Assembly: GCA_013001295.1 (NCBI GenBank)
Contig: JABDMW010000028.1
Coordinates: 1 to 64,000 of the forward strand
From: Hyphomonadaceae bacterium
Lineage (GTDB): Bacteria > Pseudomonadota > Alphaproteobacteria > Caulobacterales > Maricaulaceae
Length of the DNA stretch: 64,000 bases
Reading direction: 5' to 3'
Shown: positions 1 to 64,000 of the stretch, piece by piece
Layout: each line of letters begins with the position of its first letter
Numbering within the stretch: the first letter of the stretch is position 1
Notes under the pieces: model-generated
What the model was told of the DNA's origin: nothing
Seen by the model: only the letters and a program-made list of their open reading frames with translations
Databases searched by the model: none
Program-made: the position numbers and the translations under genes

Positions 1-561
1 GCCAATGTTGAAATCGATGGCGCGAAATTGCCGGATGCTTATCTCAACGGATCGTGGCTTCTGATCATCATTGCCGGCAATGACACGACCCGAAATTCGC
101 TATCAGGTACCTTGCGACTTCTCAAAGAATTCCCCAAAGCAAAGACCGAACTTATCGCCAATCCAGAATTGATCCCCAACATGGTCAATGAAGCTATCCG
201 TATGGTTTCGCCGGTCATGTATATGCGCCGGACCGCCACCAAGGACACGGATATCCGCGGTCAAAAGATCGCTGAAGGGGAAAAGGTCATCATGTATTTC
301 GGGGCTGCCAACCGCGACCCGGAGAAGTTCGAAAATCCGGATATGTTCGATATTCACCGCTCCAATGCCAAGGATCATATCGCCTTTGGCACAGGTGCGC
401 ATGTATGCCTCGGCCAACGGGTCGCCAACATGCAATTGGAGGCCGCTTACCGGCAAATACTCGTGCGTTTCCCTAATATTGAATGGACGGGACAGCAATC
501 AATCGCGCCCAACGGATTCACCCATTCCATCACCTCGCTCATGGTCGATTTAGGCGCGTAA
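1..561 (+). CDS. Cytochrome P450, C-terminal part (5' end outside window)
   Basis: The frame is open from base 1, so the gene starts upstream of the window; about 186 residues are visible. The I-helix oxygen-activation motif AGNDTTRN is followed by the ExxR motif (EAIR) and the haem-binding loop FGTGAHVCLG, whose cysteine (codon 406-408) would be the proximal iron ligand. This establishes a cytosolic bacterial P450 monooxygenase. The substrate cannot be read from this part; the I-helix AGNDTTRN form resembles bacterial P450s acting on sterols, alkanes or terpenes, but that is only a hint. No ferredoxin or reductase gene follows. The next gene, a nucleoside transporter, begins 57 bases later and looks unrelated. 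Confidence 0.93.
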   Translation, partial: ANVEIDGAKLPDAYLNGSWLLIIIAGNDTTRNSLSGTLRLLKEFPKAKTELIANPELIPNMVNEAIRMVSPVMYMRRTATKDTDIRGQKIAEGEKVIMYFGAANRDPEKFENPDMFDIHRSNAKDHIAFGTGAHVCLGQRVANMQLEAAYRQILVRFPNIEWTGQQSIAPNGFTHSITSLMVDLGA

Positions 562-618
562 TTCGCCCTCGCAATTCATCTCAAACTCACCTAAACAGGG
601 TGAAAAGAAATAAGGGGA

Positions 619-1845
619 ATGGGTGTGCTCGACTATATTGGTATTATCGGAATTATCGTGCTTTTGGGCATTGGTTATATCGCGTCGAGCAACCGTAAAG
701 CGATCAATCCCCGGACAATATTCAGCGCCTTGGCCCTGCAATTCGCGATCGCCCTGTTTGTGTTTAAAACCAAGACCGGCGAAAAAACACTGCTCGGCCT
801 GACCAATGGCATCGAGCATGTCCTGAATTACGCCAATTCAGGCATCGGCTTTGTCTTTGGCGGCCTTCAGACCTCTGACAGTATTGGCTTTACGTTTGCC
901 GTTTGGGTCTTGCCAGTGATTATATTCGTCGGCGCCCTCATGACCGTCCTCTTCCATCTTGGCATTATGCAAATGGTGATGCGGGCCTTTGGATTTGTCC
1001 TGCGCCGCATTATTGGCGTCAATGGTGTTGAAGCGCTGGCCGCCAGTATGAATATATTCGTGGGCCAGGACTCGGCACCCTTTGCCGTGCGGCCATATCT
1101 GGCGACCATGCCGAAATCGACGCTCTTCCTGATTATGGTCACCGGCATGGCGACGATTGCAGGGTCAATCCTTGCCGGCTTGATCCAGATGGGCGTCACC
1201 GCTCAATATTTGGTTGTAGCCAGCTTTATGGGTGCACCTGCTGGAATTCTAATGGCAAAGCTCATGATGCCCACCGACCCGGACGAACCGGAATTTGGAC
1301 CCGACAGCGTCAAAATCGAAAACACCAAACACCGCAATGTCATCGAAGCCGCGGCCGTTGGTGCGTCTGAAGGCGTGCAGCTCGCCATCACCATCGGTGC
1401 GATGTTAATCGCCTTTATCTCTTTGATCGCCTTACTTAATGGCATTATCGGCGGTGTCGGCGGCCTGTTCGGTTTTGACAATTGGAGTTTTCAAAACTTT
1501 CTAGGATGGCTGTTCCGCCCGCTGATGACCGTGGTGGGTGTACCATGGGCAGAAGCAGGATTGTCCGGCAGCCTGTTTGGTGAAAAACTGATCCTCAATG
1601 AATTTGTCGCCTATGCCAGCATGGTCGGATTGGGTGAAGGGGCGATGTCGGTCCGGGCTGAAACCATTACAACCATTGCCCTGTGCGGCTTTGCGAATTT
1701 TTCATCCATCGCCATTGTGCTCGGTGGTGTCGGGACGCTCGCCCCGGAACGTCGCGGCGATCTTGCAGCATTCGGAATGAAAGCCGTCCTGGCCGCTTCC
1801 TTAGCCAATCTGCTCAGCGCGGCAATGGTTGGTCTGTTAATCTAG
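619..1845 (+). CDS. nupC: NupC/CNT-family concentrative nucleoside transporter
   Basis: The 408-residue protein is almost wholly hydrophobic, with the CNT family layout: N-terminal helices, a central gate domain and a C-terminal nucleoside-binding domain. Recognisable family signatures are VGQDSAPFAVRPYL (around residue 145-160) and LNEFVAYASM (around 325-335), which line the substrate and ion site. It should import nucleosides driven by a Na+ or H+ gradient. The annotated ATG is only one base after an AGGGG ribosome site; the GTG two codons later (625) sits at a better distance of seven bases, so the true start may be 625. The stop overlaps that of the opposing thymidine kinase gene, so uptake and salvage are neighbours. 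Confidence 0.9.
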   Translation: MGVLDYIGIIGIIVLLGIGYIASSNRKAINPRTIFSALALQFAIALFVFKTKTGEKTLLGLTNGIEHVLNYANSGIGFVFGGLQTSDSIGFTFAVWVLPVIIFVGALMTVLFHLGIMQMVMRAFGFVLRRIIGVNGVEALAASMNIFVGQDSAPFAVRPYLATMPKSTLFLIMVTGMATIAGSILAGLIQMGVTAQYLVVASFMGAPAGILMAKLMMPTDPDEPEFGPDSVKIENTKHRNVIEAAAVGASEGVQLAITIGAMLIAFISLIALLNGIIGGVGGLFGFDNWSFQNFLGWLFRPLMTVVGVPWAEAGLSGSLFGEKLILNEFVAYASMVGLGEGAMSVRAETITTIALCGFANFSSIAIVLGGVGTLAPERRGDLAAFGMKAVLAASLANLLSAAMVGLLI

Positions 1846-2429
1846 TCGGGCTTTTTTGGCGTTCCGGATTTCCAGTGTTTGCGGCACACGGACGCGTAGA
1901 CATCATCGCCACCGATCACGACTTGCGTGCCCTCTTTGACAGCCGTGCCGTCGCCGTCCATGCGCAGCACCATATTGGCTTTTCGTCCGCACCAACAAAT
2001 CGTGCGAATCTCTCGTAGCGTATCGGCGACGGCTAAAAGAGCTCCACTACCTGGGAATAGTTCACCGCGAAAATCCGTTCGTAACCCATAACAAATTACC
2101 GGAATGCTTAATTCATCGGTCACGCGGGATAGCTGCCAGACCTGATCTTTGCTCAAGAATTGCGCTTCATCAATCATCACGCAATTCAGCTTTTGTTCCC
2201 CATGGCGCTCGGCAATCATCTCATACACATTTGAATCAGAAGCAAAAACATCGGCTTCCCTATCAAGCCCAATCCGCGACGCAATATGTCCCTGCCCGGC
2301 CCGATCATCAATCGCCGCTGTGAGGAGCATGGTGGTCATACCCTGTTCCATATAGTTATGGCTCGCCTGCAATAATACGGTCGATTTGCCAGCATTCATC
2401 GCCGAATAACTAAAATAAAGCTTGGCCAA
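1842..2429 (-). CDS. tdk: Thymidine kinase (type II, zinc-binding)
   Basis: The 195-residue protein phosphorylates thymidine to dTMP with ATP in the cytosolic pyrimidine salvage pathway. It starts with the P-loop SAMNAGKS (residues 9-16), carries the Walker-B-like DEAQF motif in the middle, the lasso region YGLRTDFRGELF, and the structural zinc cysteines CWC and CRKH near the C terminus. Length is normal for type II thymidine kinases. It converges on the nucleoside transporter gene, and the two stop codons share the palindrome CTAG at 1842-1845. Confidence 0.96.
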   Translation of the reverse strand: MAKLYFSYSAMNAGKSTVLLQASHNYMEQGMTTMLLTAAIDDRAGQGHIASRIGLDREADVFASDSNVYEMIAERHGEQKLNCVMIDEAQFLSKDQVWQLSRVTDELSIPVICYGLRTDFRGELFPGSGALLAVADTLREIRTICWCGRKANMVLRMDGDGTAVKEGTQVVIGGDDVYASVCRKHWKSGTPKKPD

Positions 2430-2509
2430 ATGGACCCCCGAATCTTGTTATTGGCGAATCCTAGCGTGTGCAAAGATTCGGGGCAATGGAGTGAAGAAGA
2501 GGAATTAAG

Positions 2510-2977
2510 TTAATTACTATTTGAACTCGTATGATCTGACACGATCAGCCATTTGCCGCCGCGTTTTTCGAATAACAGAGTAAAGAGACCGCCGGGATTG
2601 TCTTTTTCGCGCTTCAGCGACCAGCGGCCGAACACTTGCGCGTATTTTGGCGACAGGACTTTGATTTCGAGATCAGTAAAGGACAATTCGCCCATGGTGG
2701 CTTTGTCGGGATAGCGGGTTTTATAGCCGTCGAGTGTCGCTTGCCAACCGCGATTGATATTGCCGGCGGAGGCAAACCGAAGCTCTTCCGATTTCCAATA
2801 ATCTTCCATGAAGGCATCGATGTCGCCGCGGTTCCACGCGGCGTCCTGGGTTTTCAATACATTTGTGATGTCAGCTTTGATTTTGGCTTTATCGAAAGTG
2901 GCTTCACCTTGCCCACATGCAATCAACGTCCCCGCCATCAATACGGTTGCTAAAACTGTTTTTGATTTTGAAATCAT
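2510..2977 (-). CDS. Small lipoprotein with SnoaL/DUF4440-like (NTF2-fold) domain
   Basis: The start at 2977 is chosen because GGAGGA lies at 2984-2989 just ahead of it and because it gives a clean lipoprotein signal: basic n-region (MISKSKT), hydrophobic core and lipobox LIAC. The mature part, about 130 residues, has the NTF2-like pattern of a DUF4440 protein (AAWNRGDIDAFMEDYW, then FGRWSL and GKWLIVSDH), so it is probably an outer-membrane-anchored or periplasmic binding or enzyme domain of unknown substrate. A longer reading frame upstream begins inside a palindromic repeat and is an artefact. It stands alone, downstream of and divergent from nothing obvious. Confidence 0.85.
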   Translation of the reverse strand: MISKSKTVLATVLMAGTLIACGQGEATFDKAKIKADITNVLKTQDAAWNRGDIDAFMEDYWKSEELRFASAGNINRGWQATLDGYKTRYPDKATMGELSFTDLEIKVLSPKYAQVFGRWSLKREKDNPGGLFTLLFEKRGGKWLIVSDHTSSNSN

Positions 2978-3050
2978 GCCCGTTCCTCCAAGTGAGGGTT
3001 TACCACACAAGAAACCGGTTGGGAAATCCCCGAATAAACACGCGTTCCGT

Positions 3051-3076
3051 TCATCCCCGCGGAGGCGGGGATCCAT
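3051..3076 (-). repeat. REP-like palindromic repeat, copy 1
   Basis: The core is an 8-bp perfect stem, ATCCCCGC at 3053-3060 and GCGGGGAT at 3065-3072, with loop GGAG. The flanks (TCA and CCAT) match copy 2 in inverted orientation. This is the short palindrome that, when translated, gives the 'MDPRLRGD' or 'SPRRRGS' strings commonly seen in alphaproteobacterial mis-annotations. Confidence 0.85.
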
Positions 3077-3165
3077 TTTAATGTCTCAATGAGTTAGCGG
3101 GTTCAGAAGGAAACCGAGAAAGATGAGTGTGGTTTAACAACAACCGGTTGGCTGAAAAATTCCAG

Positions 3166-3191
3166 ATGGATCCCCGCCGTCGCGGGGATGA
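3166..3191 (+). repeat. REP-like palindromic repeat, copy 2
   Basis: The stem ATCCCCGC (3170-3177) pairs with GCGGGGAT (3182-3189) around loop CGTC. It lies about 90 bases from copy 1 in opposite orientation, between ettA and the lipoprotein gene. The compensating flanks ATGG...GATGA are shared with copy 1. In RNA it would form a stable hairpin just downstream of ettA and may protect or end that transcript. Confidence 0.85.
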
Positions 3192-3207
3192 GCGGAAGGA
3201 AAAAACC

Positions 3208-4854
3208 TTAGCGTTCGAACTTCATGAATTTGAGTTTGCGCGGCAGGTCGGCATCCGGGCCGAGACGGCGTTTCTTGTCTTCGATATAATCCGAGAATCC
3301 GCCTTCGAACCATTCCACATGGCTGTCACCTTCAAACGCCAGAATATGCGTGGCAATCCGGTCGAGGAAGAAGCGATCATGGGAAATGATCACGGCACAG
3401 CCGGCGAAATGCTCGAGCGCATCTTCGAGCGCGGACAGGGTTTCCATATCCAGATCATTGGTCGGCTCATCGAGTAGCAGCAAGTTAGATGGCTTGGTCA
3501 GCATTTTCGCCAAATGTACGCGGTTGCGTTCACCGCCCGAGAGCTTGCCGACGTTCTTTTGCTGGTCCGTGCCTTTGAAATTAAACGCCCCGACATAGGC
3601 GCGGCTGTTCATTTCGCGTTTACCGAGGGCCAACACATCAACACCACCCGTGATTTCTTCCCAGACATTTTTAGTTGGGTCGAGGGCATCACGGCTTTGA
3701 TCGACATAGCCAAGTTGGACGGTCTCACCGACCTTAAACGTGCCTGCATCCGGTTGTTCTGTACCGGTGATCATTTTGAATAATGTTGTTTTACCGGCAC
3801 CATTTGGACCGATCACACCGACGATACCGCCCGGCGGCAAGCGGAAACTGAGATCTTTGATCAGGAGTTTCTCTTCAAATCCTTTGGTGATCTTGTCGGC
3901 TTCGACGACAACATTGCCAAGACGGGGGCCCACCGGAATGCGTATTTCCGCAACGGTGACTTTTTCGGTTTCGGCTGCATCGCGCATGGCTTCATAGGAT
4001 TTAATCCGCGCTTTTGATTTCGCCTGACGGGCTTTCGGGTTGGAGCGGATCCAGTCGAGCTCGCGCTTAAGGGCCCGTTCTTTGGCGTCGCCCGAGCGGC
4101 CCTCATGTTCCATCCGCTTGTGCTTGGCCGCCAACCATGATGAATAATTGCCTTCATGAGGCAAGCCTTTGCCGCGATCGAGTTCCAAGGTCCAACTCGT
4201 GATATTGTCGAGGAAATAGCGATCATGGGTGATCAAAATAATCGCACCTGAATAATTGATCAGATAGTTTTCGAGCCAAGCCACTGTTTCGGCGTCCAAA
4301 TGGTTGGTTGGTTCGTCCATCAACAGCAGGTCAGGTTTGGATAGCAAGAGCTGACAAATCGCGACACGGCGGGCTTCACCGCCGGAAAGATTGTCAACGG
4401 GCCAGTCTTTTGGCGGACAACGCAGGGCCTGCATGGCCATTTCAATTTTACTATCGATATCCCAGGCATCCCGCGCATCGACTTCTTCCTGCAGGCGGGT
4501 CATCTCGTCCATGGTCTCTTCCGAGTAATTCATGGCGAGTTCGTTATAGCGGTCAAAGATTTGCTTATCTTCACAGCCAACAATCACATTGCCCCAGACA
4601 TTTTTGTCCGTATCCAGGCGCGGTTCCTGGGGCAGATAGCCAACCTTCGTGCCTTCGGCGGCCCAATGTTCGCCTGAGACATCTTGGTCGAGGCCTGCCA
4701 TGATTTTCAAGAGAGTCGACTTACCGGAACCATTAACGCCAACCATGCCGATTTTGGCATCCGGGTAGAATGACAAATGAATGTTTTCCAGAATGGTCTT
4801 ATTGCCGAACTTTTTCGTCAGGCCTTGCATATGATAGATGAATTGACGTGCCAC
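3208..4854 (-). CDS. ettA: Energy-dependent translational throttle protein EttA (ABC-F ATPase)
   Basis: This 548-residue soluble protein has two ABC ATPase domains and no membrane segments. Domain 1 has Walker A GVNGSGKST, signature LSGGEARR and Walker B LLMDEPTNHLD; domain 2 has GPNGAGKTT, LSGGERNR and LLLDEPTNDLD. The inter-domain arm contains GNYSSWLAAK and the C terminus ends in a basic LPRKLKFMKFER tail, both typical of EttA rather than Uup or YheS. EttA binds the ribosomal E site and gates the first elongation steps according to the ATP/ADP ratio. The gene is monocistronic, with REP palindromes after it. Confidence 0.94.
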   Translation of the reverse strand: MARQFIYHMQGLTKKFGNKTILENIHLSFYPDAKIGMVGVNGSGKSTLLKIMAGLDQDVSGEHWAAEGTKVGYLPQEPRLDTDKNVWGNVIVGCEDKQIFDRYNELAMNYSEETMDEMTRLQEEVDARDAWDIDSKIEMAMQALRCPPKDWPVDNLSGGEARRVAICQLLLSKPDLLLMDEPTNHLDAETVAWLENYLINYSGAIILITHDRYFLDNITSWTLELDRGKGLPHEGNYSSWLAAKHKRMEHEGRSGDAKERALKRELDWIRSNPKARQAKSKARIKSYEAMRDAAETEKVTVAEIRIPVGPRLGNVVVEADKITKGFEEKLLIKDLSFRLPPGGIVGVIGPNGAGKTTLFKMITGTEQPDAGTFKVGETVQLGYVDQSRDALDPTKNVWEEITGGVDVLALGKREMNSRAYVGAFNFKGTDQQKNVGKLSGGERNRVHLAKMLTKPSNLLLLDEPTNDLDMETLSALEDALEHFAGCAVIISHDRFFLDRIATHILAFEGDSHVEWFEGGFSDYIEDKKRRLGPDADLPRKLKFMKFER

Positions 4855-4947
4855 GGGCGGCTCCCAAATTAAGTTTGCGCACTAATGCAATGAGCGCCCT
4901 CCGATTGCAAGTCCGTCCTGCCTCAAATGTGCATTATTTTACGGGTT

Positions 4948-6168
4948 TTAGGGTTTTTCCCAGTCGCTGAAATGTTCAGCAATGCCCCGGAACATTTCAA
5001 TGTTGCGAGCCATATGACCGCCCTGGACTTTATCTTCGTCAAGAAATTCCCGGTGGGCTGCATTCTTTGCAATCACGACACCGGCTTTCGGGTTGATATA
5101 GATATATTGCCCATATACACCGACTGCGAAAAACTCGCCGTCTGCATTGACCGGTACCCACCATTGATAGCCGTATCCGGGTGGAAACCCTTCAACATCG
5201 AGCGGAGCCGTATTGGCCGTCGATGCGGCAACCCAGTCAGCGGGGATGATCTCGACGCCATCCCGCATACCGTTATTTCTGAACAGTTCGCCGAACAACG
5301 CATAGTCACGCGTACGCATATTTAGCCCGCCCAAGGCAAAGGCATTCCCGTCACCGTCGGTCGTGTAAAACGCGTCCGCGCCTGCACCCATTTTTGACCA
5401 GAGTTTCTCAATGAAATACGCTTGCAGGGATTTACCGGTCGCCCCGCGCAGCACCATCGAGATCACATGGGTATCGATAGACACATACAGGCGACCACTG
5501 CCCGGCTCGCGTGCCCGGATCTTGATCGACGCGGCGAAATCATCCAGGGATTGCCCGAGCGCCAGCGCCCGCCCCATTTTGTTGATGTCCGAATTGGGAT
5601 CGAGATAATCTTCATTAAATTCAACGCCTGACGCCATATTGAGTACATTGCGCAGTGTCGCGCCTTCATAGGCGGAGCCTTTCAAGAGCGGTACATAATC
5701 TGTGACCTGATCATCAAGGCTTTTAATGGCGCCCTCTTTCAAAGCAACGCCAATGAGCGCCGAAACAAAAGACTTCGACATCGACCAGGAAATACGCGTG
5801 TCTTCCGCCCCTGTCCCTAAAAAATAGTCCTCATAGACAATGGTGCCGTCTTTCACGACAACCATGGCCGTGGTTTTTGTATCCAGCATCACGTCTTCGA
5901 TGCTTTCGCTTTCGCCGCGATAGACGAAAGTTCCCGGCAAACGCTGCAGGTCGACCGGCCAGATGTGTTTTTCTCCAGAAATCGGTAAGGGAGATGAAAA
6001 TAGCGCCTCGTCCATATTGGAAAAATTGTGAACGATTTTGTCTGCGTCAAACAGGGAATTGACGGTGGCGAGACGTTGCAGACTTTTGAAATTGAGTGCG
6101 ATCAGCACGCCAACCGCAACGAAAACGATCAACAAGAATTTGACAATTTTAGACAATATGACCGCCAT
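4948..6168 (-). CDS. Serine hydrolase of the beta-lactamase/class C family, membrane-anchored
   Basis: The 406-residue protein begins with one hydrophobic segment (about residues 8-26) that would anchor or export it. The catalytic SxxK tetrad SMSK is at Ser129-Lys132, a tyrosine motif YVSIDTH comes midway, and a GVYGQYIYI stretch near the C terminus corresponds to the third (H/K-x-G) motif. These fit esterase or 6-aminohexanoate-dimer-hydrolase-like members rather than true beta-lactamases. Its start lies 20 bases inside the end of the upstream Gfo/Idh gene, so the two are probably translated from one mRNA. The natural substrate is unknown. Confidence 0.87.
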   Translation of the reverse strand: MAVILSKIVKFLLIVFVAVGVLIALNFKSLQRLATVNSLFDADKIVHNFSNMDEALFSSPLPISGEKHIWPVDLQRLPGTFVYRGESESIEDVMLDTKTTAMVVVKDGTIVYEDYFLGTGAEDTRISWSMSKSFVSALIGVALKEGAIKSLDDQVTDYVPLLKGSAYEGATLRNVLNMASGVEFNEDYLDPNSDINKMGRALALGQSLDDFAASIKIRAREPGSGRLYVSIDTHVISMVLRGATGKSLQAYFIEKLWSKMGAGADAFYTTDGDGNAFALGGLNMRTRDYALFGELFRNNGMRDGVEIIPADWVAASTANTAPLDVEGFPPGYGYQWWVPVNADGEFFAVGVYGQYIYINPKAGVVIAKNAAHREFLDEDKVQGGHMARNIEMFRGIAEHFSDWEKP

Positions 6169-7066
6169 CTATTTGCAAGGCCATTTCCAACGCGTTCAAT
6201 CCGGCCCGGCCCGGTACCGCGATCGGCTCGTCATCTAGGATCGAACGGGTAAATGCATCAGTGGCCGCGCCAAGACTATCACTTGCCATGGGATTGTCCG
6301 AAAAATTTGGGTCAAAATCGAATCCGGTTGTATTTTCAAACGTCTTATTGACGAAATCGATGATCAATTCTCCGCTCGGATAGGTAATATGGGTGATCCG
6401 CTTTTGGGCCGGTTCGGCGCGGCTGGCCTCGAAATGGGCTTTACATCCATTTGAGAATTCCAGATCTGCGTGGGCCTTATCCGGCGTCAGTGAATAAACA
6501 GATTTCGATCCGCCGACAACACGTTGTGGCGTTTCCCCCATCAACCACATGACCATATCCAGATCATGGGTCATCAGATCCAGGGTGACAGAAACGTCCG
6601 TTCCGCGATTTGATCTTGTCCCGAACCGGAGCGAATGAATAGCAACCGGTTTTTCGGGCGCTTTGTCCAGACCAATTGCTTTTGCGACAAAACGTTCCTG
6701 ATGGCCGACCTGTAAAACAAGATCTTTCTCGTCCGCGAGCCTTATCATGGCACGAGCCGTTTGCAAATTGGCGGCTATCGGCTTTTCAACCAGGACATGA
6801 CGCCCGGCCCGAAGCGCCGCGACCGAGATCGGACCGTGATGAATTGCCGGGCAGGCAACGATTATTGCGTCGACGCCCGACAAGAGTTGGTTATAATTAT
6901 CAAAAGCGCGGGTTTGGTGTTTTTTCGCCGCGGCACGAACGCGCTCAGGATCAGTGTCAAATATTCCGATAAATTCATGTCTGGGATGGGCGGCACATTT
7001 GCTGGCGTGGTAATTGCCAAACACGCCGGCACCAATCACGCCAATTTTAAGTGGGGTTTCGCTCAT
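6149..7066 (-). CDS. Gfo/Idh/MocA-family NAD(P)-dependent oxidoreductase
   Basis: The 305-residue protein starts with a Rossmann nucleotide-binding loop (GVIGAGVFGNYH) and has the family lysine motif VEKPIA around residue 93-98, used in sugar or polyol oxidation. The C-terminal half has the beta-sheet substrate domain. AGAGGAA lies at a good distance before the ATG. Family members act on myo-inositol, sugar-nucleotides or related polyols; nothing here fixes the substrate. It is the first gene of a two-gene unit with the serine hydrolase, overlapping it by 20 bases. Confidence 0.87.
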   Translation of the reverse strand: MSETPLKIGVIGAGVFGNYHASKCAAHPRHEFIGIFDTDPERVRAAAKKHQTRAFDNYNQLLSGVDAIIVACPAIHHGPISVAALRAGRHVLVEKPIAANLQTARAMIRLADEKDLVLQVGHQERFVAKAIGLDKAPEKPVAIHSLRFGTRSNRGTDVSVTLDLMTHDLDMVMWLMGETPQRVVGGSKSVYSLTPDKAHADLEFSNGCKAHFEASRAEPAQKRITHITYPSGELIIDFVNKTFENTTGFDFDPNFSDNPMASDSLGAATDAFTRSILDDEPIAVPGRAGLNALEMALQIDGGHIV

Positions 7067-7176
7067 CTGAACTGATTCCTCTGATTTCGGCTATTAACCT
7101 CTATTCGTACGACGTATTCAAGTGTTAGATCATTCATAACCCATTTCAATTAGTTGCACTTTAACCGGAGAATTCC

Positions 7177-8196
7177 ATGTCCCTGACTTCACGAAACGTA
7201 AATCTAAAATCCATTCCAGATGGAATGCCGACCTTAGACAACTTTGAAATCGTAAATGTCGACGTCGTGCCTGCGAAAGACGGCGAAATTACCGTGCGCA
7301 ATCACTGGATGAGCGTGGACCCGTATATGCGTGGACGCATGACTGGCATTAAATCCTACGCAGATCCTTTTGTCGTTGGCGAAGTGATGACGGGCGGTGC
7401 CGTTGGTGAAATCATTCACTCCGGTCATCCAGATTTTGCGGTCGGCGATCAGGTTGTCCACATGAATGGATGGCGCGAAGTCTTCACGGATAATGTCGAC
7501 ACTATGAAAGCCATGGGTTTACGCAAGATCGATACGAGGATGATCCCCGCTCAAGCCTATCTCGGAATTGCCGGAATGCCCGGGTTAACGGCCTATGCGG
7601 GCCTGTATAAAGTCGGTGAATTTGAACCCGGGAATACCGTCCTTGTGTCCGGTGCAGCGGGCGCTGTTGGGTCCGTTGTTTGCCAATTAGCCAAGGCAGA
7701 TGGGGGTAAAGTGATCGGTCTGGCGGGCAGTGATGACAAGTGCAAATGGCTCGAATCACATGGTGTTGATTCGGCAATAAACTACAAAACCACTGAAAAT
7801 TTGAGCAAATCCATCGCAAAAGCTGCACCCAATGGAATCGACGTTTATTTCGAAAATGTAGGCGGCGCGGCATTAGAAGCGGCGATTAATAACATGGCTA
7901 TGTTTGGCCGTATCGCTGCATGTGGGATGATTTCACAATACAATAACGCGGCTCCGGAGCCAGGCCCATCTAACCTCGTCAATATTGTCGCTAAGTCGCT
8001 GAAAATACAGGGTTTTATCGTTACTAATTACCAAAATTATGCTGCGGAATACGTGACAAAACTCGGCCAGCTCATGGCAGCTGGCAAGATCAAAAGTGAA
8101 GAGACAATTGAAGACGGAATTGACAACGCCGGTACAGCATTCTTGCGTTTATTCTCTGGCGACAAGCAAGGCAAGATGTTGGTGAAACTTACATAA
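7177..8196 (+). CDS. Zinc-independent medium-chain NADP-dependent oxidoreductase (CurA/PTGR-like)
   Basis: The 339-residue protein has the Rossmann motif SGAAGAVGSVV (around residue 158-168) and the YFENVGG segment typical of the leukotriene B4 dehydrogenase / curcumin reductase branch of medium-chain reductases. It lacks the zinc-ligand pattern of alcohol dehydrogenases. The expected reaction is NADPH-dependent reduction of an activated carbon-carbon double bond in an enone. ACCGGAG precedes the ATG. It is a single gene, divergent from the Gfo/Idh unit across 110 bases. Confidence 0.9.
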   Translation: MSLTSRNVNLKSIPDGMPTLDNFEIVNVDVVPAKDGEITVRNHWMSVDPYMRGRMTGIKSYADPFVVGEVMTGGAVGEIIHSGHPDFAVGDQVVHMNGWREVFTDNVDTMKAMGLRKIDTRMIPAQAYLGIAGMPGLTAYAGLYKVGEFEPGNTVLVSGAAGAVGSVVCQLAKADGGKVIGLAGSDDKCKWLESHGVDSAINYKTTENLSKSIAKAAPNGIDVYFENVGGAALEAAINNMAMFGRIAACGMISQYNNAAPEPGPSNLVNIVAKSLKIQGFIVTNYQNYAAEYVTKLGQLMAAGKIKSEETIEDGIDNAGTAFLRLFSGDKQGKMLVKLT

Positions 8197-8302
8197 AACC
8201 CAATAAAACCGCAGTCTTTAACCTTCCATTAACCAGTTTTATCGCCATATGCTTACACAGTTTCACCCAAGAGGGGCGAAACAACAGTACAGGGAGATAC
8301 CC

Positions 8303-8569
8303 ATGAATAAAAAAGATCTAGTCGGTGCACTGGCATCACAATGCGACTGCACACAAGCACAAGCTGGCGAATTTGTTGACGCATTTGCATCAACTGTCGT
8401 TGCTGAACTTAAGCGCGGCAATGAAGTAAATTTGCCAGGTTTTGGTAAGTTCATTGCGAAGCATCGCCCTTCACGTCAAATGCGCAACCCGGCAACTGGT
8501 GAGCAAATGATGAGCAAGGCGAAAACTTCTGCTCAATTTAAACCATCTATTGGCCTTAAAGACCTTTAG
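8303..8569 (+). CDS. hup: HU-family histone-like DNA-binding protein
   Basis: The start at 8303 follows AGGGAG (8291-8296) and gives an 88-residue protein of normal HU length. It begins MNKKDLVGAL and carries the DNA-binding beta-arm signature, here as GFGKFIAKHRPSRQMRNPATG. HU bends DNA and compacts the nucleoid. A longer in-frame extension to 8249 has no ribosome site and is rejected. The two cysteines in CDCTQAQ near the N terminus are less usual for HU. Confidence 0.95.
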   Translation: MNKKDLVGALASQCDCTQAQAGEFVDAFASTVVAELKRGNEVNLPGFGKFIAKHRPSRQMRNPATGEQMMSKAKTSAQFKPSIGLKDL

Positions 8570-8590
8570 TCGGATTTAAATAAAGTCTAA

Positions 8591-8637
8591 AAGCCGGCCC
8601 GTTTTGTAAGGATTATCCTGCAAGCGCGGCCGGTTTT
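8591..8637 (+). terminator. Possible hairpin terminator after hup
   Basis: GCCGGCCC near 8593-8600 can pair with GCGGCCGG near 8626-8633, followed by TTTTT. A smaller hairpin, AGGATTATCCT, lies in the loop. The loop is long and the 3' arm is inside the end of the opposing DAHP synthase gene, so this is a weak call. Confidence 0.3.
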
Positions 8638-9989
8638 TCCATGCGGTTCGCCCGAAGTTCTTCCGCTATCAAAAATGCAAGCTCAAGCGCTTGATCAGCG
8701 TTAAGCCGCGGATCGCAATGGGTATGGTAGCGCGAAGATAGATCCTCTTCCCGTACGGCCTTCGCACCGCCCAGACACTCCGTGACATTCTGACCTGTCA
8801 TCTCAAAATGCACTCCACCGGGCCAGGAGTCTTCGGCGTGCAAGACCCGCATGAAGTTTTTGACTTCAGCCAGAATGCGGTCAAACGGTCGAGTTTTATA
8901 CCCGGAATCCGTCTTAAGCGTGTTGCCATGCATTGGATCACATGACCAAACGACGTGACGGCCTTCCTTTTTAACCGCACGGGCCAAAGTTGGCAATTCA
9001 GCCGCGACACGCTCATGTCCATAGCGGGCAATCAAGGTCAGACGGCCTGGCTCATTAGCCGGATTTAAAACGTCGATTAGGCGAAGGAGATCATCTGGTT
9101 CCATTTCCGGTCCGCACTTCATTGCAATCGGGTTTTCTATGCCCTTGAAGAATTCAACATGAGCTCCGTCGAGTTGTCTCGTCCGATTGCCGATCCAGAG
9201 CATATGAGCCGATGTATCATACCAGCGCCCGGTTGTGCTATCGATTCGGGTCATCGCCTGCTCATAGCCCAACAGCAAGCCTTCATGGCTCGTATAATAC
9301 TCCGTGGCGGCCATTTGAGGTGTGGAGTCAGGTGTGACACCACAGGCTTCCATGAAGTCCATAGCGTCGGTGATTTTATCGCATAGTTCCTGATACTTTT
9401 TCGTCTGTTCGCTGTCGCCAACGAAGCCCAGCGTCCATTTATGGATATTGCGCAAATTCGCATACCCGCCGGTTGAGAAGGCCCGTATCAAGTTCAAAGT
9501 CGATGCGGATTGACCATACGCCTTTAAAAGACGTTCTGGATCAGGCGTCCGTGACTCAGGCGAGAATTCCATCGAATTGATGTTGTCACCACGATAGCTT
9601 GGTAAGGTTACGCCGTCGATCGTTTCGATCGGAGATGTGCGCGGTTTAGCGAATTGCCCGGCGATCCGTCCGACTTTAACAACCGGCTTGCCACCGCCAT
9701 AGGTCAGGACAACCGCCATCTGCATCATGACACGGAACATGTCGCGCAAATTATCCGGATGAAATTCCCGGAAGCTTTCGGCGCAATCGCCGCCCTGCAT
9801 CAGAAATGCCTTGCCCATGGCGACATCGGCCAAACGGGATTTAAGCCGCCGGGCTTCACCGGCAAACACCAAAGGTGGATACCCGCTTAAGGTCGTCTCA
9901 ACTGCCGCGACATGGTCGGTATCCGGGTAATCTTCCGGGATATGTTTGGCTGGTTTTGCGCGCCAGCTTGATGGGGTCCAATTCGTCAT
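8613..9989 (-). CDS. aroG: Class II 3-deoxy-7-phosphoheptulonate (DAHP) synthase
   Basis: The 458-residue enzyme condenses phosphoenolpyruvate and erythrose-4-phosphate in the first step of the shikimate pathway. Length and motifs fit the plant/mycobacterial type II family: [10 protein letters not shown] near residue 64-73, [10 protein letters not shown], and [15 protein letters not shown] with metal-binding His and Glu. The gene converges on hup and has no other aromatic-pathway genes nearby. It is probably the main DAHP synthase of the cell, as in many alphaproteobacteria. Confidence 0.95.
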
Positions 9990-10137
9990 ACTCTTAATCC
10001 AACTTCTTTTTGGGGATATTTAGCCTGTCAATCTGACAAGATTAGCATAAAAACGCGCTATGAGCGAGAATTGCAAGGCAAAAAACAATAAATTGCTCCA
10101 ACATTGATGTGAATTGGAAAAAGTCAGGGGGGTTCAA

Positions 10138-10764
10138 ATGTTTTCAAGCCAATACATTCTAGCAATTGCGGTGATCGGGGCGATCCTGTTCCTGGCAGTT
10201 CAAGGCAAAAAGTTCTTCAGTTTGCGACCATTAATCAAAATGATCATGGGCGTGGCCCTAGCCATTTATTGCTTTTCCGCGGGCAACACCCTCCTATCGA
10301 TCATGGGCGCCGGATTCATTGCCTCTTCGCTTGGCGATTTCTTTCTGGATTTGCCGGAGGACAATTATTTTATACCGGGCCTGGTTTCATTTTTCGGTGC
10401 CCATGTCGCCTTTTTGATTGTATTGTGGTCATTCGCCAGTTGGTCATTGCCCATATGCGCGACAATCGCGCTGATCACGATCGGCTTCTTTTTCTGGCTC
10501 AAGCCCGCATTGGACAAAGAATTGGTCGCCCCGGTTGCCGCCTACTCCGTCATTATCGGGCTGATGTGCGCAGCAGCATTAACGACCAATTTATCTTCGC
10601 TACTCGTCCCGCTGGGCGCGCTCTCATTTCTGGCATCCGATATCGTGCTGGCGATCGAGAAATTCAAAACCAAATTTCCGATGGATAAAACCACCAACTG
10701 GATACTTTATGCGAGTGGGCAAATTGCACTGGCCATCGGCGTTGTATCTAGCCTGTCGCTATAA
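10138..10764 (+). CDS. YhhN/TMEM86-family integral membrane protein (lysoplasmalogenase-like)
   Basis: The ATG at 10138 is preferred over an upstream TTG because AGGGGGG (about 10127-10132) precedes it. The 208-residue product has about seven or eight hydrophobic helices and the YhhN pattern SSLGDFFLDLP followed by GAHVAFLI; the aspartates in this region are the presumed active site. Animal TMEM86B cleaves the vinyl-ether bond of lysoplasmalogens; the bacterial substrate is less certain. The end overlaps the end of the opposing glutathione reductase gene by six bases. Confidence 0.85.
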   Translation: MFSSQYILAIAVIGAILFLAVQGKKFFSLRPLIKMIMGVALAIYCFSAGNTLLSIMGAGFIASSLGDFFLDLPEDNYFIPGLVSFFGAHVAFLIVLWSFASWSLPICATIALITIGFFFWLKPALDKELVAPVAAYSVIIGLMCAAALTTNLSSLLVPLGALSFLASDIVLAIEKFKTKFPMDKTTNWILYASGQIALAIGVVSSLSL

Positions 10765-12102
10765 AGTCACCAATTCCTCAGCCAGAGTTGGATGCACAGC
10801 ACATGTCGCATCAAATTGCGCTTTTGTGAGCCCGGCTTTCACCGCGATACCCACCGCTTGAATGATCTCGGCGGCGTAATCGCCGACGATATGCACCCCG
10901 ATCACTTTCTCTTTTTTGCCGGTTGTGATCAGCTTCATAAAGCAGCGATGTTCCGATCCCGACAACAGGTTTTTCATGGGCCTGAAACTGGTTTTATACA
11001 CCTTCACATCTTTATGTTTTTCACGGGCCTGCGCCTCGCTGAGTCCCACCACGCCTGCCGGCGGCATGGTAAATACACCACTGGCGATGTCGCCATGATC
11101 ATAGGCTACGGGATTGTTTTTATAAACAGTTTCGATGAAGGCTGCACCTTCGCGAATAGCGACCGGTGTTAGATTAACCCGGTCAGTGACGTCACCGACG
11201 GCATAGATATGTTTAACGCTGGATTGCGAATATGCATCGACGATGACCGCACCTTTTTCGTTGAGTTTAACGCCAGCGTTTTCAAGCCCGAGACCATGCG
11301 TATTTGGCACCCTGCCCGTTGCCATCATGATTAAATCCGTGCCGATCTGGATGCCGTCTTCGAACGTAACCTTCAAGCCATTGCCGATTTTTTTGACCGA
11401 TATTGGTGATTGACCAAATTTGACATTAATGCCGTTGAGGCGCTGACCGGCCGTTACCGCGTCGCGGACTTCTTCGTCAAACCCGCGCAAGAGATTGTCG
11501 CCGCGATAGACTTGGGTGGTCTTGCAACCGAGGCCCGCAAAGATGCCGGCAAATTCACACGCGATATAGCCGCCGCCAATCACCATCACCCGTTCCGGCA
11601 AAGCTTCGAGCGTGAAGGCTTCATTCGATGAAATAGCATGATCCATGCCTTGAATGGGTGGCATAAATGGTGTTCCGCCGGTCGCAATCAAAATGTGCCT
11701 GGCGGTTACTTCCCGATTTGAATCTTGCAATTTGATCGTGTGCGGACCGGTCAATTCAGCCCGTTCCAGGATCAAATCAGCGCCATTCTTGTCCAATATA
11801 TTGGAGTAAATGTTGGAAAGTCGACTGACCTCGGTCTGGATTTCATCGCGCAAGACAGCCCAATCAAACCGGACATTATCAGCTGACCAGCCATACCCTT
11901 TGGCTTCTTTGAGGGCTTTTCCAAACTCCGCGCCAAACACCAGGTATTTTTTGGGAACACAGCCCCGAATAACACAGGTTCCACCGGGGCGGTATTCTTC
12001 CGCGACCGCGACTTTCTTCCCGAGGCTGGCGGCCAAACGTCCTGCCCGTACACCGCCGGATCCGGCCCCAATTACGAATAGGTCGTAATCATATTTACTC
12101 AC
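10759..12102 (-). CDS. gor: Glutathione-disulfide reductase
   Basis: This cytosolic FAD enzyme reduces oxidised glutathione with NADPH. The N-terminal FAD loop is GAGSGGVRAG, the redox-active pair is in GGTCVIRGC (about residues 43 and 48), the NADPH domain has GGGYIACEFAG, and the C-terminal HPTLAEE supplies the catalytic His-Glu. I start at GTG 12102, which overlaps the rpiA stop by eight bases; a TTG two codons earlier is the alternative. It is the last gene of a glmU-rpiA-gor run on the minus strand. Confidence 0.94.
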   Translation of the reverse strand: MSKYDYDLFVIGAGSGGVRAGRLAASLGKKVAVAEEYRPGGTCVIRGCVPKKYLVFGAEFGKALKEAKGYGWSADNVRFDWAVLRDEIQTEVSRLSNIYSNILDKNGADLILERAELTGPHTIKLQDSNREVTARHILIATGGTPFMPPIQGMDHAISSNEAFTLEALPERVMVIGGGYIACEFAGIFAGLGCKTTQVYRGDNLLRGFDEEVRDAVTAGQRLNGINVKFGQSPISVKKIGNGLKVTFEDGIQIGTDLIMMATGRVPNTHGLGLENAGVKLNEKGAVIVDAYSQSSVKHIYAVGDVTDRVNLTPVAIREGAAFIETVYKNNPVAYDHGDIASGVFTMPPAGVVGLSEAQAREKHKDVKVYKTSFRPMKNLLSGSEHRCFMKLITTGKKEKVIGVHIVGDYAAEIIQAVGIAVKAGLTKAQFDATCAVHPTLAEELVTL

Positions 12103-12799
12103 GCACAATCTCCATCACTTTGGCATGATCCTCTTCACCGATGATCAAGGTATCCGCCAAATCTATGAATAGTCCGTGTTCCATGACACCGGGGATTGAA
12201 GCAAGTAAACTCGCTGTGAGGCGTGGATCAGGGATGACTTTGCACGCACAATCAATGATGTAATTTCCCCCATCCGTCACCAAAGGGCCTTTACCCCGTT
12301 TTTCTAGACGGATAGTCGTTTCTATTTCGTCACACCCAGCCTGTTTAAGAGCGGTATAGATACGTTCAGCAGTGAGACCTACAGCGAAGGGGTCGACCTC
12401 AACAGGGAGCGGGAATGCGCCAAGGTTTTCCACCATTTTCGACGGATCAACAATGACGGCCATATGTTCTGATACATCTGCGATTATTTTTTCGCGCAAG
12501 AGACAAGCCCCGCCGCCTTTTATCAGTTGAAAATCCTTATCGACTTCATCAGCACCGTCCACCGTCAAGTGTATCGCTTCGACTTTATCTGGATTGATGA
12601 GAGGTACACCAAATTCAATGGCACAAGCCTCTGACGCCTTTGACGTGGGTATTCCTTGAACATCAAGTCCGCCACGAACCTTATCTCCGAGCAATTCGAT
12701 AAAGATCTCAGCCGTTGAGCCGGAGCCAAGGCCTAATGTCATGCCGTGCTCGACCATGTCTAGGGCCGCAAGGGCGGCATTTTCTTTTGCTTTACTCAT
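12095..12799 (-). CDS. rpiA: Ribose-5-phosphate isomerase A
   Basis: The 234-residue enzyme interconverts ribose-5-phosphate and ribulose-5-phosphate in the pentose phosphate pathway. Family motifs are LGLGSGSTAEIF (phosphate-binding), the DGADEVD active-site stretch around residue 86-92, and LIKGGGACLLREKI. It lies 16 bases after glmU and overlaps the start of gor, so the three are likely one transcript; linkage of rpiA to gor is common in alphaproteobacteria. Confidence 0.96.
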   Translation of the reverse strand: MSKAKENAALAALDMVEHGMTLGLGSGSTAEIFIELLGDKVRGGLDVQGIPTSKASEACAIEFGVPLINPDKVEAIHLTVDGADEVDKDFQLIKGGGACLLREKIIADVSEHMAVIVDPSKMVENLGAFPLPVEVDPFAVGLTAERIYTALKQAGCDEIETTIRLEKRGKGPLVTDGGNYIIDCACKVIPDPRLTASLLASIPGVMEHGLFIDLADTLIIGEEDHAKVMEIVRE

Positions 12800-12815
12800 A
12801 GCTATTCACGCTTTT

Positions 12816-14162
12816 CTATTTGGATTTTCTTTTCTTCATGGCGTCACGGAACCGCTTCGCCCAACCTTCTTTGTTTTCCTGACGCGCGCGCCCGACGGCC
12901 AAGGCGTCGTTGGGAACATCCTTCGTGATCACACCACCCGTTGCCAAATAGGCGCCTGACCCGATCGTAACAGGAGCAACAAGGGAGGAGTGTGTCCCGA
13001 CGAACACACCATCGCCGATGGTCGTTTTGCTTTTATGGAACCCGTCATAGTTACAAGTGATTGTCCCGGCGCCAATGTTCGAACCTTCGCCGATTTCCGC
13101 ATCACCAATATAAGATAAGTGATTGATTTTACTTCCTTTACCTACGATTGCCTTTTTGACTTCGACAAAGTTCCCTGCCTTGGAATTTTCGCCCATTTGA
13201 GCGCCGGGGCGCAGTCGAGCAAATGGTCCAATTTGGGAACCTGAAGACACGCGCGCGCCTTCCAAATGGCAAAACGGATGGATTACCGCGCCACCGGCAA
13301 TCGTGACACCGGGCCCGAATACCACATTTGCGCCGATGTCGGCATCGGCCTCGATTTGCGTATCGTGTGAAAAATACGTGCTGTCCGGATCGCGGAGGAT
13401 CACGCCATCTGCCAGCATTTCACGTCGCTTATTCGATTGAAAAATCTTTTCTGCTTTTGCCAAATCGACTTTCGAATCCACACCTAGAACTTCATCTTCC
13501 CCTGCCAGAATTGCTGAGGCGGATTTGCCCTCTCCGCGCATGATACCGACAATGTCTGTGAGATAGTATTCGCCCTTGGCATTATCATTCGTGACTTGAT
13601 CCAGAGCCGCAAATATATCTTTGCAGGAGGCTGCCATCACACCACTATTGCAGAGATTGACCGCGAGTTCTTCAGCGTTCGCTTCCTTTGCCTCGACAAT
13701 TTTCGTCAATTCACCATTTTCAACAATCAGTCGCCCATAAGCATGTTCGACACTTGGCTCAAAGCCGACCACAACGATGTCGCTGCGTTTGTCCCGTGCA
13801 TCGAAGACGTCGGCTAATGTTTCGACTCTCATAAATGGGGTGTCGGCGTAAAGTACAACAAGGTCTCCCTCAAAACCCTCTAACTGCTCTTTTGCTGCCA
13901 GAACCGCATGGCCTGTGCCCAATTGCGGATCCTGAACGGCTATTTCTAAACCGAGATCTTCGGCCGCCGTCCGTACATCCGATGGTCCCCCATTGACAAC
14001 CGCAACAATCTTTTCAGCACCGGCAGATTTGGCCAGCTTTGTTACCCAAGCCAGCATCGACAAGCCACCGACTTCATGCAGGACTTTGGACCGGCTGGAT
14101 TTCATTCGAGTGCTTTTGCCAGCGGCGAGAATAACCGCGGCTCGTTTGTTCGATTTAGACAT
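12816..14162 (-). CDS. glmU: Bifunctional GlmU: N-acetylglucosamine-1-phosphate uridyltransferase / glucosamine-1-phosphate acetyltransferase
   Basis: The protein makes UDP-GlcNAc for peptidoglycan and lipopolysaccharide. The N-terminal half has the pyrophosphorylase loop LAAGKSTRMKS; the C-terminal half is a left-handed beta-helix with hexapeptide repeats (for example IGDAEIGEGSNIGAG) and the acetyltransferase region NHLSYIGD. I use ATG 14162, preceded by GGGAAG, giving 448 residues; a TTG eight codons upstream has no better support. It heads the glmU-rpiA-gor run and diverges from the phosphatase gene. Confidence 0.96.
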   Translation of the reverse strand: MSKSNKRAAVILAAGKSTRMKSSRSKVLHEVGGLSMLAWVTKLAKSAGAEKIVAVVNGGPSDVRTAAEDLGLEIAVQDPQLGTGHAVLAAKEQLEGFEGDLVVLYADTPFMRVETLADVFDARDKRSDIVVVGFEPSVEHAYGRLIVENGELTKIVEAKEANAEELAVNLCNSGVMAASCKDIFAALDQVTNDNAKGEYYLTDIVGIMRGEGKSASAILAGEDEVLGVDSKVDLAKAEKIFQSNKRREMLADGVILRDPDSTYFSHDTQIEADADIGANVVFGPGVTIAGGAVIHPFCHLEGARVSSGSQIGPFARLRPGAQMGENSKAGNFVEVKKAIVGKGSKINHLSYIGDAEIGEGSNIGAGTITCNYDGFHKSKTTIGDGVFVGTHSSLVAPVTIGSGAYLATGGVITKDVPNDALAVGRARQENKEGWAKRFRDAMKKRKSK

Positions 14163-14271
14163 TATCTTCCCTATTTGCGATTCCAACGCGATTCGCCACT
14201 GTCGTTATCGTGGGTTTTAGACCAAGATTGGGCAGGTTGCACGATTCGATTGCCGTAATTAGAAAGAAACT

Positions 14272-14946
14272 ATGTCAGAAAAATACACGAATGTGTCTAT
14301 CACATTTGATCTCGACGGCACCTTGGTCGATACCGCACCGGATCTCGTACGCGTGTTGAATGAAGTCATCGCGAAAGACGGGCTGGCGCCAATCCCAGTG
14401 GCAAAAGTCAAACACATGATTGGATACGGATCAATGGCATTAATCCGCAATGCCTATCAGTTCGCCCACCGCGATCTCGATCCTGACCACGCCAATGATC
14501 TTCAGGCATTATTTTTAAATCTATACGCGGATGATATTTGCCGATTGAGCAGGCCTTACCCCGGCGTTATTCAGGTGCTGTCTCATTTGAAACGGTCTGG
14601 ATCCAAATTATCCGTGTGCACAAATAAACCCGGCGTCATGGCGAGGCCGCTTCTGAAAGAACTGGATATTGACCGGTATTTTGACCGGATCGTTGGGTCG
14701 GGAGATATCCCGTATAATAAACCGTCAGCCAGACACATTTATGCCGCGGTGGGTCACCGCGGCAATAAACCAATTATTATGGTTGGAGACGGTGCTCCCG
14801 ATGCCCTGGCAGCCAAGGCTGCAAAGATACCGTCGATCCTTATGAATTACGGCTATAGCCCAAAATCAGTTTATTCACTCGGAGCAGAGAAAGTCCTGCG
14901 GTCTTTCCGCGATCTTCCGTCTGCTCTTAACGAGCTGCTTGATTAG
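14272..14946 (+). CDS. gph: HAD-family phosphoglycolate phosphatase-like hydrolase
   Basis: The 224-residue protein has the HAD nucleophile motif DLDGTLVDTAPDL (residues about 11-23), motif II CTNKPG, the lysine in NKPSARH and motif III/IV VGDGAPDALAA. This resembles Gph, which removes phosphate from 2-phosphoglycolate formed during DNA repair, and gph next to glmU is a frequent arrangement in alphaproteobacteria. Motif IV reads GDGAPD rather than the usual GDSxxD. The ribosome site is weak (AGAAAG). Confidence 0.85.
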   Translation: MSEKYTNVSITFDLDGTLVDTAPDLVRVLNEVIAKDGLAPIPVAKVKHMIGYGSMALIRNAYQFAHRDLDPDHANDLQALFLNLYADDICRLSRPYPGVIQVLSHLKRSGSKLSVCTNKPGVMARPLLKELDIDRYFDRIVGSGDIPYNKPSARHIYAAVGHRGNKPIIMVGDGAPDALAAKAAKIPSILMNYGYSPKSVYSLGAEKVLRSFRDLPSALNELLD

Positions 14947-14949
14947 GCT

Positions 14950-15150
14950 TTAGGCGAAATTCTCAGTCGACGCAGTCGGTACACCGTTCACCATATTAGA
15001 GCGAACATCTGTTCTTGCTGAACGCATAGAAGCCAAGAATCCACCTTGAACCAAATTGATATTCACCTTGCGGCCACGTTCGGCCCAATAGTCTTCAATT
15101 TGCTTTTTGATGCGTTCTGCGCCTTCACGTGTACAATAATCACCTGTCAT
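14950..15150 (-). CDS. Small conserved hypothetical protein (66 aa)
   Basis: The product begins MTGDYCTREGAERIKKQI and looks like a soluble alpha-helical domain followed by a polar tail. I recall similar short proteins with a CTREGA...YW..RG pattern in other alphaproteobacteria but know no function. A GAGG site precedes the ATG. It converges on the phosphatase gene with three bases between the stops and faces an AT-rich control region, which supports it as a real gene. Confidence 0.7.
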   Translation of the reverse strand: MTGDYCTREGAERIKKQIEDYWAERGRKVNINLVQGGFLASMRSARTDVRSNMVNGVPTASTENFA

Positions 15151-15476
15151 AAAAACCTCACTTAATGTCCCGCGCTTCGTCCCTTAAGTGCGGAGGGGAA
15201 AAACCCTCTGTTGATTTTGATATAACGAATATTTATAAGTTTTTCAAGATTAATATAGGTTTATTTTATAAATTTTTAGTAAGGTTCTAATTCGATTTTT
15301 TATTCATGCTACGTTCATAAACTGCCTTATTTGTACATTTTTGATAATTTATTGTCATTTTTGGCCAAATTTCGCGTCAAAAGCGTTTATAAACTGGACG
15401 ATTCAATTATAATTATCTATAGACTTTATATTCGTTTAACTTATATTCATGTAAAAGGTAAGCGTCGGGAGGTTAA
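15151..15476. other. AT-rich intergenic control region
   Basis: This 326-base gap is markedly richer in A and T than its surroundings, especially 15215-15460. It separates the divergent 66-aa gene and the HTH/S24 repressor gene, so it should hold both promoters and probably the repressor's own operators. I see no clear RNA gene or long inverted repeat. Confidence 0.6.
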
Positions 15477-16103
15477 ATGGAATCAATTGGAGAGCGTATT
15501 AAGAAGGCCCGTTTGCAGAACGGCCTTTCGCAGGTGGAACTGGCCGAAGCCGCCAGTGTCAGCCAACCGACGGTCGCCAATTGGGAAACCGGCTCACACG
15601 CACCAAGGCGCCCTGCTCTTTTAAAACTTGCGGAAATTTTAAATTCAACCCCGCAGTGGTTCTTGGCAGGCGGCACGCAAGCGAATGGCCATAACCTTGC
15701 CCACAAACAGTATCTCGGCACACCAATCCATCACATTCCGATTGTTGAATGGCCGAAATCCGGCGAGTCAGAAAAAACAAGTACAATCGATCTCAGCGAT
15801 GCCCATGATTATATCGCCTTGTCCCTTAAGATAAAAAAGCCATTTGCTTTGATAGCGAATGATCCGGCGATGTCTGCCCAATTCCCTATCGGCTCTGCAA
15901 TCGTATTTGACGCGGTTCCCGGCCCCTTAGAGGACGGCGCCTGCTATTTATTCGACCGGAATGGGGAAATTGAGCTCAGATGCTGGCAAAGCTCACCAGA
16001 TAGACTTGAGGTTATGTCGCCAACATCAGCAATCGCCGCCGAATTTACGGGAGAACGCCCGATACCGGTAGCGCGCGCGATTATGTCTTTGAAACGGCAC
16101 TAA
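15477..16103 (+). CDS. XRE-family repressor with degenerate S24 (LexA/CI-like) C-terminal domain
   Basis: The N-terminal 60 residues are a Cro/CI helix-turn-helix (RIKKARLQNGLSQVELAEAA...SQPTVANWE). The C-terminal half aligns by eye with the S24 domain of LexA/CI repressors, with FPIGSAIVFD matching the usual PxGS region. However the position of the catalytic serine in the GDSM motif is alanine here (NDPAM, Ala131), and the catalytic lysine region reads IELRCW. Autocleavage therefore looks impossible. It is probably a DNA-binding regulator whose S24 fold serves dimerisation. It is followed four bases later by the end of the opposing sphingolipid operon. Confidence 0.82.
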   Translation: MESIGERIKKARLQNGLSQVELAEAASVSQPTVANWETGSHAPRRPALLKLAEILNSTPQWFLAGGTQANGHNLAHKQYLGTPIHHIPIVEWPKSGESEKTSTIDLSDAHDYIALSLKIKKPFALIANDPAMSAQFPIGSAIVFDAVPGPLEDGACYLFDRNGEIELRCWQSSPDRLEVMSPTSAIAAEFTGERPIPVARAIMSLKRH

Positions 16104-16107
16104 CGTA

Positions 16108-16935
16108 TTAGTCGCTCATCGCTTCCATATTGGCTTCGGCGCGTTGAACCGCTGCTTCAAAGCGTTCTTCGGCGGAGGCGATGTTTTTCTTGGGGTCTTG
16201 ATAATAGGCGGTCATTTTCATCAAACGAAGGAAAGCCCTATTGAGGAAACGACCTCCGAATTTCATGGGCCGATCAAAATCAAACAAGAGAATGACCCGT
16301 TCTTCATCGGTATCATTCCACACTTCGTGTTCAAACGTGTCGTCAAACGTGAATATCTCGCCCTCACGCCACGGCGTGATCACATCATCGACGCGGATGC
16401 GGCACTTCTCATAGTCTTTAGGGATGATCAGCCCCAAATGTGTGCGCAGAATGCCTTTGGTCACACCTGTGTGGGCAGGAATGTGGTATCCGGGGGATAA
16501 AATAGACAGCATCGCTATCTGTAAATTCGGAACTTTTTCGAGCAGACTGGAGGTCTTGGGCATAATCGCGGCGTTTTTCTCGACCTTTTCCCCAAATCCG
16601 AACAGAACAAATGTTTTCCAGTTTCGGCCTTTGGCCAATCGATATTGGTCTGGAGAAATATCCTGAAAACCCGGGATTTCCTCTTTGAATTTCATGACGT
16701 CACAGGCTTCGGATTCGATCACTTCCCAATTGTCGACGAATTCCTGCAAAAAAGGAAAATGATCAACAGACACATGGGGCGTGTTTGGAACCAATGACTG
16801 CTTCGCCTGAAATTTCGCAATACCGCGCACCAGTTTTTTGCCGGTCTTTTTGATGAAGCGTCGACGAAACCCGGATATTTCCTTGGGCCGTTCCGGCTTC
16901 ACTGTCTCATCAGAATTTATTTTAGCATTTGCCAT
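16108..16935 (-). CDS. Aspartyl/asparaginyl beta-hydroxylase-family (LpxO-like) dioxygenase
   Basis: The 275-residue protein has the double-stranded beta-helix of Fe(II)/2-oxoglutarate oxygenases: HIPAHTG, HLGLIIP, then REGEIFTFDDTFEHEVWN and an RVILLFDF strand. This is the Asp/Asn hydroxylase family, which includes LpxO, the enzyme that 2-hydroxylates a lipid A acyl chain. The basic N-terminal stretch (GFRRRFIKKTGKKLVRG) could bind membrane lipid. It is the last gene of the ceramide synthase operon, sharing TAATG with the CFA-type gene. I infer that it hydroxylates an acyl chain of the sphingolipid; a lipid A role is the alternative. Confidence 0.85.
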   Translation of the reverse strand: MANAKINSDETVKPERPKEISGFRRRFIKKTGKKLVRGIAKFQAKQSLVPNTPHVSVDHFPFLQEFVDNWEVIESEACDVMKFKEEIPGFQDISPDQYRLAKGRNWKTFVLFGFGEKVEKNAAIMPKTSSLLEKVPNLQIAMLSILSPGYHIPAHTGVTKGILRTHLGLIIPKDYEKCRIRVDDVITPWREGEIFTFDDTFEHEVWNDTDEERVILLFDFDRPMKFGGRFLNRAFLRLMKMTAYYQDPKKNIASAEERFEAAVQRAEANMEAMSD

Positions 16936-18149
16936 TATGATCTCAATGCGTTTTCAGCTTCAAACATATAATCGCGGGTAATCGGGACGCCGTCGACCTT
17001 TTTTACCATCTGTATCTGGAAATTCATGTTCTTGCTGTACAGGAACGAAAACTCACTAACGATCAGATAGAATTCCCACATACGGCAAAACCGCTCATCC
17101 ATCATAGAGGCCACTTTGTCGCGGTTTTTCTGAAAGCGCTTATCCCACTCCAGAATTGTTTTCCCGTAATGCAAACGCAGGATTTCCATATCACTGATCC
17201 AAAACCCGGACTTTTCAATTTCCGCGACGGTTTCAGAGACCGCGGGCGAGTACCCGCCCGGGAAAATATATTTGCGGATCCATGCGGCCGTTGATCCAGG
17301 CCCCCCGCGTCGTCCAATGGAATGCAAGAGAAAACATCCGTCATCAGACAAAAGTTCGTACGATTTTTGGAAAAACTCGGGAAAATGCCCGACGCCCACA
17401 TGTTCGAACATGCCCACGGACACGATCCGGTCAAACGGACCTTTGAGTTCCCGGTAATCCTGAAGTCGAATGTCGACTTCGTCTTCAAGACCTTTTTCTA
17501 TAATACGTTCCTGAGCAAGCGCGTGTTGTTGTGTAGATAACGTCACTCCGGTAACATGAACATCACAATGTTCGGCCAAATATAATGCCATGCCGCCCCA
17601 CCCGCACCCAATATCCAAAACTCGTAGCCCCGGTTTCAAATTGAGCTTAGCGGCGATATGGCGTTTCTTGGCCAGTTGCGCATCTTCAAGGGTCATGTCA
17701 TCGTTTTCGAAATAGGCGCAGGAATACTGCATATCGTCATCCAAAAACAGCTTATAGAACTTGTTTGAGAGATCGTAATGGTGCTCCACATTTTTTCTGG
17801 ACGCGGATTTTAAATTACGTTGGTGAAATCTTTTGATGCGCTTGTAAAAAGCGCGCAATCTCTTCTGATGCCCCTGACCGCGCAGGTATTGCGCGTTCAT
17901 CGCAAATACGGTCAGGAAATCCCGTATCGTGCCATCCTCAACCGTTAGCGTGCCGTTCATGTAGGCTTCACCGGCTTTAAGCTCGGGGTTGAGAAACAGG
18001 CTTCTGTGCAGCTTCTTATCGTGCAGTTTGATCGTCGCTGACGGGCCGTCACCGCCCGGGCCGAAAACATGAGACAGATCATTTGCGTCAATAATCGTCA
18101 ACTCACCGACTTTCACAAACCGGTGCATCATTTTACTTAGCAGGCGCAT
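16935..18149 (-). CDS. cfa: Cyclopropane-fatty-acyl-phospholipid synthase-family methyltransferase
   Basis: The 404-residue protein has an N-terminal lipid-binding domain, a HHYDLSNKFYKLFLD motif and the S-adenosylmethionine loop VLDIGCGWGG, then VTGVTLSTQQ and EHVGVGHFPEFF, all typical of the CFA/mycolic methyltransferase family. The known reaction adds a methylene group across a cis double bond of a membrane acyl chain. It sits between the HAD gene (one base away) and the hydroxylase gene (1-base overlap) in the bCerS operon, so the acceptor may be an unsaturated sphingoid base or N-acyl chain rather than bulk phospholipid. Confidence 0.92.
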   Translation of the reverse strand: MRLLSKMMHRFVKVGELTIIDANDLSHVFGPGGDGPSATIKLHDKKLHRSLFLNPELKAGEAYMNGTLTVEDGTIRDFLTVFAMNAQYLRGQGHQKRLRAFYKRIKRFHQRNLKSASRKNVEHHYDLSNKFYKLFLDDDMQYSCAYFENDDMTLEDAQLAKKRHIAAKLNLKPGLRVLDIGCGWGGMALYLAEHCDVHVTGVTLSTQQHALAQERIIEKGLEDEVDIRLQDYRELKGPFDRIVSVGMFEHVGVGHFPEFFQKSYELLSDDGCFLLHSIGRRGGPGSTAAWIRKYIFPGGYSPAVSETVAEIEKSGFWISDMEILRLHYGKTILEWDKRFQKNRDKVASMMDERFCRMWEFYLIVSEFSFLYSKNMNFQIQMVKKVDGVPITRDYMFEAENALRS

Positions 18150-18150
18150 A

Positions 18151-18834
18151 TTATTCCTTATCCCAGTCTTGCACGTTTAATCCGTGTTCATTGACGCATT
18201 TGAGCAAACGCGGACTCGGATTGACCGCTATTCCTACATCAGCCCAGTCAAATATATCAAGGTCGGATCGACTGTCTGAATACACTGTGATGTGAACATT
18301 TTCGCGATTGAAACCGGGTTCATTTTCCAAATATTCGCGCACCAGTTTCAGCTTATTGGGACCATAGCAATTGACGCCGCCCAAACGCTTTTTAAGGCGC
18401 TGATTTTCATCAAAAGCCGTCGCGGTGCAAATCCGGTCGTCGATATTCAAATGATCGGCAATGGGATGCACAATTAAATCAACAGCGGCACTGGCGATCA
18501 TGATGCGATCGCCTGCATTTCGGTGATGCTCGATAACTTCGCGCGCTTTACGACGCAGGCCGTTCTGAACTTCGTTATCAGCAAATTCCTGAGCCAATCG
18601 TTCCAGTTCCGAACGTGACCGACCTGCTATGGTCCACTGCATCATCCGCTCTTTCACCCGCTCACGCGGACCCAATCCCAACATATAATGGGCTTGGGTG
18701 AAGGCTGTGCTCAAGGCGAAAGGCGCCCATTTCAATGGCTGATCTTTGACGATACCCGTCACGAACCGTCCCCAAGTTCCCTTTTGCGTCAAGGTTTCAT
18801 CGAGATCAAATATGGCAATCCGGTCTTTTTTCAT
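18151..18834 (-). CDS. HAD-IB family phosphatase
   Basis: The 227-residue protein has the catalytic motif IFDLDETLTQKGTW, motif II IASAAVDLI and motif IV YSDSRSDLDIFDWA, placing it with SerB-like and phosphatidylglycerophosphatase-C-like HAD-IB enzymes. It overlaps the flippase stop by four bases (ATGA) and precedes the CFA-type gene by one base. Its place among lipid genes suggests it removes a phosphate from a lipid or head-group intermediate; this is inference. Confidence 0.87.
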   Translation of the reverse strand: MKKDRIAIFDLDETLTQKGTWGRFVTGIVKDQPLKWAPFALSTAFTQAHYMLGLGPRERVKERMMQWTIAGRSRSELERLAQEFADNEVQNGLRRKAREVIEHHRNAGDRIMIASAAVDLIVHPIADHLNIDDRICTATAFDENQRLKKRLGGVNCYGPNKLKLVREYLENEPGFNRENVHITVYSDSRSDLDIFDWADVGIAVNPSPRLLKCVNEHGLNVQDWDKE

Positions 18835-20207
18835 TCTGGCACTCTGTCTGCGGAGGTCGATGTCTTCAAGACTTTTTTCGCCAATATAATAGCCAGGAGA
18901 ACAGCAAAAAGATTGCCAAAAATCGCTGCCCAGCCGGGACCGGTTTTTCCTAAGATATTGCTGAGGGCGACCACCAGGCCAATGTAAATCACGAGGCCAA
19001 AAAACCGGGCAAATATTGCATGCCCGGGGCGCCCGGCCGCGTAAAACACAGGGTATAGAGGTGCGGCGACGCCCATAAAAGCGGCGGAGATAACCAATAG
19101 TACAGCCAGCGGGACAGCGTCTTCATATCCAGGTCCGAATGTCATCGGAATAACTGAAGGCCCGAGGAATGCGGGCAAGAGAGCCAATACGAGTCCACCT
19201 GATAACATCATGGCGCCCGTTTTCACTACCAAGCGCCAAATTTTGTCGCCATTGCCCCTGGCCATCATGCGCGCATATTCAGGGTAAATGACACGGTCAA
19301 GCAGCAGATATCCCTCTGACAACAATTTTGCGATATCGTCGGCGACTTTATAGGCACCGACATAGGCTGCCCCAAATATCGGCATGACGATTAAGACCGG
19401 GAGGTGAGTTGTTCCCGTCGCCAAAGAAGAATCTATATTGGCCTTCCAGACAAACCCCCAAATGCCTTTGCGGGGCGCGGATAAGCTGGGCCATTGTCTA
19501 AATAACCCTTTTAGTAATTTGCGCTGGCGTAATTCCAGAATTGCGAACAATGGTAAGACCACGTAGGCGATAAATGAGCCCACAAACCAAGCTAAAACAA
19601 ACCCAATCAAACCGAGCCCGCTCGCAATCGCGATGACGACCCCGATCAATCGGAAAACCGGCATTACCAAAGTTTGAATGGCCAATGGCAAAAATTTATC
19701 AAAAACCCTGAGGAGTCCCGTCGAAGCACCACCCTGATGTACAAGGATAAGGGTGCAGTAAGGTATCCCGAGTTTCACGATATTTTCGACGCTTTGTGTT
19801 TGCGCTTCGCCGGTGAATGCCGGCAATAAAGGCAAAAAGTGCCCGATCAACAACAAGCCCAGAACGGCCAGAATGAATGCTGCGACTGCACCGACGAAAT
19901 CCAACGCAATGCAAAAGCGGGTGAGTTGAGAAAGCCGCTCACCATCCCTCGCTTCCACATCCGGAGTGCCGTACATGATCATGGCTTGCCAGGATTGAAA
20001 TGTCGCGACTTCTGCAAAAAGAAGCATATAAGCGTGCAAAAATAGCAATAGTCCGACATCAGCCACTGGCAGTGTTCGTGTTGTTAAAACCAATGACACA
20101 AGGCCGATAACAGCGGCCGCGGCTTTGGCGCCAACCATCAAGCCGGTGTTACGCGCAACTCGACTGCCGACTGTTCCATTTTCAGAGATGCTGAGATCTT
20201 CGCTCAT
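18831..20207 (-). CDS. Polysaccharide/lipid flippase of the MOP (Wzx/MATE-like) superfamily
   Basis: The 458-residue protein has about twelve to fourteen hydrophobic helices arranged as in Wzx-type O-antigen flippases, beginning SRVARNTGLMVGAKAAAAVI. Such proteins move lipid-linked sugars or lipids across the inner membrane. No glycosyltransferases accompany it, which is unusual for Wzx. It is third in the bCerS operon, between a nucleotidyltransferase and a HAD phosphatase, so I infer that it flips a sphingolipid or its head-group carrier. Exact substrate unknown. Confidence 0.82.
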   Translation of the reverse strand: MSEDLSISENGTVGSRVARNTGLMVGAKAAAAVIGLVSLVLTTRTLPVADVGLLLFLHAYMLLFAEVATFQSWQAMIMYGTPDVEARDGERLSQLTRFCIALDFVGAVAAFILAVLGLLLIGHFLPLLPAFTGEAQTQSVENIVKLGIPYCTLILVHQGGASTGLLRVFDKFLPLAIQTLVMPVFRLIGVVIAIASGLGLIGFVLAWFVGSFIAYVVLPLFAILELRQRKLLKGLFRQWPSLSAPRKGIWGFVWKANIDSSLATGTTHLPVLIVMPIFGAAYVGAYKVADDIAKLLSEGYLLLDRVIYPEYARMMARGNGDKIWRLVVKTGAMMLSGGLVLALLPAFLGPSVIPMTFGPGYEDAVPLAVLLVISAAFMGVAAPLYPVFYAAGRPGHAIFARFFGLVIYIGLVVALSNILGKTGPGWAAIFGNLFAVLLAIILAKKVLKTSTSADRVPE

Positions 20208-20214
20208 CTTTAGG

Positions 20215-20976
20215 CTAAGCTTCCTTGGAAAGAATCGACTCGACCAAGATCAAATCAGATGGCTTGTCGACATCAATGGCAGCTTCGGCGAATGGCATTA
20301 GTACAGGTTTAGCGGAAATTCCGAGTTTATCTGACACGTGTTGAAACGCGTTGTCCAAGGTCAGGCGACCAGTCGCATATTTCAACAACATCCCGATTCC
20401 GAGCCTTCGGGCAAGCTTGAGTGGTTGCTTGCGATCATGTTGCGCCGATTGCCAAAACCGGATCGCCTCAAGGCCGCGCGCATTTCGGATATAGAATAAA
20501 TTGCACCCCGACACGCTTCGATCCGCAAATTTTAGATATGTCCGTTTGGTCTCGGGATAAGCGAGTTGAATTGTCGTTTTTTCGGCTAACCCCAGCGCGA
20601 AATCCACGCCGCTTGCATCTGCTTCTGTAACGAAGTGGTCGACCATTTCAGCCGTTAACAAAGCATGATCACAGGTCGTCACGATAAATGGATAGGGAAT
20701 GCCATCCTCAGCAGCGACGACAACGGAGCTGGCCGGGCCACCGGCAGACGGACTTTGATTTAACGGCGCGTCGACCAACCCCTTATCGATACCGCTGATC
20801 CAATAGGGAGATTGCGCCGTCGCGCTTTGATCAAGTGCATCAAGAACATATTCTATCATCGGCTTACCAATGACCGGTAGAAGCGCTTTCCACTGAATGC
20901 CGGCATTTGCACACAGCGGATCAATAACACCTTTGCGTTGGCCGGCTAATATCAGGACGTTGGTTTTTGATCCCAT
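20215..20976 (-). CDS. NTP-transferase (MobA-like) family nucleotidyltransferase
   Basis: The 253-residue protein begins with the nucleotidyltransferase signature LILAGQRKG...DPL, followed by a K-A-L-L-P-V-I-GKPMIEYVLDAL segment, typical of enzymes joining NTP to a phosphorylated sugar or alcohol. A TTCDHALL motif near residue 100 supplies the metal-binding aspartate. It is not MobA itself, which is at 40 kb. It is the second gene of the bCerS operon (eight bases after it). It could activate a head group, for instance as a CDP- or UDP-derivative. Confidence 0.83.
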   Translation of the reverse strand: MGSKTNVLILAGQRKGVIDPLCANAGIQWKALLPVIGKPMIEYVLDALDQSATAQSPYWISGIDKGLVDAPLNQSPSAGGPASSVVVAAEDGIPYPFIVTTCDHALLTAEMVDHFVTEADASGVDFALGLAEKTTIQLAYPETKRTYLKFADRSVSGCNLFYIRNARGLEAIRFWQSAQHDRKQPLKLARRLGIGMLLKYATGRLTLDNAFQHVSDKLGISAKPVLMPFAEAAIDVDKPSDLILVESILSKEA

Positions 20977-20984
20977 AGCGCGGC

Positions 20985-22133
20985 CTAATGCAGATCTTTT
21001 TTGAAAATACGATAGGTCTTATACAATTTGCCCTGCCCCAATTTGATAATTCGGATCATGCTTTTATTGGACTCGAGAATCCAGGACATCTCGACGGTGT
21101 GATATCCGCGATCAAGAGCTTGTTTGAATATATTGGCGCTGAGCGCAGCCGCCATGGCCAATCCCAGCTTGGTCTTTTGATATTCCTTTTTCACACCCAT
21201 CAGTAAAATTCGACCCGATTTTACTTGCTTTATTTTCAGTCGATACAATAGTTTCAACCACCCAAATGGGAATAGTTTTCCGTCCAGTCCATGAGCTGCC
21301 TCATTAACATTTGGCACCAGCAAAGCGAATGCCGCTGGCTTCCCTTCAACTTCAACGACCCAGAAAAACTGTTCGACAATGACGGGTTTAAGGTCATTGG
21401 CAATATGGGTTATTTGTGCGTCTGTAAAAGGAATAAAACCCCAATTATCAGACCAGGCATCATTAAACACAGTCATCGCTGTTTTCACTTCATGCATGAA
21501 GTTTTTCTTATCCATGTGCCTGATTTTTGTTGTTGAGTCGGCCTCCACAATATCGACCATTTTCTGTACGATTTCAGGATGTGGATAGCTGTCCGGAATA
21601 TGGGCAATATAGGCTTGAAGATCGATTTCTTTCACATATCCACAGGCCTCGACATATTCTTGTGTTTCCGGGCGGCCGTACGGCATCATCAGCATAGGCG
21701 GCGTGTCAAATCCGCTGATCGGCTGCCCTAGTTCTTCATTGGACGAAAAGTTAAGCGGTCCGACAATTTTTTTAAGTCCCCGCTCCCTGATCCAAGTTTC
21801 TGCAGCATTCAAAAGCGCGCTAACAATGGTCTGGTCCGGTTCCGTATCCAGATATCCGAAATGCCCGGTATCATCTTTATAATGCTCCAGATGATTGTTA
21901 TTTTTGATGGCCGCAATTCGCCCAACGGTTTTGCTATTTCTTTTCGCCAAAAAGAACTGAACTTCGAGACCTTTCATGCCCGGGTTTTTCTTGGGATTTA
22001 TCTGATCAGCGCGCTCCATTCTTAAGGGAGCCCGCCAGTTTTCATCCTGCCTGTAGAATTCATATGGAAATTCAAGAAACTGCTTTTTAAGCTCTGGCGT
22101 GTTCACAGGGTGAATGGAAATTTCCGAAGACAT
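20985..22133 (-). CDS. bcerS: Bacterial ceramide synthase-like GNAT-fold N-acyltransferase
   Basis: The protein (382 residues from ATG 22133, preceded by AAGGT) belongs to the long GNAT-like family seen as YghO-like proteins, with motifs YRQDENWRAPL near the N terminus, VGRIAAIKN, KIVGPLNFSSNEELG and a second GNAT-like half (SGRILLMGVKKEYQKTKLG). In Caulobacter a GNAT-type gene close to spt encodes bCerS, which N-acylates the long-chain base. Here it heads a six-gene minus operon and lies next to the spt-acp-cerR-acs genes. Homology to bCerS is inferred from length, fold and position, not from an alignment I could run. A GTG start at 22157 is the alternative. Confidence 0.75.
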   Translation of the reverse strand: MSSEISIHPVNTPELKKQFLEFPYEFYRQDENWRAPLRMERADQINPKKNPGMKGLEVQFFLAKRNSKTVGRIAAIKNNNHLEHYKDDTGHFGYLDTEPDQTIVSALLNAAETWIRERGLKKIVGPLNFSSNEELGQPISGFDTPPMLMMPYGRPETQEYVEACGYVKEIDLQAYIAHIPDSYPHPEIVQKMVDIVEADSTTKIRHMDKKNFMHEVKTAMTVFNDAWSDNWGFIPFTDAQITHIANDLKPVIVEQFFWVVEVEGKPAAFALLVPNVNEAAHGLDGKLFPFGWLKLLYRLKIKQVKSGRILLMGVKKEYQKTKLGLAMAAALSANIFKQALDRGYHTVEMSWILESNKSMIRIIKLGQGKLYKTYRIFKKDLH

Positions 22134-22392
22134 TGAACAGACCTTGATAACTTTCACTTCAACCGCTTATGCGCGTTTTATTTGGTGTTCTTTTTGGGCA
22201 CAATTTGTTTATTATTCAACTGTTATGTTGGAAGCGACAGCGGGAAGAATCTGAAATGGTTGGATGTGCAGCGACACCTTGTCTTTATTATGAGGACATC
22301 GTATTGCAATCCACACGTATTCTTCCCGGAATTATATTAAAACGCGGGGGGATGTTTCTGGACAGCAATCAACATTCTCAGATCTGGTAAGT
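22134..22392. promoter_or_regulatory. Shared divergent promoter region of two sphingolipid operons
   Basis: This 259-base non-coding stretch separates the divergent bCerS and LptF-like operons, so it must contain both promoters. It has an AT-rich part around 22160-22230. I could not pick out convincing -35/-10 pairs or an operator. A 73-codon open frame inside it lacks a ribosome site and looks spurious. Confidence 0.5.
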
Positions 22393-23604
22393 ATGGGACA
22401 ACTCAATACATATTTGCTCAGACGTGCCTTCACTTCGATTGGCGGATTGGTCCTGTTTGCCCTCGCGGTATTATTGCTTGAACGCATACTTCGTATTTTT
22501 GAAATTGTCTCCAGCTCCACGCGGCCTGCAAATGATGCATCGCAGATGGTCGTCAATCTTCTTCCCCACTATCTCGGCATCGCCATCCCTGTCGCGCTGA
22601 TGCTCGGAACGATCATGACGATTGACCGGTTTAGCCGGTCGAGCGAACTGACATCGGCCTTCGGGTCCGGGATATCGCTCTTCCATATGACGAAACCCTT
22701 CCTCCTCATTGCAATTATTCTCTCGGGCTTGACCGTTTTTATTGAGGGGTATTTTCAACCCGTTGGTCGTTACGGCTACCGGGAAGTGGTGCATAGCGTT
22801 CAACAAAGATCATCCACGGCGGCCCTGAGCGAAGGGAAATTCATCAGTGTTCGCGATACCACATTTTACCGAGGCACAGATGATAACGATACGGAAAGCG
22901 GATCGATATTTATTCTTGAAAAGTTGAAAGACGATGCGATGCGTATCACGTCTGCCAAACGCGGCGAAGTTATCGTCCGCGAAGAAAGCGGTGACCCGGT
23001 TCTTCAACTTGAAAACGGACGCGGTTTTATCGTCACACCGGAACGCAACATCACAGGCCAGCTAAGCTTTGAAGCCAGCGCCATGGTCGGGCAATTGGAC
23101 ACGTACCGTTTTCGCTCGCGCGGTGAGGATGCGCGTGAAATGACGACAATGGAGCTGATACGCAACCGCAAAGGTGAAACGCGTCCCAACCTGTCTGTAA
23201 ATGCGAACAACGCTGCACTGCACCTTCGTGCTGCGCGCGCCTATTTGCTTTTGCTCCTCCCTTTCATCGCCGTTCCTTTTGGCATTAATTATGGCCGCAA
23301 ACCGTCTTCTGCAGGCATATTCGTCGGAGTCGTATCCCTATTGACCTTGCAAAAAGCATTAGAATTTGGACAAAGTCTCGGCGCTAAAGGGACCATTGCG
23401 CCGTGGATGGGGATTTGGCCTTTGATGGGGATTGTGACGCTTTCCGCGATCATTATTTTCAGACACAGCGCTTATAAAATGGGCCAACCGCCGCTCTCTA
23501 TAATGTCGACAATTTTTGAAGATGTCCTGAAGGATATCCGAAGCACCTTGCGCGCACTATTTCCGTCCCTTGGCGCGGCCCGTGATCGCGGTCAACAATC
23601 ATGA
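22393..23604 (+). CDS. lptF: LptF/YjgP-family permease
   Basis: The 403-residue inner-membrane protein has the LptF/LptG plan: three N-terminal helices (about residues 12-35, 50-80, 95-115), a periplasmic beta-jellyroll (about 130-275) and three C-terminal helices. LptF and LptG with the ATPase LptB pull lipopolysaccharide out of the inner membrane and push it along the periplasmic bridge. The neighbours here are sphingolipid genes, not pepA or lptD, so I infer a paralogue devoted to sphingolipid export. It overlaps the LptG-like gene by four bases (ATGA). Confidence 0.85.
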   Translation: MGQLNTYLLRRAFTSIGGLVLFALAVLLLERILRIFEIVSSSTRPANDASQMVVNLLPHYLGIAIPVALMLGTIMTIDRFSRSSELTSAFGSGISLFHMTKPFLLIAIILSGLTVFIEGYFQPVGRYGYREVVHSVQQRSSTAALSEGKFISVRDTTFYRGTDDNDTESGSIFILEKLKDDAMRITSAKRGEVIVREESGDPVLQLENGRGFIVTPERNITGQLSFEASAMVGQLDTYRFRSRGEDAREMTTMELIRNRKGETRPNLSVNANNAALHLRAARAYLLLLLPFIAVPFGINYGRKPSSAGIFVGVVSLLTLQKALEFGQSLGAKGTIAPWMGIWPLMGIVTLSAIIIFRHSAYKMGQPPLSIMSTIFEDVLKDIRSTLRALFPSLGAARDRGQQS

Positions 23605-24665
23605 TCCGGTTATCCATTTATATGATAAAGACGTTTGTACTGAGTTGGTTGACTGTCACATTCGGTTTCCTTGTTCTCGTCGGTCTATTTGACGCTTTAG
23701 CCAATGGCGGCGAAATCATCAGTGGCGATCGGGGCTTCATCGCGACTTTCGAGTACATGATATATCGTGCGCCCGTAATCTTTGACCGCGTATTACTGTT
23801 CACGGTTATGGTCGCCATGCTCCTCACCTATGTAAAACTCATTCGCCAGCATGAGTTGGTGTCTTTATTAGGATTTGGCCTTTCCGTACCCCGACAGATC
23901 GCCATGTTGACACCAGCCGTCGTTGGAGTGACGATGCTTTCCATAACATTTATCAATACAGCCATGCCACCTGCTGTCCGTTCGCTACAGGCCTGGGGGA
24001 TCGGCGAGTACAAGCGCACTTCCATAAGTGAAGAAAAGCCATTGTGGCTCCAAGACGGAAATCGCATTATTAAAGCGGCAGGTCGCCCCAATATGCGAAC
24101 CCTGACAAACTTGCAGTTTTTTGATCAGGAAGAAAACGGCGACATTTCCATCATCAGCTGGATTGACCGTGCGGACTATTCACCGGATGGATGGGTGTTA
24201 AAAGGCGTTTCCCGATTGGCCACGGGTGATCGTTTTACGCCGGCACCATTATCGGTTTGGAGCACTGAACAAAACCCCGAAAGCATAGCGAAATTGGCGG
24301 CTGACCCGCGCGACCTTTCGCTGAAAGATATGCGATTATTCCGAATTGAAGGAAACTCTGGGTCGAAACCGAGCTTCGCATATGGATTCTGGCATTTGCA
24401 CCGACTGACCAGACCTCTCGCGGCGTTTGTTCTCTTAATGTGCGCAGTGCCTATTATGCAAAGAACGGGACGGGAAGAATCCGGCGATACAGCCTTGATC
24501 ATCGGGATTATATCCGGCTTCGTCTATTTGATCATTGATGGTGGATTGTCGACTTTTGCCGTCTCGGGGACGCTACCGATTGGTTGGGCCGTCGGATTCC
24601 CAATTGCACTTTTCGCTTTGATTGGCGGGTTTTTGTGTCTTAAGTCTGAATCTTTACGACTGTAA
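23601..24665 (+). CDS. lptG: LptG/YjgQ-family permease
   Basis: The 354-residue partner has the same fold: N-terminal helices (for example VLSWLTVTFGFLVLVGLFDAL), a jellyroll domain (about 120-255) and C-terminal helices ending in a short tail. The cytoplasmic coupling region lies near RQHELVSLLGFGLS, which in the family contacts LptB. It is translationally coupled to the LptF-like gene and followed six bases later by the lipid kinase. No LptB, LptC or LptA gene is in the window, so the ATPase would be shared or elsewhere. Confidence 0.85.
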   Translation: MIRLSIYMIKTFVLSWLTVTFGFLVLVGLFDALANGGEIISGDRGFIATFEYMIYRAPVIFDRVLLFTVMVAMLLTYVKLIRQHELVSLLGFGLSVPRQIAMLTPAVVGVTMLSITFINTAMPPAVRSLQAWGIGEYKRTSISEEKPLWLQDGNRIIKAAGRPNMRTLTNLQFFDQEENGDISIISWIDRADYSPDGWVLKGVSRLATGDRFTPAPLSVWSTEQNPESIAKLAADPRDLSLKDMRLFRIEGNSGSKPSFAYGFWHLHRLTRPLAAFVLLMCAVPIMQRTGREESGDTALIIGIISGFVYLIIDGGLSTFAVSGTLPIGWAVGFPIALFALIGGFLCLKSESLRL

Positions 24666-24671
24666 CCATTT

Positions 24672-25622
24672 ATGCCAAATGCCAAGACAGCCTTTTTCTA
24701 TAATCCGTTGAGCCATACCGTGGCATCGCGCGGATCAGTATTGGAAAAAGTATCGGACGCACATGATGTAATGAAGTTCAAACTCGACGACTTCGAAAAA
24801 TTGAACACCTATGTAACGCAGGCGCTAGACAACAAAGTTGATACGATATTTATCGAAGGTGGCGACGGCACTATTCAAGGCGTCATCACTGAAACGATTT
24901 TACAATTGGACAATTCAACGCCACCTCCGAATTTTGTTTTATTGCCGGGCGGGATGACCAATCTTGTGGCCGCCAATATTGGCTTGAAACGCCCATCGGT
25001 CGACAAAATCACGTCGATCATGCGAAATCCGAACAGTCGCAAGTCGACCTCACTGCCGCTATTGAAAATCGAACAAGACGGCGGCGCCAACTTACATTTC
25101 GGCTTTCTTCTTTCGACCGGCGCGCTCCCTGCTGCCACGCGATATTGCCTTGACGAAATACATACGAAAGGTATCGGTGGATCAGCTGCTGTCGGAACCA
25201 CATTGTTCAAAGTCCTGTTCGGGCCCAAAAAAAAGCGCCGTGAGATCATGGCGCCAACACCGATCCAGCTGCAGTTGGGCGATAGAACCATTGAGGGCGA
25301 ACACTTGACGAGTGTGGCGACCACGCTTCCGAAACTTATTATCGGGATAAATCCGTTCTGGGGCGAAGACAATGCGCCTGTTCATTTGACATATGCTGAT
25401 CCGAATGTTCGCCATAAATTCATCAATATCGCCCGCATGTTTAAAAAGCAGCAATCCAGTCGGGCGCGCGCCGCGTTGGAACGTGACGGGTTTCATAGCT
25501 GGAATATTGAATCCGCGACACTGGTTCATGATGGCCCCTTGGTCCTGGACGGTGAAGAATTACCTCTTTCGACCAAGCCGATGAGACTGTCCACTACTGA
25601 TCCGCTGACGTTTTTGAGCTAA
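24672..25622 (+). CDS. Diacylglycerol/ceramide-kinase-family lipid kinase
   Basis: The 316-residue protein has the DAGK catalytic-domain motif EGGDGTIQG (GGDGT at residues 63-67) and LLPGGMTNLVA, the nucleotide-binding signatures of the DAGK/sphingosine-kinase fold. A soluble peripheral enzyme is expected. In Caulobacter a kinase of this type beside the sphingolipid genes phosphorylates ceramide (CpgB); its position directly before the TAM41-like gene and spt makes ceramide the likely lipid substrate here. Diacylglycerol remains possible. Confidence 0.85.
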   Translation: MPNAKTAFFYNPLSHTVASRGSVLEKVSDAHDVMKFKLDDFEKLNTYVTQALDNKVDTIFIEGGDGTIQGVITETILQLDNSTPPPNFVLLPGGMTNLVAANIGLKRPSVDKITSIMRNPNSRKSTSLPLLKIEQDGGANLHFGFLLSTGALPAATRYCLDEIHTKGIGGSAAVGTTLFKVLFGPKKKRREIMAPTPIQLQLGDRTIEGEHLTSVATTLPKLIIGINPFWGEDNAPVHLTYADPNVRHKFINIARMFKKQQSSRARAALERDGFHSWNIESATLVHDGPLVLDGEELPLSTKPMRLSTTDPLTFLS

Positions 25623-25625
25623 TCG

Positions 25626-26561
25626 ATGCCGGATAGAAAAGACAAAATTTTGCGTATATTGGCAAGTGAGCAACTCAAACCTTCACAAAATGTCATCAAC
25701 ATGTGCGACAAAATCAAAACCCGTCACGAGGGCCGCGTTCAAGCATTTGTCTATTATGGCTCCTCATTGCGGGCCATGAATGATCCAGAGAAAATGCTCG
25801 ATTTTTATGTGCTGGTTGATAGCTATCGCAAAACTCATAAATCGCCGCTTCGTGTGGTGATCAATTCCATGCTTCCCCCGTCAGTCTACTATATGGAAAA
25901 TGCAAACGCTGACGGCAGTATTTCCAATTGCAAATACTCGATAATTTCACTGCCGGCTTTTGAGAAAAAATGTTCTGGTAAAGCATTTCTCTCCGTTGTT
26001 TGGGGCCGTTTTTCCCAACCCTGCGTTTTACTCTTCCCGAAATCAGAGTCGATTAAATCGCGAATACAATTGGCCCGAAGTCGCGGCATAAGACACGTGG
26101 CCAATCAAACCGCCCCTTTATTCACTGGTAAAACGGATGCCATTAAGTTTTGGGCCCGTGGCTTTATGGAAAGCTATAAAACCGAGTTGAGACCGGAAAG
26201 CTCCGAGGCCCGATCAGAAGAAATCGTCGCGAGATACGAAAAACGATACGGTGCTTTGATGGAAACAATATATGGCAAGCCGGATGTCCAAAACTTGTTT
26301 GCTATGCCTGTAGCAAGTTCGTTCAATCAAATGTTGTGCAAACTTAAGTGGTTTGGTCGACGCCTGTTGGGCAAGCCGGTCGCCGCAATCAGGATACTCA
26401 GCAGTGCCGTCACCTTCGATGGCGGATTGGATTATGTCTTGCATAAGCTGAAAAATCATTCTGGGGTCACAATTCCTGTCACGGAAGGACAGCGACGTCA
26501 CCCGATTTTATGGTCACCGGTTTTGGCGTGGCGGTTATACCGCAAAGGCGCGTTTAAATAA
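25626..26561 (+). CDS. TAM41-like putative lipid nucleotidyltransferase
   Basis: The 311-residue protein carries a nucleotidyltransferase-like signature, YYGSSLRA (GS at 45-46) followed by MLDFYVLVD (Asp59, Asp65), which resembles the GS...DxxxxxD region of mitochondrial CDP-diacylglycerol synthase TAM41. No membrane helices are evident. It follows the lipid kinase by three bases, so the product of that kinase is the obvious substrate. I infer a role in activating or capping ceramide phosphate; in Caulobacter a nucleotidyltransferase gene near spt is needed for ceramide phosphoglycerate. Family assignment is by motif only. Its stop abuts the opposing spt stop with no spacing. Confidence 0.65.
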   Translation: MPDRKDKILRILASEQLKPSQNVINMCDKIKTRHEGRVQAFVYYGSSLRAMNDPEKMLDFYVLVDSYRKTHKSPLRVVINSMLPPSVYYMENANADGSISNCKYSIISLPAFEKKCSGKAFLSVVWGRFSQPCVLLFPKSESIKSRIQLARSRGIRHVANQTAPLFTGKTDAIKFWARGFMESYKTELRPESSEARSEEIVARYEKRYGALMETIYGKPDVQNLFAMPVASSFNQMLCKLKWFGRRLLGKPVAAIRILSSAVTFDGGLDYVLHKLKNHSGVTIPVTEGQRRHPILWSPVLAWRLYRKGAFK

Positions 26562-27791
26562 TTATTCGGCCGCAGCTAAAACTTCCGCGACCCGCGCATT
26601 CAACTCATCGGAGTTTTCACTCATTTCCTTAAAGACCGACAAAATATGGTCGATATCTTCCTTTGTGTGCGCAGCAGAAAGGCTAATGCGCAGGAGTGAA
26701 CTTGATTGCGGCGTTCCCGGTGGGACGGCTAAATTCACATAGACGCCGTTTTCCAACAACCAATTCCATTCAGAAGCCGCGATAATTTCATTCGGCCTTC
26801 TGACCGCGATAACCGGGCTTGGATCCGCACAAAGTTCATATCCCAGTGCGGCCAGACCCGCATGTAATTGCTCAGCCCGTTCAGCGAGATTGGTTCGAAG
26901 TTCAGGTTTTTCTGCGATTTTATCAAGTGCAGCGCGTGCAGCCGCAACGTTTGACGGCGTCGGAGATGCCGTGAACATATAGGCACGCATTGCGGTTCGG
27001 GTAATTTCAAATCCTATATGCTTGGAAAGGCAAAACCCGCCAATCGAGGCAAGGCTTTTAGAAAATGTGCCACTGATAAAATCAACGCGGTCGAGCACGC
27101 CTTGTTCTTCAGCCAATCCACAACCGGTCGGCCCGAATACGCCAAAGGAATGGGCCTCATCGATGTAGAGATAGGCGCCATGTTTTTCACAAACATCAGC
27201 AAATTCGGCAATTGGCGCCCGATCTCCGAACATTGAATACAGGCCTTCGATCACCACCAATGCGATACCGTCTTCAATCTTCCCTTGGCGGGTGAGGCGT
27301 TTATCGAGATCTTCGGGCGAATTATGGCGAAAACGGATCGTCGGCGCGGGACTCAACCGGCATCCATCAATAATGCAGGCATGGGCATCCGCGTCGATGA
27401 AAATAAAGTCTTTCGGCCCCGCCAGGGTTGCGATTGCCGCCAAATTGGTTTGATACCCTGTAGAAAACACAATCGCTGAAGCCATATTGGTGTGATTTGC
27501 CAACGCATTTTCAAGATCAACATGCTCTTCATAGGAACCGTTGGCAATCCGGCTCCCGGTTGTACCGGTACCGTGGTTTTTAATGGCCTTGATCGAAGCA
27601 TCCATGCAGTCCGGGTCGAATGTTAGGCCGAGATAATTGTTCGTTCCTGCCAGGACTATTTCCCGGTTTCCGATCCGACCACGCGTCGCATTCATGATGT
27701 CGTCAAATTTGACCCCGAATGGATCAACACCCAACTTATGGACTGTCTCCAATCTGGATTTCATCGGGTCAAATTTGTCGAAAATATCCAT
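26562..27791 (-). CDS. spt: Serine palmitoyltransferase (alpha-oxoamine synthase)
   Basis: The 409-residue PLP enzyme condenses serine with a fatty acyl thioester to 3-ketosphinganine, the committed step of sphingolipid synthesis. It has TNNYLGL near residue 50, GSRIANGSYEEH, IDEAHSFGVFG (211-220) and the PLP lysine in GTFSKSLASIGG (Lys245). Alternatives in the same family (BioF, HemA, Kbl) are unlikely because a dedicated ACP, reductase and acyl-ACP synthetase precede it in the same operon, as in Caulobacter. It is the last gene of that operon. Confidence 0.92.
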   Translation of the reverse strand: MDIFDKFDPMKSRLETVHKLGVDPFGVKFDDIMNATRGRIGNREIVLAGTNNYLGLTFDPDCMDASIKAIKNHGTGTTGSRIANGSYEEHVDLENALANHTNMASAIVFSTGYQTNLAAIATLAGPKDFIFIDADAHACIIDGCRLSPAPTIRFRHNSPEDLDKRLTRQGKIEDGIALVVIEGLYSMFGDRAPIAEFADVCEKHGAYLYIDEAHSFGVFGPTGCGLAEEQGVLDRVDFISGTFSKSLASIGGFCLSKHIGFEITRTAMRAYMFTASPTPSNVAAARAALDKIAEKPELRTNLAERAEQLHAGLAALGYELCADPSPVIAVRRPNEIIAASEWNWLLENGVYVNLAVPPGTPQSSSLLRISLSAAHTKEDIDHILSVFKEMSENSDELNARVAEVLAAAE

Positions 27792-27799
27792 CGTTAGCC

Positions 27800-28054
27800 C
27801 TATTGCTCGGAAATAAGTTGTTTGACTGCATTCACAAGTTCACCGACCGTTTTAATGTCGCTGACCATCTCCATGGGGATAGAGATATCGTAATGATCTT
27901 CCAGTCCCATTATCAGATCAAATACCGCTGTTGAATCGACGCCCAAATCGGTGACAATGCCGCTTTGACGCGTAATTGCCAATTTTTTCGGGTTGTAAGG
28001 AACAAGGAGTTCGCAAATTTTATCAAATATTTGCTCGTGGTCTGTGGCGCTCAT
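27800..28054 (-). CDS. Acyl carrier protein dedicated to sphingolipid synthesis
   Basis: The 84-residue acidic helical protein has the phosphopantetheine attachment serine in DLGVDSTAVFDL (Ser41). It is distinct in sequence from the housekeeping AcpP type and lies eight bases before spt, matching the AcpR gene of Caulobacter. It probably carries the acyl chain made available by the downstream-encoded synthetase and presents it to serine palmitoyltransferase. Confidence 0.9.
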   Translation of the reverse strand: MSATDHEQIFDKICELLVPYNPKKLAITRQSGIVTDLGVDSTAVFDLIMGLEDHYDISIPMEMVSDIKTVGELVNAVKQLISEQ

Positions 28055-28073
28055 GAATTGCTCTGTACTTGGG

Positions 28074-28988
28074 TCATTTCGGGTCTAGTGTTTTTTTCAA
28101 GGCCAAGGAAAAATCTGTATCCGATTGTAAACCAGCCTCAACGCTCCAGTCGTCATAGAGAAATTCGCCAAGTTTGCCTAGTGTTAAGTGCCCTTTTCCT
28201 GTGATTGCTTTTGTGAGCGTGGTGAGGCCTGCAACAGGGTATAATAGTGACAACGGCAGAGGAATTGCTTTAACTTCTTCACCCCTTGCCGAGGAACAGG
28301 CCGCTGCGAAGTCTGGCCAACTGATCGCAGCGCGCGTCGACGGCGATACCGTCTCACCATCGTGAAGTTGCGATACGCAAATCTTGGCCAAGAATTCTGC
28401 CAAATCATCCACATGGATGAGACTTAACAAGCGTTTTTGCCATCCTCTCCCGCCGGGCGCCGGTAAAAAGCCCCGGCGAATACATGCGTATATGGGTGCT
28501 GTCGCGACATCCTCGGCCCCGAATACGGCGGGGGCGCGTACAATAACGGATTTATCCTTTGGGAAACTGTTTTTCAGAGAGTACTCACCTTCACGTTTCG
28601 ACCATGCATAGAGTGATAAATCCGGGGCTTTTGCCGCCAAACTGGAAAGATAGACGAACCGCCCGACATTGGCTTTGTGGGCTGCTCTGGCAAGCGTATC
28701 GACAGCTATGCTGTTGACCTCCTCATAGTCTGACTTGGTTCGCGCCGTGATCAGACCAGCCATATGTAAAACAACATCAGCCCCGTCGACCAATTCGCCG
28801 AGGCCTTCCCAATCAGCAAGTCCCCCTTCTACCCAATAAGAATTTCGGTGCATGACCATTTTGTGCCGCGATCCACGACGGACCAGGCACCGAACCTGGT
28901 AGCCTTGTTCTAAAAGAAGATCGAGGACCCCACTGCCAACAAAACCGGTGGCACCCGTAAGCGCGATGACGGTTTTTCCATTGGACAT
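28074..28988 (-). CDS. cerR: NAD(P)-dependent epimerase-fold reductase, CerR-like
   Basis: The 304-residue extended SDR has the Rossmann motif TGATGFVGSG (residues 11-20), the catalytic serines in YLSSLAAK and the YxxxK pair YAWSK (Tyr127, Lys131). In Caulobacter the epimerase-like CerR reduces the 3-keto group of the sphingolipid precursor, and the operon position between the acyl synthetase and the ACP is the same. Generic nucleotide-sugar epimerase is the alternative but no sugar genes are near. Confidence 0.85.
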   Translation of the reverse strand: MSNGKTVIALTGATGFVGSGVLDLLLEQGYQVRCLVRRGSRHKMVMHRNSYWVEGGLADWEGLGELVDGADVVLHMAGLITARTKSDYEEVNSIAVDTLARAAHKANVGRFVYLSSLAAKAPDLSLYAWSKREGEYSLKNSFPKDKSVIVRAPAVFGAEDVATAPIYACIRRGFLPAPGGRGWQKRLLSLIHVDDLAEFLAKICVSQLHDGETVSPSTRAAISWPDFAAACSSARGEEVKAIPLPLSLLYPVAGLTTLTKAITGKGHLTLGKLGEFLYDDWSVEAGLQSDTDFSLALKKTLDPK

Positions 28989-28994
28989 TTGGAT

Positions 28995-30752
28995 TTAGGC
29001 TTTTTTGGCGGAGTCCACGACTTTGATGTGTTCGTCTTCCTGTAGATTGATGATCGCGCCATTGAGAAATTTTTCGCGAACGCGGGCCCGGCTCAGTTTG
29101 CCGGAAGATGTTACGATCATGGAACCACGCGGCACAAGGATAAGCGTAACCGGTGCGCCGATTTCAAGGCGAATAGCACCGCTGACAACGGCGTGGATTT
29201 CAGACAATAATTTTTGGTCGCGTGTCCGACATTCAAGCAAAAGTATGATCTCTTTTTCATCACCGCTACCACCAACTGCGAAAGAACATGCACGTCCACA
29301 TCTGCTGGTCGCGGCTGCCTGAGCCGCCCATTCGATATCTTGCGGCCAGATATTGCGGCCATGCCACAAGATTAAGTCCTTAAATCGGCCCGTTACGACG
29401 ACCTGGTCATCAAGCCAATATCCGAGGTCACCTGTATCCAGGAATCCATCTTCAGTAAATGCAGCCTGCGTCGCGAGTGCATTATGGAAATATCCCGGTG
29501 TGACACTTGGCCCTTTAATGCAGATTCGCCCAACTTGACGCTGCCCGAGCACTTCGCCTTCCATACTGCGGATTTCAAGCACGTGATCAGGAATAATTTT
29601 TCCGCAGGCAATAAATGTCCGCTTGTTTTCTTCGGCTGTTAGATCATTGGCTGGTGCAGCTTCTCCTGTACGCTCCAATTTTTCCATATCGACCGTATCT
29701 TCCAACAATCCCTGGCGCGGAGGCGAGAATGTCGCGGCCAATGTAACTTCAGCCAAGCCGTAACTCGGCACAAAGCTTTCGATTTCAAAGCCGAATTTTC
29801 CAAACGTATCAACGAAAGCTTTCAAGGGTTCGGGTTGAACCATGTCACCGCCAATACCAGCGCCGCGCCATGATGACAGATCGATAACCCGGTCTTCCCG
29901 CCAACGCCGTACGCAAAGCTCGAACCCAAAGGTCGGGCTAAATGATAACGTACCTCCATAATCACTGATCAGTTGCAGCCAGGTCAGTGGTCGCCGCGTG
30001 AAATCTTGCGGGTCAAGGTAATCAACGCTCATCTGCGACATCACGGGCGTGATCATAAAGCCAACCAGGCCCATATCATGATATAATGGCAACCAAGACG
30101 TACACCGGTCATTTTCGGTAATCTGAAGTCCACCCACTCCGATCTGTCCAAAACAATTGGCTGTGACCGAAGCCTGGGTTCCGATTACGCCTTTTGGCGA
30201 GCTGGAGCTGCCCGATGAATATTGAATATAACAAGGACCATCGGCGTCATGAGGCCTTAAGAAGTCCTGTTTGGGTAAGAGTTTGACATCCTCAAAGCTG
30301 ATGACGGGCACATCATGATCGTTCAACGCGGAACTCATGATGTTTTCCATGCTTTTTGGTGTCAACAATGCGGAAAAGTCACCGGTATCAGCCATGCGTT
30401 GGAGTTGGCGCTCATAACTACCGCGTCCGCCCAGTGTCACAGGGAGCGGCAATGGTGCCGGGATAAGTCCAGCGTATTGGCAGGCAAAGAACATGATCGC
30501 AAAATCGGGGCTCGTGACCGCGCAGATACCGATCCGGTCGCCTTTGTCCGTTATCCCGACCAATCGATGGGCCATCTCGACGGCCTGATCGCGTAACTCT
30601 GTAAAAGTTAAAACGCTTTTAAGTTCACCTTTACCGGTGAAAAAATTAAATCCGGAATTTCCTTGAGCGGCGTATTCCAACCCATCAATCAACGTTTCAA
30701 ATTTTCCCGGAATGTATGGCTGAATTCTCGTTGTGGGAGTTGGTGAATTCAT
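28995..30752 (-). CDS. Fatty acyl-AMP ligase / acyl-ACP synthetase of the sphingolipid operon
   Basis: The ATG at 30752 follows a strong GGGGGA site; an upstream TTG at 30785 is less likely. The 585-residue adenylate-forming enzyme has the AMP-binding loop YSSGSSSSPKGVIG, the DTGDLGYW motif and FKDLILWHGRNIWPQDIE near the C terminus, where ligases of the FAAL branch have this form. It should activate a fatty acid and load the dedicated ACP. It heads the acs-cerR-acp-spt operon, with intergenic gaps of 6 to 19 bases. Confidence 0.9.
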   Translation of the reverse strand: MNSPTPTTRIQPYIPGKFETLIDGLEYAAQGNSGFNFFTGKGELKSVLTFTELRDQAVEMAHRLVGITDKGDRIGICAVTSPDFAIMFFACQYAGLIPAPLPLPVTLGGRGSYERQLQRMADTGDFSALLTPKSMENIMSSALNDHDVPVISFEDVKLLPKQDFLRPHDADGPCYIQYSSGSSSSPKGVIGTQASVTANCFGQIGVGGLQITENDRCTSWLPLYHDMGLVGFMITPVMSQMSVDYLDPQDFTRRPLTWLQLISDYGGTLSFSPTFGFELCVRRWREDRVIDLSSWRGAGIGGDMVQPEPLKAFVDTFGKFGFEIESFVPSYGLAEVTLAATFSPPRQGLLEDTVDMEKLERTGEAAPANDLTAEENKRTFIACGKIIPDHVLEIRSMEGEVLGQRQVGRICIKGPSVTPGYFHNALATQAAFTEDGFLDTGDLGYWLDDQVVVTGRFKDLILWHGRNIWPQDIEWAAQAAATSRCGRACSFAVGGSGDEKEIILLLECRTRDQKLLSEIHAVVSGAIRLEIGAPVTLILVPRGSMIVTSSGKLSRARVREKFLNGAIINLQEDEHIKVVDSAKKA

Positions 30753-30823
30753 GGAAATGTCCCCCAGAATACTAGGTATTGTCAAAAAGCTGACTTATTA
30801 TCTTATTAAACGTGAAAGTAAAG

Positions 30824-30842
30824 GCGGGCTTAACCAACCCGC
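30824..30842 (-). terminator. Hairpin downstream of the glutamate dehydrogenase gene
   Basis: On the minus strand GCGGG and CCCGC form a five-base GC stem with a nine-base loop, followed by CTTTACTTT. It lies 21 bases after the gdh stop and before the acyl synthetase gene, where the gdh transcript should end. The T tract is interrupted, so the call is moderate at best. Confidence 0.4.
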
Positions 30843-30862
30843 AAAACAGTCATATCCCCTTT

Positions 30863-33800
30863 TTATTTACCGATTAACTCGCGTAATTGGGTATTTATGA
30901 TGGCAAATTTCGCCAATGTCCAGTTTCCGGAGCCGCTTACCTTGGTAAATGCGTCATCATAAGTTGTTACACTATCTTTCTTTTTCTCAACGAACTGGTT
31001 GATTATTTTCCGCGTCTCAACCGTAGGTTTGCCTTTTTTGCGCATATGTAATGTCGCGGCCGCCTGAGCCAGATCTGCTTGAGCCGAGTAGAAATCTTCC
31101 TCGATTCGTTTTTGAGCTAATTTTTCCCAATGCGTTTGCGGTGTTGCCTTCATGGACATGGAACGGAGACGGTCAATTTTAAATCGGGATCCGATATCGT
31201 AGAACAACTCCGCAACTTTTCTGATTGGCCATCCAGTTTTCTCCTTGAGCTTGATCACGTCAAAGCCGGATGCGCGAGCTCGGAGCAAAGCAACGTCTTG
31301 CGCAAGTTCGACCGGGACACCTGCGCGTACGAACCCGCCTATTCTCGCCTTTGCGCGACGGCTATCATATGTCGACAAGACACTAATCCAGCTCTCATCC
31401 ACCTGCTTCATATCTTTTGTACGTTTTTGGATACGTTCCAAAATCGTGCCTTTGTCATTGCGTCGTAACAACCACCCTATAACCCTTTGTAAGACCTGTT
31501 CAATTTCGTGATGAAGCGTGAGCTGAGCTGTCGCGTCCACTTTATTGTCCAATTCGGATATTGCGGCCCGCAATTCGTCTACTTTCAAAACCTCAAAAGC
31601 GACGGAAAACGCCGCTGCAATTTCCTGCACATTTGAATTCGTTTGTTCTTTCAACCGCTCCATGAACAAGGGGCCGCCGACATCAATAATTTGATTACAC
31701 AGCCTTGAGGCAATAATTTCACTGCGCAAGCGGTGGTTTTTGAGTGATTTCGTAAATCCATGGAGCGCCTTCGGGAAGTAATCCTGAAGCGTCTTGTCGT
31801 AAAATTTATCTTTAGCAATGTCGGTTTTTGTCAAATCATTAAATAGATTGAGTTTCGCATAGGCGTTGAGGACTGCGAGTTCCGGACGAGACAAACCTTG
31901 CTTTTTATCTTTGCGTCGTTGCATTTCACTGGAAGATGGAAGGTTTTCAACTTCTCGATTCAGCTGCCCTTTGGCCCCGAGATCGTCCATAAAGCGGCCA
32001 TATGCATCAAGATCTTCGACAGCATGCATTTCTGCAAGCGATAGTGCACCGGTCTGGTCGTAATTGTGTTGCAAAACCAAATCGGCGACATCGTCGGTCA
32101 TCTTCGACAGGAGGGCTGTTCTTCGATTAGCTTTCAATTCGCCGTTGGCAATTGCACTATCGATCAGAATCTTAATATTAACTTCGTTATCTGAGCAATC
32201 GACACCTGCAGAATTATCGATGGCATCTGTATTCACTCTGCCCCCATTTTGTGCAAATTCAACGCGACCGGGTTGAGTGGCACCTAAATTTGCCCCTTCG
32301 CCAATTACTTTAGCTTTGACTTCACTGCCGTTGACTCGGATTGCGTCGTTCGCTTTGTCACTAACGTCAGCGTGAGACTGTGCAGCTGATTTAATATATG
32401 TACCGATTCCGCCAAACCATAACAATTCACATGGCGATTTAAGCAAGGCGGTAATCAGGTCGTTTGGTGTACACTCATCAACGTTCAATCCGGTCATATC
32501 TTTAATTTCCGGGCTCAGGTGAACAGATTTTGCATCGCGGGAAAACACGCCCCCGCCTTTTGAAATCAACTTTTTATTAAAATCCTGCCATGTCGTACCC
32601 GGCGTTTCGAACATACGCTGACGCTCCGCAAATGTTTTTTCCGGAGACGGATTGGGATCGATGAAAATATCGCGATGATCAAATGCCGCAATAAGCCTAA
32701 TTTGTTTGGAAAGAAGCATGCCATTGCCGAAGACATCGCCGGACATGTCTCCGATACCGATAACGTTAAATTCCTCGTTTTGAATGTCTTTACCGATCTC
32801 TCGAAAATGACGTTTCACGGCTTCCCAACCGCCGCGGGCCGTGATTCCCATGGCTTTGTGGTCATACCCGACCGATCCACCTGATGCGAACGCATCGCCG
32901 AGCCAAAATCCGTAATCATCGGAAATACCATTCGCTATGTCGGAGAATGTCGCCGTACCTTTATCTGCCGCGACAACCAGATACGGATCAGGATCATCCC
33001 AGCATACAGTATCTTTAGGCGCGATTGTTCCCTTGCCACTATAGGTATCCGTGATGTCCAAAAGGCCGCTGATGAATTGTTTATATGACGCAATTCCTTC
33101 TGCCATAAACGCGTCGCGCCCACCCGTTTTGGGAAGTTTTTTTGGGTAAAACCCGCCTTTGGACCCGACAGGAACAATCACCGTATTTTTAACTTGTTGC
33201 GCTTTGACCAGGCCCAAGACTTCAGTGCGGAAATCACTTCGCCGATCTGACCAACGCAGACCACCACGGGCGACAGGACCGAAGCGCAAATGCACGCCCT
33301 CAACCCGTGGAGACCAGACAAAAATTTCCCGGTACGGGACGGGGGCCGGCAAGGGCCCGGCGTTTGCGCTATCGATTTTCAAGGAGATGAATGGTCGCCG
33401 TGAACCTTCGTTTTGACCAACGTAAAAATTTGTTCGCAGTGCCGCAGTCAGTGTCTGAATCATTCGCCGCAGGGCTTTGTCGTGATCAAGCGAGACAACT
33501 TTGTCGAGATGACTGTTTAATTTCGATTGTATCGACTTCACACTTTTTTTGCGTACACCGAATGTTTTGGTCTTTGTCGGGTCAAATTTCGTCTCGAATA
33601 AATCGATCATCGATTTGGTGATTTCGGGATACTTCGCCAATGCTTCGACTTGTACACTTTCTGCGGGGTCAAGGCCTGATTGAAGCCGGTATCGGGCGAG
33701 CAATCTCAATACCGCGACCATACGCCAATCGACAGATTGCTGTAAAATCAGACGGTTAAAGCCATCATCTTCATTCATTCCCGAATTGATGGCCAGTAGC

Positions 33801-35701
33801 GCATCGCGGAATGCTTTTGCCAATTGATCGAGATCTTGCGGTTCGAAAGCCAATCTCATCTTATAATCATTGATCCAGACAACACGACCGTTTTGCGTTT
33901 TTATCCGGTAGCTGGTTTCCGAAATAACGTGCAATCCCATATTGGCGTATATCGGCATAACATTTGAGAGTTCGGCTTGTACATCGCAGCTATAGTATTT
34001 CACGTGAAAGATTTTTGGATCGTCTTCTTCCTCATGGTAAACCCGTACGTCTTGTTGACACCCGTCGGCGAGAGCTTCGGCAACTTGAATATCTTTTAAA
34101 GCCTCGCCTACACCAAAGCGTTCCTGGTAAGCGGCTGAAAACGATCGTTCATAAGATGGTACAACCTCAATAAGCTCCAAATCGTTGGTATCTTCAGCAG
34201 CTGATTGCAAACGTGTATCCCAGGACTCGGCAATTTTCGCGACGGCCGCTTCCAATTTCACGAAGTTCGGATTTAAATACGCGTCCGGATCAAGGCCGAT
34301 AATAAAATGCACTCGCGCAAGAGGTGAATCGCTATATTGAGGATAGAAAGCAGAAACTCTACCGCCATAGGACTCAGCCAGAAGCCGGCCTACGCGCCGC
34401 CTGACATTGGTGTTGTAGTTTTCCCGCGGTACATAAACCAGAGCGGAAATAAATCGTTTGAAAGTGTCTTCTCTGACAAACAATCGCGTCCGCGGCCGAT
34501 CAAACGCCTGCGCGATACCCGTGGCGATCCGGAATAGTTCCTTCTCGTTGATCTGAAAAAGCTCGTCACGCGGAAATGTCGACAGAACAAAATCCAAGCG
34601 TTTGCCATTGTGAGACCCGGGATCCATGCCGTATTTATCAATGACTTTTTGGATTTTGTGCCGGATCAATGGTACAAATTTCGGAGATCTCTCATAAGCA
34701 TCTGCGGTAAACAGACCAACGATACGCGTTTCTCCAGTTACGCGGCCATCTTTATTATAGTGCTTGATGGAAACATAATCCATGCGAACCCTGCGGTGCA
34801 CTCTGGAAAACAGATTTGATTTCGCTACGGTGACCGGCTCGTTTTCGCCCATAAATGCTTTAAAATTTGACGAGATATTTGAGGGTTCATTGCTTTGCCG
34901 GAGTACGGATCTCGATTTGTCCCGCAAAACACCCAAGCAGGTTTCGTCGATCATTTTAGGATCAACGTAATTGAATTTAATGTTGGCCCCTTTTCGAGTT
35001 TTGTAATCGTAGCTCCGTGTTCCGAGAAGAACAAAATTACCGTCCAGCATCCACTCTAAAAACGAATAGGCTTCTTCGAGGTTGTCTTTGGAAACACCGC
35101 CATGCCGCGCTTTCAAGGTCTCCAATTCTTTGTCCAGCAATTTGGACATAGCTTCGAAATCGTCAATCACGCATTCCAGGTCTTTCAACGTTTGCGCAAT
35201 TCCGCGCTTCAGCGCTGCTCTCATTTTTCTCGATTGTTTTGGTATGATGACCTGGATCATAGACTCATCAACGGCTTTGCCCGACTTGATCCATGCGCCC
35301 TTGCTGTCTCTGTAACCCGACACGATTGGATGGAATAGCGCGATTACGTCGATCCCGTGGTCGGATACCTCACCAATCGCCGAGTCCACTAAAAATTTGC
35401 GATCGTCGGTGATAATTTCAATAACATCATACCGGTCTTTCAACCGGTCGACGCTGGTCAATCCCCGGACATTAATGACAAATTTTCCGACTTTACGGGT
35501 CTGGCCCAACATCCAGAATTCACTGGCAAAATCGAGCAATTCATCAACCGATAAAGGCAGGGCGTCATTTTGAACGGCATCATCATAATATGCCTTCAAG
35601 AAATGCTCGGCTCCGGGCTCAAATCCGCCTCTTTTTGACCAGGCTTTGTGTCCGGCCGCTTTTGTTAAAAATGCTTTTTTGGAGTAACGCAGCTTTTTCA
35701 T
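30863..35701 (-). CDS. gdhB: Large NAD-specific glutamate dehydrogenase (180 kDa class)
   Basis: At 1612 residues this matches the 180-kDa NAD-glutamate dehydrogenase class found in alphaproteobacteria, pseudomonads and actinobacteria. It has long N-terminal regulatory ACT-like regions (first about 700 residues), a catalytic core with RGGLRWSDRRSDFRTEVLGLV and KNTVIVPVGSKGG (catalytic lysine region), then GDMSGDVFGNGML and NSAGVDCSDNEVN, and a long helical C-terminal region. It deaminates glutamate to 2-oxoglutarate with NAD+, for catabolism. The gene stands alone. Confidence 0.96.
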   Translation of the reverse strand: MKKLRYSKKAFLTKAAGHKAWSKRGGFEPGAEHFLKAYYDDAVQNDALPLSVDELLDFASEFWMLGQTRKVGKFVINVRGLTSVDRLKDRYDVIEIITDDRKFLVDSAIGEVSDHGIDVIALFHPIVSGYRDSKGAWIKSGKAVDESMIQVIIPKQSRKMRAALKRGIAQTLKDLECVIDDFEAMSKLLDKELETLKARHGGVSKDNLEEAYSFLEWMLDGNFVLLGTRSYDYKTRKGANIKFNYVDPKMIDETCLGVLRDKSRSVLRQSNEPSNISSNFKAFMGENEPVTVAKSNLFSRVHRRVRMDYVSIKHYNKDGRVTGETRIVGLFTADAYERSPKFVPLIRHKIQKVIDKYGMDPGSHNGKRLDFVLSTFPRDELFQINEKELFRIATGIAQAFDRPRTRLFVREDTFKRFISALVYVPRENYNTNVRRRVGRLLAESYGGRVSAFYPQYSDSPLARVHFIIGLDPDAYLNPNFVKLEAAVAKIAESWDTRLQSAAEDTNDLELIEVVPSYERSFSAAYQERFGVGEALKDIQVAEALADGCQQDVRVYHEEEDDPKIFHVKYYSCDVQAELSNVMPIYANMGLHVISETSYRIKTQNGRVVWINDYKMRLAFEPQDLDQLAKAFRDALLAINSGMNEDDGFNRLILQQSVDWRMVAVLRLLARYRLQSGLDPAESVQVEALAKYPEITKSMIDLFETKFDPTKTKTFGVRKKSVKSIQSKLNSHLDKVVSLDHDKALRRMIQTLTAALRTNFYVGQNEGSRRPFISLKIDSANAGPLPAPVPYREIFVWSPRVEGVHLRFGPVARGGLRWSDRRSDFRTEVLGLVKAQQVKNTVIVPVGSKGGFYPKKLPKTGGRDAFMAEGIASYKQFISGLLDITDTYSGKGTIAPKDTVCWDDPDPYLVVAADKGTATFSDIANGISDDYGFWLGDAFASGGSVGYDHKAMGITARGGWEAVKRHFREIGKDIQNEEFNVIGIGDMSGDVFGNGMLLSKQIRLIAAFDHRDIFIDPNPSPEKTFAERQRMFETPGTTWQDFNKKLISKGGGVFSRDAKSVHLSPEIKDMTGLNVDECTPNDLITALLKSPCELLWFGGIGTYIKSAAQSHADVSDKANDAIRVNGSEVKAKVIGEGANLGATQPGRVEFAQNGGRVNTDAIDNSAGVDCSDNEVNIKILIDSAIANGELKANRRTALLSKMTDDVADLVLQHNYDQTGALSLAEMHAVEDLDAYGRFMDDLGAKGQLNREVENLPSSSEMQRRKDKKQGLSRPELAVLNAYAKLNLFNDLTKTDIAKDKFYDKTLQDYFPKALHGFTKSLKNHRLRSEIIASRLCNQIIDVGGPLFMERLKEQTNSNVQEIAAAFSVAFEVLKVDELRAAISELDNKVDATAQLTLHHEIEQVLQRVIGWLLRRNDKGTILERIQKRTKDMKQVDESWISVLSTYDSRRAKARIGGFVRAGVPVELAQDVALLRARASGFDVIKLKEKTGWPIRKVAELFYDIGSRFKIDRLRSMSMKATPQTHWEKLAQKRIEEDFYSAQADLAQAAATLHMRKKGKPTVETRKIINQFVEKKKDSVTTYDDAFTKVSGSGNWTLAKFAIINTQLRELIGK

Positions 35702-35782
35702 TAAGCTTTCCCGCAGATGGCTAAGATATCAGGCTTGCGCGGAATATAGACTTATTTGAAAAAGATAAACACCTAATTCTAT

Positions 35783-37870
35783 CTATTTTATTCGGGCCCT
35801 GAATTGTATCTGAAAACTCGGATCGGGATCGCCGTCAGCCATCTCGCCCGATGGGTTGAGGCAGATAAAAGTGACATCCGGATTGTACCCTGCGTTCAAA
35901 GTATCGTTGGTACATGAGGCAAAATTAGAAGGTTTTGTCGCCGCTTTGGATATCTTCACGTCAGTTCCATAATCCAAACTCAAACCACTTCCGTTGTCAA
36001 CACCGATAACAGGATCAGTCAGTGGTCCGCCGTCATCGATATCACCGTTATAAAATTCGATCTCAGACGGCATTTCATCGATAATCTCCACAGAATCTGT
36101 ATCCGCTGGCCCAGTTCCGGAATTTGTAAATTCAATAGTATAAATGACGTCGTTGCCGGGAATGGCGTATAGCCCTTCGCTCAATGGATCATACACTGCT
36201 GTGGTTTTTTGCGCAGTTAAAACGGCATTTGTCGGGGGGCAGAAGAATAAATCATGAATCCCGATACCTTGTTGTCCGGGATCTGCCGGAGCGCCGGACC
36301 CATTGCCATAGGTAATATTAATCGTATCGACATAATTGGCGAACTCAATTGTCAAATTGCCGTTTCCAAGATTACTGTTGGACGCGGTTGTACCTGTGGC
36401 GACATCGCCTGACATTGTATAAGAGGTTCCCGTAAGATAAGTTGCAGAAACGGGCGTCCCATTTAAACTCCCTGCAATTGTTATTTGATCTTGAAACTGG
36501 GACGTACCGAAATCAATATCGAACAATGTCATTTGAAATTTTGAGACGCCGGTTCCGAAAGTTCCGAGGGACAAATCAATATCGACTGTGCTGGATTGGC
36601 TCGGCTGATTAGCAAGTACGCCAACATTGGACTCCACCGGAGAGTACCCCCCGGTAAATGTCGTTTGTTCAGCTGGTGACTGTCCGCCAAACGTCGCGTT
36701 ATTAAGAAGCACGCCAGCGGCTGCCGTAACTGTCAATGTTATGTCTTCGCCATCCACATTATAGGTATTGTTTGTTGATCCCTCCGCCCAAACTTCGGTA
36801 TCCCAATCGACGACTGATGCAGCACCGGGGCAGACCAGCGATGGGACAGGTGGTGTGACAGGCACCAAGGTCAAACTGTCATAATCGTCCTCGGTCGTTA
36901 CGCTGTTACCGGGTGTCGAATCGGGATCAGATTGATTGGACGTTAAAATTTCCGCGCTGGTTACATAACTCCCCGATAATTCAGTAAAAGCTGTAATTTG
37001 TAAGGATACAGTATCTCCTGCCGCAATTGAACCCAGTACAGTCCATACGCCCGTCGTCGAATTATAACCGCCACCAGCATTGTCTGATACATAAGAAAGT
37101 CCGGCTGGAAGCGTTATATCGGCAGTTATGCCGTCGGCAGTTAATGATAAAGCCGAATTATTTATTGTGTATGTCAGCACAACATTTGTACCTGTATTGG
37201 GCGTCGTATCGCTGGCCGTTATAGCCATAGACAAATCGGCGTCAGTTGGTGGCGGTAAGTGGGTAAAATATAGATCAGAGCGTAAAAAGGCGCCAGCGTC
37301 TGCACCGAAATAATCATCGCAGATTGTTAATGTCCAGGTTCCAACTGAGTTCAGTCCGGTAAATACGGACAAAGCATTGCTGGGGCTGACTTGGTTTTCA
37401 TAAGGAGGAGCGGTTAGTCCATCGCCGCTATTATGCGGAAAAGTATTTAATGCCGTTGTATTATCGTCATCTAACTCAATATTATAATTGACGTACCCCC
37501 CGCCCGCACCGGTATTGGAAGCAATTATTCTAACTGTTGTCGATGCGGGGTCAGGTGCAGTCAAATCCACGCGTATATCACCCCGATAGGAATGCGATGC
37601 CAAAAAACCAACGTCTAAATCGCCGATCGTAAAATCGTCAGTTCCAGGAACAACAAACGTCCGGGTGAGAGATGCGGTCCCGCAGGTCGTGCCATCACCG
37701 ATCGCATTTCCACTCGTATTTGTATTGGAATAAGTGCTTGTTTGCGCTTGCGCCGAAATAGACAATAAAGCCCAACTGAAACAAAAGCATATAGCTCTGG
37801 TCAAAGACAAAACGATCGGTTTATCCCGTTTAATATCATTACCAACGTTACGCATTTCAGAAAGAGTCAT
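35783..37870 (-). CDS. Secreted protein with P/Homo B domain and DUF11-like repeat
   Basis: From ATG 37870 the protein has about 695 residues; ATG 37855 is an equally possible start. A signal peptide (LTRAICFCFSWALLSISAQAQ) is followed by a proprotein-convertase P-domain (strands TIGDLDVGFLASHSYRGDI to VGTWTLTICDDYFGADAG), a DUF11-like module (NVVLTYTINNSA, ITLPAGLSYVSD) and a C-terminal second such module with conserved IEFTNSG and cysteines. There is no protease domain, cell-wall anchor or transmembrane end. It overlaps the preceding secreted-protein gene by 14 bases. Function is unknown; a surface or extracellular adhesive role is plausible. Confidence 0.75.
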   Translation of the reverse strand: MTLSEMRNVGNDIKRDKPIVLSLTRAICFCFSWALLSISAQAQTSTYSNTNTSGNAIGDGTTCGTASLTRTFVVPGTDDFTIGDLDVGFLASHSYRGDIRVDLTAPDPASTTVRIIASNTGAGGGYVNYNIELDDDNTTALNTFPHNSGDGLTAPPYENQVSPSNALSVFTGLNSVGTWTLTICDDYFGADAGAFLRSDLYFTHLPPPTDADLSMAITASDTTPNTGTNVVLTYTINNSALSLTADGITADITLPAGLSYVSDNAGGGYNSTTGVWTVLGSIAAGDTVSLQITAFTELSGSYVTSAEILTSNQSDPDSTPGNSVTTEDDYDSLTLVPVTPPVPSLVCPGAASVVDWDTEVWAEGSTNNTYNVDGEDITLTVTAAAGVLLNNATFGGQSPAEQTTFTGGYSPVESNVGVLANQPSQSSTVDIDLSLGTFGTGVSKFQMTLFDIDFGTSQFQDQITIAGSLNGTPVSATYLTGTSYTMSGDVATGTTASNSNLGNGNLTIEFANYVDTINITYGNGSGAPADPGQQGIGIHDLFFCPPTNAVLTAQKTTAVYDPLSEGLYAIPGNDVIYTIEFTNSGTGPADTDSVEIIDEMPSEIEFYNGDIDDGGPLTDPVIGVDNGSGLSLDYGTDVKISKAATKPSNFASCTNDTLNAGYNPDVTFICLNPSGEMADGDPDPSFQIQFRARIK

Positions 37871-38384
37871 CTTTTTTAAATACATTATGGGTCGGTCTAG
37901 AATTGTGGTTTTTACCTTTATTCTCTTTTGTATTCGGCTTTTTTTCCGCCTTCTTACCGCTTGCAAAAACAGTCCCCGGCTCCACGCGGTCCATCATGAT
38001 CCGGGAGTCACCTGCTGGATCTATCGTTAAAACAATTGTGACGGTTTTTTTCTGTTTTTTTTGTTTTTCGGGATTGTCAATCTGCCAAACGAAATTATTT
38101 CCTCGAACAGAGTTTGATGGGCCGAATTTATCAATAATAGCGTCAAACAATTTGCTCGCACTCGACGAATTCGATCCAAAACTGTGGGAAAAACTAAGCT
38201 CAGGTGGTCCGCCATCGGCACACTTGACAGCGGAATGATCAGCTTCTAACGACGAAACTATTGAACAAGTGACATCAAATGGGTTGGCTGGATCAGGGAT
38301 TGTCTGCGCACTGGCCATGCCTACGGCAGAAATCGAAAAGCCAATAACTAAACATCTTTTTATATTTTCAGGTGCCGAGTTCAT
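37857..38384 (-). CDS. Secreted protein of unknown function
   Basis: ATG 38384, with GGGAAA upstream, gives 175 residues. A signal peptide (IKRCLVIGFSISAVGMASAQ) is followed by a domain with two cysteines (VTCSIV and VKCADGG), a serine-rich loop and a lysine-rich C terminus (EKKPNTKENKGKN). I do not recognise the family. It is the first gene of a two-gene unit with the P-domain protein and probably works with it outside the cytoplasm. Confidence 0.65.
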   Translation of the reverse strand: MNSAPENIKRCLVIGFSISAVGMASAQTIPDPANPFDVTCSIVSSLEADHSAVKCADGGPPELSFSHSFGSNSSSASKLFDAIIDKFGPSNSVRGNNFVWQIDNPEKQKKQKKTVTIVLTIDPAGDSRIMMDRVEPGTVFASGKKAEKKPNTKENKGKNHNSRPTHNVFKKDDSF

Positions 38385-38537
38385 TCTAATTTCCCACACA
38401 TTTTATCCCAAATTTCTATCGTACCGTCGTTAAGAAAATGAAAATATAACTGTGGTTGAAACTGTACATTATTCATTTTTCATTCATATTTTAGACAAGA
38501 CGCCCATTCTGTGTTAGTGTCCACATCGGAGGTTCGT

Positions 38538-38969
38538 ATGAATGCAAAAGAAATACTGCACAAAAAAGGTACTCAAATTTACGCTGTAAATGAGGAGGCC
38601 AAGCTCCGCGAAGCCATCAAAATGCTAAATTCGCGCAATATTGGTGTGGTTCTTGTCACTGATAATGAAGGGCAATTGTCCGGTATTTTGTCTGAAAGAG
38701 ACATAATTCGCCGCTCGCTGGCCCAGGAAACCGGCTTTCGCGACGAAAACGTCACCAAAACCATGACCAAAGGCGTGGTTACTGTCGAAAAGACAGCCAC
38801 GGTTGACCAAATTATGGACATTATGACCAATTCGCGAATTCGGCATATTCCCGTTATGGAAGACGGCCAAATATTGGGCTTGGTCTCAATCGGTGATGTG
38901 GTCAAACATAAGATTGCCGAGGCCGAACATGAAGCCGCTGAATTGCGCGAATATATCGCCACAGCATAA
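38538..38969 (+). CDS. CBS-domain pair protein
   Basis: GGAGG at 38528-38532 fixes the start at 38538. The 143-residue cytosolic protein consists of two CBS repeats (NSRNIGVVLVTDNEGQLSG...ERDIIR and ITNSRIRHIPV-like with LGLVSIGDVV). Such Bateman modules bind adenine nucleotides and usually sense energy state. No catalytic domain is attached, and no partner gene is adjacent, so its target is unknown. Confidence 0.92.
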   Translation: MNAKEILHKKGTQIYAVNEEAKLREAIKMLNSRNIGVVLVTDNEGQLSGILSERDIIRRSLAQETGFRDENVTKTMTKGVVTVEKTATVDQIMDIMTNSRIRHIPVMEDGQILGLVSIGDVVKHKIAEAEHEAAELREYIATA

Positions 38970-39039
38970 GGCCAATTAATTCTCATATATTGAATAATCT
39001 GCGTTGAAATGAAGACGTGGACGTAGCAATATCTAGGTT

Positions 39040-40038
39040 ATGAAAAACCTGACCGATCCCTTTGGCCGCCGCGTCACCTATCTACGCCTGTCGCTAACCG
39101 ACAGATGCGATCTACGCTGTTTTTATTGCATGGCCGAAAAGATGCAGTTCCTGCCCCGCAAAGATTTGCTGACCTTGGAAGAACTGGGGCAGGTCGCTGA
39201 CGCCTTTATCGCAAGGGGCGTCCGGAAAATCAGGTTGACCGGCGGAGAACCGCTGGTGCGAAAAGATTTCATGAATGTTATCAATCATTTATCAGCACAT
39301 TTAGATGCGGGACGGTTGGACGAAATCGCGCTAACAACAAACGCAACGCAATTGGCGCGATTTGCCGGCCCGCTTAAAGATGCGGGCGTTGCACGCGTTA
39401 ATGTGTCTCTAGATAGTCTCGATCCTCACGCTTTTAATCGCATCACGCGCGGCGGTAACATCACCCAAGTCCTGGACGGAATTGATGCGGCACTGGACGT
39501 TGGCCTGAAATTGAAAATCAATACCGTTGCGCTTAAAAACGACAATGCCGATGATATTCCGGAAATGATTGAATGGGCGCATGGCAAGGGGATGGATCTA
39601 AGCCTTATCGAAGTCATGCCCTTGGGCGAAACCGGCGAAGACCGTTTTGATCAATATATTCCCCTCACCGAGATCCGTGATAAACTGGAACAGAAGTGGG
39701 CTTTGACCGATACCCCGGAAACAACCGGCGGTCCTTCCCGTTATGTCGACATTAAGGAAACCGGTAGGCGTCTAGGCTTTATCAGCCCGCTTTCGCATAA
39801 CTTTTGTGCCAGTTGCAACCGCGTGCGCGTCACGTGTACGGGGCAACTATTCATGTGCCTAGGGCAGGACGACAACGCCGATCTCCGCGCGGCATTGCGG
39901 GGCCCGGACGGGGTTGCCGCACTCGATCCAATCCTCGATGAAGCCATCGGGCGTAAACCCGAGAAGCACGAATTTGAAATAGACCGAAGACGAAGCGCGC
40001 CGGCGGTTGCCCGTCATATGTCCGTTACCGGCGGTTGA
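39040..40038 (+). CDS. moaA: GTP 3',8-cyclase MoaA
   Basis: This radical-SAM enzyme makes the first intermediate of molybdenum cofactor from GTP. The N-terminal cluster motif CDLRCFYC, the [10 protein letters not shown] motif, the C-terminal second-cluster cysteines in [19 protein letters not shown] and the double-glycine C terminus (TGG) are all present. Length (332) is normal. It converges on mobA with a 14-base overlap and opens the molybdopterin cluster. Confidence 0.97.
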
Positions 40039-40633
40039 CGCTTTGCAGTATTTCTGCGGCAGTTCGCAAATCATCCGGCGTATTGACATTAAAAAACGGA
40101 TCAAAATCATTTACGCCACTAAACTCAATAAATTCAACAGCTTGCGATTGAACAAAGCCTTGAACGGACCGATCTCCGCTGGCGAGATAATTGGCCAATT
40201 CGATCTTCAATTGTACCGGCCACAAAGCACATACAAAGTGGGAGTTCCCCTCAAACGCCGGAACCCGGATTTTATCATTGGAGTCCTTATTGAGTATTTG
40301 CGCCCAGTCCAACGGAATAAACGGCGTGTCATTGCTACAGGTCAAAACCTGTGCGGCCCCGGCCTTATCGGCCCAATTCATGGCCGTCAGGACGCCAGCC
40401 AGCGGCCCTTTCCCCGCATCGGGACCGTCGGGGCACAATGGCAATTCAAACAACTCAAACCCATCGTGTTCCGGCGCGTTCAAACAAATTTCACGGCATT
40501 GTGGCTCAACCCTGTCAATCACATGTTGAAGAACGGTTTTTTCTCCCAAAGGCGCGAACGCTTTATGCTCCCCTTCAAACCGGCGAGAGGCCCCACCACA
40601 CAAGATCAAACACGGAAGCTTGGTATCAGACAT
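40025..40633 (-). CDS. mobA: Molybdenum cofactor guanylyltransferase MobA
   Basis: From ATG 40633 the protein has 202 residues. It starts with the nucleotidyltransferase loop [19 protein letters not shown] and has [13 protein letters not shown], where the aspartate binds metal. MobA attaches GMP to molybdopterin to make the bis-MGD form used by DMSO-reductase-family enzymes. It is divergent from the permease gene by 29 bases and overlaps the end of moaA. The longer frame upstream is not used. Confidence 0.92.
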
Positions 40634-40662
40634 GTATCCGGCATAGCTTGGACGCGGTCGAA

Positions 40663-41424
40663 ATGAAAGTCGCATTGATTGTTTTGTTTGCCCTGACCGC
40701 CGCGCTTTACGCCAGCGTCGGGTTCGGCGGCGGATCAACCTACAACGCCTTATTGGTTCTCAGCGGAGCAGATTACCGAATTTATCCAATTATCGCGCTG
40801 GCCTGCAACATAGCGGTTGTCAGCGGTAATACCTACCGATTTAGCAAGGCCGGGTTTCTGAACTGGCAGAAAATCCTGCCATTTATAGCTCTGGCCGTGC
40901 CAATGGCTTGGATCGGGGGGCGGCTAAACATACCTGAAATCGTATTTATCGGTCTACTGGGGGCCTCGCTGTTATTTGCCGGTATCTCGCTTTTATTGAA
41001 AAAAGGTCAGGATAGCGACAAAACGCCAAGACACATTGGCTGGCTGGCCTACCCGATTGGCGGCGCCATTGGGCTAATTTCCGGTATTGTCGGTATAGGA
41101 GGCGGCATTTTCCTGGCCCCTATTCTTCATCGGATGAATTGGGGTGGGGCCAAGGCCATCGCTGCCGCCAGCAGCCTGTTTATTCTTGTGAATTCGATCT
41201 CAGGCCTGTTGGGTCAGTTCGTGAAACTGCAATCGCAAGACTTGTTGCAATTGGCACAGCCTTACTGGCTGCTTATTCCTGCGGTCTTGATCGGCGGGTG
41301 GGTTGGCAACACCATAGGTATCAAAAAACTGGATCCGCAAATCGTCAGGCGGCTGACGGCACTATTAATCCTATATGTCGCACTACGTTTGCTCTGGAAA
41401 TTTTTCAATATGAGCCTATCATAA
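40663..41424 (+). CDS. TauE/SafE-family (TSUP) permease in the molybdopterin cluster
   Basis: The start at 40663 opens a hydrophobic protein of 253 residues with about seven or eight helices, including the two family repeats marked by SVGFGGGSTYNALLVL and GIVGIGGGIFLAPIL. Members carry sulfite, sulfonates or other small anions outward or inward. It is four bases ahead of moaD, so it is cotranscribed with cofactor genes; sulfur-anion or molybdate-related transport is conceivable but unproven. Confidence 0.88.
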   Translation: MKVALIVLFALTAALYASVGFGGGSTYNALLVLSGADYRIYPIIALACNIAVVSGNTYRFSKAGFLNWQKILPFIALAVPMAWIGGRLNIPEIVFIGLLGASLLFAGISLLLKKGQDSDKTPRHIGWLAYPIGGAIGLISGIVGIGGGIFLAPILHRMNWGGAKAIAAASSLFILVNSISGLLGQFVKLQSQDLLQLAQPYWLLIPAVLIGGWVGNTIGIKKLDPQIVRRLTALLILYVALRLLWKFFNMSLS

Positions 41425-41428
41425 TCCT

Positions 41429-41677
41429 ATGTTGAAGGTGCTTTATTTCGGTCGATTATCGGACCTCGCGGGTCGCCGCGAAGAACAATTTAATTTGCCT
41501 GAAAGAATCACGACACTTAGCCAACTCAAGATGTGGTTGAGAAAGAACAGACACCTTGGCGAAGCGCTTGACGAACGATATATAAAAACCATGGTAAATC
41601 AAAAGCTTGTCCATGAGGACCTCACCCTAAATGGTGATGAGGAAATCGGGTTTTTGCCACCTGTCGGGGGAGGCTGA
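41429..41677 (+). CDS. moaD: Molybdopterin synthase sulfur-carrier subunit MoaD
   Basis: The 82-residue ubiquitin-like protein ends in VGGG, the glycine tail that is thiocarboxylated and donates sulfur to the cofactor. It starts with a YFGRLSDLAG segment as in other MoaD. Its stop and the moaE start share TGATG, so the two subunits of the synthase are made together. Confidence 0.94.
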   Translation: MLKVLYFGRLSDLAGRREEQFNLPERITTLSQLKMWLRKNRHLGEALDERYIKTMVNQKLVHEDLTLNGDEEIGFLPPVGGG

Positions 41678-42117
41678 TGCTGGAAATTCTCGACAGCTCA
41701 TTCGATCCGGGAGAGCGATTAAATAGCTTCTCCAAAACAAGCGGCAATGCGGGTGGCATCGCCAGCTTTATCGGTCGTGTCCGGGGTGAGCGAGGCGATG
41801 TTTCCGGGCTGTATCTGGAAAGCTATCCGGGCGTCACGGAAAAAGGCATCCAAAGCGCGACCGATGCCGCCGTTAAACGGTGGGCACTGGTTGACGTCCT
41901 TGTCATCCACCGGATTGGGACCATGAGTCCCGGTGAACCTATCGTGATGGTTATAACAGCCGCTGAACACAGGCGCGCAGCCTTCGAAGCCTGCGATTTT
42001 CTCATGGATTATCTTAAAACCGACGCGATGTTCTGGAAGAAACAAACTGGCGCCGACGGGGAGAAATGGATAGAACCGCGGACAGAAGATTATAAAGATC
42101 GGGAGCGCTGGACCTAA
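41677..42117 (+). CDS. moaE: Molybdopterin synthase catalytic subunit MoaE
   Basis: The 146-residue protein has the MoaE motifs IGRVRGERGDV, the IHRIGTMSPGE loop and the KTDAMFWKKQ region holding the active-site lysines. With MoaD it converts cyclic pyranopterin monophosphate to molybdopterin. It starts within the stop of moaD and is followed by moaB after one base. Confidence 0.96.
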   Translation: MLEILDSSFDPGERLNSFSKTSGNAGGIASFIGRVRGERGDVSGLYLESYPGVTEKGIQSATDAAVKRWALVDVLVIHRIGTMSPGEPIVMVITAAEHRRAAFEACDFLMDYLKTDAMFWKKQTGADGEKWIEPRTEDYKDRERWT

Positions 42118-42118
42118 A

Positions 42119-42652
42119 ATGGCAGGTATAGACGAAACAAAAACTTTTAAGCCGGTCCGCATCGCCGTCCTGGTGGTCAGCGATACCCGTACACTGGAAA
42201 ACGATACCTCCGGTTATTTATTGGTCGAGCGCATCAAAGCCTCTGGACATGAGCTCGCGGACCGAAAACTCCTTCGCGACGATATTCCCGTCATCCGGGA
42301 ACAGGTCAAAACCTGGATAGATACACCTGATATCGATGTCGTGGTCTCCAGTGGTGGTACAGGATTAACCGGACGCGACGTCACGCCGGAAGCCATCACG
42401 CCTTTGTTTGAAAAAACAATCGATGGGTTTGCCCATATGTTCCACATGGTCAGCTATGAAAGCATCGGCCTGTCGACCATTCAGTCACGCGCCCTGGCCG
42501 GGCTGGCCAACGGCACCGTTATTTTCGCCCTGCCCGGTTCAAACGGAGCCGTCAAAGATGGATGGGATAAAGTCATTTCCCACCAACTCGACAGCCGATA
42601 CCGCCCGTGCAATCTCGTAGAGATTATGCCTCGCATGAAGGAGCATTTATGA
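42119..42652 (+). CDS. moaB: Molybdopterin adenylyltransferase/MoaB
   Basis: The 177-residue protein has the MPT-binding motif [16 protein letters not shown] and the [14 protein letters not shown] motif of the MoaB/Mog family. It adenylates molybdopterin ahead of molybdenum insertion by MoeA. Because no mog gene is in the cluster, it probably fills that role. Its stop overlaps the moaC ATG (ATGA). Confidence 0.93.
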
Positions 42653-43149
42653 GCGACAAACTCACTCATTTCGATGCGGATGGCCGGGTCAATATGGTCG
42701 ATGTCTCGGGCAAGAAGACGACGAACCGGTTAGCGGTCGCCGTTGGACAAGTCCGGATGAAATCAAGCACACTGGAGCTGGTTCAAGGCGGAAAACCCAA
42801 AAAAGGCGACGTAGTCACAATCTCAGAAATCGCCGGTGTAATGGCGACTAAACGAACGGCTGACCTCATTCCCCTGTGCCACCCTCTTCCCATTACCGGC
42901 GCCAAAGTGTCGATAACTATTGATGAAAAGCTTCCAGGGCTTTCCGTAACGGCCCGCGTGAAAACAACTGGGCAGACGGGTGTGGAAATGGAGGCCCTGA
43001 CCGCTGTCAGCGTCGCATGTCTGACCATTTATGATATGTTGAAAGCGGTCGATAAGGGTATGGTCATTGAAAACATTGAGTTATTGGAAAAAAGCGGCGG
43101 AAAATCAGGGACTTACTATAAAGACCCCCATCGCCCACAGGATTCTTGA
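42649..43149 (+). CDS. moaC: Cyclic pyranopterin monophosphate synthase MoaC
   Basis: From ATG 42649 the protein has 166 residues and shows the MoaC motifs [26 protein letters not shown] and [20 protein letters not shown] with the catalytic lysines. It completes formation of cyclic pyranopterin monophosphate after MoaA. Overlaps with moaB and moeA show translational coupling along the operon. Confidence 0.96.
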
Positions 43150-44360
43150 TGGTTCTCATACCCGTCGATCAAGCGGTAAAAAAAATAGTATCGACGGCTG
43201 AAAAAATGCCCGTTACGCCGATGCCATTGCGCAATGCGGTTGGCTACGTCTTGGCGAGCGACATTCATTCCCGCACGACCTTGCCGCCTCTGGATGCGTC
43301 CGCCATGGACGGATATGCGATTGCGCATTCTGATGATCTCAAAAAAGGATCAAAGTTTAAAGTGATCGGCGAATCCCCGGCGGGGAATCCATTTACCGGA
43401 ACGGTCGGGGCAAATGAATGCATCCGGATTTTTACCGGCGGCGTAGTCCCGCGCGGGGCCGATCATGTCATTATTCAAGAGAACGTTTCCCGGGATGGCG
43501 ACACCATCATACTGACTGTCGATATTAGCCCTTCAACTCACATCCGAAAGGCCGGTATTGATCTCAAAAAAGGCGCATTGATCGCGAGCGCCGGAACCCG
43601 AATAGACGCGTTTCTCAGTGCATTGATCGCGGCGGGGAATCACGACGAAGTCAACGTTTTTCGCAAGCCCAAGGTCGCCATACTGGCCAATGGCGACGAA
43701 CTCGTCGAACCGGGAATCGAGCCCGGCGTCGGCGGTATAATCAGTTCCAATCCATATGGGCTTGGACCGCTGATAGAAGACTGGGGCGGCGAGGTCATGT
43801 ATGCGGGCATTTCCAAGGACAGCCCGGCCGCGATCAAGGCCCATATCCGCGCTTGTTCTGAAGCAGACATTCTTCTCCCCATCGGCGGAGCGTCCGTTGG
43901 CGACCGCGATTTCATGCGGCAGGTATTTGACGAACTCGGCTATCAAGCCATCTTCACCAAAACTGCCGTCAAGCCGGGAAAACCGACCTGGTTCGGAACG
44001 CTCGAAATGCAATATGTGCTGGGTCTTCCCGGAAATCCGGCGTCTGCGCTGGTTTGCGCGCATATCTTCTTAAAAACTTTGATGTACGCAATGTCAGGTC
44101 GAATAGATAAAGCACATAACACGATTGCTGCGAAAGTCAGTGAAGACCTTCCGGCGGTGCGTGACCGGGCTGAATATATCCGCGCACGCGCAACCGTCGA
44201 CGCTGCAGGTCAAATTTGTGTGACGCCTTTTCCGCGTCAGGACAGCTCTTTGGTCACCCCATTTGTGACAACAAATTGCTTGTTGATCCGCAACGCCAAT
44301 TCGGCTGCTCTCTCTGGTGGAGACCTAGTTCAGATAATGCTTATTAAAGCACTCGTTTAA
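43149..44360 (+). CDS. moeA: Molybdopterin molybdenumtransferase MoeA
   Basis: The 403-residue enzyme inserts molybdate into adenylated molybdopterin. Motifs are LPPLDASAMDGYA near residue 50, NGDELVEPG, the MPT-binding GGASVGDRDF, KPGKPTWFG and LGLPGNPAS. ATG 43149 sits inside the moaC stop (TGATG). It is the last gene of the cluster; a small hairpin AATACC/GGTATT (44360-44377) follows before the opposing SDR gene. Confidence 0.97.
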   Translation: MVLIPVDQAVKKIVSTAEKMPVTPMPLRNAVGYVLASDIHSRTTLPPLDASAMDGYAIAHSDDLKKGSKFKVIGESPAGNPFTGTVGANECIRIFTGGVVPRGADHVIIQENVSRDGDTIILTVDISPSTHIRKAGIDLKKGALIASAGTRIDAFLSALIAAGNHDEVNVFRKPKVAILANGDELVEPGIEPGVGGIISSNPYGLGPLIEDWGGEVMYAGISKDSPAAIKAHIRACSEADILLPIGGASVGDRDFMRQVFDELGYQAIFTKTAVKPGKPTWFGTLEMQYVLGLPGNPASALVCAHIFLKTLMYAMSGRIDKAHNTIAAKVSEDLPAVRDRAEYIRARATVDAAGQICVTPFPRQDSSLVTPFVTTNCLLIRNANSAALSGGDLVQIMLIKALV

Positions 44361-44375
44361 ATACCAATATCGGTA

Positions 44376-45128
44376 TTAGCGAACGTGCGACGCGCCATTG
44401 ATATCAAAGGTTGCGCCTGTGGCAGATGGACAAAGATCAGATAGCAAAAACGCGGTCATCGCCCCGATTTCTTTAGGTTCAGCAAATTTTCCAAGAGGAA
44501 TTTCTGCAATCGCCGGACCGAGGACCTCCGGGTCTATTGGTGCCATTTCCGTATTAATCCATCCGGGGGCCAAAGCATATACCAAGACACCGTCTTTGGC
44601 AGCACCCCGGGCCATGGTTTTAGACAAAGCGAGCAACCCGCCCTTAGAAGCGGCATAGGCCGGATGATCTATGGAGTCACCCCGGTGCGATGCACGGCTG
44701 CACAGATTGACGATACGCCCGCCCCCTGCTTTTTTATAATCGATTAGGGCCGAGCGACTGAGATCAGCCGGCGCTTGCAAATTGACGGCGATAATTTTTT
44801 GCCAACTGGCATCCCAATCTTCATCAGACCCTTCAGGATCAGAAACAAGATCGATACCCGCATTGTTGATAAGCGCATTTATTCCACCGCCGGCCGCTTG
44901 CTTGGCCTTCGTCCAAAGTCTTTTTCCCGCACCGGGTTGGGATAAATCCTCTTGAACGGCTGCAATCGCATTGGCTCCGATATCGGCACAAACCGCTTCG
45001 GCGGCTTTCGCATTGCCGTTATAATGGACGATCACTTTCGCTCCATAGCCTGCACATGCACGCGCGATAGCGGCGCCAGCCCCGCGGGATGCACCTGTTA
45101 CCAAGACGGTTATATGATCAAGATTCAT
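44376..45128 (-). CDS. Short-chain dehydrogenase/reductase
   Basis: The 250-residue classical SDR has TGASRGAGAAI (cofactor loop), NNAG (about residue 91) and the catalytic set S...Y...K in LCSRASHRGD...YAASKGG. The family oxidises or reduces hydroxyl and keto groups using NAD(P)(H), and resembles FabG-type 3-oxoacyl reductases, but the substrate is not shown. It is a single gene, convergent on moeA and divergent from the acyltransferase. Confidence 0.88.
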   Translation of the reverse strand: MNLDHITVLVTGASRGAGAAIARACAGYGAKVIVHYNGNAKAAEAVCADIGANAIAAVQEDLSQPGAGKRLWTKAKQAAGGGINALINNAGIDLVSDPEGSDEDWDASWQKIIAVNLQAPADLSRSALIDYKKAGGGRIVNLCSRASHRGDSIDHPAYAASKGGLLALSKTMARGAAKDGVLVYALAPGWINTEMAPIDPEVLGPAIAEIPLGKFAEPKEIGAMTAFLLSDLCPSATGATFDINGASHVR

Positions 45129-45347
45129 CGACTTTACCTTTAGTTTTCTAAATACATTAGAAATTAGAATTTATCGTCGTCATTAGCGTAGATCGAGAGG
45201 TTTTCAAGCATTAGTCGCTCTAAATTCTTCAATTTGCGAAAAATAATCCTAAAAATCGATAATTACCGCAGGCAACGTCTCATCTATTTCCAGTCTGAGC
45301 GTGATTTGGATATTTACGCATCAACCAAACCCACATAAGCAGGTTGC

Positions 45348-46394
45348 ATGTCAGCGAATATGATCTCACGCACTGGAGCCAAAACCAATAATCGTTTCGA
45401 CTTTCTGCGTCTGCTGTTTGCAAGCGGTGTCTTTGTGTTTCACGCTGTCGTTCTCACGAATTTATGGCCGGGATCAGCCGGTGAGGTGCACCTCGCAAGG
45501 TTGGCAGAATTGTCCATTCAAGGTTTTTTTATCATTTCGGGCGCTTTAGTTTATGGCTCCTTTCTAAACTCAAAAAGTGTCGGTGACTACGCCAACAAAC
45601 GGGTGCGTCGATTGTACCCGGCCTATGCCGTGATCATTCTCATACCAGCTGTCATCAGTTTAATCATGACCGGGCAGTTTTCAGATATATTGCGATATAC
45701 CGGCGCAAATCTCGTATTCCTCAATTTTCTCGAGCCTAATCTGCCCGGACTTTTCGACGGACACCGACACAGCGAAGTTAACGGGGCTTTATGGACATTG
45801 AAAATTGAAGTCATGTTTTACATTGTACTACCTATTCTGGCTTGGATAATGACCAAATTAGGCCGTCTGAAGTGGGTGCTTCTCGCGCTAATCTATGTTT
45901 TTGCCGAACTGTGGCGCGGACTAATTCCGGCTCTTGAAGTCCCATACGCCGCTCAAATCGCACGGCAACTTCCTGGGCAAATGAGCTTTTTTGCCGTTGG
46001 AATTTTAATTTGGAGTTTCCGCGATATCGTAAAAAGACATGCGCTGTTGCTAGGATTACTGGGCGTTCTGCTTGTGCCCGTATCTTACCTTCCCAATTTG
46101 GATGTGATCCGTCCTCTTGCTTTGGGCGCATTGATTACAGGTATTGCCTATGCACCGGGCGTGCAACTGAACGCGGCACGATGGGGAGATATCAGCTACG
46201 GTGTTTACATCACCCATTTTCCGATCATTAATGGGTTGATCGCCTTGGGACTATTTACGTCCAACCCGGCACTGGGGTTTGCCCTGACTGGCATTCTAGT
46301 GGTTGTGGCGAGTTTATTTTTATGGAAATTCGTGGAACGCTCATTCTTACGAAAAGACAGTCATTACCGCCGTTCGGAAAAAGGCGCAGTTTAG
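45348..46394 (+). CDS. Acyltransferase-3 family (OafA/YrhL-type) membrane acyltransferase
   Basis: The 348-residue protein has about ten membrane helices and the family opening NNRFDFLRLLFASGVFVFHAV, with the conserved histidine in that first helix. The second motif VRRLYPAYAVI follows around residue 85-95. Members O-acylate sugars, peptidoglycan or exopolysaccharides at the inner membrane. No polysaccharide cluster is adjacent. It ends within the end of the opposing dehydrogenase gene. Confidence 0.9.
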   Translation: MSANMISRTGAKTNNRFDFLRLLFASGVFVFHAVVLTNLWPGSAGEVHLARLAELSIQGFFIISGALVYGSFLNSKSVGDYANKRVRRLYPAYAVIILIPAVISLIMTGQFSDILRYTGANLVFLNFLEPNLPGLFDGHRHSEVNGALWTLKIEVMFYIVLPILAWIMTKLGRLKWVLLALIYVFAELWRGLIPALEVPYAAQIARQLPGQMSFFAVGILIWSFRDIVKRHALLLGLLGVLLVPVSYLPNLDVIRPLALGALITGIAYAPGVQLNAARWGDISYGVYITHFPIINGLIALGLFTSNPALGFALTGILVVVASLFLWKFVERSFLRKDSHYRRSEKGAV

Positions 46395-47434
46395 CCCCGG
46401 CCTATCCTCTCCCGCGCCATTTTGTTGGCGATTTTGTTAGTTGGAATACCTGTATCGGCCGACTGAGCAATTATATCGGCCAAGGTTTTTTCAATCCCGA
46501 CCAGTTTTTCCTCGACCCATTCGCGACTATAAGAACCTTCAATTTCACCGGCGATGTTGATGATCCCACCCGCGTTTACAACATAGTCCGGGCAATAAAG
46601 AATACCGCGATCCATCAAATCTTTACCGATTTCAGCGACGGATAATTGGTTGTTGGCCGCGCCCGCAATAACCTTGCATTTTAAGCGCTCAATGGTGTCA
46701 GGATTGATCACTGCGCCCAAGGCACACGGGGCGAAAACCTCAGCGTCGACGGCGTAAATCTCATCAGGATCAACGATATTTGCGTCGAACGCGCTCTCGG
46801 CCTTTATCAGCACGTCTTCGTTGATGTCGGTCACCGACAATTTGGCACCTGCGTCATGCAGATGCTGGCAAAGCGCATACCCGACATGACCCAAGCCCTG
46901 AACAGCAACATGAACGTTTTTGAGCGAGCGGCTTCCGATTTGTTTTTCAACACCGACTTTGATCGACCGGAATACGCCGTCCGCGGTGACCGGTGATGGA
47001 TCACCAGAGGCCGCATCCCCTTCCTCAAGGCCGGCCACAAATTTTGTTTGTGATAGCACATTACGCATATCATCAGGAGAGACGCCAACATCCTCTGCCG
47101 TATAGTATTTCCCACAAAGCGAATCTATAGCTTTGCCGAGGGCCGTAAACAGTTTCGCGCGATCAAAATCACTTTCGGGCCGCATGATGACAGCTTTACC
47201 ACCGCCTAAGTTTAATCCCGCCATGGCATTTTTATAGCTCATGCCGCGTGATAGCCTCAAAACGTCCGTGAGCGCGTCTGTTGATGTTTCATACGTCCAA
47301 AGGCGGGCACCCCCGGCTGCCGGACCGCGATGCGTTGAATGGATTCCGATAAATGCTTTCAGGCCACTATCGGGATCAGTGAAGGCATGAACGCTTTCAT
47401 GATCATCAAAATCTTTATGTTCAAACAACGCCAT
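46391..47434 (-). CDS. Leucine/Glu/Phe/Val dehydrogenase-family amino acid dehydrogenase
   Basis: The 347-residue NAD enzyme deaminates branched-chain or aromatic amino acids oxidatively. It has the substrate-binding and catalytic lysines in RGMSYKNAMAGLNLGGGKAVI-like sequence, and the Rossmann motif VQGLGHVGYALC. Length and motifs best fit leucine dehydrogenase, but phenylalanine or valine dehydrogenase cannot be ruled out. It overlaps the acyltransferase end by four bases and has its own upstream region of 134 bases. Confidence 0.88.
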   Translation of the reverse strand: MALFEHKDFDDHESVHAFTDPDSGLKAFIGIHSTHRGPAAGGARLWTYETSTDALTDVLRLSRGMSYKNAMAGLNLGGGKAVIMRPESDFDRAKLFTALGKAIDSLCGKYYTAEDVGVSPDDMRNVLSQTKFVAGLEEGDAASGDPSPVTADGVFRSIKVGVEKQIGSRSLKNVHVAVQGLGHVGYALCQHLHDAGAKLSVTDINEDVLIKAESAFDANIVDPDEIYAVDAEVFAPCALGAVINPDTIERLKCKVIAGAANNQLSVAEIGKDLMDRGILYCPDYVVNAGGIINIAGEIEGSYSREWVEEKLVGIEKTLADIIAQSADTGIPTNKIANKMARERIGRG

Positions 47435-47568
47435 TTGAAGAATCCAGTTTCAGAATATTTCTTGCACGGTAAGTGCGATATGCAACAAATATATTTCTTA
47501 GTTCAACTAAAAATGAACATTAACTGCTCAAAACACGTGTAATAATGGAACATATTAGAGTGAGAATT

Positions 47569-48543
47569 CTACAAAACCTCGTTGCCGGCAATTGCCGATT
47601 TAATCATGGAGAGGACAAGAGCGGCACCACTCCCATCGCCAATTCCGATTCCCAAGTCGAGCAATGGTTTCTTTCCAATTCGGTCCAGCAAAGCGCCATG
47701 GGCGGGCTCGGTCGTGATGTGCGCTGCAAAACAATGGTCAAGACTGGTTCCATCTAGTTTATGTAAAACCGCCGCAGCGGCACAGCAAACAAACCCATCC
47801 AGCAACACAGGGATTTTTTGATGTCGGGCCGCGAGAATAGCCCCGACCATGCCGGCGATGTCCCGCCCCCCAAATCGTCGGAGAATTTCAAGTGGATCAT
47901 TGAGAAAATCCTTGTGGGTTGCGGCAGCAGCGTCAACAGCTTCAATCCGCAATTGCGCGGCCTTATCGCGACCGCCGGCCCAATAGTCGGTTGTGCCGCC
48001 ATGAAGTCCTCTGGCAATAGCAGCAGCAGCCGTCACACTCCCAATCCCGGCATTCCCGAGAACAATGATATCCGCACCTTCTGCGACGACTTCCATACCA
48101 AAGGCAATCGACGCAGCGCACTCTCGCTCAGACAATGACGGCTCTGTTGTCATATCTGCGCATGGCACTTCCACGCCCAGTTCATAGACTTTAAATGCTG
48201 CGTTTTGGGCGGTTGCTATACCGCGAACCGCCGCCTTCCCTTCAGATATGGATTTGACCCTTGCGCGCGCGTTTTCGACCGGGTCTTCAGCTAAGATGCT
48301 TTTAGAAACACCGTGTGTTCCTACGAACACCGCGACCAATGGCTTCTCGATCCGAGGGGCTTTATTCCCTTGCCAGCCGGCCAGCCATGATACGGCTTGC
48401 TCCATTCGCCCCAATGGTTTCAACCCCTGAATGACCGTATTCAATTTTTCTTCAACTGAGGTTGTAAGTTCGAGATCAATGTTAGGCATTGATCCGACCA
48501 AGGCCTTGATATCGTCAAACGGTCGAGTTGAGGATTGCGACAT
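47569..48543 (-). CDS. cobT: Nicotinate-nucleotide--dimethylbenzimidazole phosphoribosyltransferase
   Basis: ATG 48543 with AGGAAA upstream gives 324 residues. The enzyme makes alpha-ribazole phosphate for the lower ligand of cobalamin. Motifs include GMEVVAEGADIIVLGNAGIGS, AIARGLHGGTTDYW and LDGFVCCAAA; the C-terminal EPAHG region holds the glutamate and histidine of the site. No other cobalamin genes or riboswitch are next to it. The longer frame upstream to 48600 is less likely. Confidence 0.94.
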   Translation of the reverse strand: MSQSSTRPFDDIKALVGSMPNIDLELTTSVEEKLNTVIQGLKPLGRMEQAVSWLAGWQGNKAPRIEKPLVAVFVGTHGVSKSILAEDPVENARARVKSISEGKAAVRGIATAQNAAFKVYELGVEVPCADMTTEPSLSERECAASIAFGMEVVAEGADIIVLGNAGIGSVTAAAAIARGLHGGTTDYWAGGRDKAAQLRIEAVDAAAATHKDFLNDPLEILRRFGGRDIAGMVGAILAARHQKIPVLLDGFVCCAAAAVLHKLDGTSLDHCFAAHITTEPAHGALLDRIGKKPLLDLGIGIGDGSGAALVLSMIKSAIAGNEVL

Positions 48544-48658
48544 ATGCGGTGTTTCCTGCCAGTTAAATCGTGTCTTTCTGACCACATTGGAGCCCGGCAT
48601 TCAACTGATTAATTGAATTCTTCACGATTATGTAACGCCAATCCGGTACAGGCCATAT

Positions 48659-49222
48659 ATGGGATCTAATCTAGTCAGAGATACATTGATGGCCGCCGCG
48701 ATTATTACGGCGGGAGCGCTGGCCTTTGTCAATCGTGAAGCTATTTACGAAATAGTTGGCGTTCATCCCGCTGACGTAATTGAAGCTAAGAACCAACGTG
48801 AAAATTCAGACCAAATTGCGATCGTCAACGAGCCTGAAAACCCACCTTTAAGCGGGTCAGCGGCGTCGATCCGCAAAGCTACAGACGGTCAGTTTTGGAC
48901 CGAAGCCCGGGTTAATTCAACGACGGTCAAATTTCTGGTTGATACCGGCGCCAGTGTCGTTGCCCTCACTCCTGCCGATGCCCTCAAGGCCGGATTTCAA
49001 CCGAGAGACCTTGTCTATAATGCACCGGTAAACACCGCCGCAGGACAAATCATGGCCGCAAGCATAGAACTCGATATTATTAAAGTTGGCGGTGTCATGG
49101 TCCGAGATGTCCGCGGTATCGTTATCCCGGACGGGCTTTCACATTCCTTACTCGGGATGAGTTTCCTGGGCGAACTGCAAAAAGTCGAAGCGACAAAATC
49201 AGCGCTCATTCTGCGCCAATAG
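48659..49222 (+). CDS. Membrane-anchored retropepsin-like aspartic protease (clan AA)
   Basis: The 187-residue protein has one N-terminal membrane helix (about residues 10-24), a linker and a retropepsin-like domain with the catalytic motif LVDTGASVVAL (Asp95-Thr96-Gly97) and a flap-like GGVMVRDVRGIV. This matches the single-domain clan AA proteases common in alphaproteobacteria, which likely act as periplasmic dimers. Targets are unknown. It is convergent on the TSUP gene five bases away. Confidence 0.9.
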   Translation: MGSNLVRDTLMAAAIITAGALAFVNREAIYEIVGVHPADVIEAKNQRENSDQIAIVNEPENPPLSGSAASIRKATDGQFWTEARVNSTTVKFLVDTGASVVALTPADALKAGFQPRDLVYNAPVNTAAGQIMAASIELDIIKVGGVMVRDVRGIVIPDGLSHSLLGMSFLGELQKVEATKSALILRQ

Positions 49223-49227
49223 CCACC

Positions 49228-50067
49228 CTAACCTGTCATTGCTTTGCGCATCATATTCGCAGCAATGATCAACAAAAATATGCCAAATACCATGCGCATT
49301 CGTTTTTGGCTGAGCCCATGCGCGGTCCGCACGCCCAAAGGCACCATGAGCAGTGTTGCAACAGCCATAATCGCAAATCCCAGCATATTCACATATCCAA
49401 CAGACAATGGCGGACGCCCGTCAACGCCGAGCCCCGCATAAATATAGCCAAATGTCGCTGGCAGGCCGATGAAAAATCCAATTGCTGCTGCGGTCCCGAT
49501 CGCTTGATGAATTTTACGCCCGCACAAAATCATGAGCGTGACGCCAATAGAGCCAAATCCAATCCCCATGAGCGCACATAAACCACCAAGTGTGGTGCCT
49601 GCAACAGGCGGCGCAATGCCCCGGGGGACATCATTGGCAAGTCTCCAGTCCGGACGTCCGAAAATAAATTGTAACGCCAACACGCCGATAACAATGCCGA
49701 ATAGCATAGTCAGTTGAGTTCCGGACAAGGCGCGCGCCACCAATGCAGCGGCTAATAGCGCCCCAACACCGATCCATATACCCCAGCTTCTCAGTGGATT
49801 TTTCGGCCAGACCAGCGACCAATCTACGGCGCCATGCTTGTTATGCCCATGGGCAGACCGGATCGAGGTGACGACAATCACCGAGGCCGATGTCGCTACA
49901 GCCATGTGCATGATCACGTCCTCGGAATATCCCAACGCCGCAAATGTGTAATACAAGACCGGGACGAGGATCGCGCCGCCGCCAATCCCGAACAATCCGG
50001 CGCTAAACCCCGCCAGGCATCCGCCCAACAATAGCGCAATGCCCAACGATAACAATTGCGGGTCCAC
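49228..50067 (-). CDS. TauE/SafE-family (TSUP) permease
   Basis: The 279-residue hydrophobic protein has the TSUP repeats, FSAGLFGIGGGAILVPVLY and GGLCALMGIGFGSIGV, with about eight helices. The start is GTG 50067, which overlaps the TAG of dusA by one base. The family moves sulfur-containing or organic anions. It is distinct from the TSUP protein in the molybdopterin cluster. Its co-location with dusA is probably not functional. Confidence 0.9.
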   Translation of the reverse strand: MDPQLLSLGIALLLGGCLAGFSAGLFGIGGGAILVPVLYYTFAALGYSEDVIMHMAVATSASVIVVTSIRSAHGHNKHGAVDWSLVWPKNPLRSWGIWIGVGALLAAALVARALSGTQLTMLFGIVIGVLALQFIFGRPDWRLANDVPRGIAPPVAGTTLGGLCALMGIGFGSIGVTLMILCGRKIHQAIGTAAAIGFFIGLPATFGYIYAGLGVDGRPPLSVGYVNMLGFAIMAVATLLMVPLGVRTAHGLSQKRMRMVFGIFLLIIAANMMRKAMTG

Positions 50068-51062
50068 TATGCGGCCTTTTGTAGGAATTGCGTATAGAGG
50101 TCGAAAGCCTGCGCAACTTTTTCGGAAGGCGCGAGAGACGGATCGGCCTCACTGAGCGCGCGACGCCAAATACGAGCGCCGGGTTCGCCGTGATAAAGCC
50201 CCATAATATGACGGATCATGGCTTTTGCGGATCGGTCTTTTTTCTCGACGGACTTAAGATAAGCAACAATTTCGGTAACGATATCACGACGTCGCAGATT
50301 TTGCAGAGGGCCATCGAAAAACGCCGCGTCAACTTCGGTCAAAATCCACGGTGTATGGTAGGCCGCGCGACCAAACATAACACCGTCTAAAGCCCCCATT
50401 TCATCTCGCGCATGTTGTAAATCTTCCAGTCCGCCGTTTAGAATTATCGTCAAATCCGGAAACTGCGCTTTCATGCGCCGGACCAGATCATAATCCAGCG
50501 GCGGCACCGTGCGGTTTTCTTTCGGGCTCAACCCATCAAGCCATGCCTTGCGGGCGTGAATGATAAAGTGGGTGCAGCCCGCATTTTTAACCGTCTCGAT
50601 AAAATGCGGCAGCGTTTGCTCCGCGTCTTGCTGATCAATCCCGAGCCGGCATTTTACGGTCACTGGTATATCCACTGCACTCGCCATCGCCGCATAGCAA
50701 TCCGCCACCAATTCCGGTTCTGCCATCAAACAGGCGCCAAAGCGTCCGGATTGTACACGGTCCGACGGACAGCCAATATTGATATTGATTTCCCGATAGC
50801 CAAAATCCTCACCGATTTTGGACGCTTCAGCCAATTTCACAGGCTCCGATCCACCGATCTGTAAGGCCACCGGTTGCTCGCGCTCGTCAAACCCGATCAA
50901 ATATTCCTGGTCGCCATGAATAACAGCATCCGCAACCACCATTTCCGTGTACAGGAGCGCATGCTTACTCAGCATGCGGTGAAACATGCGGCAATGACGG
51001 TCCGTCCAATCCATCATAGGCGCCACGGAGAATTTGTGCGCATCTTTAGAGGCCAAAGTCAT
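50067..51062 (-). CDS. dusA: tRNA-dihydrouridine synthase A
   Basis: The 331-residue FMN enzyme reduces U20/U20a in the tRNA D-loop. It shows APMMDWTDRHCR at the start, NINIGCPSDRVQSGRFGACLM with the catalytic cysteine, HARKAWLDGLSPKENR, a DusA-specific stretch, and ILNGGLE for the FMN phosphate. It is followed in one operon by the TSUP permease. The upstream gap holds the operator of the divergent symporter. Confidence 0.95.
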   Translation of the reverse strand: MTLASKDAHKFSVAPMMDWTDRHCRMFHRMLSKHALLYTEMVVADAVIHGDQEYLIGFDEREQPVALQIGGSEPVKLAEASKIGEDFGYREININIGCPSDRVQSGRFGACLMAEPELVADCYAAMASAVDIPVTVKCRLGIDQQDAEQTLPHFIETVKNAGCTHFIIHARKAWLDGLSPKENRTVPPLDYDLVRRMKAQFPDLTIILNGGLEDLQHARDEMGALDGVMFGRAAYHTPWILTEVDAAFFDGPLQNLRRRDIVTEIVAYLKSVEKKDRSAKAMIRHIMGLYHGEPGARIWRRALSEADPSLAPSEKVAQAFDLYTQFLQKAA

Positions 51063-51222
51063 GGGCGTAAGATATGGATTGGCGAAATAAACTCAAGTAA
51101 AACGTAGATGTTTACTGGCTAGTTCCCGACCATACCTTTGCGATATTCATTAATTTGCCCAATAAACAATACAAATTTTTAATCTGGTGGAAGAACAACA
51201 CTTGCTTTCATTACGGATATGT

Positions 51223-51238
51223 TTGCATTCGAATGCAA
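51223..51238. promoter_or_regulatory. LacI-family operator, site 1 (symporter)
   Basis: TTGCATTCGAATGCAA is a perfect 16-base palindrome with the central CG typical of LacI-family sites. It ends 46 bases before the symporter ATG. The same word occurs at site 2 and as a two-base variant at sites 3 and 4. A LacI regulator is encoded within the locus at 55393-56427. Confidence 0.9.
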
Positions 51239-51284
51239 GATACGTTAGTTTTGGCTTAAAAAAAACAATCAGGGGTAATCTGAC

Positions 51285-52913
51285 ATGCAAAATTTTGGTG
51301 CATTGAACTGGTCAATCGTTATTGCCTATCTGATCGCAAATCTCCTCCTCGGATATTTCATGAGCCGACGGGTTAAGACTTCGCAAGACTATTATCTTGG
51401 CGATCGTTCGGCACCCTGGTGGGCCATTGGTATTTCTGTGGTCGCCACGTATGTGAGTGCCCTCTCCTTTTTGGGCGGGCCCGCCTGGGCGTACGGCGAC
51501 GGCATGGCGGCATTGGCCATTCATGTGAATTATCCGCTGGTGATCTTTGCCGTAATTGTTTTCTTTCTGCCGTTCTTTTTCAACAGCGGCGTCGCGTCCA
51601 TTTATGAGTATCTCGAACGTCGTTTTGGTAAAACCTCGCGCACGGTTATGAGTTCTCTATTTTTGCTGACGCAAAGTATCACTGCTGCCTCGATACTGAC
51701 AGCAACGGCAGTTGTGGTGACGTTCGTTACGGGAATAGACCCTAAAATCGCGATTGTTCTCATGACGGCGATCGTGCTTGTTTATACGCTGATGGGCGGA
51801 ATGAATGCGGTGATCTGGACGGATGTTTTGCAAGGTATCATTTTATTCTTGGGCGCTGGAATAATTCTCTACAATTTGCTTGGCGCGGTAAGTCCATTGT
51901 CCAGCGCGTTTGATACCCTCAGTGAGACCGGCAAATTAAATCCAATAAACGCGGATTTCGATTTTTCCGTCGCGCCAACGATTTGGGCCGGCGTATTTGC
52001 AATGACCCTATTTCATATCACGGTGTACGGTGCCAACCAGATGATGGTGCAACGCGCGCTCGCGGCCAAAAATATTGGTGATGCCAAGAAATCTTACCTC
52101 CTGATGGGTTTTGCTGCGTTCTTCATCTACTTTCTGTTTTTCTTTATAGGTGCACTTCTGTTCGTGCACTTCAAAGGCGATCCCTTCGAACAGCCTAACG
52201 AAATTATCCTGGTGTTTGCACGTTCCCTTGCTTTGCCTGGACTTATGGGGATATTAGCAGCGGCCGTTCTATCCGCCTCCATGTCGAGCCTTTCCTCCGC
52301 TTTTAATTCTCTCGCGACCATATCGGTCACGGACATGTATCAGGAGTTTTTCAATAAAGACGCCAGCGAAAAACACTATTTAAACGCATCGCGTTTGTTC
52401 ACGATCATCTGGGGGCTTCTTGTCATTCCCATGGCTTTCGCTTTCGTCTCTAGCAAAGGTTCAATTCTGGAAACTCTAACGGCAGTCGCCTCCTATTTTG
52501 TTGGCGCAAAACTCGCCATGTTTGGTATGGGCTTCTTTTCCAAACACGTAACCCAACGCGGGCTCTTGATTGGCGTCGCGGCCGGCTTTATTGGGATCTA
52601 CATTTTCAAGCTCGGAATTCCATTTACAGACTGGACCCCACCGACGATTGCCTGGCCATGGTTCGTCGTTATTGGCGGGGCGATCAATATCGTTGTCTCC
52701 TGGGTCGCCAGCGTACTTTTGGATGGCTTCAAAAAAGAATGGCACCCGCAATCTGTGCCAGGACAGATCAAAGAATACAGGGACTCCGGCAAAGCAGAAA
52801 AGGACGGCGGGTGGTATGTTGTCCCCGGTAAGGTCGACAAAATCGCTTGGGCACTGCCGGTTTTCTTCGTCTTTACTATCGCCTTTTTGGCCTGGTTTGG
52901 CACTATGAGGTAG
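51285..52913 (+). CDS. Sodium:solute symporter (SSS/SGLT family)
   Basis: The 542-residue membrane protein has thirteen or more helices, starting LNWSIVIAYLIANLLLGYFMSRR, with the SSS signature around GLMGILAAAVLSASMSSLSSAFNSLA (Na+ site). It imports an organic solute with sodium. It has its own LacI-type operator and faces the HisD-like operon 104 bases away, so it is likely the uptake step for this locus. It most resembles SGLT-type sugar or polyol carriers, but substrate type is not certain from sequence. Confidence 0.92.
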   Translation: MQNFGALNWSIVIAYLIANLLLGYFMSRRVKTSQDYYLGDRSAPWWAIGISVVATYVSALSFLGGPAWAYGDGMAALAIHVNYPLVIFAVIVFFLPFFFNSGVASIYEYLERRFGKTSRTVMSSLFLLTQSITAASILTATAVVVTFVTGIDPKIAIVLMTAIVLVYTLMGGMNAVIWTDVLQGIILFLGAGIILYNLLGAVSPLSSAFDTLSETGKLNPINADFDFSVAPTIWAGVFAMTLFHITVYGANQMMVQRALAAKNIGDAKKSYLLMGFAAFFIYFLFFFIGALLFVHFKGDPFEQPNEIILVFARSLALPGLMGILAAAVLSASMSSLSSAFNSLATISVTDMYQEFFNKDASEKHYLNASRLFTIIWGLLVIPMAFAFVSSKGSILETLTAVASYFVGAKLAMFGMGFFSKHVTQRGLLIGVAAGFIGIYIFKLGIPFTDWTPPTIAWPWFVVIGGAINIVVSWVASVLLDGFKKEWHPQSVPGQIKEYRDSGKAEKDGGWYVVPGKVDKIAWALPVFFVFTIAFLAWFGTMR

Positions 52914-52950
52914 ACAGGATTGCTCAGCAATATCAGCAAAATTTAAATTA

Positions 52951-52966
52951 TTGCATTCGAATGCAA
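52951..52966 (+). promoter_or_regulatory. LacI-family operator, site 2, with overlapping promoter (hisD-like operon)
   Basis: The perfect palindrome TTGCATTCGAATGCAA recurs here. TTGCAT may serve as the -35 element with TAAAAA 16 bases downstream (52973-52978) as -10. The site ends 51 bases before the ATG of the HisD-like gene, whose operon includes the lacI-type gene, so autoregulation is expected. Confidence 0.88.
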
Positions 52967-53017
52967 AAATGATAAAAAGGGCGCTTATTGTAGACAAACC
53001 CGATCAAGGAAAAGCTC

Positions 53018-54340
53018 ATGGCCCGCTATCTTAAAAACGGCATAGACGTTGAAACCAAGCTCAAAACAGACACTAAAGTTCGTGAAATTGTCGAAGGCAT
53101 TCTGGCGGAAGTAGAAGAGCACGGCGACGCTACTGTCCGTAAGTACTCAGAAAAGTTCGATAATTGGTCACCGAAAAACTTCCGCTTATCCCGTGCTGAA
53201 ATAGATGCGTGCTACGAAGCTGTTACCGAGCAAGAACGAAATGACATAAAATTTGCCCAAGCCCAGGTTCGTAACTTTGCGCAAATTCAACGAGATTCTA
53301 TGCAAGACGTTGAAGTCGAGACCCTGCCCGGCGTAACTCTTGGTCATAAGCATGTGCCGGTAAATGCGGCTGGCTGTTATATCCCTGGCGGCAAATACCC
53401 GCTAATCGCTTCCGCACATATGTCAGTGATCACTGCAAAAGTAGCTGGTGTGAAGCGGGTAATCGCCTGCGCGCCTCCTTTTAACGGCAAGCCTCACCCG
53501 GCCATTGTCGTTGCTATGGACATGGGTGGCGCCGATGAAATTTATTGCGCTGGCGGAATACAGGCCATTGGGATGATGGCAATCGGAACCGAGACCTGTG
53601 ACCCCGTTGATATTCTGGTCGGCCCCGGCAATGCATTTGTCGCGGAAGCCAAACGCCAATTATTTGGTCGTGTTGGTATTGATCTTTTTGCCGGACCAAC
53701 CGAAACGATGATCATCGCAGATGACACATCCGACGGAGAAATTTGCGCAGCCGATTTACTGGGCCAAGCCGAACACGGTGTCAATTCACCGGCCGTTTTG
53801 ATTACAAATTCAGAGAAACTCGCCAATGATACGATCGCCGAGGTGGAACGCCAACGTCACGTCCTGCCAACCGGAGACATTGCAGGTCAGGCCTGGGACG
53901 ATTATGGGCAGGTCATCTTGTGTGACTCTTATGAAGAAATGGTCGAAATGGCCGATTTCGTTGCCTCGGAGCATGTCCAGGTGATGACCAAGGATCCGAA
54001 TTATTTCCTCGAAAATATGACCAATTATGGTGCCCTTTTCCTGGGCCATGAAACCAACGTTGCCTATGGCGATAAAGTGATCGGGACCAATCACACCCTG
54101 CCGACCAACAAAGCGGCACGTTATACGGGCGGACTCTGGGTTGGAAAATTTCTCAAAACCTGCACCTATCAGCGCGTAACTGAAGAAGGCTCGGTTATGG
54201 TCGGTGAATATTGTTCACGACTATGCGCCATGGAAGGCTTCGCTGCCCACAAAGAGCAGGCAGACATTCGTCTGCGTCGTTTCTCAGGCCAAAATATTCA
54301 AGGGCTTGATAGCCTGCCATCACCACGGAAGTCGGCTTAA
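53018..54340 (+). CDS. Histidinol dehydrogenase-family oxidoreductase (catabolic paralogue)
   Basis: The 440-residue protein follows the HisD fold: [49 protein letters not shown], zinc ligands in [10 protein letters not shown], the ASEHVQV catalytic pair and [19 protein letters not shown]. No histidine biosynthesis genes surround it; it lies in a LacI-controlled operon with an NTF2-type gene. Catabolic HisD homologues such as HpsN oxidise a diol end of sulfopropanediol to the acid in two steps, so I expect an alcohol-to-acid oxidation here. The substrate is not known. AAGGAAA precedes the ATG. Confidence 0.88.
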
Positions 54341-54349
54341 AGGATCTTA

Positions 54350-55360
54350 ATGACCGACTTTCAGCGCGATAAACAGATCGTTCGCGACTATACTGCCGCG
54401 TTTGATAGCGCCGACCCTGATGATCGGCTAAGCGTGCTTAAAGCCTACACGGTGCCAGACTATTATTGGCGCGGCATGCATCCATTTTATGAGCTATCCG
54501 GTGCTGAAGCCGTTTTCGCTAATTTCTGGGATGGCCTGTTTACTTCGTTCACCTCGGTTCAGCGACGCATGGATATCTTCTTTGCGGGGCAAAACATCTA
54601 CTCAGAAAAGACCGAAAATTGGGTTTGCAATATGGGCCATTTTGTCGGCCTATTCGATCAAGACTGGCTCGGAATTCCGGCAACACATAAAATGGCTTAT
54701 CTGCCATACGCTGAGTTTCACAGAATTGAGGACGGTAAAATTGCCGAAAGCGCTCTGTTCTGCGACATCATTCGCATTATGCAACAGGTTGGACTTGACC
54801 CAATCCCGACGCAAACAGCCGCGGCGATCATTCAGCCCGGTCCGCAAACCCATGATGGATTTTTGTTTAATTCTCAGGACCCAAAGGAAGCTCAAATTTC
54901 GCTCGATCTGGTCGCGCAAATGGTTGAGGATTTAAACATCTTGAACCAAACAGGCGATGATCGTTGTCCGCCCAGCGTCCTTGCTGAAACCTGGCACCAA
55001 GACATGGTCTGGTATGGGCCTGGCGGGATCGGATCTACTTACACAATCGAACGGTATCAAGAACAGCACCAGTACCCGTTCCGCGAAGGATTGACCGATA
55101 AGAAATTCCTGGGTCATGTGACGCGGATAGCAGAGGGCAATTATGTGGGCTGGTTTGGCTGGCCAAATCTGACCAATCGTAACCGCGGCGGGTTTTTGGG
55201 CTTACTGGAAAGTGACAAAAAGGCAGAAATGCGGGTTGTCGATATTTATAGGCGCGACGGTGACAAGCTGGCAGAAAATTGGGTCTTCATTGATATTTTA
55301 TATTATCTCATTCAGCACGATGTAGACTTACTTAAAAATCCGGATGCGTTAAAGCGCTAG
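54350..55360 (+). CDS. Tandem NTF2/SnoaL-like domain protein, copy A
   Basis: The 336-residue protein consists of two NTF2-like (SnoaL) domains, about residues 1-150 and 185-330. The first carries YLPYAEFHRIEDGKIAE and the second WYGPGGIGSTYT and ENWVFIDILYYLIQ. Single SnoaL domains are cyclases or hydrolases of small hydrophobic molecules. It lies nine bases after the HisD-like gene. The closest relative in this window is the gene at 57629, with the same WYGPxGIG and ENWVxxD motifs. Confidence 0.85.
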   Translation: MTDFQRDKQIVRDYTAAFDSADPDDRLSVLKAYTVPDYYWRGMHPFYELSGAEAVFANFWDGLFTSFTSVQRRMDIFFAGQNIYSEKTENWVCNMGHFVGLFDQDWLGIPATHKMAYLPYAEFHRIEDGKIAESALFCDIIRIMQQVGLDPIPTQTAAAIIQPGPQTHDGFLFNSQDPKEAQISLDLVAQMVEDLNILNQTGDDRCPPSVLAETWHQDMVWYGPGGIGSTYTIERYQEQHQYPFREGLTDKKFLGHVTRIAEGNYVGWFGWPNLTNRNRGGFLGLLESDKKAEMRVVDIYRRDGDKLAENWVFIDILYYLIQHDVDLLKNPDALKR

Positions 55361-55392
55361 GATTTTCAAACCGTGCAGTTTATAAGATTTGT

Positions 55393-56427
55393 ATGGAACA
55401 AAACGTGCCAAAAAGCGGATCAAAATCGAGAGCAACTAGTTATGATGTTGCTCGCCTGGCCGGCGTATCACAATCAGCTGTATCCCGGTGTTTCAAACCC
55501 GGTTCGAGCGTATCGAAAAAAATGCGCAATAAAGTCATGGAAGCGGCGAAGCAGCTCAAATACCAGCCCAACGCGATCGCTCGCAGCCTGATCAGCCGTC
55601 GGTCAAATTTGGTGGCCGTACTCGTCTCGGCCCGACTCAATTTTTATTACCCGGAAGTCCTGTTTACATTAACTGACCGGTTCAATGAACAAAATATGCG
55701 GGTTCTGTTGTTTACCGTTGAACAGGAATCTGACGTTGACGATGTTCTCGACCAGATTTGGCAATATGCCGCTGACGGCGTTATTTCCGCGTCCCACTTG
55801 TCCTTGGCACAGCACAAATTGCTAGAAGAACGGCATATACCAGTCATTATGTTCAATCGATATTTTGACGAACACGCTAGCAACAGTGTCTGGTGCGACA
55901 CCCGGGATGGCGCGACCATACTTATTGATCAACTTCTCATGTTTGGTCACAAAAACATTGCCCTTTTGCACGGGCCAGAAGATGGAATGGTGGGGCGTGA
56001 GCGCATGGTGATCACAAAAGAAATACTAAAAAATCGCGGCATTGATCCTGTTGTAGAATCCCGAGGGGACTACACCTATGAAAGCGCCTCGAAAGCCGTG
56101 CAGGAAATTATTGAAAAAGCACCGCACACCACAGCTATTATTGCCGCCAATGACATGATGGCTATGGGTGCTATTGACGAATTGCGCAACGTGATGGGTC
56201 GCAAAGTTCCTGGTGACATGTCCGTCGCTGGCTTTGATGGTCTCGGCGCTGGCCGGTTTTCCTCGTATGAACTCACGACTGTGCGTCAGCCCATTGGGCG
56301 TATGTCGGACGCCGCCGTCAACATGTTATTGAAACGGGTTGAAGACTCCGAACTCTCGATGGAAAAGCGGGTTCTGGCCGGTACTTTCTTGCAAGGGACA
56401 TCCACCGGCCCGGTCAATCTTTCCTAG
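55393..56427 (+). CDS. LacI-family transcriptional regulator of the catabolic locus
   Basis: The 344-residue regulator has an N-terminal LacI helix-turn-helix (SYDVARLAGVSQSAVSRCF), the hinge NAIARSLISRRSN and a periplasmic-binding-protein-like effector domain (VAVLVSARLNFYYPEVL to GFDGLGAGRFSSYELTTVRQP). It should repress at the TTGCATTCGAATGCAA palindromes and be released by a small metabolite. It is the third gene of the HisD-like operon, under site 2, and next to site 3. Confidence 0.94.
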   Translation: MEQNVPKSGSKSRATSYDVARLAGVSQSAVSRCFKPGSSVSKKMRNKVMEAAKQLKYQPNAIARSLISRRSNLVAVLVSARLNFYYPEVLFTLTDRFNEQNMRVLLFTVEQESDVDDVLDQIWQYAADGVISASHLSLAQHKLLEERHIPVIMFNRYFDEHASNSVWCDTRDGATILIDQLLMFGHKNIALLHGPEDGMVGRERMVITKEILKNRGIDPVVESRGDYTYESASKAVQEIIEKAPHTTAIIAANDMMAMGAIDELRNVMGRKVPGDMSVAGFDGLGAGRFSSYELTTVRQPIGRMSDAAVNMLLKRVEDSELSMEKRVLAGTFLQGTSTGPVNLS

Positions 56428-56437
56428 ACGGAATAAA

Positions 56438-56453
56438 TTGCATTCGAAGTCAT
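56438..56453 (+). promoter_or_regulatory. LacI-family operator, site 3 (variant), with overlapping promoter
   Basis: TTGCATTCGAAGTCAT keeps the left half of the palindrome and the central TTCGAA, with TG changed to GT and a last-base change on the right. TTGCAT with TACAAA after 16 bases forms a plausible promoter. It ends 36 bases before the MetE-like start codon. Confidence 0.8.
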
Positions 56454-56489
56454 TTCTGGTACAAAAGGGCAAATAGTAAAGGCCTTGAC

Positions 56490-57632
56490 ATGAAAACCAG
56501 CACTGATCGAATTCTCACCTCCCACGTGGGTAGCCTTCCCCGTTCTAAAGCTGTTACCGATTATGTGTTCGCCCATGAAAAAGGTGAAGTTACGGACCAG
56601 GAAGGCATGAGCACCACTATCAAGCAAGCTGTTGCAGAGGCGGTTGCTAAACAAGTCGAAGCTCGCGTCGATATCGTCTCAGACGGTGAGATGAGTAAAA
56701 TTTCTTACGCTACTTATATCAAAGACCGGATCACCGGATTTGATGGCGACAGTCCACGGTCGGCACCCAAGGACCTTGAAGATTTTCCGGGCTTTCTTGA
56801 GCGTCAAGCCAGCGGCGGCGGCACGCCAACTTATCGGCGTCCGTGTTGCGTAGGCCCCATTGCTGTCAAAAGCATGCAACCGCTTCAGGATGATCTCGAC
56901 AATTTCACAGCGGCTTTAGAAGGTGCAGATGTCACCGAAGGATTCATGAATGCTGCCTCGCCTGGCGTCATCGCTCTGTTTCAACCCAACCACCATTATA
57001 AAACCCAAGAGGAATATCTCTACGCCCTCGCCGAAGGCATGCGCCCGGAATATGAAGCCATCGTCGAGGCCGGATATATTTTGCAACTCGACACGCCGGA
57101 TCTAGGTCTCGGCAAACATATGATGTTTAAGGATCAGCCAGAGAACTATGAGAAACTGGCGATGCAACATGTGGAAGCCCTCAATCACGCCCTGCGCAAT
57201 GTCGATGGCTCACGTGTACGTATGCATATTTGCTGGGGAAATTATGAGGGGCCACATCATTATGATGCGGCCATGAATGAGGTCATGCCGGTCGCCCTTA
57301 AGGCCAAGCCGCAAGCCATCTTATTTGAAAACGCCAATCCGCGTCACAACCATGAATGGGTGCAGGTCGCCGAAATGGATATCCCTGACGACAAAATCCT
57401 AATCCCCGGTGTGATCGACAGCACAACCAATTTCATCGAACATCCTGAGTTAGTCGCTCAACGCATTGAACGGTTTGCCAATATCGTCGGTAAAGAACGA
57501 GTCATTGCAGGTACCGATTGCGGATTCTCAACCTTTGCCGGCTTTGGCGCGGTGGATGAGGACATCGTTTACGCGAAGTTGGCAACGCTGGCCGAAGGCG
57601 CAGCAATCGCGTCTAAAAGACTCTGGGCCTAG
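56490..57632 (+). CDS. MetE C-terminal-like (UROD/MetE) zinc methyltransferase-family protein
   Basis: The 380-residue protein has the single catalytic barrel of cobalamin-independent methionine synthase family II: SHVGSLPR near the start, DGEMSK, the zinc-binding HxC in MHICWGN (His246, Cys248) and a further cysteine in GTDCGFS (Cys344). It lacks the N-terminal MetE half that binds folate polyglutamate. Relatives include enzymes that move alkyl groups onto thiols, such as epoxyalkane:coenzyme M transferase. Placed in the LacI-controlled locus, it probably acts on the degraded compound, perhaps by adding or removing a thiol. It converges with the NTF2 gene by a four-base overlap. Confidence 0.85.
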   Translation: MKTSTDRILTSHVGSLPRSKAVTDYVFAHEKGEVTDQEGMSTTIKQAVAEAVAKQVEARVDIVSDGEMSKISYATYIKDRITGFDGDSPRSAPKDLEDFPGFLERQASGGGTPTYRRPCCVGPIAVKSMQPLQDDLDNFTAALEGADVTEGFMNAASPGVIALFQPNHHYKTQEEYLYALAEGMRPEYEAIVEAGYILQLDTPDLGLGKHMMFKDQPENYEKLAMQHVEALNHALRNVDGSRVRMHICWGNYEGPHHYDAAMNEVMPVALKAKPQAILFENANPRHNHEWVQVAEMDIPDDKILIPGVIDSTTNFIEHPELVAQRIERFANIVGKERVIAGTDCGFSTFAGFGAVDEDIVYAKLATLAEGAAIASKRLWA

Positions 57633-58681
57633 CTCATCCCGTCTGGCACATTGATCGTGCCTATATTCCGGGCTTTATTGAACTCGCGCATGCGGGCAAG
57701 CACATCGACGCCAACTTGGTCATATAGATCGAGAACGTCGACCAGGACCCAGTTTTCACGGATCAGACCGTCATGTTCTCCGCCCACCTCACGACGCCAA
57801 AAATCTAAAGACCTGAGAAGAACTTCTTTGCCTGCAGGCGCAATCCCCATCCAGCCATCATCGGAAAGCGTCAGGCGCATATTTGGCCAACCGGTTTCAC
57901 AGACATAGGCGCCCTCTCCGAACCAGTGGGATTTGAGATCACCGGCCTCATCGAGTTTCCGGTCCGGCATGCCACGCAGGAACGGAATTTGGTGCCAATT
58001 GCGAAAACCGGAAGTTCCCCGGGCTGTCCCGATACCGGCCGGGCCGTACCAGTTAAAGCGCGGGTGCCAGTATTGTTCGAGCTTCATCACTTTCGGATCC
58101 GGATCTCCCGGGTATTTACATAAATCCGTCAACATAGCGATCACATGGTCCATGGTCGCCTGCCCATTCCCCGATACTGTAAGTCCATCACCGCTCATGG
58201 GCGCGGGCGTACACAGATATTTGCCAAGCTGAGGTGCCATCGGCCAGGCCCCTGCCTGCATCATCAATTCGGGAATATCCCAAATCGCCTGCATTTCAAT
58301 GACCTTGCCGTCTGCAACTTTGAAATACTCGTGGTAACGCATATGAGCGAGATGGCCGGTCGGAGGAATATCGAGAAAGGGCGCAATGAATGTGCCCATA
58401 TAGTTTCCCATACATCCGATCCAGTCCTGACCTTCCGGTGTTGTTCCCGCAAGCAAAATCATATCACGGCGTTCCAAATCCGGCATGGCCTCATGTAAAG
58501 GCCCGAGCGCAGCCCCCATCAACCCGTTGCCTCCTTCGACATTTCCGAACGGATGGAAAAGTTTTATTTCTGCATCCGCTTGAAACAGGTTGTTCAGCGC
58601 GGACTCAACGTTCTGAACATCGAAATTTTCAGCGGACTTTCGATAGGTTTCAAACAAGGATTTTAATTCATTGGGTGTCAT
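57629..58681 (-). CDS. Tandem NTF2/SnoaL-like domain protein, copy B
   Basis: The 350-residue protein has two NTF2-like domains with the same motifs as copy A: MRYHEYFKVADGKVIE in the first, WYGPAGIGTARG and ENWVLVDVLDLY in the second. It is thus a paralogue. It is the last gene of the six-gene minus operon and shares TAATG with the RraA-like gene. Presumably it handles an intermediate related to that of copy A; the reaction is unknown. Confidence 0.85.
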   Translation of the reverse strand: MTPNELKSLFETYRKSAENFDVQNVESALNNLFQADAEIKLFHPFGNVEGGNGLMGAALGPLHEAMPDLERRDMILLAGTTPEGQDWIGCMGNYMGTFIAPFLDIPPTGHLAHMRYHEYFKVADGKVIEMQAIWDIPELMMQAGAWPMAPQLGKYLCTPAPMSGDGLTVSGNGQATMDHVIAMLTDLCKYPGDPDPKVMKLEQYWHPRFNWYGPAGIGTARGTSGFRNWHQIPFLRGMPDRKLDEAGDLKSHWFGEGAYVCETGWPNMRLTLSDDGWMGIAPAGKEVLLRSLDFWRREVGGEHDGLIRENWVLVDVLDLYDQVGVDVLARMREFNKARNIGTINVPDGMS

Positions 58682-59373
58682 TATGTACGTGCTTCCTCAA
58701 AGACCTTCCAGGCTTCGACGAGCTTGTCGATATCAAATCCGGGTTCACGCGCCGGCGCGATAATAATTTGCTCATTCTTCAAGAGGGTTTTGATGGCCTC
58801 ATTCAATGTGGGCATGACATCTTCAGGGATAACGACCGCGCCATGCTGATCAGCATGCACCAACTCGCCCGGCTCAATGGTCAGATCAAAAACTGTGACG
58901 GGCGTATTGATTTCAGTGACATGGACAAACATATGACTTGGTCCGATAGAGCCCGCGACAACTGGGAAACCTGGTTCGTGATCGTCCAAATCGCGCACCA
59001 CGCCATTAGTAAGCGCGCCTGACATGCCGAGACCTTTGTGGACGGCTGTATGAACTTCACCCCACCAGGCAGACACGCAATCCGGTGCGTCGATGTCTTC
59101 GATAACACAAACCGTAGGCTCATCACCTTTAGCCATATATCTGAAATAATCGAGACGTCGCGCTTTGATGAATTCTGGGCTTTCGGTCGGAGGCTTAATG
59201 CCCGAAAGCTTTGCTGTACGCGCATAGCCGCACATAGCTTTAGCGCCGTTCATAGCGGACACTGGCGTTTCGCGCGTAAAACGGTCATAGCCGCGCGTTC
59301 CCTGCACCACTTCGATCGCATTGGATATGGTCGGCGTATCGAATTCGGAAAGGGTTTTAATAAATTCGTTCAT
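58681..59373 (-). CDS. RraA-like / HMG-CHA aldolase-family protein
   Basis: The 230-residue protein has the RraA-fold signature GALTNGVVRDLD with arginine and aspartate of the metal site, and DTPTISNAIE near the start. Metabolic members are class II aldolases that split oxo-acids such as 4-hydroxy-4-methyl-2-oxoglutarate or 4-carboxy-4-hydroxy-2-oxoadipate to pyruvate or oxaloacetate; others (RraA) bind RNase E. Its place in a catabolic operon favours an aldolase or decarboxylase. It overlaps the amidohydrolase stop by four bases. Confidence 0.85.
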   Translation of the reverse strand: MNEFIKTLSEFDTPTISNAIEVVQGTRGYDRFTRETPVSAMNGAKAMCGYARTAKLSGIKPPTESPEFIKARRLDYFRYMAKGDEPTVCVIEDIDAPDCVSAWWGEVHTAVHKGLGMSGALTNGVVRDLDDHEPGFPVVAGSIGPSHMFVHVTEINTPVTVFDLTIEPGELVHADQHGAVVIPEDVMPTLNEAIKTLLKNEQIIIAPAREPGFDIDKLVEAWKVFEEART

Positions 59374-60287
59374 AAACCGGTCCTATAAAAATTATTGGCA
59401 GTATTGAAGAACATATCATCGCGCTCAGCTTTTGAAAAATTCTCTGTGAGTTTTATAAACGCTCCGAATGAATCAACATAACTTGCATAGAGTTTATCGA
59501 CCGGGAAGTTTGAGCCAAACGCGATCCGCTTCGGGCCAAATACATCAATGGTGCGCAAGACGCGATCGCGAAAACTATCGACTGTCCATTGCTGGTCAAA
59601 CATGCCTAATCCCGAGATTTTGCAGATCATGTTGCCGTGTTCTGCAAGATCACGAAGACCTGCTTCCCAACTCTTCAATCCTTCACGAGAAAGATCATTT
59701 GGGCTGCCAGCATGACAGAGAGCTAAAGGGAGATCCTCAATAGATTTGAAGAGTTTTGCAGATGCATAAAGCAAGGGCGGCGTGAGTTGCAAATCAAAAG
59801 ATAGCTTGCGTTCAATCAGTGATTTCAACCCTACTTTGAATGCAGGGTCGCCAAGCAACGTATTGGTGCCGAGTTTAGCATCTTCCTCGGCGCTACGCCC
59901 GACAATTTGACGCACACCTCTGAGATTTGGAAACTGTTGTTGAGCGTCAAGTTCAGCCTGCGCGCCCTCTTGCGTCAAATCGCAATACGCGATGATGGCG
60001 TTTGCCAATCCGTGCGCATCGCTTTGTCTCTGCACGAACTCGGTTTCTTTGACATTGTGTTCCAGCGCCACTCCGCATTGTATATGCACACTCCCGACTA
60101 CGGGTAATTCGCCATGATCATCTTTGAAGTCCGGTACATGATAGTTTTTTTGTATAGGTGCCGGATCGCCGAAAAATCGAACCACACCTTTTTCCGCGAG
60201 CCAGGTATGCTTAATCTCGTTCAGATCCCAAAGATGATGGTGCGCATCAATGATTTGATCCGGCATAGCCATATTATAATCGTGCAT
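59370..60287 (-). CDS. Amidohydrolase-2 family hydrolase (lactonase-like)
   Basis: The 305-residue TIM-barrel protein opens with DAHHHLWDL, the metal-binding HxH, followed by VHIQCG, LQLTPPLLY, LCHAGSP and AFGSNFPVD with the final aspartate. This branch includes sugar lactonases and 2-pyrone-4,6-dicarboxylate hydrolase, so lactone or cyclic ester opening is expected. The start overlaps the upstream NTF2 gene by 14 bases; ATG codons at 60272 and 60266 are alternatives. It should feed the RraA-like enzyme. Confidence 0.87.
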   Translation of the reverse strand: MHDYNMAMPDQIIDAHHHLWDLNEIKHTWLAEKGVVRFFGDPAPIQKNYHVPDFKDDHGELPVVGSVHIQCGVALEHNVKETEFVQRQSDAHGLANAIIAYCDLTQEGAQAELDAQQQFPNLRGVRQIVGRSAEEDAKLGTNTLLGDPAFKVGLKSLIERKLSFDLQLTPPLLYASAKLFKSIEDLPLALCHAGSPNDLSREGLKSWEAGLRDLAEHGNMICKISGLGMFDQQWTVDSFRDRVLRTIDVFGPKRIAFGSNFPVDKLYASYVDSFGAFIKLTENFSKAERDDMFFNTANNFYRTGL

Positions 60288-61365
60288 TTTCGATCATTCG
60301 GCGCACGGCGACATCGTCCCAAATGGTGACGTCTTCATGGATACGCCCGTTAATGATCCGAAACTGGGAAACGCCCATGATATAGATATTGGCGCCCGTT
60401 GCTTTTCCGTAGAACCCATCACCGGTGTGGGTTCCAGCCAATGACCAGCGAACAGCAATATCGCGTGCAATTCCAAGATAAGGAATATCGGCAACATGCT
60501 CGATTTTAATTTGAGCGTCTGGAATCGCCGCCAACATTTCCTGCATGAATTCGCCAACCTGATCATGGCCATAAAAGAGACGCTCTCCCGGATAAGTCGC
60601 ATCAACCCGGAAGTCATAGAATTCTGCAAGTTTGGACCAATCTTTCGCGCCCCAAATCTGGCTAAAGAAGCTCTTGGCGAAGGCGTAAGGTTTTTTCTCC
60701 GGCGTTTCCGGTTTCTCGGTGAGACGAACCGGTGCATCAAGAACAGTCGCATGATTTTCGGCATGGTGTCTAATCAGATCAATTCCGGCGTCCCGGTCCT
60801 CTTTCGCCAGCTTTTGCGCCATTTGGTCGACGACGAAACCCATTTGTTGAACCACAGTAGCGTAGTCTCGCACCAACCATTCTTCAAAAACGACATTGTC
60901 GCGGCAGGCACAATCGGCAATGGTAATGACTTTGACCTTACGGCCAGTTGCCGGGCCAAATTCGGACGGGCCCAAATTGGTCATTTTTGATGTAATCAAA
61001 TGGGAGGAATAAAATACGGGATTGTCGCTGCCCGGCTGCGGCGCGTCTTTCGACCAGATAACATTGTCTGGATCGAGCACGCGATCCGGAAAGGCTTCCA
61101 ACGTGGCATGCGTATTGTCTACCACTGTCTGAGCACCGCGAATTTGCCCACCCTGCGTATGGATCAGGCTGTCTTCAGCATAATATTTTAAGCAAAGCTC
61201 GACATTGCGCTCGTGCCAGATCCTGTCGGTAATGCGCACGATATAATCCGGGAAATCGACAAATTCTTTGTCGAAACCTGGCAGGTCCATGCGTTGACCA
61301 CCTAGCGGATGCAGCAGCTCGGACAAATCCGTCGTTGCCACATGTGTGATGGGAAATTTAGCCAT
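60274..61365 (-). CDS. Tandem NTF2/SnoaL-like domain protein, copy C
   Basis: This 363-residue protein also has two NTF2-like domains (about 35-190 and 230-360) but is more distant from copies A and B; it lacks the WYGPxGIG motif and instead has HTGDGFYGKATGANIYI and NGRIHEDVTIWDD, features of SnoaL/ester-cyclase-type domains. The first domain has NVELCLKYYAEDSLIH. It is third in the minus operon, after the SDR (8-base gap). Confidence 0.83.
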   Translation of the reverse strand: MAKFPITHVATTDLSELLHPLGGQRMDLPGFDKEFVDFPDYIVRITDRIWHERNVELCLKYYAEDSLIHTQGGQIRGAQTVVDNTHATLEAFPDRVLDPDNVIWSKDAPQPGSDNPVFYSSHLITSKMTNLGPSEFGPATGRKVKVITIADCACRDNVVFEEWLVRDYATVVQQMGFVVDQMAQKLAKEDRDAGIDLIRHHAENHATVLDAPVRLTEKPETPEKKPYAFAKSFFSQIWGAKDWSKLAEFYDFRVDATYPGERLFYGHDQVGEFMQEMLAAIPDAQIKIEHVADIPYLGIARDIAVRWSLAGTHTGDGFYGKATGANIYIMGVSQFRIINGRIHEDVTIWDDVAVRRMIENARL

Positions 61366-61373
61366 TTTATGTC

Positions 61374-62111
61374 CTATTGTGCCGTCCAGCCACCATCAAC
61401 GAGTAAGCTATGTCCTGTCACCATATTTGCTCCATCAGAGCACAAATAAAGGACAGCCGCGGCTACATCTTCCGGCTGGCCAACTTTACCAATCGGGATC
61501 ATTTGTTTTACGAACTCCATAAACTCAGGTTTGTCGAGCCAGGCTTCCGTCATCGGTGTTGCAATAAATGTTGGCGCCACAGAATTCACCCGAATACCTT
61601 CGGGCCCGAGCTCGACAGCCATGGCCTTAGTCAGACCTTCAATCGCGTGCTTGGTCATGCAATAGACGGTGCGATTGGGTGACCCCACATGTCCCATTTG
61701 CGAGGTGATATTCACGACGCTGCCGCCCCGCCCCATTTTTTTTACGCATTGACGGGCAATGCGAAATGTCGCCCGTACATTGATATCGAGAATATCATCA
61801 AGATTTTTGTCGCTAACATCCACGAACGATTCAGGTCTGTTAATACCCGCATTATTTATGAGAATATCTAATGCTGTCAGACTATCGATGCGCGAGAGTA
61901 TATCGTCGGACGTGGCGTCGCATTCCCAGATCATTCCGCTCCCGCCGAGATATGACCCCAACGAATTCAAATCTTCGGAAGCTCGGGCACAAGCTATTAC
62001 GTGCGCGCCGCTCGAATGTAAGGCGGTAGCGATCGCTCGGCCAATTCCCCGGCTTGCACCGGTCACCAGCGCAGTATTTCCCTTAAGATTTATGGTTGGA
62101 GTGGCGGTCAC
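61374..62111 (-). CDS. Short-chain dehydrogenase/reductase of the catabolic operon
   Basis: The 245-residue classical SDR has TGASRGIGRAI (residues about 18-28), NNAG and the SQM...YCMTK catalytic tyrosine-lysine region, with PIGKVGQPEDVAAAV and LVDGGWTAQ near the end. It oxidises or reduces a hydroxyl group with NAD(P). Second gene of the operon, two bases after the cupin. It most likely performs the first or second oxidation of the imported compound. Confidence 0.9.
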   Translation of the reverse strand: MTATPTINLKGNTALVTGASRGIGRAIATALHSSGAHVIACARASEDLNSLGSYLGGSGMIWECDATSDDILSRIDSLTALDILINNAGINRPESFVDVSDKNLDDILDINVRATFRIARQCVKKMGRGGSVVNITSQMGHVGSPNRTVYCMTKHAIEGLTKAMAVELGPEGIRVNSVAPTFIATPMTEAWLDKPEFMEFVKQMIPIGKVGQPEDVAAAVLYLCSDGANMVTGHSLLVDGGWTAQ

Positions 62112-62113
62112 GC

Positions 62114-63076
62114 CTAAACGTCTCCCTGCACCCTAACAAAGTCAACCATTTCGTTGCCGATATTGATGAAGCGACGGGCAACCCCTTTCGGAATCGTGGC
62201 CGTATCACCGCTTCCAAGATCGCGTTGATCGTCATAAGTTTCTATTCGCAGATTCCCTTGATGAACGAAAACAACATCAGGTCCATCATAGGCCGCCATA
62301 TCCGTCGATGCGCCAACCCCGAGATCAAACTGGCTCATTGTGAAACCATGATCCCATTTAATTTTACCGTTGGATCCGATTAAGGACCGGCGTTTGACAC
62401 CATCCCCTTCAACCGTATGTGTTTTTTCGTTTGATAGAATGCAACACGCGCGTAATTGCGCTTCGTCTGGAATGTCCAACGCAGCTATTTGTTCACGAGT
62501 TGTTACCGGCATGACATTTTTTCCGTCTGGAACGACTTCGCCCTTCGCGGTATCTACCAACATCCCATTTTCCATAAGAACAAGCCCGTAATTCTTGGCC
62601 ATTTCAAACACGTCGGGCGCCCACATGACGCGGCCCGGATCGTCGCCGCCAAGCACACCCCACAAAAACCCCAAGTCTTTGCCAATATTTTTAAACCCGC
62701 GGAAAACGTTGGTGGGTATCGAAATCAAATCACCGGGTTTTAAAGTAATATTGGCGTCATCACCATGTTCACCAATATCAAAACTCCAGGTTCCAGTGTG
62801 GACAAAGAACACCTCAGCGGTGTGATGGCTGTGCTGAGAATTTACGCATCCCGGCGGTTGTCGCGCACCGCCTATATTAAATCCATGCGGCTCTTTTATG
62901 TGGACATATTGATCAAGGTTTTCTGAAACACCAGGACCGATAATTGTAAAATTTTCTTTCTGATCCGACCCTGGCGTCCGCGTATCAATGAAAGCATCGA
63001 AACATGGGCGAAGATCGTCATAGCGAACAATACGCAGCTGGCCTGCAGCCGAACCTATGCTCTCCTGTTTCCCCAT
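62114..63076 (-). CDS. Bicupin protein
   Basis: The 320-residue protein has two cupin barrels. The first has metal-binding residues in NSQHSHHTAEVFFVH and a PGDLISIPTNVFRGF strand; the second has YDGPDVVFVHQG and SGDTATIPKGVARRF, with fewer histidines. It resembles gentisate-dioxygenase-like or isomerase bicupins, but the reaction is not known. It is the first gene of the six-gene operon and has site 4 upstream. Confidence 0.85.
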   Translation of the reverse strand: MGKQESIGSAAGQLRIVRYDDLRPCFDAFIDTRTPGSDQKENFTIIGPGVSENLDQYVHIKEPHGFNIGGARQPPGCVNSQHSHHTAEVFFVHTGTWSFDIGEHGDDANITLKPGDLISIPTNVFRGFKNIGKDLGFLWGVLGGDDPGRVMWAPDVFEMAKNYGLVLMENGMLVDTAKGEVVPDGKNVMPVTTREQIAALDIPDEAQLRACCILSNEKTHTVEGDGVKRRSLIGSNGKIKWDHGFTMSQFDLGVGASTDMAAYDGPDVVFVHQGNLRIETYDDQRDLGSGDTATIPKGVARRFINIGNEMVDFVRVQGDV

Positions 63077-63121
63077 TGAATGTCTCGTTTACGTTTAAAT
63101 TCTGCCTTCATAATCGCATTT

Positions 63122-63137
63122 TTGCATTCGAAGTCAA
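63122..63137 (-). promoter_or_regulatory. LacI-family operator, site 4 (variant), with overlapping promoter
   Basis: On the plus strand TTGCATTCGAAGTCAA, on the minus strand TTGACTTCGAATGCAA. TTGACT reads as a good -35 with GATTAT (63110-63115) 16 bases on as -10 for the minus operon. The site ends 45 bases before the bicupin start codon at 63076. The right half differs from the perfect palindrome by TG to GT. Confidence 0.85.
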
Positions 63138-63169
63138 TATTAAATGATTTCACATTTAACCGTTACTTT

Positions 63170-64000
63170 TCAGATATTTAAATTGAATTCAACATTTTGG
63201 ATAATTTGGTCAAACTTATTTGACCCTGCATATGCGTAACTGATCGGCGCACCGCGATTTTCACCACACCTGATACCAGCATTTAACGCTTCAACTTTCC
63301 ACATCCCCGGTAATTTAAGCTGACTTACCTGCGTCCCATCTATGAACATTTTAACTTGCCCTGCGCCCTTCCCGGTCGTCTTGCCTCGCAGGGATAAAAC
63401 CTGTTTTCCGGCCCTGGCTTTGCCCTTTGATTGCATCGAATAAACTTGGTCACGCGTAAAGACATAGGTAAAATACAGGAAACCGTCGCGCATGAAAAGT
63501 TCATATCCGGCAGCGCTGTCTCCGGAAGCTAAAATAACGCCATTTGCAGGGTCGTCGCCCAACTCAACATGGGCGTTGATTTCAAAATCATATCGGTAAA
63601 TATCCGGCGCCGTGAGTCGGTTGAATCGCGTTTGGTCCGGATAAAACATATAATTCCGACGCGGTTTAGGAGCAACTTTGGCATAGAGTCCATCGAGATC
63701 ATCATCGAGCGGCAGGACGTTATTCGCTTCCGCTTCACGGTTCCACAAAGCGATCATTCTTTTCAATCGCTCCGGTTCATCAGCTGCGCGGTCATTCAAT
63801 TCGGCGAAGTCCTCCGCTGTGTGATAAAGCGCCCACACATCATCTTTAAACTCATCCCCCTTTTGGTGCAGCGTCACCGCTTTCCAGCCATCTGCCCAGA
63901 GGGCCCGATCCCCTGCTGTTTCAAAATGTTGAATGTCTTTGGGTGTGGCGGCTTGGGGATGATCCAGACTGTAAGCCAGGCTTTGCCCGTCTAAAGGCTC
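63170..64000 (-). CDS. Arylsulfatase, C-terminal part (runs off the window)
   Basis: The frame is open to the right edge; the visible part is about 276 residues. The sequence DIQHFETAGDRALWADGWKAV followed by WALYHTAEDFAELNDRA and NNVLPLDDD is the characteristic C-terminal region of type I arylsulfatases, ahead of a beta-sandwich tail. The catalytic CxPSR site lies beyond the window. Such enzymes hydrolyse sulfate esters, usually outside the cytoplasm. It stops 93 bases before the bicupin gene, with site 4 between, so it may belong to the same locus but need not share its promoter. Confidence 0.85.
   Translation of the reverse strand, partial: EPLDGQSLAYSLDHPQAATPKDIQHFETAGDRALWADGWKAVTLHQKGDEFKDDVWALYHTAEDFAELNDRAADEPERLKRMIALWNREAEANNVLPLDDDLDGLYAKVAPKPRRNYMFYPDQTRFNRLTAPDIYRYDFEINAHVELGDDPANGVILASGDSAAGYELFMRDGFLYFTYVFTRDQVYSMQSKGKARAGKQVLSLRGKTTGKGAGQVKMFIDGTQVSQLKLPGMWKVEALNAGIRCGENRGAPISYAYAGSNKFDQIIQNVEFNLNI

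Follow-up and report, generated by a model that had tools for sequence, protein, structure and literature searches.

A likely variant of the Caulobacter-type phosphosphingolipid locus in a Hyphomonadaceae bacterium, without cpgA and cpgD and with predicted acyl-chain tailoring genes

Here we describe a sphingolipid gene locus in a Hyphomonadaceae bacterium (contig JABDMW010000028.1, positions 1 to 64,000; this whole stretch of 64,000 nucleotides is called the window below). An original prediction had placed 14 genes in three tight blocks; all 14 open reading frames were present at 16108-30785, and recomputed gaps inside the blocks fell in the same range of -4 to +19 (Table 1). The six genes of the left block (minus strand, 16108-22157) are separated by gaps of -1, +1, -4, +7 and +8, the four of the central block (plus strand, 22393-26561) by -4, +6 and +3, and the four of the right block (minus strand, 26562-30785) by +8, +19 and +6. 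The right block ends at a TTG start at 30785; the end used earlier, 30752, is an internal ATG. The left and central blocks diverge across an intergenic region that in many relatives holds a DUF2141 gene, and the central and right blocks converge with a 0 bp junction. Scans for promoter and terminator patterns gave counts at chance (18 vs 17.6; 19 vs 17.5), so the case for operons is made by gene spacing and by conservation. The locus is flanked on the left by genes for an HTH regulator and a phosphoglycolate-phosphatase-like HAD protein, followed by glmU-like and ribose-5-P isomerase genes, and on the right by an NAD-glutamate dehydrogenase gene; its boundaries were drawn from conservation across relatives more than from the nature of these neighbours.

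Table 1. Genes and intergenic region of the locus, with positions in the window and the main evidence for each assignment.
Feature	Position	Strand	Evidence
LpxO/OlsC-type 2-oxoglutarate Fe(II) hydroxylase, predicted ceramide acyl 2-hydroxylase	16108..16935	-	PF05118 (Asp/Asn beta-hydroxylase family), 171.7 bits; Pfam gathering score 22.6
Cyclopropane fatty acid synthase (CFA) family, predicted to act on unsaturated sphingolipid chains	16935..18149	-	PF02353, 323.3; gathering score 27
HAD-IB phosphatase, proposed analogue of the CC_1158 metallophosphoesterase	18151..18834	-	TIGR01490, 119.1; cut-off 98.3
Polysaccharide-flippase-like membrane protein (CC_1166-like)	18831..20207	-	PF01943, 25.5 bits; under cut-off 28.2
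CC_1153-like nucleotidyltransferase NT (CofC/IspD/MobA-fold)	20215..20976	-	PF12804, 38.1 bits
bCerS-like GNAT ceramide synthase	20985..22157	-	PF00583, 35.1 bits; GTG start
Divergent intergenic region, left/central blocks	22158..22392	.	235 bp
Second LptF-like permease (LptF2)	22393..23604	+	PF03739, 186.9 bits
Second LptG-like permease (LptG2)	23601..24665	+	PF03739, 141.5 bits
CpgB-like ceramide kinase (DAGK catalytic family)	24672..25622	+	PF00781, 41.0 bits
CpgC, Tam41-fold CTP-dependent cytidylyltransferase, predicted CDP-ceramide synthase	25626..26561	+	Fold
Serine palmitoyltransferase (Spt)	26562..27791	-	NF047599, 565.0 bits; cut-off 500
Dedicated acyl carrier protein (AcpR)	27800..28054	-	PF00550, 34.1 bits; cut-off 20.8
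CerR-like SDR ceramide reductase	28074..28988	-	PF01370, 72.8 bits; synteny
AasR-like fatty acyl-AMP ligase / acyl-ACP synthetase	28995..30785	-	NF006624, 650.6 bits; cut-off 600

Family-model searches bore out the gene families that had been named, the TAM41-like gene being recognized by fold instead. The five ceramide genes aasR, cerR, acpR, spt and cerS are all present; Spt and the acyl-AMP ligase score over curated cut-offs, and cerS, cerR and acpR were assigned by family and synteny, with AcpR under the NCBIfam ACP cut-offs. The flippase aligns to that of the Caulobacter-like locus L143 (27%, E 3.7e-43). The Lpt pair shares PF03739 with the LPS exporter but stays under the exporter equivalog cut-offs (TIGR04407, 207.6 vs 230; TIGR04408, 160.6 vs 240), and a higher-scoring LptF/LptG pair lies elsewhere in the genome, at C37. 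Judged by family, synteny and fold, a CpgB kinase and CpgC are probably both encoded, the kinase with the gene content and neighbours common to Caulobacter-like loci. None of 28 CpgC family members matched the Tam41 Pfam model, and the CpgC alignment, compared by sequence with solved structures, gave nothing usable (best E 1.7); the Tam41 fold of CpgC was nevertheless confirmed. Mitochondrial and bacterial Tam41 CDP-DAG synthases are 14-16% identical to CpgC, whose expected substrate differs, being ceramide-1-phosphate. Profile search matches of the NT comprise TTHA0179, IspD, KdsB and the 3-phosphoglycerate guanylyltransferase 7p97.

The locus is related to the C. crescentus cluster CC_1168-CC_1152 for ceramide phosphoglycerate (CPG), published in PMC11324152, and its pathway type is already known. 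The two have AasR, CerR, AcpR, Spt, CpgC, CpgB, LptF2, LptG2, CerS, the CC_1153-like NT and the flippase in common; the right block has the same order, CpgC and the kinase adjoin Spt, and the NT adjoins CerS. The locus differs in having no cpgA (CC_1159), cpgD (CC_1152), CC_1158 phosphoesterase, DUF2141 gene (CC_1157), LptC2 (CC_1168) or CC_1167-type gene; in their place it carries the HAD phosphatase, the CFA synthase and the LpxO/OlsC-type hydroxylase. Here the flippase sits in the left block, and the LptF/LptG pair has the inverse orientation and runs with the kinase and CpgC; its partners in the Caulobacter-like locus L137 are CerS and the NT. Loci of Henriciella aquimarina (L011) and Parvularcula (L010, L012) have, as here, HAD, flippase and NT genes after bCerS and an inverted Lpt pair, but cpgA and cpgD lie around the HAD gene, and CFA and hydroxylase genes were not seen within the stretch. 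All three blocks occur in L011, spt and cerR were seen in L010, and the L012 stretch has no right-block gene. Henriciella and Hyphomonas both belong to the Hyphomonadaceae. For Hyphomonas neptunium, PMC11324152 gives CC_1158 as the only one missing of 17 genes.

In 5 of 12 same-genus loci (L103, L104, L105, L108, with about 1.8 kb extra between CpgC and spt, and L113) the full set of 14 genes is found again with its order unchanged, and from this recurrence the arrangement is beyond chance. Among the others, L114 has 13 of the locus genes, CFA alone being missing, L112 is without flippase, CFA, LptF and LptG, the spt block was not seen in the stretch examined of L107 and L111, and L106, L109 and L110 are short contigs. 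More widely, 57 related bCerS loci were found (NT in 38), of which the 37 with at least 8 kb on both sides were usable for a neighbourhood check. Kinase and CpgC were present in 26 of the 37; these 26 all have LptF and NT (26/26 each), and 20 have at least one of spt, cerR and FAAL. The kinase and CpgC are thus not usually located elsewhere, and the condition that would have counted against the original prediction, homologues of the left and central blocks usually lying away from spt, was not borne out. CFA, hydroxylase and HAD genes were found in 0, 1 and 4 of the 37 loci, respectively, and are restricted additions.

A whole-genome search gave zero matches to cpgA and three to cpgD at the level of generic NTP-transferases (best 27% identity, E 6e-9), and the locus is therefore not classed as a CPG2 locus. 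It contains no CDP-alcohol phosphotransferase able to join glycerate to activated ceramide, and the genome search for LptC2 gave a single LptC match, outside the locus. On these three counts, the original prediction of a complete pathway is not supported. Within the genus, a full cpgA match occurs in G006 and G009 alone (2 of 14 genomes), at a separate site beside a second flippase (L145, L146), and G005 has a 76-residue fragment match (E 2e-4). Loci naturally without cpgA and cpgD separate the CPG genes from the CPG2 genes.

The locus might still be an ordinary CPG2 locus in which unrelated genes elsewhere supply the cpgA and cpgD functions, yielding CPG2 or a similar two-unit headgroup. The retained NT favours this: according to PMC11324152, CC_1153 is required for CPG2 in Caulobacter, and a CC_1153 mutant makes CPG. 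Retention of the NT without cpgA and cpgD counts against the model that we propose below, which gives no reason for it. Also favourable is a 181-aa PgsA-like paralogue at G000:C3, found in 9 of 99 relatives (E <= 1e-20); eight carriers (G000, G002, G007, G011, G019, G035, G046, G055) are bCerS-positive with no cpgA match, and the ninth, G038 (37% identity), is bCerS-negative. Against it, no cpgD-like gene rises above the generic level, the paralogue is missing in 11 of the 19 family genomes with bCerS and without cpgA, and its carriers form two lineages (part of g1, and g7) with little independence. We consider a CPG2 locus unlikely. As a candidate for the missing transferase, the paralogue is suggestive, but on account of the same 11 genomes it is no more than a lead.

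No CC_1158-type metallophosphoesterase matched inside the window. The HAD-IB gene has residues D10, D12, K161, D187 and D191 invariant across 30 sequences. Among 58 loci with kinase and CpgC, HAD was found in 27, the metallophosphoesterase in 27 and both in 0, with HAD matches counted at E < 1e-15; this leaves out weak matches in L020, L021 and L022 that were judged generic (E 6e-6 to 6e-5, frames of 1.9 to 2.7 kb), and without the threshold L020, which also has the metallophosphoesterase, would count as having both. A phosphatase is kept in 22 of 25 loci missing cpgA/cpgD. This exclusion and retention suggest that the phosphatase step is tied to CPG itself. Which of the two types is present depends for the most part on lineage, leaving few independent swaps, the clearest being within one genus (HAD in G016, metallophosphoesterase in G033). 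In PMC11324152, the C. crescentus CC_1158 mutant still made CPG and CPG2, with CPG slightly up and CPG2 slightly down; this is easier to reconcile with redundancy, or with a role between CPG and CPG2, than with an essential step ahead of CPG. It is very unlikely that the HAD gene stands here by chance and works in nucleotide or serine/histidinol phosphate metabolism. In favour of that reading, the NCBIfam assignment of the gene is HAD-IB, and histidinol-phosphatase and SerB models match it under their cut-offs; its presence in 27 of the 58 loci, never with the metallophosphoesterase, and its position between cpgA and cpgD in relatives (e.g. L011, L148) speak against chance.

The hydroxylase and CFA genes are lineage-specific additions. 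Distant CFA-family genes occur in 94 of 99 relatives (E <= 0.001) and hydroxylase-family genes in 58, so close orthologues alone are informative. Of 27 family genomes in which bCerS matches strongly, 19 have a close CFA orthologue, as does 1 of the 32 others; the orthologue was not found in 8 of the 27 locus-bearing genomes (two of these, G004 and G009, are incomplete), and the CFA is thus optional. The CFA scores over the PF02353 gathering score and under its equivalog cut-off (NF053839, 562.1 vs 600). H155, H203 and R213 of the hydroxylase are invariant across 20 sequences. Searches of an open-licence library listed no title or abstract opening that describes hydroxylase or cyclopropane synthase genes in a ceramide locus. 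Cyclopropane sphingoid bases occur in Sphingomonas.

Both enzymes could be hitch-hikers acting on bulk phospholipids (or ornithine lipid or lipid A) and not on ceramide. Phospholipids are the usual substrates of the CFA family, and the genome has no other CFA match (E <= 0.001), so this one may serve all lipids; the families nearest to the hydroxylase are OlsC and LpxO. The hydroxylase nevertheless scores under both equivalog cut-offs (LpxO, NF033391, 127.5 vs 500; OlsC, NF052565, 210.1 vs 450), and its close orthologue is found in 24 of the 27 bCerS genomes against 1 of the 32 others, and is kept in G014 about 650 kb from the locus. Locus CFAs form one clade (support 100/99, 17 rows), apart from the second copies in G002, G003, G007 and G011; this count takes L174 (G005, beside the hydroxylase gene) as locus, and scoring it as "other" gives two changes and no single clade. 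L166, L167, L168 and L173 (chosen frame not CFA), the unused L175 and the partial locus copies of G010, G032 and G053 were left out of the tree. We regard action on bulk lipids as rather unlikely.

The part of the original prediction that concerns ceramide synthesis, an anionic headgroup and export is well supported by synteny and by published Caulobacter genetics (PMC11324152, PMC10331486, PMC12275187). We consider it likely that this is a Caulobacter-type phosphosphingolipid locus, in a variant without CPG2 genes that has gained acyl-chain tailoring. The predicted product is a 2-hydroxylated, cyclopropane-bearing ceramide phosphoglycerate, with chemistry and localization inferred from the genes. 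The acyl-AMP ligase would load the dedicated ACP, Spt would condense acyl-ACP and serine, and bCerS and CerR, by homology to the demonstrated Caulobacter steps, would yield (dihydro)ceramide. CpgB would phosphorylate ceramide, as shown for the Caulobacter enzyme, and CpgC, with its Tam41 fold, may use CTP to convert ceramide-1-phosphate to CDP-ceramide. A transferase encoded outside the locus would add a phosphoglycerate or glycerate unit, and the HAD-IB phosphatase would take off surplus phosphate, like PGP phosphatases in PG synthesis; the exclusion with the CC_1158-type phosphoesterase and the retention without cpgA/cpgD point to this last step. The LpxO/OlsC-type enzyme may 2-hydroxylate and the CFA-type enzyme cyclopropanate the chains, and the flippase and second LptF/LptG pair probably carry the lipid to the outer membrane, borrowing the remaining Lpt parts from the LPS machine.

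More tentatively, and as something possible rather than probable, CPG may be built by a phosphatidylglycerol-like logic: a kinase, a Tam41-type CDP-ceramide synthase, phosphoglycerate transfer and phosphate removal, for which HAD-IB and calcineurin-type phosphatases would be interchangeable. In this family, two dedicated enzymes, an LpxO/OlsC-like ceramide 2-hydroxylase and a ceramide cyclopropane synthase, would tune the product further to a lipid-A-like lipid of the outer leaflet. If this were true, it would be wrong to place the phosphoesterase solely at the end of CPG2 synthesis, as has been published.

Three points go beyond the published CPG descriptions, as far as their available text extends: the gene set without cpgA/cpgD, the exclusion of HAD and metallophosphoesterase, and the hydroxylase and CFA additions. 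According to PMC12275187, CPG-type sphingolipids let C. crescentus live, partly, without LPS, and the CpgC-dependent step from ceramide-1-phosphate to CPG is named a mechanism still to be identified. For that step, the Tam41 fold of CpgC points to a specific chemistry, and the loci without cpgA and cpgD single out the phosphatase and the NT. With its hydroxylase and CFA genes, the locus also supplies candidates for enzymes that modify the chains of bacterial ceramides.

The window (49.5% GC) contains, at 16108-30785, 14 open reading frames in three blocks of 6, 4 and 4 genes on the minus, plus and minus strands, respectively. The divergent left and central blocks are separated by a 235-bp region, and the convergent central and right blocks by a gap of 0. 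The gene content and the spacing within blocks (-4 to +19) claimed in the original prediction were borne out by this map, with an identical gap range. On the left, the locus is flanked by an HTH regulator gene, a HAD gene of the phosphoglycolate-phosphatase-like type, a glmU-like gene, and a gene for ribose-5-P isomerase; its neighbour on the right is NAD-glutamate dehydrogenase. The HTH_3-family gene is a possible regulator of the locus, which is real, conserved, and of the sphingolipid type.

Features of the locus, of the same genome (contigs C3 and C52), and of compared genomes (G) and fetched stretches (L)
Feature	Source	Position	Strand	Remarks
Left block (hydroxylase, CFA, HAD, flippase, NT, bCerS)	window	16108-22157	-	
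Central block (LptF, LptG, CpgB, CpgC)	window	22393-26561	+	
Right block (spt, AcpR, CerR-like, acyl-AMP ligase)	window	26562-30785	-	
HTH_3-family regulator gene	window	15477-16103		left neighbour, convergent to hydroxylase gene; gene ends 4 bp apart
LptC	G092 (L137, L143)			PF06835
Metallophosphoesterase	G092	CC_1158 position		PF00149
DUF2141 protein	G092	CC_1157 position		PF09912
PgsA-like CDP-alcohol phosphotransferase	own genome			adjoins uvrC
181-aa PgsA-like paralogue	own genome			second CDP-alcohol phosphotransferase match
PIP-synthase-like CDP-alcohol phosphotransferase	own genome			adjoins inositol-phosphate synthase
uvrC, PgsA-like gene, HAD-IIB phosphatase, 181-aa PgsA-like gene	C3 (L154)	5291-7344		in tandem
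PIP-synthase-like group	C52 (L152)	14180-17338		
N-terminally extended DUF2141 protein	C52 (L152)	16439-17338		
Second flippase, cpgA, then cpgD	G006, G009 (L145; L146)	5605-9139; 5260-7856		apart from main locus
CC_1167-type 374-aa protein	L143; L122	6061-7185; near 6750		
DUF2141 gene	L104	9821-10366		

The published cluster of C. crescentus (CC_1168-CC_1152) consists of 17 genes, of which five lead to ceramide and six to ceramide phosphoglycerate with one or two phosphoglycerate units (CPG/CPG2); LptC2/F2/G2 and a flippase are presumed to act in transport, and CC_1157 and CC_1167 are regarded as probably unrelated (PMC11324152). Its gene order was matched by genome G092, which belongs to the same taxonomic order as the window and is called Caulobacter-like for its gene arrangement. 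The window locus has 11 gene types in common with the Caulobacter-type cluster and is therefore related to it rather than a new kind of locus. One layout feature differs: an inverted LptF/G pair adjoins the kinase and CpgC in the window, in its relatives, and in Henriciella, whereas in the Caulobacter-like stretch L137 the pair runs with bCerS and the CC_1153-like nucleotidyltransferase (NT).

By homology with the enzymes shown to act in Caulobacter, the window genes would form ceramide, which would be phosphorylated by CpgB; the ceramide kinase activity of the cluster kinase has been demonstrated (PMC10331486). The fold of CpgC suggests that it would yield CDP-ceramide. An activation role was also raised from its InterPro domain (PMC11324152), and the mechanism by which CpgC converts ceramide-1-phosphate to CPG has been termed unidentified (PMC12275187). 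Transfer of (phospho)glycerate would follow, and comparative data suggest that the HAD protein would then carry out a dephosphorylation. Hydroxylation, cyclopropanation, flipping, and export are predicted from family, linkage, and profile.

CpgD is a demonstrated CTP:phosphoglycerate cytidylyltransferase (PMC12275187) with published structures (PMC13228409). Among 99 genomes, including the window's own, searched with CpgA and CpgD of Henriciella aquimarina (L011), the own genome had zero matches to CpgA and just three generic-level matches to CpgD (best 27% identity, E 6e-9). Within the genus, real cpgA occurs in only 2 of 14 genomes (G006, G009), in a group separate from the main locus, which suggests a movable CPG2 module; cpgD of G009 is divided between two contig ends. 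In other loci of the family, cpgA and cpgD flank the HAD gene in the left block (e.g. L115, L118, L120, L121, L123, L125, L126), and neither was found within the fetched stretches L117, L122, and L129. The CC_1167-type protein, whose sole match is a sub-threshold glycosyltransferase, was found in 7 of 104 sequences, including the family locus L122 (G021), which has it without cpgA and cpgD. CC_1167 was called probably unrelated, although the cofitness of the mutant with spt is moderate (0.57; PMC11324152).

Profiles derived from the loci were run on every reading frame of 104 sequences, and matches at E < 1e-15 were tallied for 98 of them (57 bCerS loci, 40 relatives, and the window; L143-L148 omitted). 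The 58 loci with kinase and CpgC had either the HAD gene (27) or a CC_1158-type metallophosphoesterase (27), never both. The remaining four had no phosphatase of either kind: two of them (L109, L124) are short contigs, the genome of L135 has its HAD gene in L148, and L023 is the exception. A phosphatase was present in 32 of the 33 such loci having cpgA, and in 22 of the 25 without cpgA/cpgD in the fetched stretch (14 HAD, 8 metallophosphoesterase), some of which may have cpgA beyond it; NT was also kept in 22 of these 25. The catalytic residues of the HAD protein were invariant in 30 sequences. The simplest reading of these sequence patterns is that the two unrelated phosphatases share one job, which would be tied to the kinase and CpgC, not to cpgA/cpgD. 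Against this reading stand the mild phenotype of CC_1158 in Caulobacter and a distribution largely by lineage. If the job is indeed shared, the HAD gene would be a candidate substitute for CC_1158 in Hyphomonas, which is reported to be without CC_1158 (PMC11324152), by analogy with the locus of Henriciella, a member of the same family, where the HAD gene is present.

Outside the window, the own genome had three CDP-alcohol phosphotransferase matches, none of which reached the NCBIfam equivalog cut-off. Nine of the 99 genomes have the 181-aa PgsA-like gene (E <= 1e-20), and eight of these nine are bCerS-positive without cpgA. The PIP-synthase-like gene (below cut-off) is clustered with inositol-1-phosphate synthase and a DUF2141 gene, and an NTP-transferase/GDPD fusion lies about 8 kb away; together they are possibly a second lipid-headgroup locus. 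DUF2141 (PF09912) occurs in half of the bCerS loci tallied (49 of 98); of the 39 showing neither kinase nor CpgC, 14 have it. It is absent from the window locus (region 22158-22392). The protein on C52 is the sole DUF2141 match of the own genome and shares 34% identity with the copy from a locus of the same genus; among 14 control genomes, only Caulobacter vibrioides had matches.

The own genome has lpxC, a higher-scoring LptF/G pair (C37), and only one LptC match (C18); the window LptF/G is thus a second pair, for which the genome has no additional LptC. A second Lpt system has been proposed for sphingolipids (PMC11324152), and PMC11087976 states that no flippase or transporter had yet been identified. 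The window flippase and LptF/G would carry out flipping and export.

bCerS was matched strongly (E < 1e-100) in 27 of the 59 family genomes (G000-G058). At the same E threshold, the hydroxylase (65-74% identical to the window protein) was found in 24 of these 27 vs 1 of the 32 others, and the CFA orthologue (at least 60% identity, partial copies counted) in 19 of 27 vs 1 of 32. With relatedness ignored, Fisher tests gave p = 3e-12 for the hydroxylase and 3e-8 for CFA; at the genus level, the hydroxylase counts were 6/6 vs 0/13 (p = 4e-5). The single other genome with the hydroxylase (G005; same genus, 79% complete) has it adjoining a CFA gene, and the strong-bCerS genomes without a close hydroxylase (G004, G009, G053) are in 470, 240, and 130 contigs. 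Looser relatives (E <= 0.001) occur in 58 (hydroxylase family) and 94 (CFA family) of 99 genomes. None of the six family genomes with weaker bCerS (g4, g7) had a close orthologue of either enzyme; all six had CFA relatives (49-52% identity), and G033 and G046 had hydroxylase relatives (39-40%). In the CFA tree, the locus copies form one clade (100/99, L174 included), separate from the second copies that these genomes carry; the own genome had no second CFA match. Outside the family, the hydroxylase was found in 1 of 57 loci (L013, 57%) and CFA in none of the 57. Sphingomonadaceae have 2'-hydroxymyristoyl dihydrosphingosine lipids (PMC13318209). Because the amide-linked chain in Caulobacter is reportedly hydroxylated by the DesA-type enzyme CC_0202 (PMC11324152), which is unrelated to the window hydroxylase, the latter would be a non-orthologous replacement.

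The locus supplies two candidate ceramide-tailoring enzymes, and the gene losses and the mutual exclusion of the phosphatases bear on the open step of the pathway.
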